Shown in pieces: positions 1-64,000 of a DNA stretch of 64,000 nt (the first letter of the stretch is position 1; every line of letters begins with the position of its first letter). The notes under the pieces were generated by a model. It was not told where the DNA came from and ran no database searches. It saw only the letters and a program-made list of their open reading frames with translations. This DNA comes from Ianthella basta (lineage: Eukaryota; Porifera; Demospongiae; Verongiida; Ianthellidae), in the NCBI GenBank assembly GCA_964019415.1, contig OZ025888.1, positions 4,357,536 through 4,421,535 of the forward strand, read 5' to 3'. Both the position numbers and the translations under genes were made by a program.

Positions 1-11
1 AACCAACCCAA

Positions 12-485
12 TTGCTCCGCAGAATGCAGCAACTGATGGGAGATTCTGCTCCGGCTAACCCATCCGACAATTCTTTGCTCAGGGAACTCTTCCTGCAACG
101 CCTCCCTAGCAATGTACGGATGGTACTAGCTCCGACAGGGGAAAACTTATCCATCGACAACCTAGCAGCTATGGCCGACAAGATTATGGAAGTGGCAGTG
201 CCCACTGTGTCTTCAGTCGCCACCCCTCCACCCCCTCCCAACCCCGAGGTCGCCCAACTTAGGGAGGAGGTAGCGGAATTACGCCGGCTCATCAACTCCC
301 TCCAGGTGTCCCAGCCACCCACTGCCCAACGTTCCAGATCTCGTTCCCGATCTCGGCACAACAGTCCCTCTCGGGACAATTCTCCAGCAGCTGGTTTGTG
401 CTGGTACCACCAACGCTTTGGTGAAAGGGCCACTAAGTGTACTTCCCCTTGTTCGTGGACGGGAAACACCCAGGCCAAGTGCTAA
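12..485 (+). CDS. Gag C-terminal part of gypsy element
   Basis: This open frame encodes the C-terminal half of a retrotransposon Gag. It has a capsid-like helical segment, a Pro-rich linker, a predicted helix (residues 79-97), a Ser-Arg run and a Cys/His cluster (C-W-Y-H, then Cys, then Cys) of the kind seen before the gag-pol junction in animal gypsy elements. The true start is upstream of the window; the methionine at 12 is internal. The frame ends in TAA at 483-485, and that stop shares its last A with an ATG that opens the pol frame. Confidence 0.75.
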
Positions 486-1813
486 TGGCGACAAGCACCT
501 CTGGCCAAACACCAAGTCGCCTATTTTTTGTCTCCGATCGCACTACAGGCCTAAAGTTCCTAGTTGATACGGGTGCAGAGGTGAGTGTTTTACCCCCCTC
601 CCGTCGTGTTTGCACCCCTTCAACTCCCGGACCTGCTCTACAAGCAGCCAACCAGTCCCCCATTGCGACTTTCGGCACGCGGACCCTTGTCTTGAACCTA
701 GGACTCAGACGCCCTTTCAACTGGACATTTATCGTCGCTGAGGTGCGTCATCCCATCCTAGGTGCAGATTTTTTGGGGCACTTCAACCTCATGGTGGATA
801 TCACAGGTAGCCGTTTGGTCGACAACCTCACTCAACTGAGAATCAACGGCATTACTACCCACACCACCTCTCCTAGCCCCTCTGTTCCGCGCCCACCCTC
901 TAGCAACCCCTTCTCAGCCCTACTCAACGAGTTTCCCACACTCGTCCATCCACCTCCCCCGGATCAACCAGTCAAGCACCAGGTGACTCACCACATCACC
1001 ACCGAAGGACCTCCAGTAGCTGCACGTCCTCGCAGGTTGCCTCCAGAACGTCTTAGGGTAGCCCGTTTTGGGGTGCCATCAACTATCACTACGGACCGTG
1101 GAAGCCAGTTTGAGTCCGACCTCTTCCGTCAACTCACTCGGTGGCTGGGTTCCCACAGGATCCGCACCACTGCCTACCACCCCTCGGCTAACGGCCTAGT
1201 TGAACGCTTCCATCGACAGCTCAAAGCAGCCCTGATGGCCCATTCACCCACTTTCAACTGGCTGGATGCTCTCCCAGTAGTCCTTCTCGGGATACACACT
1301 GCCTTCAAGGAAGACATCACCTGTACCAGCGCAGACCTTGTTTATGGTACAACACTTCGTCTCCCAGGGTCCTTCTTCTCTCCATCTGTGGATACTACCA
1401 CCATGGACCCTACTTCCTATGTATCCCGCCTCAAAGCCATCATGAGCAAGCTACGGCCCATGCCATCGCAGCCACACTCACACAGATCAAGCTTCATCAG
1501 CCCAGAGCTTCAGTCTACCTCCCATGTCTTTGTACGGCGGGATGCTGTTCGCAAGGCACTACAGCCACCTTACGATGGCCCATTCCCTGTACTGGAACGA
1601 AGTGCCAAATTCTTCACCTTAGACATCAAGGGACAGACACAGACTGTTTCACTGGACCGGCTCAAACCAGCCCACATTGACAACACCTTCCCTTGCACAC
1701 CAGCACAAACAGCACCTGTTCAACCCGATTCGGTAGCTACTGAACCAGCACAGCAAGTTCGCACTACAAGGTCTGGACGACGAGTCCACTGGCCAGACCG
1801 CTTGACATATTAA
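485..1813 (+). pseudogene. Gypsy Pol: protease joined to integrase, RT lost
   Basis: The frame encodes an aspartic protease, with the D-T-G-A active-site motif near 570 and an I-L-G-A-D-F-L flap-side motif near 755. After about 90 more residues it runs straight into the integrase catalytic core (T-D-R-G-S-Q-F near 1090, then [10 protein letters not shown]). An integrase C-terminal region and an R-T-T-R-S-G-R motif follow. The reverse transcriptase, RNase H and integrase zinc finger expected between them are absent, apparently by an in-frame internal deletion. The frame is open from 437, but ATG at 485 overlaps the gag stop as TAATG. It has lost its polymerase, so I call it a defective pol. 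Confidence 0.8.
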
Positions 1814-1863
1814 AGACATTCTCTGTTTTACCGCTCCCTAGTCGTTCACTGGGGGGGAGCACC

Positions 1864-2140
1864 TGTAGCGTACTGTGACATGCATGTGACCTTACCTTAG
1901 CTTACCTGTCTGTAGTCCTCATGACCACCCTGTTTACAAGTGTTTTGTTGTAATAGGTCACGATCTCTTGTGTAATTGTCACCTTTTTATCTCAGTTTCC
2001 TGTATCACCCTTTTGGTATATAATGTGCTGTTTGTAGTGGCTCAGAGAGCCATCTTGTTATTGATTCAGTGTCTAACCTAAGTTGTGCTCCGTAGTAGCC
2101 GGGTAGAAGTGTTTCCTCCTTGGTTTTGCATGCCAGTACG
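1864..2140 (+). repeat. Probable 3' LTR of gypsy element
   Basis: A purine run at 1851-1860, GGGGGGGAGC, fits a polypurine tract and is followed a few bases later by TGTAGCG, which fits an LTR start. A TATA-like string TATATAAT lies near 2020. The right end and any target duplication cannot be fixed because the other LTR is outside the window. Confidence 0.5.
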
Positions 2141-2252
2141 CACTCCTCGGCTACAAATTCATCATTCAAATACACTCATATTGGCTATAGCTGCAAGTGT
2201 GCATGCATTTTCACTACTGAATACCTACATTTGTGTGAATCCATTCTTCTAG

Positions 2253-4444
2253 CCACTCAACCAATGCCCCATGTGAGTGTCCAGAACACTATGTGGACCT
2301 TCACATCACCAGATAGCAGCCAAGTGGAGGAATATATTGTAGAGTTTGAGTGCAGTGTACGAAACAACACATTTGTAGAAAAGTACATGCGTGTCAGTGC
2401 TAATAGTGGAGGAATTGGACGAGTAGCAAGAAATGCATCCTGTTTTGGAGGACTAGGCCAGCTCTACAGAGTGAAGGTGTGGTCAGTTAGTGGACACAAC
2501 ATCAGTCAACAGCCAGCAGTGAGATGTCTTACACCAGATGGGCAATGCAGAGAAGGTAGGAGATGCACAAGGACAAGTAGTGCTTCTGACTTGTTGTGGA
2601 ATGGTTCACATGTTTTCAAAGTAAAGTGTCAAGTTTGCAATGAATGTACCATAATAATGTAGTGTACCATAAATTGACCAACATTACCACTAGTGATGAT
2701 TACACCAACAACTGTAGATAGCAGAGGAACTCCAACTCCAACAGCAGTGGTTACTACATCAGAAATGGCAGACCTGTCATATTCCCATTCACCTGGATCA
2801 CAAGGTTAGCACTACTGTACATTCATCTGGATTGTAGATCACGTGTAGATATAATGCAATTAGTGTTCATACACTGACGGAATTTTTTATGCTTAATGCA
2901 GGGCCTTTAACTTATACGTATTAATTAAATGTTTCCCCATGTACACTTGCGAACAGATGCTTTATGGAACTTATACGTGCAATTAATCTGTTTTTACTAA
3001 TTGTAGCTTTTGCATTAAGTTTGATATTGCTGAGGAATTGTCAAGAAAAGAGAACACCAATCCTGCCAGCTAATTGAGATACTAGAGAGAGGAGAAAGTG
3101 CCTTACAGTATATTGGCCATTGATGAGTCCTATGATTCTGAAAAATCACTTTAGAATAATATGGCAGTGGCACAGAATCCATCATTCTGTCTAGTGCCAA
3201 TAGTGTTAGTTGCCAGCTCACCTTGCTTCTGTGCACGTGTTAATGCCACTCTCAAGAAATTTTGGAATGGACACTTGCTTCATGCTCAATCTAAGGCTCT
3301 TCCTCATACATGATAGTCTCCTTACTGCAGTATTATTGAAGATTAATAAGACAGTCACTCCATGCAATTGCATTGTCTCGAGTCGAAACCCACTAAAACC
3401 AATTGCACATGCATAGACATTACAACTAATTAGATGCTGGAAATGGCAAAATACACATAATTCAAAGAGAACAGTAGGATGACATCATGACCTATATCCA
3501 TGGAGGACTATTCATGGTGGTTGTTCACAATCCTCAGCATTTGGTGTAATTTTGTATATCTACATTTAATTCTTCAGGAGGAGATTGCGAACAGACAAAC
3601 AAACACTCGTGCACTACTGAGGAATAAAGAAACTTATGCACTTAGAATAATATAACAATATTAACCATTCAAATTGCAGTATGCCTCTCTCCTACTCTTG
3701 CATACACTGTTACGTGAAGTCACTGAAGTGCACCCATCCATGTACTTCTAACCTGGGTCTTGTCGTTCTTGATTTCTTCTGCATTTAGGTGCAGCAGTTG
3801 GCACATTCATAGGAGCAGGGATTGGTATTGGTGTGTTCCTCCTCCTTTCTGTGTTGACCCTGGTGGCCATAATCTTGGTAGTAGTGGTGGTGAGGAGGAA
3901 GGTAACTTATAAGCAGAAAGAAAGGTCAAAGATGGAACAAAGACTTAGTCCATTCTTCAGCAATGCATTAGTGGCTAAGCCAGACAATGAGATGGAAGAG
4001 AAAGGTCTAAGTGCTGGTCATATCTATGTAAATGAGGGAATAGGTGTCAGTGAAATTGATAGCAAGGTGCCAAACAAAATTGTAATGAAACAAGCACCAA
4101 AAGAATCCTCCACTCTAGTCAGTGTGACCAACATTGGGGATCTGTATGCTGTTGTGGACAAGAGCCAGAAGAAAGGGGCAGAGAAGGAGAAAGAAACTGT
4201 CACAAACAAAGAAGATCTGTATGCCATGCCAATGAAGAAGAAAGGCAAGTTGTCAGAGAGAGGTGAGGGAGTGGTGGACAGTGGGGGTGTGGAAAATGGA
4301 GGAGAGTATGATGATATGGCAGGGGTCATGTATGAGCCAAAGGCTGACAGTGAGTCTGTGCAGCAGATTGAAGGAGACAGCAAGGCTCCAAATGTTGTTG
4401 TGCTCTATGCAGTTGTGGATAAGAGTCATAAGAAGAAACAGTGA
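2253..4444 (+). CDS. Receptor 1 (tail B), 5'-incomplete
   Basis: Three exons of the receptor family are present: FN3-like (2253-2555), stalk (2694-2804) and TM plus long tail (3789-4444). All junctions are phase 1 and GT-AG. No signal or Ig exon is visible upstream; the gypsy remnant lies there instead, so the gene is either truncated or has its 5' exons outside the window. The FN3 exon starts A-T-Q-P-M-P-H-V, the form otherwise paired with the beta-type Ig2. The TM helix lies at about 3800-3890, followed by R-R-K. Tail tyrosines include G-D-L-Y-A-V-V, D-L-Y-A-M-P, V-M-Y-E-P and the C-terminal V-V-L-Y-A-V-V, which fits the ITIM consensus. Whether it is expressed is unknown. Confidence 0.75.
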
Positions 4445-6220
4445 AATCTTACTTCCCTTCCATAGCACTATCGTTTCAGGTAACCGGTATATACATGTGT
4501 GCAAATTACAGTAACTCATAGTTTACCTTATCTCAGTCAATCAATTACTTAGTGTGATGCTGAACTCATTCAATCATTAGCAACATTTGCATGTGCTCGA
4601 TGGGGCAGGAGAAGAGAGACGATGATACTGAATCTACATACAATTGATACTTGAATTGCTTGAACATCTTTGCCTTCAAAAGAGAGGGTGACAGCTAGGC
4701 CCATTAGTGCACTGTCATTGTAGAGTTTACTGGTAGTAACTATAATTATGCGTACAGACAGTCTAATAACAAATGAAGACCACTGTGGCCAAATCCTCCT
4801 GCTGTCTTTGTTCTGCTTACCATGCAAAGTACGTATGTACACAGAATCAATTTCTACACTCTATAGCTACTTTTTGACACTCCTTCACGCCTAGTGCATT
4901 GCATGGTGCATGTATATATAGTAGTGTTTCACTGCACAAACACATGCACACATACAAAGGATATTGTGCTGTTGCTTGCCATCACTTAGGAATTAAGCCA
5001 CTTAATTGCAAGAATATACACGTTCTGCGGGCTCTCAGTCAGTGCATGCCTCCTCAGCGCACAGTCTATTTTAATACTATTGTACACACATGGATACTAT
5101 ACGTAGCTAGGACTTAGGAGGCCACTTCCAAATAAGGGCACACATTACACTGTAGAAGTCCCCCAAGTGGCACACTCACTCATTAGCAAGCACAAGTACA
5201 CCTGTGCTGCTTATGCACATTACATGCATAATTTTGAAATTGAGCTGAGAGAGAAAATGACTATGCGTACCAATAATAAGACACTATTGTATCAGAGAGT
5301 ACATGTCAGAGGAAAGTGAGAAATCTTTCATACACACACCAGGAAGCAAGGCACAGCGGAACCCTTTCATGGCTGCACAGTTTGTGGTGGCACATCAATG
5401 GAAGTTCTGAAGCTAGGTACCTTGCACCTACATAACCTATTATTCTACTAGACCACATCAAACAGGCCAAAAGCTAGGAGTGGTTCATACCAAAGTTGTC
5501 AACATGACCACCTCCAGTGCAATAATTACATTATGTTTGGAACAACACAGTAATTTGAACAGGATGCAAAGAAGGCATGGAATTTAATTACCTACATAAT
5601 ACATACAGAAACATACCATCCCGTTGAAATTAACATTGAAGTATGTACATAATAGAAATGCCAGCCCTCAGATAATTCGCACATTGCATGTATATTATAC
5701 ACCTCACATCCTGCTCGGCAATGGAAATAATTTAAAGGTGCGTATGTCTAACACCAGACTACCGCATACCCATATTTGGACTGTGGATAATAGATGGAAT
5801 GAAGGGAGTGCTGCTGACACTATGTCACAGGTTAAATAACTTTTGAAGTAATGGACACCGTACAGTATTATGTATTCGCCCTTAGCGATGTGCATTCCAG
5901 GTGAATGAATGCCTATATTAGAGTTACATTCCATGGTGAACCAACTAATGGATATGATGATGATATATTGTCATATGCACTGATCCAATTGTGAAGAGGT
6001 ATGCAAGTAAACAGACAATGACAAGCATACAATAAATTCCTAACATGATAGGTGTTTGTGGCTATGGTCCATTAGGAAGCCACTAGCAAACATGGGCAAA
6101 CTGTCACAAGCCATTAAGTGGCTTTCATGCCCTTAGTGTCTTCAATACCATAGTGTACAGCAGTATCATGCAGAGGAGGGCATGCAATAACTCAATACTC
6201 AACTTTAAAAAGTTCTAACA
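4445..6220. other. Intergenic, no gene seen
   Basis: This stretch has no supported gene. It contains one copy of the dispersed element with inverted CCACTT and AAGTGG motifs (about 5117-5185). Near 6060-6220 lies a receptor-type upstream module (AGGAAGCCACTAG, then CCATTAAGTGG) that precedes the pseudogene signal exon. Short frames here have no family resemblance. Confidence 0.6.
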
Positions 6221-6930
6221 ATGAAGGTGCTGTCGGTTCTACAGATACTCATCACAGCCATTCTCTGAACAGGTAGGAGGGGCTTAGGAGTGATTGCTAG
6301 GGATAGAGGGAGTTGAGGAGTTATTGTGTGGTACCATCCACATGACTCACAGGAGAGGCAACTGTTAAGGTGAAAATCAGGGTTTCAATGCTAGCAGTGA
6401 GCTGGGCATCTAGTCAGGAAGAACAATCAGTATTGGCAGTTTCACACGTTGTTAAGGTGACAGTACTAGTTGGGGCTTACTGCTGTCCGTGAACTGGACA
6501 TTGAGGCAATAAATACAATCCACATACTATTAGACAGCTTCACATGCTAGTGGAAAACTCTACACTGAGTCAGGAAGAACAATCAGTATTGGCAGCTTCA
6601 CACTGGGAACAAGAGTTCTTCTGACCTGTGATGTGACAGGACTACCTGAGGGGAGTGAGGTGATCAGCTACAAGTGGTACCACAACTGTACCCAAGTGAG
6701 GTGGGAGATACAAGATAGAGCCCCCTACTACAGAGCAGAGAATGACATTCGATTGCTCATGCTTCAGAGGACTTTGCCAGCTCTACAGAGTGTGCGTGTG
6801 GGCAGTTAGTGGACACAACATCAGTCAACAGCCAGCAGTGAAGTGTCTTACACCAGATGGGCAATGCAGGGAAGGTAGGAGGTGCACAAGCAATGTAGTG
6901 TTTCTGACTTGCTCTGAGAATGGCTAACAT
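6221..6930 (+). pseudogene. Receptor pseudogene with triplicated variable patch
   Basis: A recognisable signal exon (6221-6272) carries an in-frame TGA three codons before its donor. The Ig1 exon starts at 6353 after a normal acceptor. It then holds three successive versions of the same N-terminal variable segment (about 6391-6447, 6448-6545, 6546-6606) before the conserved L-L-T-C core. The core breaks off at about 6745 and is fused directly to the second half of an FN3 exon (about 6770-6875). The intervening intron, Ig2 exon and FN3 first half are missing. No TM exon follows. It cannot encode a normal receptor; it is a relic or a sequence donor. Confidence 0.8.
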
Positions 6931-7615
6931 GTTCAAGGAAAAGTACTAAGTCTGTCATTGTGGAACTCCTCCAAGCCTGTACGGTTTATGGCAACACTTT
7001 AATGGAAGTTCAAGCACCAGCTGCCCACATCTATACATAATGTGTTGTGTTAGTCTACTAGACCACATCAAACAAACCAAGTGCATGCAAATCACACCTA
7101 AACTTCAGAGATTTCCAACAATAAAGGTACATGCTCGTGGTTCTACTGGGTATCATCCACTGATGCATTACATGTTAAAAAAGCTACAGTCCACTTTGCT
7201 AGTGGTGTAGACATAGACAAAGGATTGATTCTAGCAAAGAGACCACATTCATTACATAACTGAAAAGTAGAAAGCACACATCAATATATTTTATGGTGAG
7301 CTATGTAGCGGCCAACGTTACAGCCATCAGGAAACACTTTAAATATAAAGAGAACTCTTAACAAATGGTGTAGCTAGAGCATTTCTGCAGACTATGTCAG
7401 TAAAAACTGCTGTTATTATGACTTCCAAAGCCACATAACAATCATGATCACATGCATCCACATTACAGCTAGAAGCTGCCAAGTGCCTTTCAATCAGTGT
7501 TCTCTCCAGAGTTCATTTCAGTACCATAGCAGCACTATCTGAGGATTCGACTTCAAGCGTTCAACTTTAGAGTGAGAAATAATATCTCAGTTCTCAACTT
7601 CATAGAGTTTTAACA
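6931..7615. other. Intergenic, no gene seen
   Basis: No coding region is supported. The last 100 bases before 7616 resemble the leader in front of other family signal exons (a CAACTTTAGAG-like string, then TTTTAACA just before the ATG). The rest is AT-rich unique-looking sequence. Confidence 0.5.
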
Positions 7616-8993
7616 ATGAAACTGCTGTTGTTTCTACTGGGACTCATCACAGCCAGTCTCCAAACAGGTAGGAAGGGGCTTAGGAGTGATTGCTAGGGAT
7701 AGAGGGAGTTGAGGAGTTATTGTGTGGTACCATCCACATGACTCACAGGAGAGGCAGCTGTTATGGTGAAGATCAGGGCTTACAATACTAGTGGTGAACT
7801 GGATATAGAGGCAATACATCCCAAACAGACAGCTTCACACTGGGAACAAGAGTTCTTCTGACCTGTGATATGACAGGACTACCTGAGGGGAGTGAGGTGA
7901 TCAGCTACAAGTGGACCACAAGTGCAATCAAATGGGGTGTATGGTACAAGAGATAGAAGAGGGAACCCCCTACTACAGAGCAGTGGCTGACACTCTATTG
8001 GTGGATGTCACTTCTCATGATTTGGGAGGAATATATGTACTATTGTGAAAATGAGTACCACAATTAACAAAGCTTAAGCATGAGAGGTTTCACATCAAAA
8101 ATCAGTGTAACAGGTTATAGTGAGCACATACAGTAGGCTGAAATCATAATCTGTGCTGTTCTACTGTATGTCTACATTCTGCATATCCTCTGCATTTTTA
8201 TATCCTCTGCTATTCTGCCCCAACTCTACATTATTTAGCTAGCCCTGGTCCATTCCTCTTCACACCAACCTCCCTCCTCCTCAACCACTCCCTCATCACT
8301 GATGCACAACAGGTAAGTGGAAGCAATGCACAGAAGTGGATCAACTGCACCAATGGGGGAATCAAAGGCCAGTACAAATAAACTCTGTAGCAAAGAAAAA
8401 CCAAACTGCAATAAGTAGTAGTAACATTGTTGGAAGTAATTATAAGCTGAACGGCTACACTAGCAATGGACTCTTAATCTTGCTTTACAAAACCACCAAA
8501 TTACTAGCTTTAGTTGTCAATTTATATACTTGAAGAACTCAAGTAAGCAAACTTGTACTGTCAACTAATAATCACTCATACACAAACATTGTAGCCAAAA
8601 ATTGGATGCACTTCATCATTGATTTGTTTCTTCTATATATTCTTCTTATATCTACCGGTGCTCAATATAAGCACCCAGAACTGCACCAAGAACACTATGT
8701 GGACCTTCATGTCATGAAATGGCAGCCAAGTGGAGAGATATACTGTAGAGATTGAGTGCAGAGTACGAAACATCACATTTGTAGAGAAGTACACGAGTGT
8801 CATTGCTAATAGTGGAGGAACTGGACGAGTAGCAAGAAATGTATCATGTTTTGGAGGAGTAGGCAAGCTCTTCAGAGTGAAGGTGTGGGCAGTTAGTGGA
8901 CACAACATCAGTCAACAGCCAGCAGTGAGATGTCTTACACCAGATGGGCAATGTAGAGAAGGTAGGGGAGGCACAAGGAATGTAGTGTTCTGA
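7616..8993 (+). pseudogene. Receptor pseudogene, beta-type Ig2
   Basis: The signal exon 7616-7667 is intact and ends at a GT donor. The Ig1 exon (7749-8113) has lost two bases at the conserved Trp-Tyr site near 7912 and has other indels plus an in-frame TAA late in the domain. A degenerate beta-type Ig2 (about 8240-8535) follows. The FN3 region (about 8690-8962) has TGA in place of the conserved S-P-D turn near 8718, although its second half remains open. No stalk or TM exon follows before the next gene. It is closest in structure to the genes at 27883 and 60461. Confidence 0.8.
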
Positions 8994-9176
8994 CTTGCCC
9001 TGAGATTGGCTAACATAATCTTAAGGAAAGAACCAAGTCTGTCATTGTGATGAGTGTTTAGAAATATAGATTGTAATTTCGCTAATGGACCAGCAGGAAT
9101 GATGCTAACATTGATAAGTGTGCTGGAAGCCACTTCCAAACAAGAGCACGCATTGCACTCTAGAAGCCCCCAAGTG
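8994..9176. repeat. Dispersed CCACTT/AAGTGG element, left part
   Basis: The stretch near 9125-9176 is a copy of the array's dispersed short repeat (GGAAGCCACTTCC, then CTCTAGAAGCCCCCAAGTG). It is split by the small transposon that begins at 9177; its right part resumes at 9329. Confidence 0.6.
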
Positions 9177-9328
9177 CAGGGGCAGATCTGGGGGGGGGGG
9201 AGGGGGATTTGGGGATTGCATAAGCCCCCCCTCCGTGGTCCAGACATGAAATATTATGATTGTTCAATAATTAATAAAGCGCTTAGCTCCCCCCCTCCCC
9301 CCCCAAAGTTGGGCTAGATCCGCCACTA
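9177..9328. mobile_element. Short hAT-like non-autonomous element (MITE)
   Basis: A 152-bp insertion begins CAGGGGCAGATC and ends GATCCGCCACTA, which are imperfect inverted termini. It has G-rich and C-rich inner arms that pair with each other. It interrupts a dispersed repeat that is uninterrupted elsewhere in the window (for example at 35200 and 39255). AAGTG flanks both sides (9172-9176 and 9329-9333), as a target duplication would. The termini resemble those of hAT-type MITEs, but hAT elements usually make 8-bp duplications, so the superfamily is uncertain. Confidence 0.7.
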
Positions 9329-9689
9329 AAGTGGTACACTCACTCATTAGCAAGTGCATGTAGATCTGAAATTTATGTTATGCACATTATATGCAGTTGA
9401 GCTGAGAGAAAAATAGATCATACATGTGAACCATACTATAGTTACATACATCCCACAATACGTAGGTCATGTCAGTGGTACAGTAAACTATAGGTATATA
9501 TATTTGTCATACACATCAGAAGACAAGGCATTGTGTAACTCTTCCAAGCTTGGACGGTTTGCTGTGACACATCAATGGAAAGACAACCACCTTACACCTA
9601 CAGTACATAATCTGTTAGTCTATTCTAGCTATAGGCCCACACTAAACAGGCTAGGTGGAGTTGTTCCTAACAATGTTGTCAGTATGATC

Positions 9690-10440
9690 ATATAAGAAAG
9701 CGTTCGCCATGTACAATCCAACAGTGGACAAGGGCTCCCACAAAGGGCACAGCAATGCCGTGTTGGACATTGCTATGCACCCCATGCAGGCTTGGTCTCC
9801 TCCTGTCCTGCAGCTCAGACAGGACATGTCAGCTGTGGAACAGATGGTAGTCATCATCTGAAGTTGCCTGCATCCCTTATATTGAAGAGCTGGGTCTGCC
9901 ATCATCTGTGGACTTTGTTCATCATGACCTGAGGCAGCTAGTGGTTATTACAACACAGCTCAAGCTGTGGTGTATGACATTGAGATGCGCAAGGTTGTCA
10001 CAAGCTGGACTGTGCAACAAGCTATAACCACACACACCCCCAACATGCAAGCATAGAAGGTCCACTCCCAACCAATGCTACCACAACTCAATGATAGGTG
10101 ACATGTGCTCCTTGAAGGACTATGTGTCGCGCATGAGAGAAAAGTAGATGAACTGTTACAAAAAACATGTGGCACAAGAACTGAAATGCCTGAAGATAGT
10201 ATATGGATTCCAGGAATGCAAGTAGAAGAAAAAGTAGAGACAGAAATCTCACCAAGGTCATACAAGGTGTCTGCACCATATGGATCACTACGAGGACATC
10301 CCAGAGCCCTCTTCTTTGCCACCCACTGAATACCCTTTGGTAGCAACTACTCCATCTGCAACTGAAACAAGCTCAACCGGAGAGCACCAAACTCACATGG
10401 ACATGCTTCGGTAATGCCTGATGGATACAGGCCAACCTTG
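9690..10440 (+). pseudogene. Striatin-like WD40 fragment fused to integrase tail, copy 1
   Basis: The left part (about 9690-10020) reads, with frame breaks, as a WD40 fragment: a K-G-H-S/N-D/A-V-L-D motif, an L-L-S-C-S motif and a later V-D-F-V-H-H-D-L-R-Q-L-V-V segment. That order matches the last WD repeats of striatin-family proteins. The right part (about 10110-10430) resembles a gypsy Pol C-terminus: Lys-rich R-E-K, an I-P-G-M-Q-V motif, then S-Y-K-V-S-A-P-Y-G. Several stops and frameshifts are present. It recurs in three other intergenic places. Confidence 0.6.
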
Positions 10441-10977
10441 TAATGGAAACGTTTAACTAACATCCCCATAGAAGTTAAAAAGGGAGATAGGGGAGTAGTA
10501 GGTAACAATATATAGTACAACAAGACTTTGTTGTATGTTGCTTCCTTTTGGGATGATGTACAGTATGTACATGTACTTTATCAATCCCCCATTGTATTAA
10601 GTATTTCTCTTAACTTCCTGCTCAGCAATGGAACTAAGGTACTCCTCCTTTGATTCTGCCTGTGGAAGCTAGAAGAACAATGATACACCATGATACAAGG
10701 TGCTCTTGCTAATTACTTAAAATTAAGTAGCAAGTTCATAGTGATACTGGATCAAATGACCGTATTATTGAGTGCACTATAGCTAGGTGGACCAACAGCA
10801 GACCCATTCGTGTTTACACCAACAACTGCACGTACTGTACTGAATAACTCCACCATCAACTGGATACTGCAATAACTGACTCCACGGATCAAAACGTCCT
10901 GCTCTCAATTGAAGCGACTGCTGTGTTCATGCTCATGAATTTACTACAAGTTATACATATAAACACCTTGTATGGTA

Positions 10978-11147
10978 GGTGTTCATGGCCATGGCCCATT
11001 AGGAAGCCACTAACAAACATTGGCAAATACACAGACTGCCAGAAGCCACCAAGTGTCTACCAACTAGTGTGTTCAGTATACCATAGCGTTTGTAGCAGTA
11101 TGAGAGGAGGACAATAGCCCAGTTTTGAACTTTAGACAGCTCACACT
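10978..11147 (+). promoter_or_regulatory. Upstream module of receptor 3
   Basis: The block holds GGAAGCCACT near 11001, an AACAAACA variant of the forkhead-like site, CCACCAAGTG near 11045 and ACTAGTGTGTTC near 11060, and ends in the leader in front of the ATG. The same order is found before the other signal exons. Promoter function is inferred from conservation only. Confidence 0.4.
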
Positions 11148-13450
11148 ATGGAGGTGCTGTTGGTTCTACTGGGGCTCATCACAGCCAGTCTCCAAACAGG
11201 TAAGAGGGGTTTAGGAGTGGTTGCTAGGGATAGAGGGAGTTGAGGAGTTATTGTGTGGTACCATCCACATGACTCACAGGAGGGGCAGCTGTTATGGTGA
11301 AGATCAGGGCTTACAATGCTAGTGGAAAACTCTACACTGAGTCAGGAAGAACAATCAGTATAGCCAGCTTCACACTGGGAACAAGAGTTCTTCTGACCTG
11401 TGATGTGACAGGACTACCTGAGGGGAGTGAGGTGATCAGCTACAAGTGGTACCACAACTGCACTCAAGTGAGGTGTGAGATACAAGAGGGAATCCCCTAC
11501 CTCAGAGTAGTGGCTGACACTCTATTGGTGGATGTCACTTCCCATGATTTGGGAGGGAGGTACTTTTGTGATGCTGAGTATGGCAATGAACAGAGCATGA
11601 GAGGTCACACATCACCATTCAGTGTAACAGGTTAGTGAGTTCATCAAACAATAATTATGTAGGTCTGGATGACAACATTGTTTGGACTGTTCTACTCCAC
11701 ATCTATGTTCTGCAGATAACCCTGGTCCATTCCTGTTTACCCCCAACTCCCTCCTCCTTGAGAACACTCTTATTACTGACCTACAACAGATAACAGGAAA
11801 TGGACAACAGATTATAACCTGTTCAGATGAGAGAGGAGATATATTCCGAGAGGGAAGTACACTGCCATTAGATACAAAAGGAAGCATTTCACCATCAAAA
11901 ATTCAAATAAATGGATTATACCTATGCTGGAGTGGTCCAAACAAGAGGATCTACTTTAATGTGTTCACCAAGAACTTGAGTAAGTTCATATGTAGGACTG
12001 GTGCAAAGATGCATGAATACTGTGTGTCAAACAGTTTATGCATGCACACATGATTTAGAATTCACATATAGTGTACATAAGAACTCCTTTCCACAGCTGC
12101 CCTGCCTACACCAATCATACACACCACTGCTGGAGAGTGGATCTTCAGAACACCAGAAAGTGGACGGAAGAGATATATTGTAGAGCTTGAGTGCATAGTA
12201 CGAAAAATCACATTTGTAGAGAAGTACATGAGTGTCAGTGCTAATAGTGGAGGAATTGGACGAGTAGCAAGAGATGTATCATGTTTTGGAGGACTAGGCC
12301 AGCTCTACAGAGTGAAGGTGTGGTCAGTTAGTGGACATAACATCAGTCAACAGCCAGCAGTGAGATGTCTTACACCAGATGGGCGATGCAGAGAAGGTAG
12401 GGGAGGCATGCGAAGAAATGTGGTGTTCTGACTTGCTGCAGGATTGGCTCTGAGTAAGGGTATGGTTGGCATTTGTATATTTCCAGTTACTGCTCTAGTG
12501 CATAATTATGGAGTTACTATAATACTTTGTATATTTCAAAAATCATGCTATGCATCTTCCAGTTATTGACGGATTTGGTTCACTGACCTCTAATAATGGA
12601 ATTTGAGTTCTCTGTCATTACAGCAGCTTTGTACCTTGCACATACTCTAGCTATTGCAAGTCACTGTGTACTGTTCCATGTAGCAATTAAGTTAACCTGG
12701 GTATGGGAAGGTATACAGTGTAACATGTATTTATACACTCCTGCCATTGTTCAAATGTCCAAGTTCACAATTGGTACTGAGTGCAATGATTATGATCATG
12801 TGCATTAGATGGACCAACTACAAGCACAGTGATGAGTACACTATCAACTGCAGGCAGCAGATCTAGAGAAAGTCCAACTCCAACAATAGTGGCTACCACA
12901 TCAGCAATGACTGACTTGTCACCACTGTCACCCTCCTTACCAAATGGACAACAAGGTTAGTGCCTAATGAAAACTGAGGTATGATATGCCTAAACACTAA
13001 ACACAAAGCATTATAGGAATGAAATCACACCTATTAGATAGATTTGACGAAACTCTAGTGAAATCAATCCAAGGTGAGTCTTTGTAGCCATTTCGGACAT
13101 TTTGGCCTTTGTGGTCTTTGTCATTACTTCCTTTCATAGGTACTTTATCAACAGTGCTGCCAATATCCATTGGTGTACTAATGGTTCTTGTGGGCATAGC
13201 CACATTCACTGCTGGTGTGGTGATGCTGGTAAGAGCCAATCACAGGAGGGTACTGGACCACTCCCCCATGCCACCTCCTCCTGGGACTGATCACTATGAG
13301 GTGGTGGATGAAGGGAAGAAGAGTACACCTCTTGGTGCAGGGGTCTACGAGGAGGTAGACAAGCAGGACACAGAGGGACACAACAAGCACTATCAGGAGC
13401 TGGACCTGATGAAGGTGGAGGGGAATGAATATGCATCCGTGAAAGCTTAA
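11148..13450 (+). CDS. Receptor 3, intact Ig-Ig-FN3 receptor, tail A
   Basis: Exons: 11148-11199 signal peptide, 11280-11630 Ig1, 11716-11979 Ig2, 12097-12396 FN3-like, 12809-12955 stalk, 13140-13450 TM and tail. They join into 474 residues with five phase-1 GT-AG introns. Ig1 (18-134) has L-T-C, Y-K-W-Y-H, and D-L-G-G-R-Y-F-C, plus an extra Cys pair in the C-C' region. Ig2 (135-222) keeps its cysteines but lacks the core Trp. The FN3-like domain is 223-322 and the Ser/Thr/Pro stalk 323-371. The TM helix is at about 376-402, and tail tyrosines are in H-Y-E-V-V, V-Y-E-E-V, H-Y-Q-E-L and N-E-Y-A-S-V; the last has Asn where paralogues have Ser. Sequons occur in Ig1 and FN3. It is probably a cell-surface recognition receptor; the ligand is unknown. 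Confidence 0.85.
12442..12569 (+). other. Possible alternative terminal exon of receptor 3
   Basis: After an acceptor-like TTGCTGCAG, a phase-1 frame opens with hydrophobic residues (L-A-L-S-K-G-M-V-G-I-C-I-F) and stops after 42 codons. Used instead of the stalk and tail exons, it would give a receptor ending in a short membrane segment without tyrosine motifs. Equivalent open frames occur in receptors 10 and 13. No transcript supports it. Confidence 0.35.
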
Positions 13451-13924
13451 CCAAAATATAGCTATCTAATATGGTACATATTCTAAGAGTGCAATAACAG
13501 TGTGTGCCTATACACTTATCACATCTGCACATAATAATTGTATTTCTGGTTATAGCTAAGTGAGTGTGCTAAGATAGAAGCCCAGTAACATACAATGTCT
13601 GGTTTGGGAAGTGTATACAACTCCATTTTTCAATGGATCTTCTGAAATGTCAATGCATTATAGGTAAACGTACTTGTCTTAATTAGAAGTCATCAACATT
13701 AGTGGTATACCTTTCTGAATTACAAGACACCATCAACATTAGTGGCCTCTTGATGTAATATAGAACTGCCTTTCCTTGAATTTTTCACGATCAACCTGAC
13801 ATTGCGGATCATATTCATGTTGCTTTCATTGCAGCTGAACATGAGACCATAAGTACATAGCCACTCAAGATATGTGGTGCACAGAGTACTGTACAATTGC
13901 ACGCACACACGCACGCATATGCAC

Positions 13925-13972
<48 letters not shown>

Positions 13973-14545
13973 TAAGGTTGTTGCTCCTCACCATCACTTA
14001 GGAAGTCACTTGCAAATACACACACATTATGCTCAAAGGCTCCCACTAATGCAGGTCCTACCCAACCCCACAGTCTATTTCACTATCATTGTACACACAA
14101 GGGTACTACATATAGCTATATGGGTTCAACCACTTTAGGAAGCCACTTGTAAACAAGAGCATACATTACACTCTAGAAGCCCCCCAAGTGGTACACTAAC
14201 TCATTAGCAAGTTCACGTAGATCAAAACATTTATTTAATGATATGCACATTATATGCAGTTGAGCTGAGAATAAATATGATCATGGATGTGTACTATGTT
14301 ATGCTGTAGTTACATACATCCCATAATACGTAGGTCATATCAGTGGTACACTAAACTGGAGGCGTTTGTCATACACATCAGAAGGTAGGGCATAGTACAA
14401 CTCCTCCAAGATTGGACAGTTTACAGCATCAGTGGAAATTCAACCACTTCACACCTACAGTACATAGTCTGTTATGGTCTATAGACCCACACTAAACAGG
14501 CCAGGTGGAGTTGTTCAAAACAATGCTGTCAGTGTTATCATACAG
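13451..14545. other. Intergenic, 3' flank with CA repeat
   Basis: The 3' flank of receptor 3 contains the family's 3' UTR-like strings (AGTGTGTGCC, then TATCACATCT). A CA microsatellite lies at 13901-13972. A dispersed CCACTT/AAGTGG element is at about 14130-14200. The block is closely similar to 51355-52490. No gene is supported. Confidence 0.65.
13901..13972. repeat. CA microsatellite
   Basis: An interrupted (CA)n run with a pure core of about 45 bases. It produces artefactual low-complexity frames on both strands. Confidence 0.95.
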
Positions 14546-14549
14546 TATA

Positions 14550-15400
14550 AAAAGATATTCGCCATGTACGATCCAAAGTGAACAAGGGCTCCCTCAAGGG
14601 GCACAGCGATGCCATGTGGGACCTTGCGATGCATCCCAGGCTGGGTCTTCTCCTGTCCTGCAGTTTGGACAGGACATGTCAGCTGTGGAGCAGACAGCAG
14701 TCATCATCTGAGGTCACCTGCATCCTTTATGTTGAAGAGCTGGGTCTGCCATTATCTATGAACTTTGTTCATCATGACCTGAGGCAGCTAGTGGTTATTA
14801 CAACACAGCTCAAACTGTGGTGTATGACACTGAGATGTGCAAGACTGCCATAAAGCTGGACAGTGCACCGAGCTATAACCACGCCCCCAACACACAAGCG
14901 AACAAGGTCTGCTCCTACCCAGCACTATCACACCTCAGTGACAGGTGATGACATGCATGTGCTCCTTGAAGGACTGTTTCGCACATGAGGGAGAAGCAGA
15001 AGAAGAACTATGACAAAAGACATAAGGCACGGGAACTGAAACCCTGAATCCTGGAGATAGTGTGTGGATCCCAGGAAGGCAAGTAGATGGAAGAGTAAAG
15101 GCGGAAACCTTCAAGGTCATACAAAGAGTCTGCACTGTGTGGACCACTGCAAAGTAATCATCAACACCTACAACCAATTCCCAGTCCACCTACTTCCGTT
15201 GATGATAACCACTATGAGGACATCCCAGAGCCCTCTTCTTTGCCACCCACTGAATACCCTTTGGTAGGAACTATTCCATCTGCAACTGAAACAGGTTAAA
15301 CTAGAGAGTACCAAACTCACAGTGGACGTACTTCGGTAATGCCTGACCGTTACAGGCCAGTCTACTAATGGACACCTTTAGTTAACATCCTCATACATAG
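14550..15400 (+). pseudogene. Striatin-like WD40 fragment fused to integrase tail, copy 2
   Basis: The WD40 part (about 14560-14870) reads K-G-H-S-D-A-M-W-D-L, then L-L-S-C-S-L-D-R-T-C-Q-L-W, a good WD repeat, in one open stretch. The integrase-tail part (about 14990-15390) reads R-E-K-Q-K-K-N-Y-D-K-R-H, then a G-D-S-V-W-I-P-G-like motif and a final S-G-R-T-S-V-M-P-D-R-Y motif. Frames shift several times, so it is not a gene. An AAGGGGAGATGTGG string follows at about 15400 and may be a polypurine tract and LTR edge. Confidence 0.65.
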
Positions 15401-15419
15401 AACTTAGAAGGGGAGATGT

Positions 15420-16620
15420 GGTAGTAGGTTGCATGACATTGTGTGCTCTGTACTACTAGTTGGATTAGTGCTGAATGATTTCATTAAGATAATTATGAGA
15501 CCACATGTGTTTTGCCTCATGTACCTTACCTTGTGCTGGTTGTTATGGTCCACACACTGTTGATTTGAATCGAGTTAATGCGGCATCATTACATGTACAG
15601 TTACATAATGTTTGGATTAGTAATGTTTTATCAGGATGCAAAAACAGTGCATGGAAAAGAAATTGCATATTTACATGCTATACAGAAACATGCCCATTTA
15701 TGGCTGAAAATTGTGCTCCCTTCATCTTCACTTCATTGCAACTGCATGATCAGTTTATCCAGTAATTCAATCCTGTCATTACGGCAGCTACATTGCTACC
15801 TGCTCTATACAGCTAGAACTCATGCAGTCACCATCTAACTATTATTCATGAAGCAGGTACACCTGCCAAAAATGGGTGTTCTTGCTATATACTCAAATGT
15901 TAAGTAGCAAGTTCATAGTGCTACTTGATCAGATGAGTGCACTATAGCTAGGTGGACCAACAACAGACCCATTTGTGTTTACACCACCAACTGCAGGTAG
16001 CTGGGAAGAACCAACTGAATACTGCATCAGCGATCAACAACAACTGACACTTCATCATCCACATCAAGAGGACCACAATGTTGCATTGATTTGAAGAATG
16101 CATGAAGTACAATAGCATCTGGACTAGATAACTCAATATCCATATAATATCATATGTCAAACAATAGCACAAGACTTTGTCGTATGTTGCTTCCTTTTAT
16201 GGGATGATGCATGTAAATGTACATTATCAATCCCCACATTATGTTTTTCACATCACTTCTTGCTCAGCAATGGCACAAAAGCACTCTTCCTTACATTCTG
16301 TCTGTTAAAACTAGATGAACACTGATACTGCTTTATGCATGGAGGAAGGGAGTAGTGCTGCCATCAAGAGAAACATATTAAGCATTAAGAACAATGATCA
16401 TAGATATAGAATAAAGTACAAGCACATGAAGTTATGCATATAGTGTCTTAACCCTTGGCAATATGCATTTACCAGGTGCATGACAGCACATGAGATTAAG
16501 CTACATTCCGCTGTGAACTGACTTGTGAATATCTCACATAGCGGCACTGATCTAATTGTGAAGCAGGTGCTCAAGTGGACAGGCAATAGCAAGCATACAA
16601 TATATTCTGTATTTTAGTAG
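15420..16620. other. Intergenic, duplicated spacer
   Basis: This spacer has no supported gene. It is closely repeated at 53345-54590. Possible LTR remnant sequence follows the integrase-tail fragment at its left end. Near 15950-16010 it has a short degenerate stretch resembling a receptor stalk exon (GGTGGACCAACAACAGACCC). Confidence 0.55.
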
Positions 16621-16791
16621 GTGTTCATGGCTATGGTCCATTAGGAAGCCACTAGTAAACATGTGCCAATAGCTAAATAGGCTGCCAGAAGCCATCAAGT
16701 GTCTCCCAACTAGTGTCTTCAGTACCATAGTATCAATAGCAGTATCACAGAAGGACAACAGCCCAGTGTTCAACTTTACACAGTTCTGACA
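16620..16791 (+). promoter_or_regulatory. Upstream module of receptor 4
   Basis: GGAAGCCACTA is followed by GTAAACA at 16655-16661, a forkhead-type core 137 bases before the ATG. Then come CCATCAAGTG and ACTAGTGTCTTC. Nearly the same sequence precedes receptors 10 and 13. Confidence 0.4.
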
Positions 16792-19442
16792 ATGAAGGTG
16801 CTATTGGTTCTACTGGGACTCATCAGAGCCAGTCTCCAAACAGATAGGAGGGGCTTAGGAGTGATTGCTAGTGATAGAGGGAGTTGAGGAGTTATTGTGT
16901 GGTACCATCCACATGACTCACAGGAGAGGCAGCTGTTATGGTGAAGATCAGAGCTTACAATGCCAGTGGTGCACTCTACACTGACTCAGGAAGAACAATC
17001 AGAATAGCCAGCTTCACACTGGGAACAAGAGTTCTTCTGACCTGTGATGTGACAGGACTACCTGAGGGGAGTGAGGTGATCAGATACAAGTGGTACCACA
17101 ACTGCACTGGAGCAATGTGTGAGATACAAGAGGGAGCCCCCTACTACAGAGCAGTGGCTGACACTCTATTGGTGGATGTCACTTCCCATGATTTGGGAGG
17201 GAGGTACTATTGTGATGCTGAGTATGGCAGTAAACAGAGCATGAGAGGTTTCACATCAGCAATCAGTGTGACAGGTTAGTGAGTGCATCAAACATAATTG
17301 AGTAGGTCTGGGTGACAACATTGCTCGGACTGTTCCACTCTACATCTATGTTCTGCAGATAGCCCTGGTCCATTCCTGTCTACTCCCAATTCCCTCCTCG
17401 TTGAGAACACTCTTATTACTGATCTACAACAGATAACAGAAAATGGACAACAGAGTATAACCTGTGGAGGTGGGCAGGGAAGGATATTCCGACAGGAAAC
17501 TGTAGACGAAGTGGTTGGTGGAGGGAGCGTTTCACAACAGCATCTTCGTACAAATGGACATTATTTTTGCTTGGGCCACTCAATGAAGAGGATCTACTTT
17601 AATATTTTCACCAACAACTTCAGTGAGTCCATTACACATGCAGGGGGTGCAAAGGTGTACACGTGTCCTGAAAGTGAAGCATATACACCTTTCCACAGCT
17701 TCCCTGCCTACACCAATCATACATACCAGTGCTGGAGTGTGGACCTTCACATCACCAGATGGCAGCCAAGTGGAGAGATACATTGTAGAGTTTGAGTGTA
17801 GTGTACAAAACATCTCATTTGTAGAGAAGTACGTGAGTGTCAGTGCTAATAGTGGAGGAACTGGACGAGTAGCAAAAGATGCATCATGTTTTGGAGGACT
17901 AGGCCAGCTCTACAGAGTGAAGGTGTGGGCAGTTAGTGGACGCAACATCAGTCAGCAGCCTGCAGTGAAGTGTGTTACACCAGATGGGCAATGTAACGAA
18001 GGCACGTAGGATGCATGCATGGACATGTTGTGTTTCTAACCCACTGTATAATGATTAGCATGGTCTTATATAAAATACAGCAACAGCTATTATTTTACTA
18101 ATAATGTATACATATACAATAGCAATATAATCCATGTGATTCTAATACCAACAATTGTAGGGAGCAGAGGAACTCCAACTCCAACAACAGTGGCTACCAC
18201 TTCATCAAAGCCTGACCTGTCACCTTCCACATCAGGTGGATTACAAGGTAAACACTGATGTCTTGACAGTTGATCACCTGTAGGCACATAGCCAATATAC
18301 AGTGTTAAATATGTACGTATGTACACTTGGTAGGGGAACTGACACGACTGTCGTGTCAGTTATTGTACCAATTGAGAAAGGTCCTCGGACTGAAACGTCC
18401 TGGAAATCAATTGAAGTTGATGTACTGCTTACAATGATCAATTACATCCTGTGCACTAGGTGGGTCAACTACAAAGCCAGTGATGTTTACACCTACATCT
18501 GTAGGTAGCAGAGAAACTCCAACTCCAACGGTAATGGCTACCAGATCAACAGTGACTCACTTGTTACCCTCCACACCAAGTGCACCAAAAGGTTAGCAGT
18601 AATACTGATTTGCAGTACGTATGTCTTTCACAATTCTGTGGCATGCACATTACCTAATATGTACACTTGTTCAATCATGTGAGTGCTTGCTTCCTGTACG
18701 AGCAAGCCATGTGATGCATGCCCTAATCAAAGTCTGATGTCTTCACTCCCATCATGTAGGTGCCCTGTCAAAAACTGGCACATTCATTGGAGTGGGGGTT
18801 GGTGTAGGTGTGTTCCTCCTCCTTTCAGTGTTGACCCTGGTGGGCATAATCTTGGTAGTAGTGGTGGTGAGGAGGAAGGTAACTTATAAGCAGAAAAGAG
18901 ACTCAGAGATGGAACACAATGCACTGGTGGCCAAGCAAGAGCATGAGGTGGAAGAGAAAGGTCTAAGTGCTGGCCATGACTATAATTATGTAGATGAGAA
19001 AGAGAGAAAAGTCAAGACTGTTGATGGGTTTGATCTATATGAAGATGTTGTTGGCAAGACACAGATCAAAGCTACATTGAAACAAGCACCAAAAGAATCC
19101 TCCACTCCAGTCAGTGTGACCAACATTGGGGATCTGTATGCAGTTGTGGACAAGAGCCAGAAGAAAGGGGCAAAGAAGGAGAAAGAAACAGTCACAAACA
19201 AAGAAGATCTGTATACCATACCAATGAGGAAGAAAGGCAAGTTGACAGAGAGAGGGGAGGGAGTGGTGGAGAGTGGGGGTGTGGAAATGGAAGAAGAGAA
19301 TGTCAATATGGCAGGGGTCATGTATGAGCCAAAGGCAGATAGTGAGTCTGTGCAGCAGATTGAAGGAGACAGCAAGGTTCTGAATGTTGACATGCTCTAT
19401 GCAGTTGTGGATAAGAGTCGTAAAAAGAAAAATGAGAAGTGA
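16792..19442 (+). CDS. Receptor 4 (tail B), unusual splice donors
   Basis: Exons: 16792-16843 signal, 16924-17274 Ig1, 17359-17622 Ig2, 17699-18001 FN3, 18161-18247 stalk 1, 18460-18591 stalk 2, 18760-19442 TM and tail. They give 623 residues in one frame if all are spliced. The first donor is AT instead of GT at 16844, and the donor after FN3 is GC (18002), a tolerated variant. Ig1 keeps L-T-C, W-Y-H and Y-Y-C; the variable part reads A-L-Y-T-D-S-G-R. The tail has Y-N-Y-V-D, D-L-Y-E-D-V, G-D-L-Y-A-V-V, D-L-Y-T-I-P, V-M-Y-E-P and M-L-Y-A-V-V. No coding exon has a stop. If the AT donor is not used, the gene is silent or needs another first exon. Confidence 0.7.
18337..18361. repeat. Short perfect palindrome in receptor 4 intron
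   Basis: Arms AACTGACACGAC and GTCGTGTCAGTT are separated by one base. The same palindrome is kept in the matching intron of the pseudogene at 44442 (about 45991-46014), next to the same ribozyme-like relic. Confidence 0.7.
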
Positions 19443-20420
19443 CTTCCCTCCCTTAACAGTATACAGTACGGTTTGGGATAACCATGTGTGCAAATTAATT
19501 CATATACAACCTTGTGTCAGTTACTCAGTTACTCAGTGTGATGGTGAATTCATGAATTTCCTTAGATATTATTCATTGTAAAGTATACCAGTAGTAAGTG
19601 TGGTCAAAGTAGGACATTTTGGCATTGTTATAACTACAGTATCTAGTCTAACAGCTGAAGAAACCCACGTGGCTCCCTGTTGTGGTTCTTTAATTGTGAT
19701 CTGCTACATGAATTGCTTCCATTTTCCAATACAACCCACTTCTTTGTTGTAGCTACTTGCCTGACACTGACTATCATGATCAGGCCAGTGCAATGCATGC
19801 ATATGATGCACAGAGTACTGTACACACAGACACACATACATCATAGATAAAAGGGGTCTTTTATCATTGCATACACAAAGGATATTGTGTTTCTGCTCAC
19901 CATCACTTAGGAAGCCACTTGCAAGTACAAACACATTATGCTCAAAGGGCTCCTCTAATGCAGGTCCTAGCCCCACAGTCCATTTCGCTAGCATTGTGCA
20001 CAATAGGGTACTACCTATAGTTATATGGGGGGAGCGACTTGTAAACAAGAGCACACATTACACTCTAGAAGCCCTCCAAGTGGTACACTCACTTATTAGT
20101 ATGTGTATGTAGATCTAATATTAATGATATGCACATTATATGCAGTTGAGCTGTGAGAGACAAAATGATCACGGATGTGAACCATGTTATAGTTACATAC
20201 ATCCCATAATACGTAGGTCATGTCAGTGGTACAGTAAACTAGAGGCATTTGTCATGCACACCAGAAGGCAAGGCATGATACAAGATTGGACGGTTTGCTG
20301 TGACACATCAATGGACATTCAACCACCATCTGCCTCAAGCACACCTGCATAATTTGTTAGGCTATACACACCACACTAAACAGGCCAGGTGGAGTTGTTC
20401 ATAACAATATTGTCAGTATG
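19443..20420. other. Intergenic, tail-B 3' flank
   Basis: The 3' flank of receptor 4 is shared with receptors 9 and 11 (for example TCAGTTACTCAGTGTGATGG, then the AAGAAACCCAC region). It contains a dispersed CCACTT/AAGTGG region near 19910-20100. No gene was found. Confidence 0.6.
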
Positions 20421-20424
20421 ATCA

Positions 20425-21240
20425 TATAAGGAAGTGTTTGCCGTGTACGACCCAACAGTGGACAAGGGCTCCCTCAAGGGGCACAGTGATGCTGTATTGG
20501 ACCTTGCGATGCACCCCAGGTTGGGTCTCCTCCTGTCCTGCAGCTCGAACAGGACATGTCAGCTGTAGAACAGACAGCAGTCATCATCTGAGTTCACCTG
20601 CATCCCTTATGTTGAAGAGCTGGATCTGCCAACATCTGTGGACTTTGTTCATCATGACCTGAGGCAGCTGGTGGTTGGTTATTACAACACAGCTCTGGCT
20701 GTGGTGTATGAAATTGAGATGTGCAAGGTTTTCACAAAGCTGGACTGTGCAACAAGCTCTAACCACACCCCCACACACAAGCATATAAGGTCCACTCGCA
20801 CACAATGCTACCACTCCTCAATGATAGGTGATGACATGTGCTATTTGAAGGACTATGTGTCGCGCACGAGAGAAAAGCAGATGAAAAACTGTTACAAAAA
20901 ATGTGTGGCACAAGAACTGAAATGCCTGAAGATAGTACGTGTGTTGATCCCAGGTATGCAAGTAGAAGGATGGGTAGAGACAGAAATCTCACCAAGGTCA
21001 CACAAGGTGTCTGCACCATATGGATCACTATGAGGACATCCCAGAGCCCTCTTCTTTGCCACCCACTGAATACCCTTTGGTACCAACTACTCCATCTGCA
21101 ACTGAAACAAGTTAAACCAGAGAGTACCAAACTTACAGTGGACGTGCCTTGGTAATGCCTAATCATTACAGGCCAACCTTGTAATGGAAACTTATAACTA
21201 ACATCCCAATAGAAGTTAGAAAGGTAGGTGAGTAGTAGGT
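20425..21240 (+). pseudogene. Striatin-like WD40 fragment fused to integrase tail, copy 3
   Basis: From 20438 the WD40 fragment reads with a stop in the Q-L-W region. The frame 20638-21033 then runs without stop from V-D-F-V-H-H-D-L-R-Q through V-V-Y-E-I-E-M-C-K into the integrase-tail segment (I-P-G-M-Q-V-E-G, then S-A-P-Y-G). This copy therefore shows WD40 and integrase-like parts in a single 131-codon frame. A TGA ends it at 21031-21033. Confidence 0.65.
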
Positions 21241-21718
21241 AACAATAGCACAACAAGACTTTGTCGTATGTTGCTTCCTTTTATGGGATGATGTATGTAC
21301 GTACATGTACCTTATCAATTGCAATCCCCACATTGTATTAAGTATTTCACTTTACTTCCTGCACAGCAATGGTACTAAGGCACTCCTCCTTTCATTTCGT
21401 CGGCGGAAGCTAGAAGAACGATGATACACAATGATACAAGGTGTTCTTGCTATTTACTCAAAAGTTAAGTAGCAAGTTCATAGTGTTACTGGATCAAATG
21501 ATCATATTATTGAGTGCACTATAGCTAGGTGGACCAACAACAGACCCATTCACGTTTACACCAGCAACTGCACATACTGTAGCTAGAATAACTCCACCAT
21601 CAACTGAATACTGCAATAACTGACTCCACAGATCGAAGCATCCTGCTCTCAATTGAAGTGACTGCTGTGTTCATGCTCAAGAATTTACTACCACTTATAC
21701 ATATAAACACCTTGCATG
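21240..21718. other. Intergenic spacer, no gene seen
   Basis: The spacer is similar to 10480-10970 and in part to 16160-16400. It includes a stalk-like relic near 21530-21600 (GTGGACCAACAACAGACCC) and a CCTGCTCTCAATTGAAG string shared with 10900. No coding region is supported. Confidence 0.5.
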
Positions 21719-21897
21719 GTTGGTGTTCATGGCTATGGTCCATTAGGAAGCCACTATGTAGCACACTGGCAAATACACTGACTGCCAGAAGCCACCAAGT
21801 GTCTCCCAACTAGTGTGTTCAGTATACCATAGTGTCTATAGCAGTATCTCAGGAGGATCGACAACAGCCCAGTGTTCAACTTTAGACAGTTCTGACT
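21719..21897 (+). promoter_or_regulatory. Upstream module of receptor 5
   Basis: The module keeps GGAAGCCACTA and CCACCAAGTG, but the forkhead-like GTAAACA core is lost (ATGTAGCACAC in its place). Confidence 0.35.
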
Positions 21898-24343
21898 ATG
21901 GAGGTGCTGTTGGTTCTACTGGGACTTATCACAGCCAGTTTCCAAACAGGTAGGAGGGGCTTAGGAGTGATTGCTAGGGATAGAGGGAGTTGAGGAGCTG
22001 TGGTACCATCCACATGACTCACAGGAGAGGCAGCTGTTGTGGTGAAGATCAGGGCTTACAATGCTAGTGGTGAACTGGACATTGAGTCAGGAAATACAAT
22101 CAATATTGACAGCTTCACACTGGGAACAAGAGTTCTTCTGACCTGTGATGTGATAGGACTACCTGAGGGGAGTGAGGTGATCAGCTACAAGTGGTACCAC
22201 AACTGCACTCAAGTGAGATGCGAAGTACAAGATGGAACACCCTACCTCAGAGCAGTGGATGACACTCTATTGGTGGATGTCACTTCCCATGATTTAAGAG
22301 GAAGGTACTATTGTGTAGCTGAGTATGGCAATGAACAAAGCATGAGAGGTTTCACATCAACAATCAGTGTAACAGGTTAGTGAGTTCATTAAACATAATT
22401 ACATAGGTCTGGATGACAGCATTGTTTGGACTGTTCCACTCTTAGACTACATCTATGTTCTGCAGATAGCCCTGGTCCATTCCTGTTTACCCCCAACTCC
22501 CTCCTCCTTGAGAACACTCTTATTACTGACCTACAACAGATAACAGGAAATGGACAACAGAGTACAACCTGTTCAGATGAGAATGGAGATATGCTTCGAG
22601 AGGGAAGTACAATGCCATTAGATACAAAAGGAAGCATTTCACCATCAAAACTTCTAATAAATGGACAGTACCATTGCTGGAGTATTCCAAACAAGAGGAT
22701 CTTCTTTAATGTGTTCACTAAGATCTTCAATAAGATGCATAAATACCATGTGTCAACATTCATGCACACATGATGTAGAATTCACATATGCACACCTTTC
22801 CACAGCTTCCCTACCTACACCAATCATACACACCAGTGCTGGAGTGTGGACCTTCACATCACCAGAAAGTGGACGGAAGAGATATATTGTAGAGGTTGAG
22901 TGTAGTGTACGAAACATCACATTTGTAGAGAAGTACATGAGTGTCAGTGCTAATAGTGAAGGAAGTGGACGAGTAGCAATAGATGAATCATGTTTTGGAG
23001 GACTAGGCCAGCTCTACAGAGTGAAGGTGTGGGCAGTTAGTGGACACAACATCAGTCAACAGCCAGCAGTGAGATGTCTTACACCAGATGGGCAATGTAG
23101 GGAAGGTAAGAGATGCACAAGGACATGCAGTGTTTCAGTATATTGTTGTGGAATGATCAAAGGGAATACGACATTATTGTAGAGTAGCATGCTAAGTTAA
23201 TGGCAAAAATGATTGTATTGTAATGCAACTATATCATGACTGCATGATCATTTTCACCAGGTGGACCAACCACAAACATTGTGATGATTACACCAACAGC
23301 TGTAGGTAGCAGAGGAACTCCAACTCCAACAACAGTGGCTACTACATTAGTAACAACTGATTCGTCATCCCCTGCACCAAGTGGGTCACATGATTAGGAA
23401 CAATACATTAACTGCATTGCCATTGCCAACTTAATGCCCAATTTCAATGTATTATGTGAAACAAACCCATCTCTGCCATTGCTGCCTTTAATAGATACAT
23501 GTACCTGTACTTCAGTGCTTCCAATATCCATTGGTGCACTAAATGGTTCTTATAGACATAGCTACATTCACTGATTGTATAGCAATGATTGTGATTGCAT
23601 GATTCTGCTCACTATTCCTGTATATAGGTAGATCAACACCAAACCCAGTGGTGTTTACACCAACAACTGTAGGTAGCAGAAGAACTCCAACTCTAACTAC
23701 AGTGGCTACTACATCAGCAATAACAGACCTGTCACCATCAAGCTCCACACCAAGTGGATCCCTTGGTTAGTATACCTATTATACAGTTCTACAATATAGG
23801 GTAGAATCAGTGATGCAGTTTGGGAGGGCTGCTTGGTAGTAAAGTCAAGCAGGCATATAGCCACTACTTCTGGATTATACAAACTTGCAGTGCCCTCACC
23901 CCTTCACCCCATTCTACTGCCTTTCGGTTGAATGTTAACTGCACTGCCATCACCAGCTCAATACCTAATGTCTTGTGTGAAACAACACACTCATTTATTT
24001 GTCATTGCTTCCATTTACAGGCACATGTACATGTACTTTATCAACAGTGCTGCCAATATCCATTGGTGCACTAATGGTTCTTGTGGGCATAGCCACATTC
24101 ACTGCTGGTGTGGTGATGTTGATAAGAGCCAATCACAGGAGGGTACTGGACCACTCCCTCAAGCCACCTCCTCCTGGGACTGATCACTATGAGGTGGTGG
24201 ATGAAGGGAAGAAGAGCACACCTCTTGGTGCAGGGGTCTACGAGGAGGTAGACAAGCGGGACACAGAGGGACACAACAAGCACTATCAGGAGCTAGACCT
24301 GATGAAGGTGGAGAGGAGTGAGTATGCATCCATGAAAGCTTAA
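21898..24343 (+). CDS. Receptor 5, tail A with B-like stalk, odd donors
   Basis: Exons: 21898-21949 signal, 22025-22375 Ig1, 22466-22729 Ig2, 22806-23105 FN3, 23261-23392 stalk 1, 23628-23765 stalk 2, 24021-24343 TM and tail. The full chain is 519 residues. Donors after Ig2 (22730) and after stalk 1 (23393) are AT rather than GT. Reading through the first gives a stop after 14 codons and so a secreted two-Ig form; skipping stalk 1 keeps the frame (475 residues). The intron after FN3 and the two-stalk layout resemble tail-B genes, but the tail is type A (H-Y-E-V-V, V-Y-E-E-V, H-Y-Q-E-L, S-E-Y-A-S-M). A dead tail-A TM exon lies between the stalks. It is likely a recombinant gene, perhaps impaired. 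Confidence 0.65.
23494..23580 (+). pseudogene. Relic tail-A TM exon inside receptor 5
   Basis: The sequence matches the start of the tail-A terminal exon (acceptor AATAG, then a copy of the C-C-A-A-T-A-T-C-C-A-T-T-G-G region) but carries indels and ends before the tyrosine motifs. It sits between stalk exons 1 and 2, evidence of exon duplication or unequal exchange. Confidence 0.65.
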
Positions 24344-25181
24344 CTAAAATTATTAACTAATTAATTCTATGTTTTAAGAGTGCAATATTATATAGTGTGT
24401 GCTTCATACAGTATTATACTTATCACATCTACACGTATTTTATAATTGCTTATAGCTATACGCACAGTGTGCTAAGATAGAAGTCCAGTAACATACATTG
24501 TCTGGTTGGTCTAGTAAAGAGTATTCAACTCCATTTGTTAATAGATCTTATGAAATGTCAATGCATGATAGGTGAACGTACTTTTCTGAATTACAAGACA
24601 TCAATATTAGTGGCCTCTTGCTGTATTATAGAACTCCCTTTCCTTACATTGTCACAATCAACTTGTCACTGCAGATCATATTCATTTTGCTTTCAGTGCT
24701 ACTGAACACAAGACCATACACACATAGCCACTCAAGAGCCTTACATGTCCCAATGCTGCACTGGTCCATCTCCACTGAGAGGAGTCTAGCTGTGTTCTTG
24801 CTATGCCCTCCTATGTAATCCAAAGTTTATGATGTTGGCCAAACTTTCCACAATGTGTACCACAAATGAGTAGTGGCTCACCATTGTGTGCCATGCATGG
24901 AATCAAAGCACATTTCAGCTAAGTGTGTATATATAATACAGCTAATATGCAAACACACAGGAATGCTACCACAAAGCTGATCCCACACCATACGAATGGT
25001 CATTCACCTCACTTATTGCATGCTCAGCAATGGGACTAACGACTTGGCAGGCCACTCATAGGTACTGTACATCTGACCATATCATATCCATTTGGAGCTA
25101 GATGGACAATGATATTATTATATGTAGCTTTACATGGAATGAGGGGGGTAGTGCTGCCATCAATAGAAACACATTAAAAAC
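24344..25181. other. Intergenic, 3' flank of receptor 5
   Basis: This contains the tail-A type 3' UTR-like sequence and a spacer closely similar to 56892-57745. No gene is seen. Confidence 0.6.
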
Positions 25182-25396
25182 AATGAAGAAGTAAGGCAAG
25201 TTGACAGGGAGAGGGGAGAGAGTGGTGGAGTAGATGGTGGTGTGGAAAAGGAAGAAGAGTATGACAACACGAAAGTGGTGAAGTATGAGTCAAAGGCAGA
25301 CAGTGAGTCTGTGCAGCAGATTGAAAGAGACAGTAAAGCTCCAAATGTTGACATGCTCTATGCAGTAGTGGATACAAGTCATAAGAAGAGAAAGTG
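25182..25396 (+). pseudogene. Relic 3' part of a tail-B exon
   Basis: This is the final third of a tail-B exon, recognisable by the AAGGCAAGTTGACAGGGAGA region, the S-E-S-V-Q-Q-I-E motif and the last L-Y-A-V-V-D motif before TGA at 25394. An early TAA (25191) lies in the Lys-rich part. No TM helix or upstream exons accompany it. A sister relic is at 57746-57986. Confidence 0.75.
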
Positions 25397-27882
<2,486 letters not shown>

Positions 27883-30800
27883 ATGAAGGTGCTGCTCGTT
27901 CTACTGGGACTCATCACAGCCAGTCTCCAAACAGGTAGGAGGGGCTTAGGAGTGATTGCTAGGGATAGAGGGAGTTGAGGAGTTATTGTGTGGTACCATC
28001 CACATGACTCACAGGAGAGGCAACTGTTAGAGTGAAGATCAGGGCTTACAATGCTAGCAGTGAATTGGACATTGAGTCAATAAATACACGTCATAGAGAC
28101 AGCTTCACACTGGGAACAAGAGTTCTTCTGACCTGTGATGTGACAGGACTACCTGAGGGGAGTGAGGTGATCAGATACAAGTGGTACCACAAGTGCCCTC
28201 AAATGGGGTGTATGGTACAAGAGATACAAGAGGGAACCCCCTACTACAGAGCAGTGGATGACACTCTATTGGTGGATGTCACTTCCCATGATTTGGGAGG
28301 GAGGTACTATTGTGATGCTGAGTATGGCAATGAACAGAGCCCAAGAGGTTTCACATCAGCAATCAGTGTAACAGGTTAATGAGTTTATCGATCATATATA
28401 CCCCGTTGCCATGGCAACCGCGCGAAAATATATCGCGTAAACAAGCCAGCCGGGATATAACAGGATCTAAGAAGCATATATATGCACAGGGGCGCTTAAA
28501 TCCTGTTATATCCCAGCCCAAATATGGAAGGTGTGAGAGATAACAAAGAATTGTTATTGATAACATCGAAGGTGTCAAATCACACCAAAGCACAAATGCA
28601 GCAACTTGCAGTCAACTTTGCGTGGCTTTGGAAGAGTCGGCAAAGCATTGAAAAGGAGAATACCTCCCTCCATCACGCTGCAACCAATGCACGCAAGCCA
28701 ACAACGTAAAGCGCTCCGCAGCCGTGCTGGATAAACCATGTACGCGACCCGCACAGTACACAGATTAGAAACACCAAGCTCGTACGCCAATTCGTACGCA
28801 AGGGCACTCAAACTCACTGCAGCAGTGGGAACGCACTGTTTCATGGGGAACAGAAAGTCGAGCAACGAGCGCAAAAAAACTCGAAGCCGACGAAGGCCAA
28901 GAACGTCGCCGAGGCCTCAATCACTTCCCTGGCCCCTTAAAGTGTTGCTCCAATGGCTTAGCTTCAGGCAAATACTTCACGGCACTTGTGAATTCAACAA
29001 AACTTGGCAGCCGCTCTTCAGATCTGCCGCCCTGGAAGAAGCCCGCCCTTCGAATAAGAGCCTAGACGCGCTAGGCGGGGTATATATCACTTATACCACG
29101 GCTCTTCGGTGTATATGGATTTTAGACGCACTCGGGCCTCGTGCGCCTAAAATCCATATACACCTCAGCGCCGTGGTATAACTAATACATATAACCTGAA
29201 TAAGAACAAGTTCTCAGTTTGTACTGTTCTACTGTATGTCTACATTCTGCAGCTAACCTTGGTCCATTCCTCTCAACATCAACCTCCCTCCTCCTCAACC
29301 ACTCCCTCATCATTGATGCACGACCGGTAGGAAGAATGGAAAGCCAAAAGTGGATTAACTGCACCAGTGGGAGGAATTGGGGAGTACCAGTAACATTCTC
29401 TGATGTAGATCAAATGGCTATCACAGCAAGTCGAGGTGATAGAAACACTGCCACAACTGAGCTGACCAGTTACACTACCAATGGACTCTACTATTGCAGT
29501 TCAAACAGACGAAAGGCCTACTTCTCAGTTTACTCAATGGACTCAGGTAAGCAAGCTGATGTTGCTAATTATATAATTCTGAAACACACTCACATTATAG
29601 ACAAAAGACATAATGCATACCAAAACCCTAAAACTAAAAAACAATAGTTGTATTATAATTATACTGTTTCAAAGTTGAACATGGTATGTAAGCTTTACTT
29701 TCAGCTGATTATGTGTATATCCATCTTTCTAGCCACTCTACAAATGCCCCATGTAAGTGTCCAGAACACTATGTGGACCTTCACATCACCAGATGGCAGC
29801 CAAGTGGAGAGATATATTGCAGAGTTTGAGTGCAGTGTACGAAACATGACATTTGTAGAGAAGTACATGAGTGTTAGTGCTAATAGTGGAGGAACTGGAG
29901 GAGTAGCAAGAAATGCATCCTGTTTCGAACTAGGCCAGCTCTACAGAGTGAAGGTGTGGGCAGTTAGTGGACACAACATCAGTGAACAGCCAGCAGTGAG
30001 ATGTCTTATACCAGATGGACAGTACAGGGAATGTAGGAAAGCAAGCAAAGATATGCAGTGTACATGTTCTGACCTGCTGCAGGAATGGTTCCGAGGGTAT
30101 GGTTGGCATCTGCTAATTCTCCAGTTACTGCTCTAATTCATATAATTATGATTATAGTATGTTTATATATTCAATAATCATGCCATGCATCTTCCAGTTA
30201 TTGACTGATTTGGTTCACTGACCTCCAACGGTGGAATTTACAATCCCTGTCATTACAGCAGCTTTGTACCTTGCATGTATTCTAGCTATAGCTCAAGTTG
30301 CGGTGTACTGTTCCATGTACTATAGCAATTAGGTTAACCTGCTGAAGGTATAATTATAATATATACTCCTGCCATTGTTCAATGTCCAAGTTCATAATTT
30401 TATTGATAGCAATGATTATCATCATGTGCACTAGATGGACTAACCACATGATGGTTGATGGGTGATGATTGCACCAATAACCATAGGCAGCAGATCTAGA
30501 GGAAGTCCAACTCTAACAATATTGGCTACCACATCAGCAATGACTGACTTGACACCGCTGCCATCCTCCCTACCAAATAGACCTTGCCTAATGAAAACTG
30601 AAGTATGCTAGTATTATGCCAGGACCATTATGCGCTCCTGATTATACCTAAATACTCAATACAAGAGCATTATAGGAATGAAGCCACACCTATTAGATAC
30701 ATTTGAGCAAGCCCTAGTGAAATCTATCAAAGGTGAGTCTTTGTAGCTATTTTGCCCTTTGTGATCTTGTCACTACTTCTTTTCATAGGTACTTTATCAA

Positions 30801-31099
30801 TAGTGCTGCCAATATCCATTAGTGCACTAATGGTTCTTGTGGGCATAGCCACATTCACTGCTGGTGTGGTGATGTTGGTGAGAGCCAATCACAGGAGGGT
30901 ACTGGACCACTCCCCCAAGCCACCTCCTCCTGGGACTGATCACTACGAGGTGGTGGATGAAGGGAAAAAGAGCAAACCTCTTAGTGCGGGGGTCTACGAG
31001 GAGGTAGACAAGCAGGACACAGAGGGACACAACAAGCACTATCAGGAGCTAGACCTGATGAAGGTGGAGGGGAGCAAGTATGCATCTGTGAAAGCTTAA
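27883..31099 (+). CDS. Receptor 7, beta-type Ig2, tail A, stalk lost
   Basis: Exons: 27883-27934 signal, 28015-28374 Ig1, 29253-29546 Ig2, 29733-30032 FN3, 30789-31099 TM and tail; 438 residues, all phase 1. The Ig2 is the beta type and retains a core-like Trp (Q-K-W-I-N-C) and L-Y-Y-C. The Ig1 variable part is S-E-L-D-I-E-S-I-N. A stalk-like exon near 30486-30587 has lost its donor to a small deletion, so FN3 probably joins the TM exon directly. The last FN3 base is T instead of G, giving Cys at the join. Intron 2 carries a 790-bp insertion. Tail motifs are complete, though L-G-A-G reads L-S-A-G and S-E-Y reads S-K-Y. Confidence 0.75.
28405..28418. promoter_or_regulatory. Perfect X-box-like palindrome
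   Basis: The 14-base string GTTGCCATGGCAAC equals the symmetric consensus bound by RFX transcription factors. It lies at the left edge of the insertion, 106 bases before a short ATG frame. Function here is speculative; it may simply be part of a transposon end. Confidence 0.35.
29091..29181. repeat. Long imperfect hairpin
   Basis: Arms TTATACCACGGC and GCCGTGGTATAA enclose a second pair, GGTGTATATGGATTTTAG with CTAAAATCCATATACACC. The loop region contains a further GCGCAC/GTGCGC-like pairing. It marks the right end of the intron insertion. Confidence 0.75.
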
Positions 31100-32110
31100 G
31101 CAAACAACTACCTAATTACGTTGTATTTCTTGAGGTGTGCAATTATAGTGTGTGCTTAATATACTTATCACATCTACACATAATTTATAACTAGTTACAT
31201 CTATACTAGAGAGTGTGCTAAAAAGAACCCAACGTACATTGTCTGGTTGGTGTAGAAAAGTATATACTACTTCATGTGTTAATGGATATTTGGAAATGTC
31301 ATTGTATATGCAGTAGTTATACCTTTCTGAATTATGTACAAGACAACATCAACATTAGTGCATGGCCTGTTGATGTATAATTGTAGAACTCCCTTTCCTT
31401 ACATCACAATTTCATCTAGCCTCATCCCCAGGCCGTCCGCAATAATTAGCGTGGACGGGCAATTAACGCGAAGGGCCTGTCCTTTCTTCACAGTCAACCT
31501 GGCATTGTGGATCATGTTGCTTTCAGTGTTGCTGAACACTAAACTACATGTACATAGCCACTCAAGACCCTTACATGTCCCAATGCTGACCAAGCTAGTG
31601 GCTCACCATGCACAGCGTGTCATGCATGCATGGAATCAAAATTCATGCAGGCACACAGGAATACTACCCCAAAGGTGATCCCACACCTTATGTATGATCA
31701 CTCACCTCACTTCTTGTATGTTCAGCAATGGGACTAAGGAACTAGCTCCTCTTTGGGTAGGTCAATCTTTACACTGAATGAAGGGGGTAGTGCTGTCATC
31801 AGTATAAACGTATTTAGAATAATGATGACAGATTGAAGTGCATGCAAAGTATAGACACTGTACAATACTCTCTTAGTTTCTCAAGTTCTTATCCCTCAGC
31901 TCATGTACCAGGTGCATGGATGCAAATGAAATTTACATTCCAAGGTGAACTGACACATGAACATCTCACATAGTGGCAGTAATTTGTGAAGTACAATTAT
32001 TATAGGTGATCAAGTAGTTAACCGCCATTTTAACCGCCTCTAGCTAGGGAGGTTAGGCAATGACATGCATAAATTTACTATAGCTATAACTATAGGTACA
32101 TGTAATTGTT
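31100..32110. other. Intergenic, no gene seen
   Basis: The 3' flank of receptor 7. It includes a small GC-richer insert near 31420-31490 (AGCCTCATCCCCAGGCC) absent from paralogous flanks, probably a transposon fragment. No gene is supported. Confidence 0.5.
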
Positions 32111-32237
32111 CGTGGATACTAACCATTAGAAAGCCACTTGTAAACATTGTCAGGAAGCCACCAAGTGGCTCCCAACTTGAGTGTTCTGCACCACACTATC
32201 AGGGGAGGGCAATATCTTTACAAAAGGAGTTCTGACA

Positions 32238-34400
32238 ATGAAGGTGCCTTTGATTCTACTGGGACTCATCACAGCCAGTCTCCAAACAGGTAGGAAGGTT
32301 GAGAGTGACTGCTAGAGAGGGAGGGAGTAGGGGAGTGATTGGTGGCTATATATCATCCACATGACTCACAGGAGAGGCAGCTGTTATGGTGAAGATCAGG
32401 GCTTACAATGATAGTGGTAAACTGGATATTGAGTCAATAAATACACGCCTAAGAGACAGCTTCACACTGGGAACAAGAGTTCTTCTGACCTGTGATGTGA
32501 CAGCTAGGACTACCTGAGGGGAATGAGGTGGTCAGCTACAAGTGGTACCACAACTGCGATCAAGTGACTGAATGTGAGATACAAGAGGGAACCCCCTACT
32601 ACAGAGCAGTGGCTGACACTCTATTGGTGGATGTCACTTCCCATGATTTGGGAGGGAGGTACTATTGTGATGCTGAGTATGGCAATGAACAGAGCAAGAG
32701 AGGTTTCACATCAGCAATCAGTGTAACAGGTTAGTGAGTTCACCAAATGTAATTATGTAGGTCTGGATGACAACATTGTTTGGACTGTTCCACTCCACAT
32801 CTATGTTCTGCAGATAGCCCTGGTCCATTCCTGTTTACCCCAAACTCCCTCCTCCTTTAGAACACTCTTATTACTGACCTACAACAGATAACAGGAAATG
32901 GACAACAGAGTATAACCTGTGGAGGTGGGGATGGAAGGATATTCCGACAGGAACCCGTAGACCAAGTGATTGACAGAGGGAGCATTTCACAACAGCATCT
33001 TCGTACAAATGGACATTATTATTGCTTGGGCCACTCAATGAAGAGGATCTACTTTAATATTTTCACCAACAACTTCAGTGAGTCCATTACACATACAGGG
33101 GATGCAAAGGTGTACACGTGTCCTGAAAGTGAAGCATATACACCTTTCCACAGCTTCCCTGCCTACACCAATCATACACACCAGTTCTGGAGTGTGGACC
33201 TTCACATCACCAGATGGCAGCCAAGTGGAGAGATATATTGTAGAGTTTGAGTGTAGTGTACGAAACATCACATTTGCAGAGAAGTACATGTCCATCAGTG
33301 CTAATAGTAGAAGAATTGGACGAGTAGCAATAGATGAATCATGTTTTGGAGGACTAGGCCAGCTCTACAGAGTGAAGGTGTGGGCAGTTAGTGGACACAA
33401 CATCAGTCAACAGCCAGCAGTGAGATGTCTTACACCAGATGGGCAATGTAGAGAAGGTAGGGGAGGCATGTGAAGAAATGTTTTGTTCTGACAGCTGCTG
33501 CAGGAATGGTTCTGAGTATGGGTATGGTTGGCATCTGCATATTTTCTAGTTACTGCTCTAATGCATAATATTTATTTTATCTATTTTAGTTACTGTACAT
33601 TTGATTATTTCGAAAATCATGTCATGCATCTTCAAGTTATTGACTGATTTGGTTCACTGACCTGTAGCAGGTTAACCTGCCGAAGGCATATATTCACTCC
33701 TGCCATTGTTCAAATGTCCAAGTTTACAGTTTTACTGATTGCAATGATTATCATCATGTGCACTAGATGGACTAGCAACAAGCACAGCGATGCATACACC
33801 AACAACTGCAGGCAGCAGATCTAGAGAAACTCCAACTCCAACAATATTGGCTACCACATCAGCAATGGCTGACCTTCCGCCACTGTCATCCTCCTTACCA
33901 AATGGACAACAAGGTTAGTGCTTAATGAAAACTGAGGTATGACATACCTAAACACTCAATACAAAGAATTATAGGAATGAACTCACACCTATGTTGAATA
34001 GATTTCAGAAATTCTAGTGAAATCTTTCCAAGCCATTCAAGGTGAGTCTTGTAGCCATTTTGGCCTTTGTGGTCTTGCTTCCATTCATAGGTACTTTATC
34101 AACAGTGCTGCCAATATCCATTGGTGCACTAATAGTTCTTGTGGGCATAGCCAGATTCACTGCTGGTGTGGTGATGTTGGTAAGATCCAATCACGGAGGG
34201 TACTGGACCACTCCCCCAAGCCACCTCCTCCTAGGACTGATCACTATGAGGTGGTGGATGAAGGGAAGAAGAGCACACCTCTGGTGCAGGGGTCTACGAG
34301 GAGGTAGACAAGCAGGACACAGAGGGACACAACAAGCACTATCAGGAGCTGGACCTGATAAAGGTGGAGGGAAGCGAGTATGCATCCGTAAAAGCTAAAG
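32238..34400 (+). pseudogene. Receptor 8 pseudogene (tail A)
   Basis: All six exons are recognisable: 32238-32289, 32372-32729, 32814-33077, 33154-33456, 33767-33913 and 34091-34400. Ig1 has a 4-base insertion near 32503 (ACAGCTAGGAC), which shifts the frame into a TGA. Ig2 has TAG at 32858-32860 in place of a Glu codon. The tail exon has single-base losses near 34193 and 34281 and has lost its normal stop. A forkhead-like GTAAACA lies 98 bases upstream of the ATG. The splice sites remain canonical, so it may still be transcribed. Confidence 0.85.
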
Positions 34401-35810
34401 CAATACAGCTACCTAGTTACGTTGTATATTTGAGGTGTGCAATTATAGTGTGTGCTTAATATACTTATCACATCTATGCATATTCTATAACTAGTTACAT
34501 CTATACTTGAGAGTGTGCTAAAAAAGAACCCATGCAATGTACATTGTCTGGTTGGTGTAGAAAAGTGTATACTACTCCATGTGTTAATGGATCTTCTGAA
34601 ATGTCAGTGCATATACAGTAGGTACAACTTTCTGAATAATGTACAAAACAACATCAACATTAGTGCATGGCCTGTTGATGTATTGTAGAACTCCCTTTCC
34701 TTACATATCTTCACAATCATCCTAGCAATGCGGATCATCTGTTTTCAGTGTTACTGAACACTAGACCATAAGTACATACCTAGCCACTCAAAAGCCTTAC
34801 ATGTCCCAATGCTGCACTGGTCACTCAGTGTGATGGGAATTCAGGCCCAGTGCACTGCATGCATATGGTGCAAAGAGTACTGTATACAACTGCACGCATA
34901 CACAGACACACATACACCATATAGATAAAAGACCCACCATAGATATATAAAAGGGGTCTTCTATCATTGCATACGTACACAAAGGATATTGTGTTGCTGC
35001 CTGCCATCGCTTACAAAGCCACTTGCAAGTACAAACACATTATGCTCAAAAGGCTCCCACTAATGCAGGTCCTACCCATCCAGCCCCACAGTCTATTTCA
35101 CTACCATTGTACACACAAGGGTACTACACATAGCTATATGGGTGCAACCACTTTAGGAAGCCATTTGCAAACAAGAACACACATTACACTCTAGAAGCCC
35201 CCAAGTGGTACACTCACTCATTAGCAAGTGCATGTAGATCTACAATTAATGATATGCACATTATATGCAGTTGAGCTAAGAGAGAACATGATCATGCATG
35301 TGAACCATGTCATAGTTACATACGTACATAGGTCATGTCAGTGATACAGTAAAGTGGAGGCATTAATCGTACACACAAGAAGGCAAGGCATGGTGCAACT
35401 CCTCCAAACTTGGACGGTTTGCTGTGGCACATCAGTGGAAACACCATACCATATCCATTTGGTCTGAGGATGCTATGTAGATAGACAGTGATATGGCTTT
35501 ACAGTACATACATGGAATGAACGAAGTAGCACTGCCTTCAATAGAAATGCAATTAGAACAGACAGTGCATAAAGTGCATGGAAAGTATACACACTGCACT
35601 ATATCCCTCGATTAACCAGGTGCATAGGTGCAAATATCATTTACGTACATTCCAAGGTGATTCAGAATTGATGCATGAACATCTCACACAGCTAGTGGCA
35701 GTGATTTGTGAAGTATAATAATATAGGTATGCAAATGGTCAGGCAATGACATGTATATATATTTAAATTCATCTACTGTAGCTAGGCAGATGTTCATGCT
35801 TACTCCACAT
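34401..35810. other. Intergenic, no gene seen
   Basis: The 3' flank of receptor 8, followed by a spacer with a dispersed CCACTT/AAGTGG element at about 35150-35215 and sequence shared with 38880-39300. No gene is supported. Confidence 0.55.
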
Positions 35811-35811
35811 T

Positions 35812-35930
35812 AGGAAGCCACTTGTAAACATTGGCAGGAAGCCACCAAGTGCATCCCAAGTAGTATTCTCTACTGTACCACAGTATCAAGGAGGACAATA
35901 TTCTTGTGCTTAATGTCAGAAGTTCTAATG
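35812..35930 (+). promoter_or_regulatory. Upstream module of receptor 9
   Basis: AGGAAGCCACTT is followed at once by GTAAACA (35824-35830) and then CCACCAAGTG. The core is 107 bases before the ATG, one of the shorter spacings, as in receptors 8 and 11. Confidence 0.4.
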
Positions 35931-38570
35931 ATGAAGGTACCATTGGTTATACTGGGACTTGTCACAGCCAGTCTCCAAGCAGGTAGGAAGGTTGGTTGAG
36001 AGTGAATGCTATGGAGGGAGGGAGTAGAGGATTAGTACTGATTGTTGGCTATATATTATATCATCCACATGACTCACAGGAGAGGCAGCTGTTATGGTGA
36101 AGATCAGGGCTTACAATGCTAGTGGAAAACTCTACACTGAGTCAAGGAATACAATCAGTATAGCCAGCTTCACACTGGGAACAAGAGTTCTTCTGACCTG
36201 TGATGTGGCAGGACTACCTGAGGGGAGTGAGGTGATCAGCTACAAGTGGTACCACAAGTGCACTCAAGTGAGGTGTGTGATACAAGAAATACAAGAGGGA
36301 ACCCCCTACTACAGAGCAGTGGATGACACTCTATTGGTGGATGTCACTTCCCATGATTTGGGAGGGAGGTACTATTGTGATGCTGAGTATGGCAATGAAC
36401 AGAGCATGAGAGGTTTCACATCAGCAATCAGTGTAACAGGTTAGTGAGTTCATCACACATAATGATGTAGGTTTGGATGACAACATTGTTTGGACTGTTC
36501 CACTCTACATCTATGTTCTTCAGATAGCCCTGGCCCATTTCTGTTTATCCCCAACTCCCTCCTCCTTGAGAACACTCTTATTACTGACTTTCAACGGATA
36601 ACAGGAAATGAACAGCAGAGAATAACCTGTGCAGGTGGGGATGGAAGGATATTCAGAGTGAAATCCACAGATCTAGATCAAGTGGTTGGCAGAGGGAGCA
36701 TTTCACAGCAGCAGCTTCATACAAATGGACATTTTTATTGCTTGGGACCCTCAATGAAGAGGATCTACTTTAATATTTTCACCAACAACTTCAGTGAGTC
36801 TATTACACACGTAGGGGGTGCAAAGGTGTAAATGTGTCCTAAAAGTGAAGCATATACACTTTTCCACAGCTTCCCTACCTACACCAGTCATACACACCAG
36901 TTCTGGAGTGTGGACCTTCACATCACCAGATGGCAGCCAAGTGGAGAGATATATTGTAGAGTTTGAGTGTAGTGTACAAAGCATTACATTTGTAGAGAAG
37001 TACATGAGTATTAATAGTGGAGGCACTGGACAAGTAGCAACAAGTGAATCTTGTTTTGGAGGACTAGGCCAGCTCTACAGAGTGAAGGTGTGGGCAGTTA
37101 GTGAACACAACATCAGTCAACAGCCAGCAGTGAGATGTCTTTCAGCAGATGGGCAATGTAATGAAGGTAGGATGCACACATGGACATGTAGTGTTTCTAA
37201 CCCACTGCATAGGAATGATTAGCATGGTCTTAATGTACAGCATCATTAATTTTGCAAATGCATTATACAGTAAAAGGACCAGCAATATGAAGATATTCTG
37301 CCCATTTATACACTTGCTTTCAGGTGGTTTATGAATTGAAGATACTAATGGGAGAAAGTGGATTAGACTGGGAATAAATGAGTACTATAGGCCAGGTCTA
37401 AACAAGTTGTTTTGAGCAATTTCACTTGCTGACAGGGCAAAGGGCAGTAGCACATGCAGAAGCCTAGAGAACGTTTGCAGCCATCACACAAGATGGCTGC
37501 ATTTTGATGACACTGTATAGCTAGCATGTTCACAGTGTTACTGCTTGCAATGATTACATCCTGTGCACTAGGCAGATCAACTACAAGGCCAGTGATGTTT
37601 ACACTTACATCTGTAGGTAGCAGAGAAACTCCAACTCCAACAGTAATGGCTACCAGATCAACAATGACTCACTTGTTACCCTCCACACCAAGTACACCAA
37701 AAGGTTAGCAGTAATAATGATATGCAGTTTAATATTATGTTTCTTGTAATTCTGTGCCATACGCATTTATTGACATGTATATATACATTCATTCATGCAA
37801 GTGCTTGCTTTCTTACCAACAAACCATGTGGTGCCCTAATCAAAGTCTCATGTCTCCACCCCCTACATGCCCTGTCAGAAACTGGCACATTCATTGGAGT
37901 GGGGGTTGGTGTAGGTGTGTTCCTCCTCCTTTTAGTGTTGACCTTGGTGGCCATAATCTTGGTAGCAGTGGTGGTAAGGAGGAAGGTGACTTATGAGCAG
38001 AAAGGAGACACAAAGATGGAAGTCAATCCATATTACAATAATTATAATGTATTGGTGGCTAAACAAGGCAATGAGATGGAAGAGAAAGGTCTAGGTGCTG
38101 GTCATGGCTATGATTATGTAGATAAGAATGTGGAAAAAGTTGAGACTGTCAATGGTTTTGATCCATATGAAGATGTTGATGGCAAGGCACAAATCAAAAC
38201 TGCAATGAAACAAGCACCAAAAGAATTCTCCACTCCAGTCAGTGTGACCAACATTGGGGATCTGTATGCAGTTGTGGACAAGAGCCAGAAGAAAAGGGCA
38301 GAGAAGGAGAAAGAAACTGCCACAAACAAAGAAGATTTGTATGCCATGCCAATGAAGAAGAAAGGCAAGTTGACAGAGAGATGGGAGGGAGTGGTGGAGA
38401 GTGAGGGTGTGGAAAAAGAAGAAAATAATAAAGATATGGCAGGGGTCATGTATGAGCCAACGGCAGACAGTGGGTCTGTGCAGCAGATTGAAGAAGACAG
38501 CAAGGCTCAGAATGTCGACATCCTCTATGCAGTAGTGGATAAGCGTCGTAAGATGAAAAATGAGAATTGA
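35931..38570 (+). CDS. Receptor 9, tail B
   Basis: Exons: 35931-35982 signal, 36080-36439 Ig1, 36524-36793 Ig2, 36870-37166 FN3, 37572-37703 stalk, 37879-38570 TM and tail; 600 residues. A second ATG lies one codon upstream (35928). The usual acceptor of the last exon has been deleted. A CAG at 37876-37878, a few codons inside the old exon, is in the right phase and restores a Glu-Thr-Gly start. The first stalk exon of other tail-B genes is missing. The tail is the cleanest B tail: G-Y-D-Y-V-D, D-P-Y-E-D-V, G-D-L-Y-A-V-V, D-L-Y-A-M-P, V-M-Y-E-P and I-L-Y-A-V-V, the last an ITIM match. It is the only tail-B gene here with all donors GT and no stop. Confidence 0.78.
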
Positions 38571-39440
38571 CTTTCCTCCTATAACAATACAGCTTTGGAT
38601 AATTATGTGTGCAAGTTAACTAATATACAACTTTGTGTCAGTTAGTCAGTTACTCAGTGTGATGGTAAATTCTTGAAATTCAATTAGATATTGTACATTG
38701 TAGAGTATACCAGTAGTAAGTGTAATCATAGTAGGACATTTTGGCATTGTTACATTAGGTTAAACAGTATCTAGTCTAACAGAGAAGAAACCCACTTGGC
38801 TCCCCATTGTGGGTCTTTAATCGTGATCTGCTACATGAATTGCTCCCATTTTCCAAATATAAAACCCACTTCTTTTGTCATAGCTCTAGACCGACACTGA
38901 CTCTCTCAGACCCAGTGTACTGCATGCATATGGTGCACAGAGTACTGTACAACTGCACACATACACATGCACACATATACCATAGATAAAAGAACCACCA
39001 CATTAGATAAAAAGGGTCTTTCATCATTGCATACTCAAAGGATATTGTGTTGCTGCTCACCATCACTCAGGAAGCCACTTGCATTTACAAACACATTATG
39101 TTCAAAGGCTCCCACTAATGCAGGTCCTACCCATCCAGCCCCACAGTCTATTTCACTACCATTGTACACACAAGGGTACTACACATAGCTATATGGGTAC
39201 AACCACTTTAGGAAGCCACTTGTAAACAAGAGCACATTACACTCTAGAAGCCCCCAAGTGGTACACTCACTCATTAGCAAGTGCACGTAGATCTAAGCAT
39301 TAATGATATGCACATTATAATATTATGCAGTTGAACTGAGAGAGAAAATGATGGTACATGTGAACCATGCTATAGTTACATACATCCCAGGATACGTAGT
39401 CATTGTTCACTCGAATCCAACCATGCAATGATTCTTGTAA
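38571..39440. other. Intergenic, tail-B 3' flank
   Basis: The flank is shared with receptors 4 and 11, with a dispersed CCACTT/AAGTGG element at about 39205-39270. No gene is seen. Confidence 0.55.
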
Positions 39441-39456
39441 TTCAAGAAAGATTACT

Positions 39457-39490
39457 GACGTTTCGGCCGCAATTCTTCGGCCTTCATCAG
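39457..39490 (-). ncRNA. Hammerhead-like ribozyme core, minus copy
   Basis: On the minus strand the order is CTGATGA, a GGCC/GGCC stem with a short loop, then GAAAC and GTC. This is the order of conserved parts in a hammerhead ribozyme, with the minimal stem III known from Penelope-like retroelements. One extra A sits before stem II, so activity is not certain. Confidence 0.55.
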
Positions 39491-39505
39491 AGTAACATTG
39501 TTACT

Positions 39506-39539
39506 CTGATGAAGGCCAAAGAATTGCGGCCGAAACGTC
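39506..39539 (+). ncRNA. Hammerhead-like ribozyme core, plus copy
   Basis: The plus-strand partner has CTGATGA at 39506-39512, stem II GGCC with GGCC, and GAAAC at 39532-39536 followed by GTC. It differs from the minus copy by one base in the loop. A third copy starting at 39586 has lost the GAAAC part. Confidence 0.55.
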
Positions 39540-39639
39540 AGTAATCTTTCTTCCGATATTGCATATCATTAGTAACATTGTTACTCTGATGAAGGTCAAA
39601 GAATTGGCCAAATCGAGGGAACGATGACTACAATGACTA

Positions 39640-40527
39640 ATAATTGCCAACCGAGAATCTCACTTCATGGTTATCCCAGGATACGTACGTATGTCATGGC
39701 AGTGGTACATTAAAAGTGGAGGCATTAATCATACACACCAGAAGGCAAGACATTGCGGAACTCCTCCAAGCTTGGACGGTTTGCTGTGACACATCAGTGG
39801 AAATTAATTCAACCACCAGCTGCTTCACACATACATAATCTATATCTAGTCTATAGATCCACACTAAACAGGCCAGGTGAAGTTGTTCATAACAATATTG
39901 TCAGTGTGATCATATAAGGAAGCGTTTGCCATGTCTCTTCATCATCCACATCAAGAGGACCACAAGGTTGCACTTATATGCAGATTGCATGGAGTAGAAT
40001 AGCATCTAGACTAGATAACTCATTATCCATATAACGTCATATGTCAAACAATAGCACAAAAAGACTTTGTTGTATATACGTTGCTTCCTTTTATGGAATG
40101 ATGCAGGTACATGTATTTTATCAATCCCTCATTGTAATGATTATGTATTTCACATCACTTCTTGCTCAGCAATGTCACTTAAGGCACTCCTAGCTCCTTT
40201 CATTTCGTCTAGATGAACAATGATACTGCTTTATGCACAGAGAAAGGGAGTAGTGCTGCCTGCAGAATAACTTAAGCATATTAAGCATAACAACAATGAT
40301 CATATAAATATAAAATAAAATATATGCACATGAAATTATGCATACAGTGTCTTAACCCTTGGCAATATGCCTTTACCAGGTGCATGACAGCACATGAGAT
40401 TAAGTTACATTCTGTTGTGAACTGACTTGTGAATATCTCACATAGTGGCACTGATCTAATTGTGAAGCAGGTGCTCAAGTGGACAAGCAATAACAAGCAT
40501 ACAATACGTATATTCCTTATTTTAGTA
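39640..40527. other. Intergenic with truncated striatin-like start
   Basis: Near 39840-39935 the sequence matches the start of the striatin-like module (AAGGAAGCGTTTGCCATG), then jumps to spacer sequence normally found after the module (CTTCATCATCCACATCAAGA). The WD40 and integrase parts have thus been deleted. The remainder matches 54000-54590. No gene. Confidence 0.55.
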
Positions 40528-40714
40528 GGTGTTCATGGCTATGGTCCATTAGGAAGCCACTAGTAAACATGGGCAGATAACTACTGCATATATGTAGACT
40601 GCCAGAAGCCACCAAGTGTCTCCCAACTAGTGTCTTCAGTACCAGTACCATAGTATCAATAGCAGTATCAGAGACGGACAATAGCCCAGTGTTCAACTTT
40701 ATACAGTTCTAACA
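40528..40714 (+). promoter_or_regulatory. Upstream module of receptor 10
   Basis: GGAAGCCACTA, then GTAAACA at 40563-40569, 152 bases before the ATG, then CCACCAAGTG and ACTAGTGTCTTC. It is close to the modules of receptors 4 and 13. Confidence 0.4.
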
Positions 40715-43179
40715 ATGAAGGTGCTGTTGGTTCTACTTGGACTCATCACAGCCAGTCTCCAAACAGGTAGGAGGGGTTTATAGGAGTGATTGCTAGGGAT
40801 CAAGGGAGTTGAGGAGTTATTGTGCGCTACCATCCACATGACTCACAGGAGAGGCAGCCGTTGAGGTGAAGATCAGAGCTTACAATGCTAGTGGAGATCT
40901 CTACACTGAGTCAGGAAGAACAATCAGTATAGCCAGCTTCAAACTGGGAACAAGAGTTCTTCTGACCTGTGATGTGACAGGACTACCTGAGGGGAGTGAG
41001 GTGATCAGATACACGTGGTACCACAAGTGCAATCAAATGGGGTGTATGGTACAAGAGATACAAGAGGGAACCCCCTACTACAGAGCAGTGGATGACACTC
41101 TATTGGTGGATGTCACTTCCCATGATTTGGGAGGGAGGTACTATTGTGAAGCTGAATATGGCAATGAACAGAGCATGAGAGGTTTCACATCAACAATCAG
41201 TGTAACAGGTTAGTGAGTTCATCAAACATAATTATGTAGGTCTGGATGACAACATTGTTTGGACTGTTCCACTCTACATCTATATGTCCTGCAGATAGCC
41301 CTGGTCCCTTCCTGTTTACCCCCAACTCCCTCCTCCTTGAGAACACTCTCATTACTGACCTACAACAGATAACAGGAAATGGACAAAAGAGTATAACCTG
41401 TGCAGGTGTGCAGCAGGGAAGGATATTCCGACAGGAATCCACAGACCAAGTGGTTGGCGAAGAGAGCATTTCACAACAGCATCTTCATACAAATGGACAT
41501 TATTATTGCTTGGGCCACTCAATGAAGAGGATCTACTTTAATATTTTCACCAACAATTTCAGTGAGTCCATTACACATGTAGGGGATGCAAAGGTGTACA
41601 CATGTCCTAAAAGTGAAGCATATACACCTTTCCACAGCTGCCCTACCTACACCAATCATACACACCAGTGCTGGAGAGTGGACCTTCACATCACCAGATG
41701 GCAGCCAAGTGGAGAGATATATTGTAGAATTTGAGTGTAGTGTACGAAGCATTACATTTGTAGAGACGTACATGAGTGTCAGTGCTACTAGTGAAGGAAG
41801 TGGACGAGTAGCAAGAGATGTATCATGTTTTGGAGGAGTAGGCCAGCTCTACAGAGTGAAGGTGTGGGCAGTTAGTGGACACAACATCAGTCAACAGCCT
41901 GCAGTGAAGTGTCTTACACCAGATGGGCAATGCAAGGAAGGTAGGGGAGGCATATACAGAGGTGTTCTGACTTGCTGCAGGACTGGCTATTAGTGTGGGT
42001 ATGATCGGCATCTGCATATTTTCAGTTACTGCTCTAATGCATATTAGTTACTGAAATTTGAATATTTCGATAATCATGCCAGAATCATCTTCCTGGGCCA
42101 GTTATTGACTGGTATGGTTCACTGACCTCCAATGATGGAATTTGACCTCCCTGTCATTACAGCAGCTTTGTACCTTGCATATACTCTAGTTATAGTCACA
42201 GTGTACTGTTCCATAATTATGCAGTTATTATGCTAATCTGGTGTAGGTATAATTATATGCGCTACTGCCATTGTTCAACTGTCCATGTTCACAGTTTTAT
42301 GATTTACGTATCTATCACCGAACTTCACTAGCCAAAACTTTGAATAAAACCAAATGTTTCGACAACTATACAGTTGTCATCGTCAGTGTCAGTGCATAGT
42401 TGTCGAAACGTTTGGTTTTATTCAAAGTTTTGGCTAGTGAAGTTCAGTGATAGATACGTATGTCAGTACCTAGCCACACAGGATTTTTCGCAGTTTTATG
42501 ATTGCATTGAATGTTGTCATGTGCACTAGATGGACCAACAACAAGCACAGTGATGAATACACCAACAACTGTAGGCAGCAGATCTAGAGGAAGTCCAACT
42601 CCAACAATAGTGGCTACCACATCAGCAATGGCCGAGTTGACTGACTTGCCACCACTGTCACCGTCCTTACCAAATGGACAACAAGGTTAGTGACTAATGA
42701 ATACTGAGGTATGATAACATTATGCCTGAATAACTTAGTACAAAGTATTATAGGAATGAAAGTACACATATGTAATGGATAGATTTGAGGAAACTCAAGT
42801 GAAATCTTTCCAAGGTGAGTCTTTGTAGCCATTTTGTCCTTTGTGGTCTTTGTCATTACTTCCTTTCATAGGTACGTTATCAACAGTGCTGCCAATATCC
42901 ATTGGTGCACTAATGGTTCTTGTGGGCATAGCCACATTCACTGCTGGTGTGGTGATGTTGGTGAGAGCCAATCACAGGAGGGTACTGGACCACTCCCCCA
43001 AGCCACCTCCTGGGACTGATCACTATGAGGTGGTGGATGAAGGGAAGAAGAGCACACCTCTTGGTACAGGGGTCTACGAGGAGATAGACAAGCAGGACAC
43101 AGAGCGACACAACAAGCTCTATCAGGAGCTAGACCTGATGAAGGTGGAGGGGAGCGAGTATGCATCCATGAAAGCTTAA
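40715..43179 (+). CDS. Receptor 10, intact, tail A
   Basis: Exons: 40715-40766 signal, 40849-41208 Ig1, 41295-41561 Ig2, 41638-41940 FN3, 42530-42685 stalk, 42872-43179 TM and tail; 481 residues, all introns GT-AG and phase 1. Ig1 combines a D-L-Y-T-E-S-G-R variable start with the longer K-C-N-Q-M-G-C-M-V-Q-E loop. The stalk is slightly longer than in receptor 3. The tail lacks one Pro of the P-P-P-P run and has H-Y-E-V-V, V-Y-E-E-I, L-Y-Q-E-L and S-E-Y-A-S-M. The intron between FN3 and stalk contains a ribozyme-like inverted repeat and a possible alternative terminal exon. The 3' UTR carries a long palindrome. It is one of the best-preserved copies. Confidence 0.85.
41981..42054 (+). other. 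Possible alternative terminal exon of receptor 10
   Basis: After CTTGCTGCAG, a phase-1 frame of 24 codons reads as one hydrophobic segment (L-A-I-S-V-G-M-I-G-I-C-I-F-S-V-T-A-L-M) and then stops. It would end the receptor at or just after the membrane with no signalling tail. Confidence 0.4.
42306..42459. repeat. Inverted repeat with ribozyme-like core
   Basis: Arms of about 60-65 bases, starting at ACGTATCTATCAC and ending at GTGATAGATACGT, flank a short centre. On the minus strand CTGACGA (42386 to 42380) is followed by a GACAAC/GTTGTC stem and GAAAC (42360 to 42356), again hammerhead order. The plus arm has GAAACG but no CTGANGA. The base after GAAAC is A rather than G, so the minus core may be weak. 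Confidence 0.6.
42356..42386 (-). ncRNA. Hammerhead-like ribozyme core, variant
   Basis: CTGACGA fits the CTGANGA core. A six-base stem, GACAAC with GTTGTC, precedes GAAAC. Stem III would be poor. It lies in a receptor 10 intron within a large inverted repeat. Confidence 0.35.
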
Positions 43180-44300
43180 CCAAAATTATTGCTATCTAAT
43201 TACGTTGTGTGTTCTAAGAACCAATTATAGACTATGTGTAGATGTGATAAGTATAATACTGTATGAAGCACACACTATAATTGCAATTATAGTGTGTGCT
43301 TCAGACAGTATTATGCTTATCACATCTACACATAGTCTATAATTGGTTATAGCTATACACAGAGTGTGCTAAGAATGAAGCTCAGTAACATATCCGGTCC
43401 GGTTGGTGTAGTATAGCTCCTTGACTTGTGTTATTGGATCTTCTGAAAATGTCAATGCATAATATATAGGTTTTACTTTCTGAATGACCAAGACAGCATC
43501 AAAATTGGTAGTCTCATGATTGATGTATTGTAGAACTCTCTTTCCTTAAATTTTCAAAGTCACCATAGCATTGCAGATTATCCATTTTGGTTTCAGTGCT
43601 GCTGGACACAAAGCTACGTATGTGTACAAAGAGCCTCAAGAGCCTTGCATGTCCCAATGCTGCTCTGGTCCATCTCCATGCATTGAAACGAGTCTAGCTG
43701 TGTTCTTGCTCTGCCTTCCTAATCCATTTAAAATGCTGGACAAGCAAGCCATAAAGTGTTCCACAATTGAGTAGTGGCTCACCATTACATGCCAAGCATG
43801 GAATAAGAATTCATTTCATCTACAGTATATGTGTTTAGTTAACAGACACGCAGGAATGCCGCCCTGAAGCTGATCCCACACCATGTGTACGATCATTCAC
43901 CTCACATGCTCAGTAATGGGACTATGGGACTGGGTAGGCCAGTCCCAGGTATGTCTAACACCAGTACCATATACAATACCATCCCCATTTGGACTGTGGC
44001 TTCTAGTTGAACATGAATATGGCTGTACATGGAATGAAGGGCTGGGGGAAGTATAAATGTATTTAAAACAATGATGACAGATTGAAGTACATGTGAAGCA
44101 TAGGCACTGTACAATACAATGTCTTATTCCTCAGCTAACCAGGTGCATGGATACAAGTAAAGTTTACCTTCCATGGTGAACTGACTTATGAGTACCTCAC
44201 ATATTGGCAGTGATTTGTGAAGTAATTATTATTATATGGATGATGAAGCAGTTAGGCAATGACATGCATTTGCTAAAATTTAATTACAGTAGTTAGGTAG
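43180..44300. other. Intergenic, 3' flank of receptor 10
   Basis: It begins with the 3' UTR palindrome, then a spacer similar to 31700-32110 and 35470-35800. No gene is seen. Confidence 0.55.
43219..43348. repeat. Large near-perfect palindrome in 3' UTR
   Basis: Two arms of 65 bases (43219-43283, 43284-43348) mirror each other around TTGCAA with very few mismatches. In paralogues only one arm's sequence is present at this place (for example near 24376-24440), so the palindrome arose by inverted duplication about 40 bases after the stop codon. In RNA it would form a long hairpin. Confidence 0.85.
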
Positions 44301-44441
44301 ACGTTCATGGTTCCTATCCATTAGGAAGCCACTTGTAAACATTGCCAAGAAACCACTAAGTGGCTTCCAAGTAGTGCTGCTGTACTACAGTATCAGGGGA
44401 ATACAATATCCTTGTGCTTATGGCAATGTAAGGTTCTAACA

Positions 44442-47400
44442 ATGAAGGTGCCGTTGGTTTTACTGGTGTTACTGGGACTTATCACAGCCAGTCTCCAAAC
44501 AGGTAGGAAGGTTGGTTGAGAGTGACTGCCTGAGAGGGAGGGAGGGGGGAGTGATTGTTGGTTCTATACCATCCACATGACTCACAGGAGAGGCAGCTGT
44601 TACGGTGAAGATCAGAGCTTACAATGCTAGTGGAAAACTCTACACTGAGTCAAGAAGAAGAATCAGTGTAACCAGCTTTATACTGGGAACAAGAGTTCTT
44701 CTGACCTGTGATGTGACAGGACTACCTGAGGGGAGTGAGGTGATCAGATACAAGTGGTACCACAAGTGCCCTCAAATGGAGTGTATGGTACAAGAGATAC
44801 AAGAGGAAACCCCCTACTACAGAGCAGTGGATGACACTCTATTGGTGGATGTCACTTCCCATGATTTGGGAGGGAGGTACTATTGTGATGCTGAGTATGG
44901 CAATGAACAAGAGAGTTTTCACATCAGCAATCAGTGTAACAGGTTAGTGAGTTCATCAAACATAATTATGTAGGTCTGGATGACAGCATTGTTTGGACTG
45001 TTCCACTCTACATCTATGTTCTGCAGATAGCCCTGGTCCATTCCTGTTTACCCCAAACTCCCTCCTCCTTTAGAACACTCTTATTACTGACCTACAGCAG
45101 ACAATAACCTGTGGAGGTGGGCAGGGAAGGATATTCCGAGAGAAACCCACAGAATAAGTTGGTGGAGGGAGCGTTTCACAACAGCATCTTCATACAAATA
45201 GACATTATTATTGCTTGGGCCACTCAATGAAGAGGATCTACTTTAATATTTTCACCAACAACTTCAGTGAGTCTACTACACATGCAGGGGATGCACGGGT
45301 GTACACGTGTCCTAAAAGTGAAGTATACACACCTTTCCACAGCTGCCCTGCCTACACCAATCATACACACCAGTGCTGGAGTGTGGACCTTCACATCACC
45401 AGATGGCAGCCAAGTGGAGAGATTTATTGTGGAATTTGAGTGTAGTGTACAAAACATTACATTTGTAGAGAAGTACTTGAGTGTCAGTGCTAATAGTGGA
45501 AGAACTGGACAAGTAGCAAGAGATGTGTCATGTTTTGGAGGACTAGGCCAGCTCTACAGAGTGAAGGTGTGGGCAGTTAGTGGACACAACATCAGTCAAC
45601 AGCCAGCAGTGAGATGTCTTATACCAGATGGACAATGTAATGAAGGTACGTAGGATGCACACATGGACATGTTGTGTTTCTAACCCACTGTATAATTATA
45701 ATGATTAGCATGGTCTTAAATACAACATCTGCTAATGCTTTATTAATAATGTATGCTACATATACAATAAAAGGACCAGCAATATAATCCGCGTGATGCT
45801 AATACCAACAACGGTAGGTGGCAGAGGAAATCCAAATCCAACAACAGCAGCTACCACTTCATCAAAGCCTGACCTGTCCCCCTCTGCATCAGGTAGGTCA
45901 CAAGGTTAACACTGTCTTGATTGTAGATCACATGTAGGCACATGGCAAATATACAATGTTAAATATGTATGTATGTACACTTGGTAGGGGAACTGACACG
46001 ACTGTCGTGTCAGTCATTGTACCAATTGAGAAAGGTCCTGGAAATTAATTGAAGTTGATTCGAAAGTTGAGTTGAAGTTAAATAAAGTTGATCCATTCGC
46101 TGCGCGTACGCTCAGAAACTTTTCTCCTACCATTGCCCTACTCAACAATGAACCTATACTGCATCATATGTACACTTGTCTACAAATTCTCTTCTAAATG
46201 GAGGTGATATTCTGCCCATTTATACACTTGCTTGCAGATGGTTTATAAAGTGGAGATACTAGAAGGTGAAAGTGGATTAGACTGGGAATATATGAATCCT
46301 ATAGGCCGGGTCTGAAACAAATCTTTTTGAGCAATTTCACTTGCTGACAGTAGAAATGGCAGTAGCACATGCAGAAGCCTATAACCTCTGAGATCCCACA
46401 TGTTGTCATAATTAGTCTTGAAAGTGACAATGCTCACATCATCCTTTGTCATATATCTGAACGTTCGCAGCCATTTACACAAGATGGCTGCATTTTGATG
46501 ACACTGTATAGCTAGCATGTTCACAGTGTTACTGATTGCAATGATCAATTACATCCTGTGCACTAAGTGGATCAACTACAAAGCCAGTGATGTTTACACC
46601 TACATCTGTAGATAGCAGAGAAACTCCACCTTCAACTGTAATGGCTACTAGGTCAACAATGACTCACTTGGTACCCTCCACACCAAATACTCCAAAAGGT
46701 TAATAGCAGTAATACTTATTTGTATCTTTCACAATTCTGTGGCATCCACATTAAATTACCTGATGTGTGCATTCATTTAATCTGTGAGTGCTTGCTTCCT
46801 GTACCAACAAACCGTGTGGTGCATGCCCTAATCAAAGTCTCATGTCTTCACTCCCTACATGTAGGTGCTCTGTCAGAAACTGGCACATTCATAGGAGTTA
46901 GGGTTGGTGCAGGTGTGTTCCTCCTCCTTTCAGTGTTGACCCTGGTGGCCATAATCTTGGTAGCAGTGGTGGTGAGGAGGAAGGTAACTTATAATCAGAA
47001 AGGTGACTCAAAAATGGAACACTATGCAATGGTGGCTACGCAAGAACATGAGGTGGAAGAGAAAGGTCTAGGTGCTAGTCATAGCTATGATCATGTAGAT
47101 AAGAAAGAGAGAAAAGTCGAGACTGTCGATGATTTTGATCCATATGATCCATATGATGATGTCAATGGCAAGACACAGATCAAAACAGCAATGAAACAAG
47201 CACCAAAAGAATCCTCCACTCCAGTCAGTGTGACCAACATTGGGGATCTGTATGCAGTTGTGGACAAGAGCCAGAAGAAAAGGGCAGAGAAACAGAAAGA
47301 AACAGTCACAAACAAAGAAGATTTGTATGCCATGCCAGTGAAGAAGAAAGGCAAGTTAACAGAGAGAGGGGAAGGAGTGGTGAAGAGTGCAGAAACAGGA

Positions 47401-47550
47401 GAGAAAAATAACGACATGGCAGGGGTCATGTATGAAACAAAGGCAGACAGTGAGTCTGTGCAGCAGATTGAAGAAGACAGCAAGGCTCAGAATGTCGACA
47501 TGCTCTATGCAGTCGTGGATAAGAGTCATAAGAAGGTAAAAGAGAAGTGA
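44442..47550 (+). pseudogene. Receptor 11 pseudogene (tail B, tail exon intact)
   Basis: Exons: 44442-44502 signal (three codons longer than usual), 44588-44942 Ig1, 45027-45266 Ig2, 45343-45645 FN3, 45818-45904 stalk 1, 46567-46698 stalk 2, 46865-47550 TM and tail. Ig1 has lost five bases near 44910 (frameshift). Ig2 has in-frame TAG at 45071 and TAA at 45155 and a 24-base shortening. The stalk 2 acceptor reads AA instead of AG. The TM-tail exon is fully open with all six tyrosine motifs. The TAG is identical to that of receptor 8. It cannot make the full receptor. Confidence 0.85.
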
Positions 47551-48660
47551 CTTCCCTCTCTTAACAGTATACAGTAGATTGGGATAACCATGTGTGCAAA
47601 TTAACTCATATACAACCTTGTGTCAGTTAGTCAGTTACTCAGTGTGATGGTGAATTCATGAATTTCAACTAGATTTTATTCATCGTAGAGTATACCAGTA
47701 GTAAGTGTAAACAAAGTGGGACATTTTGGCATTGTTATAACTACAGTATCTATTATAGTCTAACAGCTGAAGAAGCCCACTTGGCTCCCTGTTGTGGTTC
47801 TTTAATCGTAATCTGCTACATGAATTGCTGCCATTTTTCAAATATATAACCCACTTCTTTGTTATACGTAGCTCTTGCCCGACACTGAATCTCTCAGGCC
47901 AGTGCACTGCATGCATATGGTGCACAGAGTACTGAACAACTGCACGCATACACCATAGATAAAAGACCCACCATAGATAAAAGGGGTCTTTTATCTATGC
48001 ATATATACAAATGATATTGTCTTGCTGCTTGCCATCACTTAGGAAGCCACTTGTAAACATACTGTACGTACACACATTATGCTCATAAGGCTTCCACTTA
48101 GTGCATATCCTCCCCTCGGCCCCACAGTCTAGTTCAGTATCATTAAACACACACAAGGATACTCCACTTACTTATCTAGGAGCTGCCACTTAGGAAGCCA
48201 CTTGGAAACGTAAGCACACTATACTCTAGAAGTGGCCCACTCACTCAATAGCAAGCACATAATTACACCTGTGCTGTGTATGCACATTACAGCTAAGCTG
48301 AGAGAGAAATTTACCTTGCATGAGAACCATGTTATGGTGGAACTCTTCCAAGGCTGCACAGAATTGTGGTGACACATAATAGAAGTTCTAAAGCCATCCA
48401 GGATCCTCACACTTATATGAACTGTTACTCTACTCGACCACATTGAACAGGCCAAATTGATCAATCAAATCAACTTGATCACCTGCAGTGCAATTGTTTT
48501 ATGATGTTTGGAGCAGTACAGTACTATAGTAAGTTCCATGGTGTTTTTGCATCCTGATCAAAACATACTTTGATCAGGATGCAAGAACATCATGGAACTT
48601 GATGTACATATGCATGCATACAGAAATGCATCAATTGAATTTTACCTTTGAAAAAACATT
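47551..48660. other. Intergenic, tail-B 3' flank
   Basis: The flank shares sequence with receptors 4 and 9, then with the end of the window (48000-48350 resembles 63660-64000). A dispersed CCACTT/AAGTGG element is near 48190-48240. No gene. Confidence 0.55.
48531..48600. repeat. Palindrome of 32-base arms
   Basis: Arms 48531-48562 and 48569-48600 (AAGTTCCATG to GATCAAA and its complement) have about two mismatches and a six-base loop. A single arm-like sequence (CAGGATGCAAA) occurs in other spacers, such as 5559 and 15632, so this is another inverted duplication of spacer DNA. Confidence 0.8.
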
Positions 48661-50880
48661 AATTGTTGTTCACCTCATCTCCATTTCAATTCTTGACCAC
48701 CACTGTCCCTCTTACACTAAAACAGTGCAGACAGTGAGTTAGCATAAAGAATAGGTAGCTATCATAAGGTTATTTAAAATTGTCAATCCATCTTAAGCGT
48801 GGTCTTCCTCTTGGCCTCTTCCCCTCCATCTCTCCAACAAACACTTTCTTCGTTGTCTTCTCAAAGCTCATTTCTTCTAGTCTGCTCTTCCAACTCACCT
48901 GCCTCCTTTTCACCAGATCTGTTACACCTTCTTGATTCAACCTCTCCCTAATATCTGCATTCCTTACTCTGTCCAATCTATTCACACCTTCAATCCTCCT
49001 TGGCACATTCATTTGTGTGGCTTGTACCTTTGATTGTTGCTTCTTTGTTAGGCTCCACGTCTCACACCCGTACATCAGCACTGGCATCATTGTGGCATTC
49101 ACTACTTTAATATTGGTACTTCGGCTCAATTCCTTCCTTCTCAAGACGGCATCATTCACCCCTCCAATCACTCGTGTTGCATTTCCTATCCTGGCCTCTA
49201 TTTCCTTCTCCCTACTTCCATCATTAGTAACCATCACTCCTAGGTACTTCATTGTGTCCACCTGCTCAATGACCTCATCTCCTATTTTCACCTCAAACTC
49301 TTCCCTGTCCCTTTCTACCCTCATCACTTTGGTCTTCCTCCAGTTTATTTTCAATTCCCATTTGTCCAGTTCACCATGTCACTGACTGTCTTTAGGTTAT
49401 GTTGCAGGCCCTCTTTAGAATCAGCCAATACCACCATGTCTTCTGCAAACAGTAGTACACCAACCTTACCAGTAGATAGTTGTACCTCACCCACAAAACT
49501 TCCTCTTGCCTCCCTCATAACATTGTCCATATAACAGATTAAAGAGCCATGGAGACAGCTTACATCCCTGCCTCACTCCCCTGCGTACCTCGAACTCCTC
49601 TGATGTTAATCCTCCAAATTTTATACATGCCTTACTGCCCACATACAATGCTTGAATAGCCCTAAGCAACTTCCTCTTAATCCCATACTTGTCCAACACT
49701 ACCCACAACTTCTCCCTACTCACATTGTCGTAGGCTTTCTCCAGATTCACAAATGCCATGTAAGTCTTCTTATTCTTCTCAATTATCTTCTCCACATTTT
49801 GCTTTACCACAAAGATTTGATCATTACAACCTCTTCCAGCCCTGAAACCTCCTTGCTCATCCATCACTTTAACATCTGTTATTGCCTTCACCCTCTCATT
49901 CAGTATCCGCCCAAACACCTTGCCCACAACGCTCAATAGACTTATTCCCCTATAGTTTGCACAATCTAGTCTGCTGCCCTTCTTGAAAATAGGTATAATT
50001 ACTGCCTTTATCCAATCTCCTGGGACCACACCTACTCTCCACACCAGATTGAACAACTTCACCATCCACTCTACCATCACTTCACCACCTGCTTTCAGCA
50101 TTTCTGGCACTATCCCACATATGCCAGGTGCCTTTCTCATCTTCAACCTCCTTACACTTCTTCTCACCTCCTCTTTCATTATCTCCAGATCACCTTCTAG
50201 TACTGTTGTTGCTCCATTTGGCATGTGCAAACCAGGCCCATCCATTTCTTGGTACAGCCCTTCAAAATGCTCTTTCCACCTTTTCACAACCTCTTCTCTC
50301 TCCGACAGTACTTTTCCATTCTTGTCATAAACGTGCGTCACTCCCTCCTTTGTCCTTCTGCTTCCATTCACCTTAGCCCAGAATCTTTGCTGATTCCTAC
50401 TAGCATCCTTCTCCAACTCTCTCCCCAGCTTCTCATTCTTAGCCCTTCTAACAGCATTCTTTGCCTCTAACTTTGCCTTATTGTACATTTGCTTTGCTTC
50501 TACCGTGCCAGTATCAAGTAACCTCTTGTACATGACTTTTTTCCTTCTCACTGCACATCTCACTTCCTCGTTCCACCACTTTGTTCTCTTCACTGCTCCC
50601 TTTCTCCTCCTCGTAACCCCACACACTTGAGAGGCTGTCTTCACTAAGCAATCCTTCATCTCCTTCCATGCCAACTCTACATCACTACCACACAGGTGTC
50701 CTCTAACTCTAGCTCCCTCATACATTTCCCCAATCACTACTTGGAATTCCCTTCTCGCATCATTATTCTTTAATCTGTTTATTCTGATTTTTCCTCTTGT
50801 CTGTGCATGCCCTTCACCACCTGTCCTTCTCTTGGCTCTTAGTTTAATCTTCAGAAGTACCAAGTAATGATCACTAACAT
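48660..50880 (-). mobile_element. 5'-truncated LINE, probably RTE-like
   Basis: A minus-strand non-LTR retrotransposon: the end of an endonuclease domain (S-D-H-Y-L-V), a reverse transcriptase and a C-terminal region with G-R-P-R-L-R-W. It starts abruptly within or next to a receptor stalk exon at about 50880, consistent with 5' truncation. The 3' end near 48660-48770 is not sharply defined. Frameshifts and changed catalytic residues show that it is dead. The clade assignment rests on general resemblance only. Confidence 0.8.
48770..49354 (-). pseudogene. LINE ORF2 C-terminal part
   Basis: 194 codons from K-I-N-W-R-K-T-K to the stop, downstream of the polymerase active site. It contains M-K-Y-L-G-V, M-Y-G-C-E-T-W and R-P-R-G-R-P-R-L-R-W, typical of the thumb and C-terminal region of RTE-like and related LINEs. 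It is separated from the upstream part by a stop and frameshift near 49350-49365. Confidence 0.75.
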
Positions 50881-50905
50881 AGGCAGCAGATCTACAGAAA
50901 GTCAA
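49355..50905 (-). pseudogene. LINE ORF2 endonuclease end and reverse transcriptase
   Basis: The open part 49487-50905 encodes the end of an apurinic endonuclease (S-D-H-Y-L-V), a basic linker with W-K-E-H-F, and reverse transcriptase motifs: I-I-P-I-F-K-K-G, N-Y-R-G-I-S-L-L, G-F-R-A-G-R, A-F-V-N-L-E-K-A-Y-D and R-Q-G-C. Motif A has Asn where the first catalytic Asp is expected. An extra T near 49535 shifts the frame, after which motif C reads F-A-E-D instead of F-A-D-D (about 49460). The first codons, up to about 50880, may derive from the flanking receptor sequence. Confidence 0.8.
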
Positions 50906-51354
50906 ACTCCAACAATAGTGGCTACCACATCAGCAATGGCTGATGTATTGGATAGATTTGAGGAAACTCTAGTAAATCTGTCCAAGGTGAGTCTTTGTAG
51001 CCATTTTGGCTTTTGTGGTCTTTGCCATTACTTCCTTTCATAGGTACTTTGTCAACAGTGCTGCCAATATCCATTGGTGTACTAATGGTTCTTGTGGGCA
51101 TAGTCACATTCACTGCTGGTGTGGTGATGCTGGTAAGAGCCAATCACAGGAGGGTACTGGACCACTCCCCCAAGCCACCTCCTCCTGGGACTGATCACTA
51201 TGAGGTGGTGGATGAAGGGAGAAGAGCACACCTCTTGGTGCAGGGGGTCTACGAGGAGGTAGACAAGCAGGACACAGAGGGACACAACAAGCACTATCAG
51301 GAGCTGGACCTGATGAAGGTGGAGGGGAGCGAGTATGCATCTGTGAAAGCTTAA
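50880..51354 (+). pseudogene. Receptor 12: orphan stalk remnant and tail-A exon
   Basis: A stalk exon fragment (about 50880-50946) abuts the LINE and has also lost its 3' half and donor. The TM-tail exon 51044-51354 is complete, with a good acceptor. In it, a one-base loss near 51231 is compensated by a one-base gain near 51246. Nine residues between H-Y-E-V-V and V-Y-E-E-V are thus changed, but all four tyrosine motifs stay in frame. No signal, Ig or FN3 exon remains; they probably vanished with the LINE insertion or a deletion. Confidence 0.8.
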
Positions 51355-51810
51355 CTAAAATAGTTACTTTATTACATTGTATGTTCTAAGAGTGCAATTA
51401 TAATGTGTGATTCATACAGTATATTTATCACATCTACACATATTAATAATGCACATAATTGGTTGTACGTAGCTATCCACACAGTGTGCTAAGAAAGAAG
51501 CCCAGTAACATACATTGTCTGGTTTGTGTAGTAAAGTGTATACAACTCCATTTTTCAATGGATCTTCTGAAATGTCAATGCATAATTATGGTATACCTTT
51601 CTGAATTACAAGGCAACATCAATATTAGTGGCCTCTTGATGGATTATAGAACAGCCTTTCCTTGAATTTTTTCACGATCAACCTGATATTGCAGATCATA
51701 TTCATTTTGCTTTCAATGCAGCTGAACACAAGACCATACATACATAGCCACTCAAGATATGTGGTGCACAGAGTACTGTACAATTGCACGCACACACACA
51801 CACATATGCA

Positions 51811-51888
<78 letters not shown>

Positions 51889-52495
51889 CACATGCATGCA
51901 CACACACACGCACGCACACACACACACACAAAGATTGTTGCTGCTCACCATCACTTAGGAAGCCACTTCCAAGTACACGCACATTATGCTAAAAGGCTCC
52001 CACTAATGTAGGTCCTACCCAGTCCCACAGTCTATATCAGTGGTACACACAAGGGTACTACACATAGCTATATGGGTGCAACCACTTTAGGAAGCCACTT
52101 GCAAACAAGAGCACACATTACACTCTAGAAGCCCCCCAAGTGGTACACTCACTCATTAGCAAGTGCACGTAGATCTAAACATTAATTTAATGATATGTAC
52201 ATTATATGCAGTTGAGCTGAGAGCAACTATGACCATGGATGTGAACTATGTTATGCTGTAGTTACATACATCCCATAATACGTAGGTCATGTCAGTTGCA
52301 CACTAAACTGGAGGCGTTTGCATACACCTCCGAAGACAAGGAATAGTGCAAATCTTCCAAGATTGGACGGTTTGCTGTGACACATCACTGGAAATTCAAC
52401 CACTTCACACCTACAGTACATAATCTGTTAGTCTATAGATCCACACCAAGCAGACCAGGTGAAGTTGTTCATAACAATGTTGTCAGTGCAATCAT
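51355..52495. other. Intergenic, duplicated 3' flank
   Basis: Co-linear with 13451-14545, including the CA repeat and the dispersed CCACTT/AAGTGG element (about 52085-52150). No gene is supported. Confidence 0.65.
51787..51929. repeat. Long CA microsatellite
   Basis: About 140 bases of interrupted (CA)n, twice the length of the sister repeat at 13901. It yields several spurious frames. Confidence 0.95.
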
Positions 52496-52499
52496 TCAG

Positions 52500-53335
52500 T
52501 ATAAAAGGTATTCGCCATGTACAATCCATCAGTGAACAAGGGCTCCCTCAAGGGGCACAGCGATGCCATGTGGGACCTTGTGATGCACCCCAGGCTGGGT
52601 CTCCTCCTGTCCTGCAGCTCGGACAGGACATGTCAGCTGTGGAACAGACAGTAGTCATCATCTGAGATCCCCTGCATCCCTTATGTTGAAGAGCTGGGTC
52701 TGCCAACATCTGTGGACTTTGTTCATCATGACCTGAGGCAGCTGGTGGTTGGTTACAACACAGCTCAGGCTGTGGTGTATGACATTGAGATGTGCAAGAC
52801 TGCCATAAAGCTGGACTGTGCAACGAGCTACGTATAACCACACCCCCAACACACAAGTGAACAAGGTCCACTCCTACCCAGCGCTACCACACCTCAGTGA
52901 CTGGTGATGACATGTGCTCCTTGAAGGACTGTATCGCACATGAGAGAGAAGCAGAAGAAGAACTATGTATGACAAAAAGACATAAGGCACTGGAACTGAA
53001 ACCCTGAATCCTGGAGATAGTGTGTGGATCCCAGGAATGCAAGTAGATGGAAGAGTAAAGGCGGAAACCTCCAAGGTCATACAAGGAGTCTGCACCATAT
53101 GGACCATTGCGAAGAAATTGCCAACACCTACAACCAATTCCCAGTCCACCTACTTCCGTTGATGATAACCACTACAAGGACATCCCAGAGCCCTCTTCTT
53201 TGCCACCCACTGAATACCCTTTGGTAGCAACTACTCCATCTGCAACTGAAACAAGTTAAACTAGAGAGTACCAAACTCACAGTGGACGTACTTCGGTAAT
53301 GCCTGACCGTTACAGGCCAGTCTACTGATGGACTG
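52500..53335 (+). pseudogene. Striatin-like WD40 fragment fused to integrase tail, copy 4
   Basis: The WD40 part (about 52515-52830) reads K-G-H-S-D-A-M-W-D-L, L-L-S-C-S-S-D-R-T-C-Q-L-W, then G-L-P-T-S-V-D-F-V-H-H-D-L and Y-D-I-E-M-C-K. It is the best-preserved striatin-like stretch. The integrase-tail part (about 52930-53320) is frame-broken. It is closest to copy 2, as expected from the duplicated block. Confidence 0.65.
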
Positions 53336-54590
53336 ATGAACCTAGAAGGGGAGATGTGGTAGTAGGTTGCATGACATTGTGTGCTCTGTACTACTAGTTA
53401 GATTAGTGCTGAATGATTTCATTAACACAGATAATTATGAGACCACATGTGTTTTGCCTCATGTACCTTACCTTGTGCTGGTTGTTATGGTCCACACACT
53501 GTTGATTTGAATCGAGACGATGCGGCATCATTACATGTACAGTTACATAATGTTTGGATTAGTAACGTTTTATCAGGATGCATAAACAGTGCATGGAATA
53601 AAAATTGCATATTTACATATGTATGTAGCTATACAGAAACATGCCCATTATGGCTGAAAATTGTGTTCCCTTCATCTTCACTTCATTGCAACTGCATGAT
53701 CAGTTTGTCCAACAATTCAATCCTGTCATGACAGCAGCTACATTGCTACCTGCTCTATATTGCTAGAACTCATGCAGTCACCAACTAACTATTCTTCATG
53801 AAGCAGGTGCACCTGCCAAAGACAGGTGCTCTTGCTATTTACTCAAAAGTGAAGTAGCAAGTTCATAGTGTTACTGGATCAGATGAGTGCACTATAGCTA
53901 GGTGGACCAACAACAGACCCATTCGTGTTTGCACCAACAACTGCAGGTAGCTAGGAAGAAGCCAACCACCAACTGAATACTGCATCAACGATCAACAATA
54001 ACTGACACTTCATCATGCACATCAAGAGGACCACATTGTTGCATTGATATGATGAAAGCATGGAGTAGAATAGCATCTGGACTAGATAACTCAATATCCA
54101 TATAACAGCATATGTCAAGCAATAGCACAACAAGACTTTGTCGTATGTTGCTTTCTTTTATGGGATGATGCATGTAATGTACATTATCAATCCCCACATG
54201 CACATTATGTATTTTACCTCACTTCTTGCTCAGCAATGGCACTAAGGCACTCCTTCTTTCATTCTGTCTGTTAAAGCTAGATGAGCAATGATACTACTTT
54301 ATGTAAGGAGGAAGGGAGTAGTGCTGCCAGCAATACAAGCATACTGTATTAGGCATTAAGAACAATGGTCACAGATAAAGAATAAAGTACAAGCACATGA
54401 AATTATGCATACAGTGTCTTAACCCTTGGCAATATGCATTTACCAGGTGCATGACAGCACATGAGATTAAGCTACATTCTGTTGTGAACTGACTTGTGAA
54501 TATCTCACATAGTGGCACTGATCTAATTGTGAAGCAGGTGCTCAAGTGGACAGGCAATAACAAGCATACAATATATTCCATATTATGGTA
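53336..54590. other. Intergenic, duplicated spacer
   Basis: Co-linear with 15420-16620. No gene is supported. A stalk-like relic (GGTGGACCAACAACAGACCC) lies near 53900. Confidence 0.55.
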
Positions 54591-54765
54591 GGTGTTCATG
54601 GCTATGGTCCATTAGGAAGCCACTAGTAAACATGGGTAAATAGCTATAACATATGCTGCCGGAAGTCAACAAGTGTCTCCCAACTAGTGTCTTCAGTATC
54701 ATAGTGTCTATAGCCGTATCACAGGAGGACAACAGCCCAGTGTTCAACTTTACACAGTTCTGACA
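54591..54765 (+). promoter_or_regulatory. Upstream module of receptor 13
   Basis: GGAAGCCACTA, then GTAAACA at 54626-54632, 140 bases before the ATG, then AACAAGTGTC and ACTAGTGTCTTC. Most similar to the module of receptor 4. Confidence 0.4.
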
Positions 54766-56891
54766 ATGAAGGTACTGTTGATTCTACTGGGACTCATCAC
54801 AGCCAGTCTCCAAACAGGTAAGAGGGGCTTAGGAGTGATTGCTAGGGATAGAGGGAGTTGAGGAGTTATTGTGTGGTACCATTCACATGACTCACAGGAG
54901 AGGCAACTGTTATGGTGAAGATCAGGGCTTACAATGCTAGTGGAAAACTCTACACTGAGTCAGGAAGAATATTCAGTATAGCCAGCTTCACACTGGGAAC
55001 AAGAGTTCTTCTGACCTGTGATGTGGCAGGACTACCTGAGGGGAGTGAGGTGATCAGCTACAAGTGGTACCACAAGTGCCCTCAAATGGGGTGTATGATA
55101 CAAGAGATACAAGAGGGAACCCCCTACTACAGAGCAGTGGATGACACTCTATTGGTGGATGTCACTTCCCATTATTTGGAAGGGAGGTACTATTGTGATG
55201 CTGAGTACGGCAATGAACAGAGCATGAGAGGTTTCACATCAACAATCAGTGTAACAGGTTAGTGAGTTCATCAAACATAATTACGTATGTAGGTCTGGAT
55301 GGCAGCATTGTTTGGACTGTTTCACTCTACATCTATGTTCTGCAGATAGCCCTGGTCCATTCCTGTTTAACCCCAATTCCCTCCTTCTTGAGAACACTCT
55401 TATTAGTGACCTACAACAGATAACAGGAAATGGACAACAGAGTATAACCTGTGGAGGTGGGCATGGAAGGATATTCCGACAGGAATCTGTAGACCAAGTT
55501 GTTGGCAGAGGGAGGATTTCACAGCAACAGCTTCATACAAATGGACATTATTATTGCTTGGGCCACTCAATGAAGAGGATCTACTTTAATATTTTCACTA
55601 ACACATTCAGTGAGTCCATTACACATGTAGAGGATGCAAAGGTGTACACTTGTCCTAAAAGTGAAGCATATACACCTTTCCACAGCTTCCCTGCCTACAC
55701 CAATCATACACACCAGTACTGGAGTGTGGACCTTCACATCACCAGATGGCAGCCAAGTGGAGAGATTTATTGTAGAATTTGAGTGCAGTGTACGAAGCAT
55801 TACATTTGTAGAGAAATACATGAGTGTCATGTCCAATGGTGAAAGAATTGGAAGAATAGCAAGAAATGTATCATGTTTTGGAGGACTAGGCCAGCACTAC
55901 AGAGTGAAGGTGTGGGCAGTTAGTGAACACAACATCAGTCGACAGCCAGCAGTGAGATGTCTTACACAAGATTGGCGATGTAGAGAAGGTAGGGGAGGCA
56001 TGCAAAGACATGTTTTGTTCTGATCTACTGCAGAATTGGCTCTGAGTATAGGAATAGTCAGCATCTGTGTATTCTCTGTCATTACAGCAACTTTGTACCT
56101 TGCATATATTCTAGCTATAGCTCAAGACGTGGTGTGCTGCTCCATGTAGCAAGTCATGCAACATTCATTCCTACCACTGTTCAAATGTCCATGCAAGTTC
56201 ACAGCTTTACTGAATGCAATGAATGTCATCATGACATTGTACATTAGATGGACCAACAACAAGCACAGTGATGATTACACCAACAACCGTAGGTAGCAGA
56301 TCTAGAGGAAGTCCAACTCCAACATTAATGGTTTCCACATCAGCAACGACTGATTTGCCACCCTTGTCACCCTCCTCACCAAATGGACAACAAGGTTAGT
56401 GCCTAATGAATACTGTGTGAGGTATGATAGCATTATGCCTAGAATCATTCAATACAAAGCATTACAGAATAAAAACACACCTATATGGATAGATTTCAGA
56501 AAGTCTAGTGAAATCTATCCAAGGTGAGTTTTTATAGTCATTTTGGCCTTTGTGGTCTTTGTCACTACTTCTTTTCATAGGTACTTTATCAACAGTGCTG
56601 CCAATATCCATTGGTGTACTAATGGTTGTTGTGGGCATAGCCACATTCACTGCTGGTGTGGTGATGTTGGTGAGAGCCAATCACAGGAGGGTACTGGACC
56701 ACTCCCCCAAGCCACCTCCTCCTGGGACTGATCACTATGAGGTGGTGGATGAAGGGAAGAAGAGCACACCTCTTGGTGCAGGGGTCTACGAGGAGGTAGA
56801 CAAGCAAGACACAGAGGGACACAACAAGCACTATCAGGATCTGGACCTGATGAAGGTGGAGAGGAGCGAGTATGCATCCATGAAAGCTTGA
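54766..56891 (+). CDS. Receptor 13, intact, tail A
   Basis: Exons: 54766-54817 signal, 54898-55257 Ig1, 55346-55609 Ig2, 55686-55988 FN3, 56248-56394 stalk, 56581-56891 TM and tail; 478 residues, all introns GT-AG and phase 1. Ig1 joins a K-L-Y-T-E-S-G-R start with a K-C-P-Q-M-G-C-M-I-Q-E loop. The FN3 end is unusual (C-L-T-Q-D-W-R-C). The tail has all four tyrosine motifs and ends in TGA, not TAA. The 5' flank matches that of receptor 4 and the 3' flank that of receptor 5, so the gene may be a product of unequal crossing-over. An alternative hydrophobic terminal exon follows FN3. Confidence 0.85.
56034..56149 (+). other. Possible alternative terminal exon of receptor 13
   Basis: After CTACTGCAG a phase-1 frame of 38 codons reads L-A-L-S-I-G-I-V-S-I-C-V-F and continues as a long helix (L-Y-L-A-Y-I-L-A-I-A), ending V-V-C-C-S-M. 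It looks like a full TM segment with a very short tail bearing two cysteines. In receptors 3 and 10 the corresponding sequence is interrupted by about 130 bases. Confidence 0.45.
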
Positions 56892-57745
56892 CTGAAATTA
56901 TTAACTCATTAATTGTATATATGTTCTAAGAGTGCAATACTGGGTATTATATAGTGTGTGCTTCATACAGTATTATACGTATCACATCTACACATATTCT
57001 TAGTTATAGCTATACACACAGTGTGCTAAGATAGAAGCCCAGTAACATACATTGTCTGGTTGCAGTAGTAAAGTGTATTCAACTCCATTTGTTAATGGAT
57101 CTTTTGAAATGTCAATGCATTATAGGTGAACGTACTTTTCTGAATTACAAGACATCAACATTAGTGGCCTCTTGCTGTAATGTAGAACTGCCTTTCTTTA
57201 CCTTGTCACAATCAACTTGTCACTGCAGATCATATTCATGTTGCTTTTAGTGCTACTGAACACAAGACCATATGTACATAGCCACTCAAGAGCTTTACAT
57301 GTCCCATGTCCCAATGCTGTACTGGTCTATATCCACTGAGAGGAGTCTATCTGTGTTCCTGCTATGCCTTCCTAATCCAAAGTTTATGATGCTGGCCAAA
57401 CGTTCCACAATGTGTACCACAAATGAGTAGTGACTCACCATTGTGTGCCATGCATGGAATCAAAGCACATTTCAGCTAAGTGTATATATGCAGCTAACAG
57501 ACAGACACACAGGAATGCCACCCTGAAGCCAATCCCACACCGTGCGAATGATCATTCACCTCACTTCCTGCATGCTCAGCAATGGGACTACGGACTTTGC
57601 AGGCCACTCATAGGTACTGTACATCTGACACTAGACTATACCATATATACCCATTTGGTCTGTGGGTGCTAGATGGACAATGATATACGTAGCTCTACAG
57701 GGAATGAGGGGGTAGTACTGCCATCAATAGAGACACGTTAAGAAC
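56892..57745. other. Intergenic, 3' flank of receptor 13
   Basis: Co-linear with 24344-25181; no gene seen. Confidence 0.6.
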
Positions 57746-57986
57746 AATGAAGAAGTAACACAGGTTGACAGGGAGAGGGAAGAGAGTGGTGGAGTAGATG
57801 GTGGTGTGGAAAAGGAAGAAGAATATGACAACAGGAGAGAGGTGAAGTATGAGTCAAAGGCAGACAGTGAGTCTGTGCAGCAAATTGAAGGAGACAGCAA
57901 GGCTCCAAATGATATTGAGACAGCAAGGCTCCAAATGTTGACATGCTCTATCCAGTATTGGATACAAGTCATAAGAAGAGAAAGTG
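57746..57986 (+). pseudogene. Relic 3' part of a tail-B exon, second copy
   Basis: Sister of 25182-25396 with the same early TAA. It also has a 26-base tandem duplication around GACAGCAAGGCTCCAAATG (about 57890-57935), which shifts the final L-Y-A-V-V frame. Confidence 0.7.
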
Positions 57987-60285
57987 AAAGAGTGGCTTAC
58001 AGAACTTCCTATAGCAATATTTAAGAAATAGTATATCAGAACTTGTGTGCAAATTAACTATGTGTGCATATCAGTCAATTATTCAGTGTGACGGCCAAGA
58101 ATGAATTCCAAACATATATTTTGTGCATGATATTTTTGATGCACATTCTTACACTGTAGAGTGGCATATGTACTTGGACTACAGGGAGTAATTCACATTA
58201 CAACAGATCAATAACCAAATGTATGCATGTGCAGTTTTGGATTTAATTGTTCATATAATTTAACTTGATAATTCTTAATCCAAACAGGATACTTCAGAAT
58301 CCTTTAGGCAGTCTAACAGCTGAAAAAGGCCACCACAGCCAGCAACCAGTTTGAGTATTGATGATGCTGTAGAGGCTCATAATTGTGTTGAAAATTCCAC
58401 TGGTAACAGATTTATGAACAGAACACAACTATTAATAATAAATCAAATGCAGGACATTTCAACCAGGAGGTCTTTGTCAACTGCATTACTTCTGTATGCA
58501 GTTGGCAAAGACTTCCAGGACTTTATTAACAGCTGACAGTGTGTCCTGCTCAAGAATGTGTTACAAAATTGAGCACTGATCTATGAGAATTGCTCCATAA
58601 ACCTATTAATCAGCATCATTGCCAGCCTGAGGGTAAGTCAAACTATTATATATATGTATAATGGCTATGTTAATACTGTAACAATAGTTTGACATTCCAG
58701 GTCCAATGCACTGCAAGGCGTAATAAAGTACTGCTTAACATTACACCTACATGTACACATCTCACACAAGGAATATTGTATTAGCATACTTATGTTTTTG
58801 TTTTGACTTCACACACGCACTCACACGCACACACACACACACACGTGCACGCACACACATGCACGCACACACACACACACACACACATACCTGTTCTGCC
58901 AATTTGTAACTTCCATTAGAACACTTTGGATTGTTGTCATATCAGAAAGCAAAACATGGTGGACTTTTTCCAAAGCTGCATGATTTGTGCCGACAAAAAC
59001 CTTCTATTCTACTAGACCGCATCAAACAATCCAAATGGAGTGGTTCATGACTTGAGACAGTTGTCAACGTGATTGATGGTCATTAACACATCATGTTACC
59101 CCAGTTAATGCACCCTGTGCAGTGTTTATAATGTATGATTGTACTATGTCTTTGAAGAACGAGGCCTGAATGGCTGGGAAGTTCACGCATGCTTGAATTT
59201 GTTCACACTGGCCACAGTTCACAACAATCTTAGACGTTCAGTAGCTTCCAGCTACCTTCATTACATCATCACCTGTCACCACCATGCATTAAAACGGTTT
59301 GACTGCTTTCCTGTACCATTAACTGATGAAACTACCAAAACATCTAAGTCTGTTGAGAACCCTGGCTAGTGTGAACAAATCCAAGCATGAATGTATGCAT
59401 TATTGCACCAAACTTATATAATAATGTGGATGCAGACTGGAACATACTCACACACACGAGCAAGCCAGCAGCCCTGCAAATGGAGCTGAGTGCCAACTCT
59501 CACCTTTATGTGATCATCCTGTTAGGCAGCCAGATCTAGAATCTTCCACATCTTTCATGCAAGTGAAAACTGAGCTGATGAAGAAGGCATTTTGCCTTCA
59601 AATAAGCCCTGAGGTTGTACTCCTTCCTTGCAAGCATGAGAACATGCAATCAACAGCAATGCATTATTTTCATCCTCAAATGAATCTCACCTGTTAGCCT
59701 ATGTTTGGAATTTGACACTCCAACATTCTGTATGTATAATTGAAAATCATGTCACTTTTTAATCACGGAATTTAGATTCCCTTCTTATCTTTACCCTAGT
59801 TACACACAAAGAAATCACACACAGTGCTTCAAACACTGTGCAGGAGGCCTGCAAGTGATGGTGTGATAGGAACCACTGACAAGACATCACATTTTCAGTG
59901 TTTCCTATATTATAGGTAGATATACAATTGCAAGTAGGTAAGGAAAGCTGTAGTAAAAGGCAAGTTCAGATTGCTACTGTAGAATACAACACTTGCATAA
60001 TATGTGCATTACATGTGACAGAGCATCAGTTTTGCCAGGTGGAGCAGCTTCTCCTCCTCCCTCCAGCAACTTATACCACCATGCCTTCTCTTGCTTGGCA
60101 CTCTTCTTGTAAAGGAATGACGCTATGCACAACCACTAGTTCACACCATACTTCATGACAGCTGCCGTGTATGAACAGACACAAACATTTGTATCTCTCA
60201 TGGATGCACACAACACACATGCATTTGTATACACACTTACACGTGCACACACAATGGTATTGTAAGCAGTTATTGCCACATCACT
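57987..60285. other. Long intergenic spacer, duplicated
   Basis: Co-linear with 25397-27690. It contains an interrupted CA repeat at 58811-58887. No coding region is supported. Confidence 0.6.
58811..58887. repeat. Interrupted CA microsatellite
   Basis: A (CA)n run with CGCA and TGCA interruptions. Confidence 0.9.
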
Positions 60286-60460
60286 TAGGAAGCCACTTGT
60301 AAACATGGGCACACATTACACTCCAGAAGCCCTCAAGTGGTTCCCAATTATTCTCCTTCGCAACAGTTTTTTCTGTACCACATTCAGATACACATCAGAG
60401 AGAGACAACAGCTCTGTGTTCAACTTTGAAACAGTATAATAATACAGCTGGGTTTTGACA
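60286..60460 (+). promoter_or_regulatory. Upstream module of receptor 15
   Basis: AGGAAGCCACTT runs into GTAAACA (60299-60305), with CCCTCAAGTGG 40 bases on; the core is 162 bases before the ATG. It is nearly identical to the module of receptor 7. Confidence 0.4.
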
Positions 60461-62509
60461 ATGAAGGTGTTGGTGGTTCTACTGGGACTCATCACAGCCA
60501 GTCTCCAAACAGGTAGGAAGGGGCTTAGGAGTGATTGCTAGAGATAGAGGGAGTTGAGGAGTTATATTGTGTGGTACCATCCACATGACTCACAGGAGAG
60601 GCAACTGTTATGGTGAAGATCAGGGCTTACAATGCTAGCAGTGAACTGGACATTGAGTCAATAAATACACAATATAGCGCCAGTCTCACACTGGGAACTA
60701 GAGTTCTTCTGACCTGTGATGTGACAGGACTACCTGAGGGAAGTGAGATAATTAGATACAAGTGGTACCACAAGTGCACTCAAATGAGGTGTGAGATACA
60801 AGAGGGTACCCCCTACTACAGGGTAGTGGATGACACTCTATTATTGGATGTCATTTCCCAGGATATGAGAGGGAGGTACATTTGTGAAGCTGAGTACCAC
60901 TATGAACAAAGCATGAGTGATTTTGCATCAATAAGAATCAATATTGCAAGTGAGTACATCAGATATAACATGAATGGAGAACAAATTCTCAGTCTGTACT
61001 GTTCTACTGTATATCAGTCTACATTCTGCAGATAGCCCTGGTCCATTCCTCTTCACATCAACCTCCCTCCTCCTCAACCACTCCCTCATCATTGATACAC
61101 ATCCGGTAGATAGAATGGAAAGCCAAAAGTGGATTAACTGCACCAGTGGGAGGAATTGGGGAGTACCAGTAATATTCTCTGATGTAGATCAAATGGCTGT
61201 TGCATCAAGTCGAGGTGGTAGTAACACTGCCACAAGTGAGCTGACCAGTTACACTACCAATGGGCTCTACTATTGCAGCTCAAACGTACGAAAGGCCTAC
61301 TTCTCAGTTTACTCAATGAACTTTGGTAAGTGAGTTGAAGTTGCTACTTACTTCCGAAACACTCTCGCATTATAGACAAAGACATGATGTATATGTACCT
61401 ATATAGTTTACTTTGAGCTGATTATGCATATATCCATTCTTCTAGCCACTCTACCAATGCCCCATGTAAGTGTCCAGAACACTATGTGGACCTTCACATC
61501 ACCAGATGGCAGCCAAGTGGAGAGATATATTGTAGAGTTTGAGTGTAGTGTACGAAACATCACATTTGTAGGGAAGTACATGAGTGTCAGTGCTAATAGC
61601 GGAGGAACTGGACAAGTAGCAAGAAATGTATCATGTTTTGGAGGACTAGGCCAGCTCTACAGAGTGAAGGTGTGGGCAGTTAGTGGACACAACATCAGTC
61701 AACAGCCAGCAGTGAGATGTCTTACACCAGATGGGCAGTGCAAGGAAGGTAGGAAAGCAAGCAAAGGTATGCGGTGTTCTGACCTGCTGCAGGAATGGTT
61801 CCGAGGGTATGGTTGGCATCTGCTTATTTTCCAGTTACTGCTCTAATTCATACATAATTATTGAGTCACAGTATGTTTATATATTCAATAATCATGCTAT
61901 GCATCTTCCAGTTATTGACTGATTTGGTTCACTGACCTCCAACGGTGGAATTTACAATCCCTGTCATTACAGCAGCTTTGTACCTTGCACGTATTCTAGC
62001 TATAGCTCAAGTTGCAGTGTACTGTTCCATGTACTATAGCAATTAGGTTAACCTGCTGAAGGTATAATTATAAAATATACTCCTGCCATTGTTCAATCAC
62101 ACCTATTGGATACATTTGAGCAAGCCCTAGTGAAATCTATCCAAGGTGAGTCTTTGTAGCTATTTTGCCTGTGATTTTGTCATTGCTTCATTTCATAGGT
62201 ACTTTATCAACAGTGCTACCAATATCCATTGGTGCACTATTGGCTCTTGTGGGCATAGCCACATTCACTGCTGGTGTGGTGATGTTGGTAATAGCCAATC
62301 ACAGGAGGGTACTGGACCACTCCCCCAAGCCACCTCCTCCTGGGACTGATCACTATGAGGTGGTGGATGAAGGGAAGAAGAGCACACCTCTTGGTGCAGG
62401 GGTCTACGAGGAGGTAGACAAGTGGGACACAGAGGGAAACAACAAGCACTATCAGGAGCTGGACCTGATGAAGGTGGAGGGGAGCGAGTGTGCATCTGTG
62501 AAAGCTTAA
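60461..62509 (+). CDS. Receptor 15, beta-type Ig2, tail A, stalk deleted
   Basis: Exons: 60461-60512 signal, 60596-60949 Ig1, 61032-61325 Ig2, 61446-61748 FN3, 62199-62509 TM and tail; 437 residues, all phase 1 and GT-AG. Ig1 is the most divergent intact one: its end reads D-F-A-S-I-R-I-N-I instead of F-T-S-A-I-S-V-T. Ig2 is beta type with Q-K-W-I-N-C and L-Y-Y-C. Compared with receptor 7, the spacer that held the stalk exon is deleted near 62097. The TM helix has V-M-L-V-I-A-N-H, and the tail has H-Y-E-V-V, V-Y-E-E-V, H-Y-Q-E-L and a last S-E-C-A-S-V in which Tyr is replaced by Cys, so the ITIM-like site is lost. Confidence 0.8.
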
Positions 62510-63488
62510 CCAAAATAGCTACGTACCTATTTATGTTGTATGCATGTTCTAAGAGTGCAAATAATAGTGTGTGCTTAATATACTTCTCACATCTAAACAT
62601 AATATATATCTTGTTATAGCTATACTAGTGAGTGTGCTAAGAAAGAAACCTAGTAACATAAATTGTCTGGTTTGTGTAGTAAAGTGTAACTACGTATGCA
62701 ATTCCATGTGTTAATGGATCTACTGAAATGTTAATTCATAATACGTAGGTACGTAGGTATACCTTTCTGAATTACAAGACAATATCAACATTAGTGGCCA
62801 GTTAATGTATTGTAGAAGGTACTCCCTTTCCTTACATTATCACAATCAACTTGTCACTCCAGATCATATTCATGTTGCTTTTAGTGCTACTGAACACAAG
62901 ACCAGACACACATTGCCAATCACAGAGCTTTACATGTTTCAATGCTGCACTGGTCCATATCCACTGAGAGCAGTCTAGCTGTGTTCTTGCTATACACTCC
63001 TAATCCAAATTTTTAAATGCTGGCCAGGTAAACCACAAAATGTACCAGAAAATGTAGTAGTGGCTCACCATTGTGTGCCATGCATGGAATAAACATTCAT
63101 TTCAGCTATGTGTATGGTTGCAACACGCACAGGAATGTCACACCATGTGTGACATGATCATGCACCTCACTTCTTGTATGTTCAGCAATGGGACCAAGGG
63201 ACTGGGCAGGCCACTCACTGGTATGTCTGACACCAGACTATACCCATTTGGTCTGTGGGTGCTAGATGGACAATGATATGGCTTTACATGTAATGAAGGG
63301 GTACGTAGTGCTGCCATCAACAGAACCATAATGCAACAATGATGACAGATTGCACACATTGCATGTGAAGTATCATCTCTGTACAATGCAATGTCTTATC
63401 CTTCAGCTAACCAGCTGCAGGTACATGGTTGCATAAAAGATTTTCATTCCATGTTGAACCAACTCATACATAAACATAGTGACACAAC
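62510..63488. other. Intergenic, no gene seen
   Basis: The tail-A type 3' flank and a spacer related to 43400-44200. No coding region is supported. Confidence 0.55.
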
Positions 63489-63595
63489 CATGCCCTCATC
63501 ACTGATGCACAACAGGTAAATAGAAAGGAAAGCCAAAAGTGGATTAACTGCACCAGTGGGAATAATTGGGGAGTACCTGACCCTCCCTCATGTCT
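63489..63595 (+). pseudogene. Relic of a beta-type Ig2 exon
   Basis: A fragment matching the middle of beta-type Ig2 (CCCTCATCACTGATGC, then AAGTGGATTAACTGCACCAG, then GGGGAGTACC). Both sides break off and no other receptor exon is near. Confidence 0.75.
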
Positions 63596-64000
63596 TGTGC
63601 ATTGCATGGTGCACAGTACTGCATATATAACTACACACACACACATACACCAACAAAGTATATTGTGTTGCTGCTTGCCATCACTTAGGAAGTCACTTGC
63701 AAACATACTGTACGTACACACATTATGCATGCTCATAAGGCTTCCACTTAGTGCGTATCTTCCCCTCGGCCCCACAGTCTATTTCACTGTCATTAAACAC
63801 ACAAGGATACTGCACTTACTTATCTAGGAGCTGCCACTTAGGAAGCCACTTGGAAACGTAAGCACACTACACTCTAGAAGTGGCACACTCACTCAATAGC
63901 AAGCACATTTACACCTGTGCTGTGTATGCACATTACAGCTAAGCTGAGAGAGAGATTTACCATGCATGAGAACCATACTGCTGTGGAACTCTTCCAAGGC
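63596..64000. other. Intergenic spacer at window end
   Basis: Similar to 47900-48350 with a dispersed CCACTT/AAGTGG element at about 63835-63890. No gene is seen; the array may continue beyond the window. Confidence 0.55.

Follow-up and report, generated by a model that had tools for sequence, protein, structure and literature searches.

Part of a head-to-tail gene array was found in a 64,000-nucleotide stretch of the Ianthella basta genome (the window, C21:4357536-4421535), in which ectodomains of one exon plan are joined, in no fixed association, to either of two tyrosine-rich tails. These genes may encode tandemly amplified type I surface receptors forming a paired-receptor-like system with two putative phosphotyrosine outputs, a reading of the sequence to which we give an even chance. 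If confirmed, it would add a further case of clustered immunoglobulin (Ig) receptors with alternative tyrosine tails to those of tunicates, hydroids and vertebrates, and one in which the exchange between ectodomain and tail is directly legible from the genome.

The array and its gene copies

Searches of the window by tblastn with exon translations revealed 15 full or partial units, all on the + strand, from U1 (starting at 2253) to U15 (from 63486). An earlier note on this DNA had counted at least thirteen head-to-tail paralogues on one strand; this was borne out, and the array proved larger than noted. The signal exon gave 11 matches, with a twelfth, in U11, obtained by exon fitting; Ig1, whole or broken, is present in 12 units, and "FN3" matched 13 times. 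Eight units with tail A and four long tail-B matches are mixed within the window, in agreement with the interspersion of the two kinds reported in the note, and there are two tail-B relics, both tblastn matches (25209-25391, beyond U6, and 57800-57981, beyond U13). Chance resemblance is excluded, since the E-values reach 1e-113 and the exon structure recurs in relatives on other contigs.

The window lies within a 270 kb head-to-tail array which extends past both of its ends, and a second, inverted array of about 190 kb is located 0.4 Mb away on the same contig, C21. Tail exons on C21 number 43 for tail A and 32 for tail B (fragments not counted), and most of the tail matches there contain no stops. 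The possibility that the two arrays are unmerged haplotypes was rejected: the top FN3 identity between them is 95.4%, and that within all pairs 95.7% (score-based, 36 FN3 exons), and they therefore have no near-identical partners. Further relatives form a smaller array on C23 and occur as single diverged copies on C8 and C9, with the exon structure seen in the window and Ig1 sequences 48-62% identical. A far larger related Ig array lies on C8 in the same genome. If the receptor reading is confirmed, the locus described here would offer a defined place to examine the genetics of allorecognition or immunity in the sponge, with the C8 Ig array available for comparison. Cathepsin-L-like genes, some with Ser in place of the catalytic Cys, were also found in the genome with a silicatein probe.

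The exons are arranged in the order signal, Ig1, "Ig2", "FN3", stalk and a last exon coding for the transmembrane segment and tail; splice positions are common to the units, and every intron is in phase 1. The sharing of exons described previously holds for splice positions and phase; the stalks differ (one stalk exon in U4, U8, U10 and U13, two in U5 and U11, none in U14) and 10 of the 15 units are broken or partial.

A strict test of integrity, namely an ATG-to-stop reading with usable splice sites, was passed by five of the 15 units, all carrying tail A. Three of them are complete: U4 (11148..13450; exons 11148-11199, 11280-11630, 11716-11979, 12097-12396, 12854-12955 and 13140-13450), with an open reading and canonical splice sites, U10 (exons 40715-40766, 40849-41208, 41295-41561, 41638-41940, 42575-42685 and 42872-43179, spanning 40715..43179) and the reference unit U13 (54766..56891; exons 54766-54817, 54898-55257, 55346-55609, 55686-55988, 56293-56394 and 56581-56891). 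The remaining two combine tail A with class-b Ig2 and lack a stalk: U7 (27883..31099) reads through once its damaged stalk exon is skipped (exons 27883-27934, 28015-28374, 29253-29546, 29733-30032 and 30789-31099), and U14 (60461..62509; exons 60461-60512, 60596-60949, 61032-61325, 61446-61748 and 62199-62509) is readable, with Cys at the fourth tail tyrosine.

The other ten comprise eight broken or truncated copies, a lone tail and a unit cut by the window end; all four tail-B units of the window are among those that fail. Frames are open and splice sites mutated in U5 (16792..19442; stalk exons 18161-18247 and 18505-18591, tail B 18760-19442, donors of the signal and FN3 exons AT and GC, respectively), in U6 (21898..24343; donors of Ig2 and the first stalk exon altered) and in U9 (35931..38570; tail B, a single stalk exon found, AG of the tail acceptor altered). 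The tail-A copy U8 (32238..34399), which has a stop in Ig2 and frameshifts in both Ig1 and the tail, is a pseudogene, and U11 (44442..47550, tail B) is another, with an Ig1 exon of altered length and a stop in Ig2. Two more pseudogenes are U2 (6221..6879), with a stop in the signal exon and Ig1 fused to an FN3 remnant, and U3 (7616..8966), which consists of a signal exon, frameshifted Ig1, partial class-b Ig2 and FN3, without a tail. The truncated U1 (2253..4451) retains FN3 (2253-2555), stalk (2718-2804) and tail B (3789 to about 4446), and no Ig1 or Ig2 was found in it. U12 (50883..51354) is a cut stalk with a tail-A exon (51044-51354) and no ectodomain; it adjoins a reverse-transcriptase element on the minus strand (48770-50929), and an integrase frame also lies inside the array. 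U15 (63486..63578) is a piece of a class-b Ig2 exon near the window end, with a tail A lying beyond, at C21:4422290.

Domains and tails

Ig1 matches the Pfam models Ig_2 and Ig_3 in all 16 members and is firmly predicted to be an Ig domain, which places the family in the immunoglobulin superfamily by the criterion of at least one such domain. Its profile matches mainly adhesion proteins, among them MDGA1 (1e-12), DSCAM, contactins and NCAM; in the PDB it matches 8ovq ("Cell recognition molecule, long form", E 0.0015) and 8qpx ("Receptor tyrosine kinase (Fragment)", E 0.0028), both of which we take to be Geodia proteins. "Ig2" matched a Pfam Ig model in one of 16 members (E 0.14, weak), its profile gave weak PDB matches (best 0.0079), and hhalign scored it at 2% against Ig1. 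No Pfam FN3 model matched "FN3" in 17 members, no FN3 domain was found for it by sequence in the PDB, and its hhalign score against FN3 domains of the same genome was 0.1%. Fold models of "Ig2" and "FN3" had pLDDT values of 62.6 and 71.5, the latter against 33-51 for the other four "FN3" models; the best structural matches of this "FN3" model were mostly FN3 domains, with pectate lyases as well. The HMM and structure searches proposed in the earlier note have confirmed Ig1; for the models of the other two domains, no structural match reached E 0.001. Of the Ig-Ig-FN3 order, the first domain stands, whereas the identities of Ig2 and FN3 are weakly supported by sequence and model.

The key tyrosines of the two alternative tails are conserved across C21, C23, C8 and C9. 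Tail A carries four closely spaced tyrosines of the YxxV/L/M type, kept in 28, 28, 28 and 27 of 28 sequences, and tail B three widely spaced ones, kept in 24 of 24, two of them in YAVV-type sites and one mostly in an LY[AST]MP-type site. Conservation of the tyrosine columns is only somewhat above that of the remainder (0.99 vs 0.92 in tail A, 0.84 vs 0.77 in tail B). Relaxed ITAM spacing is seen in 28/28 A and 5/24 B tails and the strict ITAM in 7/28 and 0/24; the strict ITIM occurs in 13/28 and 5/24, YE[EV][VI] in 28/28 and 0/24, and YxN in 0/28 and 22/24, while sorting-type YxxPhi sites are present in every tail of both types (28/28 and 24/24). The combination of a canonical ITIM on one tail with an ITAM or a charged membrane segment on the other was not found, and no charge was seen inside the membrane segment of either type on reading the sequences. 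The tails end in stop codons and have no Pfam kinase match; none of the kinase matches among the 130 scored of 2397 genome candidates falls in the C21 arrays. SH2 matches in the genome number 70, of which seven on C4 directly adjoin a kinase match on the same strand.

Pairing and constraint of ectodomain and tail

Ectodomain and tail are unlinked, because the tail label (20 A, 17 B) changes 15 times on the FN3 tree, as frequently as with shuffled labels (means 15.4 and 14.1); 4 to 5 changes are required even when only the well-supported branches are considered. The class of Ig2 is likewise not associated with the tail (9 aA, 2 aB, 9 bA, 7 bB; Fisher P 0.23). Near-equal ectodomains occur on two different tails, one of the features of paired activating/inhibitory receptors. 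There are also chimeras: in U6, tail A follows two stalk exons of tail-B type (23306 and 23673), and on C23 the tail exon of L071 is a hybrid. A model of pairwise-matched A and B neighbours was dropped, since the FN3 exons of adjacent genes do not resemble each other more closely than those of genes paired at random (P 0.10 for 12 pairs, P 0.78 for 7 pairs). In three places tail A lies 2.3-2.6 kb after tail B with no ectodomain match between; the use of both tails as alternative last exons of one ectodomain was also rejected, as the two cases inspected (L035 and L037) lack the beginning of the membrane part and look like relics.

The C21 tails are under tighter constraint than the ectodomains: their dN/dS values are 0.47 and 0.55 (upper bounds 0.68 and 0.67), and those of the ectodomain exons 0.74-1.03. 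This contrast is absent on C23 (0.58-0.71 vs 0.69). Positive selection on the ectodomain is not demonstrated by the codon ratio, because the ectodomain intervals include 1. Replacement changes on C21 cluster within the exons of Ig1, Ig2a, Ig2b and FN3 (permutation P 0.001 or less for each), and within the tails as well (P 0.022 and 0.005).

Known receptor systems and possible functions

The resemblance to paired-receptor and allorecognition clusters suggested in the earlier note holds for the layout, tandem with two interspersed tails, and it is in layout that the genes would be like leukocyte receptors and Hydractinia Alr. The strict ITAM/ITIM consensus is for the most part not matched by the tails. 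In vertebrate paired receptors one partner usually signals via an adaptor through a charged membrane segment, whereas both tails of the sponge array bear tyrosines of their own and uncharged-looking membrane segments. Receptors of the vertebrate FcR/KIR/LILR kind, including the Xenopus XFL family, are described as joining similar ectodomains to different membrane and tail parts, with domain shuffling; XFL is a species-specific expansion of at least 75 genes with YxxV/L/I tail motifs (PMC2413239). The fester co-receptors (FcoR) of the Botryllus schlosseri fuhc locus are reported to be, like the sponge genes, clustered multigene Ig receptors of type I, with YxxI/L/V core motifs in their tails and, at some loci, the ability to swap signalling motifs (PMC12065747). 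According to the same source, their domains are one V-type Ig, one sushi and two C2 Ig, with an ITIM or hemITAM in some; the sponge genes differ in that Pfam scans of the array members gave no sushi match and the two tails lie on separate gene copies. The 41-member Alr family, as presented in PMC11999971, is another set of tandemly arranged Ig receptors from a non-vertebrate, yet it has V-set and I-set domains and a proven allorecognition role for Alr1 and Alr2; it is likened here by description only. Geodia cydonium, another early-branching animal, is described as having Ig receptors and an Ig-bearing receptor tyrosine kinase (PMC12018476, PMC11999971), but the Ig1 match to Geodia is weak and generic, ranking below many other adhesion proteins, and the array tails are without a kinase domain. 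The titles and abstract openings listed in searches of the open-licence PMC literature, made without the organism name, contained no description of the present arrangement, and an earlier one may exist.

In the paired-receptor-like reading, a shared, diversifying ectodomain, formed by Ig1 and two small domains on a Ser/Thr/Pro-rich stalk, would be combined in every gene with either of two last exons, which encode the transmembrane segment and the cytoplasmic tail. The receptor would cluster on binding a surface ligand, a Src-type kinase would phosphorylate its tail, and SH2 proteins could then dock. Tail A, with its ITAM-like spacing and YE[EV][VI] sites, may lead to one output, which we guess to be activating, and tail B to another, whereby a single recognition repertoire would feed both. 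Self/non-self or microbial surface molecules would be the likeliest ligands, and an immune or self-recognition role is suggested by analogy. A bolder version, which we put forward as possible and rather doubtful, is that germline-combinatorial paired receptors evolved independently in this non-vertebrate animal, with inverted arrays, one showing a single ectodomain class, and ectodomains passing freely between two phosphotyrosine tails that are each self-sufficient, such that one repertoire would serve two opposed self/non-self outputs.

The mostly adhesive matches of the Ig1 profile (MDGA1, DSCAM, contactins, NCAM) and the YxxPhi sites in all tails would also suit molecules for adhesion to tissue or matrix, whose tails engage different cytoskeletal or sorting partners and which expanded by neutral birth and death with no recognition of non-self. 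Loose constraint would likewise bring the ectodomain dN/dS near 1. In our judgement, a family of dozens of genes in which both Ig2 classes share two conserved tyrosine tails goes beyond what plain adhesion would require, and this explanation is considered unlikely. Direct pattern recognition of microbes or symbionts, with tails that tune the response and self not involved, is held to be more improbable still: clustered expansion and the concentration of C21 replacement changes in the ectodomain speak for it, yet such changes cluster in the tails also. That the array is mostly dead and decaying, with no present function, would account for the 10 of 15 window units that are broken, partial or cut off, and for the reverse-transcriptase element and integrase frame within it; we regard this as very improbable, given that most C21 tail matches are stop-free, that the C21 tails are constrained, and that relatives on other contigs retain the exons.

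Exon models and domain identity

The reference exons were fitted to every unit in the window. In these fits the signal exon is 52 bases long (61 in U11), Ig1 has 351-360 bases and FN3 297-303 bases in most units, and Ig2 has 240-304 bases; U4, U8, U10 and U13 have one stalk exon, whereas U5 and U11 have two. The last exon encodes the membrane segment and tail, and the introns are of phase 1. U4, U10 and U13 code for full proteins with canonical splice sites at all introns; U7 and U14 also code for full proteins with canonical sites, but without a stalk, and the remaining ten are damaged, incomplete or cut short. The common signal, Ig1, Ig2, FN3 and stalk exons described in the earlier note are borne out by these fits, by the intron phase and, for the signal, Ig1, Ig2 and FN3 exons, by the borders kept in relatives on other contigs. 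In the stretches L069 (contig C9), L070 (C8) and L076 (C23), all four ectodomain exons have AG/GT borders and phase 1, as do the signal, Ig1 and Ig2 exons of two further relatives, L073 and L074; an FN3 candidate was looked for in L074 and none was found. The models thus probably represent genes, mainly because the exon borders are kept in relatives whose Ig1 identity is 48-62%.

The Ig-Ig-FN3 order proposed earlier held only in part when HMM and structure searches were run. Ig1 can be assigned firmly to the Ig domains, since Pfam Ig_2 and Ig_3 matched in all 16 members and its profile reached MDGA1 at 1e-12. Ig2 occurs in two classes, with ~28-38% identity between them in the window; the span between its Cys residues is short, and it has an NG-x-Y-x-C motif. 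Its Ig fold was left unproven by Pfam, by comparison of profiles and by a model of low confidence. The putative FN3 assignment comes from a model with seven strands (pLDDT 71.5; four other models gave 33-51), against negative sequence tests for an FN3 domain. The top structural matches of this model are mostly FN3 domains, with pectate lyases among them, and none is at E 0.001 or better.

Distribution of the family and exchange of tails

The family was located in the 209-Mb assembly (96 contigs) with the translations of tail A, tail B, Ig1 and FN3 as queries. Contig C21 carries a minus-strand array at 3.629-3.821 Mb and a plus-strand array at 4.239-4.509 Mb; the latter contains the window (C21:4357536-4421535, plus strand) and upholds the tandem, single-strand family reported there. 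A third, smaller array lies on C23 (2.82-2.93 Mb), and lone diverged copies on C8 (~6.497 Mb) and C9 (~1.906 Mb); C8 also carries an extra tail-B piece, at 6.471 Mb. Tail-A matches number 52 genome-wide, 50 of them on C21 (43 taken as copies, 6 as fragments, one second piece left out), and tail-B matches 49, including 37 on C21 (32 copies, 3 fragments, two overlapping pieces left out). FN3 gave 82 matches (69 on C21, 68 of them used), while the Ig1 total is a lower bound, 150 of 286 candidates having been scored; 71 C21 places were used.

Copies with tails A and B are indeed interspersed, as had been noted. The tails alternate in the minus-strand cluster (23 runs among 16 A and 13 B, against 15.3 on average after shuffling; P 0.003), and no alternation was found in the plus-strand cluster (27 A and 19 B in 25 runs against 23.3, P 0.36). 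FN3 similarity is not raised between neighbouring genes. Of the 60 tail loci, 37 could be given an FN3 exon, comprising 20 A and 17 B (one of the latter on C23); the other 23 lack a long enough FN3 in the sequence examined, and 10 relatives were added to the tree as context. On this tree the tail label changes 15 times, against shuffled means of 15.4 (A) and 14.1 (B), and the branches with good support require 4 and 5 changes by themselves. The Ig2 class, readable at 27 C21 loci, is b in 14 of 14 minus-strand loci, and a in 11 and b in 2 plus-strand loci; combined with the tails, the counts are 9 aA, 2 aB, 9 bA and 7 bB (Fisher P 0.23). Ig2 class therefore largely tracks the cluster, and no association between tail and ectodomain was found in the FN3 tree of 37 loci or in the Ig2 class at the 27 C21 loci.

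Recombination between the tail types is visible: in U6, tail A is preceded by tail-B-type stalks, and in a C23 relative (L071:2414-2803) the last exon opens as tail B in its membrane part and closes as tail A in its cytoplasmic part, in an open frame. Tail B is probably the older type, as the lone C8 and C9 copies carry it. Downstream of U6 and U13, both of them tail-A genes, tail-B relics lie at 25209-25391 and 57800-57981 of the window; they may be left over from exchange or from neighbours that were deleted.

Tail motifs and selection

Tail motifs were counted in 28 stop-free long copies of tail A (three rows with stops left out) and in 24 copies of tail B from C21, C23, C8 and C9. Four tyrosines of tail A are present in 28, 28, 28 and 27 of the 28 copies, its YxxV/L units being spaced 13, 11 and 9 residues apart, close to ITAM spacing. 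Tail B has three tyrosines in every copy and six others in 71-83%; two of the invariant three are YAVV-type sites (43 YxVV matches in the 24 copies) and the third is mostly of the LY[AST]MP type. Conservation of tyrosine columns is only somewhat higher than that of other columns (0.99 vs 0.92 in A, 0.84 vs 0.77 in B). Strict ITAMs occur in 7/28 copies of tail A and 0/24 of tail B, strict ITIMs in 13/28 and 5/24, YE[EV][VI] in 28/28 and 0/24, and PxxP in 27/28 and 1/24, whereas YxN is found in 0/28 and 22/24. From these contrasts, the two tails are predicted to present different docking sites. SH2 matches number 70 genome-wide (99 of 99 candidates scored), and on C4 at least seven lie within ~150 bases of a same-strand kinase match, an order that seems to resemble Src-family kinases. 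Kinase-like domains found with PF07714 form dense clusters at C3:10.90-13.33 Mb and C11:0.22-1.34 Mb among the matches listed, and constitute another expanded family.

The dN/dS ratio was estimated with a codon bootstrap on C21 exons free of stops; for tail B, one C23 copy was included. The values are 1.03 (0.67-1.65) for Ig1 (10 copies, nine from the window), 0.74 (0.51-1.06) for Ig2a (8 copies), 0.82 (0.55-1.22) for Ig2b (7 copies), 0.76 (0.56-1.06) for FN3 (33 copies), 0.47 (0.32-0.68) for tail A (27 copies) and 0.55 (0.47-0.67) for tail B (23 copies). By permutation, replacement changes are clustered in the ectodomain exons of C21 (P 0.001 or less) and also in the tails (P 0.022 and 0.005). 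This fits a C21 ectodomain that is evolving more loosely or diversifying, with conserved tails; positive selection on the C21 ectodomain exons is unproven by dN/dS. The contrast is absent on C23, where tail B stands at 0.69 and Ig1, Ig2 and FN3 at 0.71, 0.62 and 0.58.

Known receptor systems, the wider Ig family and neighbouring elements

The array family is a member of the Ig superfamily. Its suggested likeness to paired-receptor and allorecognition clusters stands for the layout, which resembles that of vertebrate paired receptors (PMC2413239) and of the Botryllus fester co-receptors, described with core YxxI/L/V motifs (PMC12065747); membership in the named receptor families was not established. 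Hydractinia Alr is an Ig family of 41 members within an allorecognition complex (PMC11999971), Ig-bearing receptors of the sponge Geodia are named in reviews (PMC12018476, PMC11999971), and 6 genes that combine TIR with Ig are reported in a sponge genome paper (PMC12909245). The array would thus be a variant within a known type of receptor system, with a function that we infer.

The Ig1 exon also has kin in a far larger Ig family, arrayed chiefly at C8:6260000-7655000 among the matches listed. One C8 stretch, L083, combines an Ig1-like exon (40% identity) with a second exon in which, as in Ig2, the letters ITDLQQI occur. As a query it gave at least 152 matches (150 of 424 candidates scored), those listed lying mostly at 6.26-7.66 Mb of C8 and the rest on C16, C3, C4 and C20.

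Between U4 and U5, a WD40-repeat fragment (window 14551-14850, Pfam 1.7e-7) seemingly belongs to a duplicated spacer; similar-looking frames near 20405-21030 gave no Pfam match. A reverse-transcriptase frame at 48770-50929 on the minus strand (RVT_1, 3.1e-22) adjoins U12, an orphan tail A, and a plus-strand frame with a weak integrase match (437-1813) lies upstream of the truncated U1. Elsewhere in the assembly, strong FN3 domains stand in tandem at C12:1688000-1713300, several at a ~375-base period, and cathepsin-L-like genes at C6:3129550-3135966 code for Ser at the expected catalytic Cys, with 38-39% identity to the silicatein stretch used as the query.
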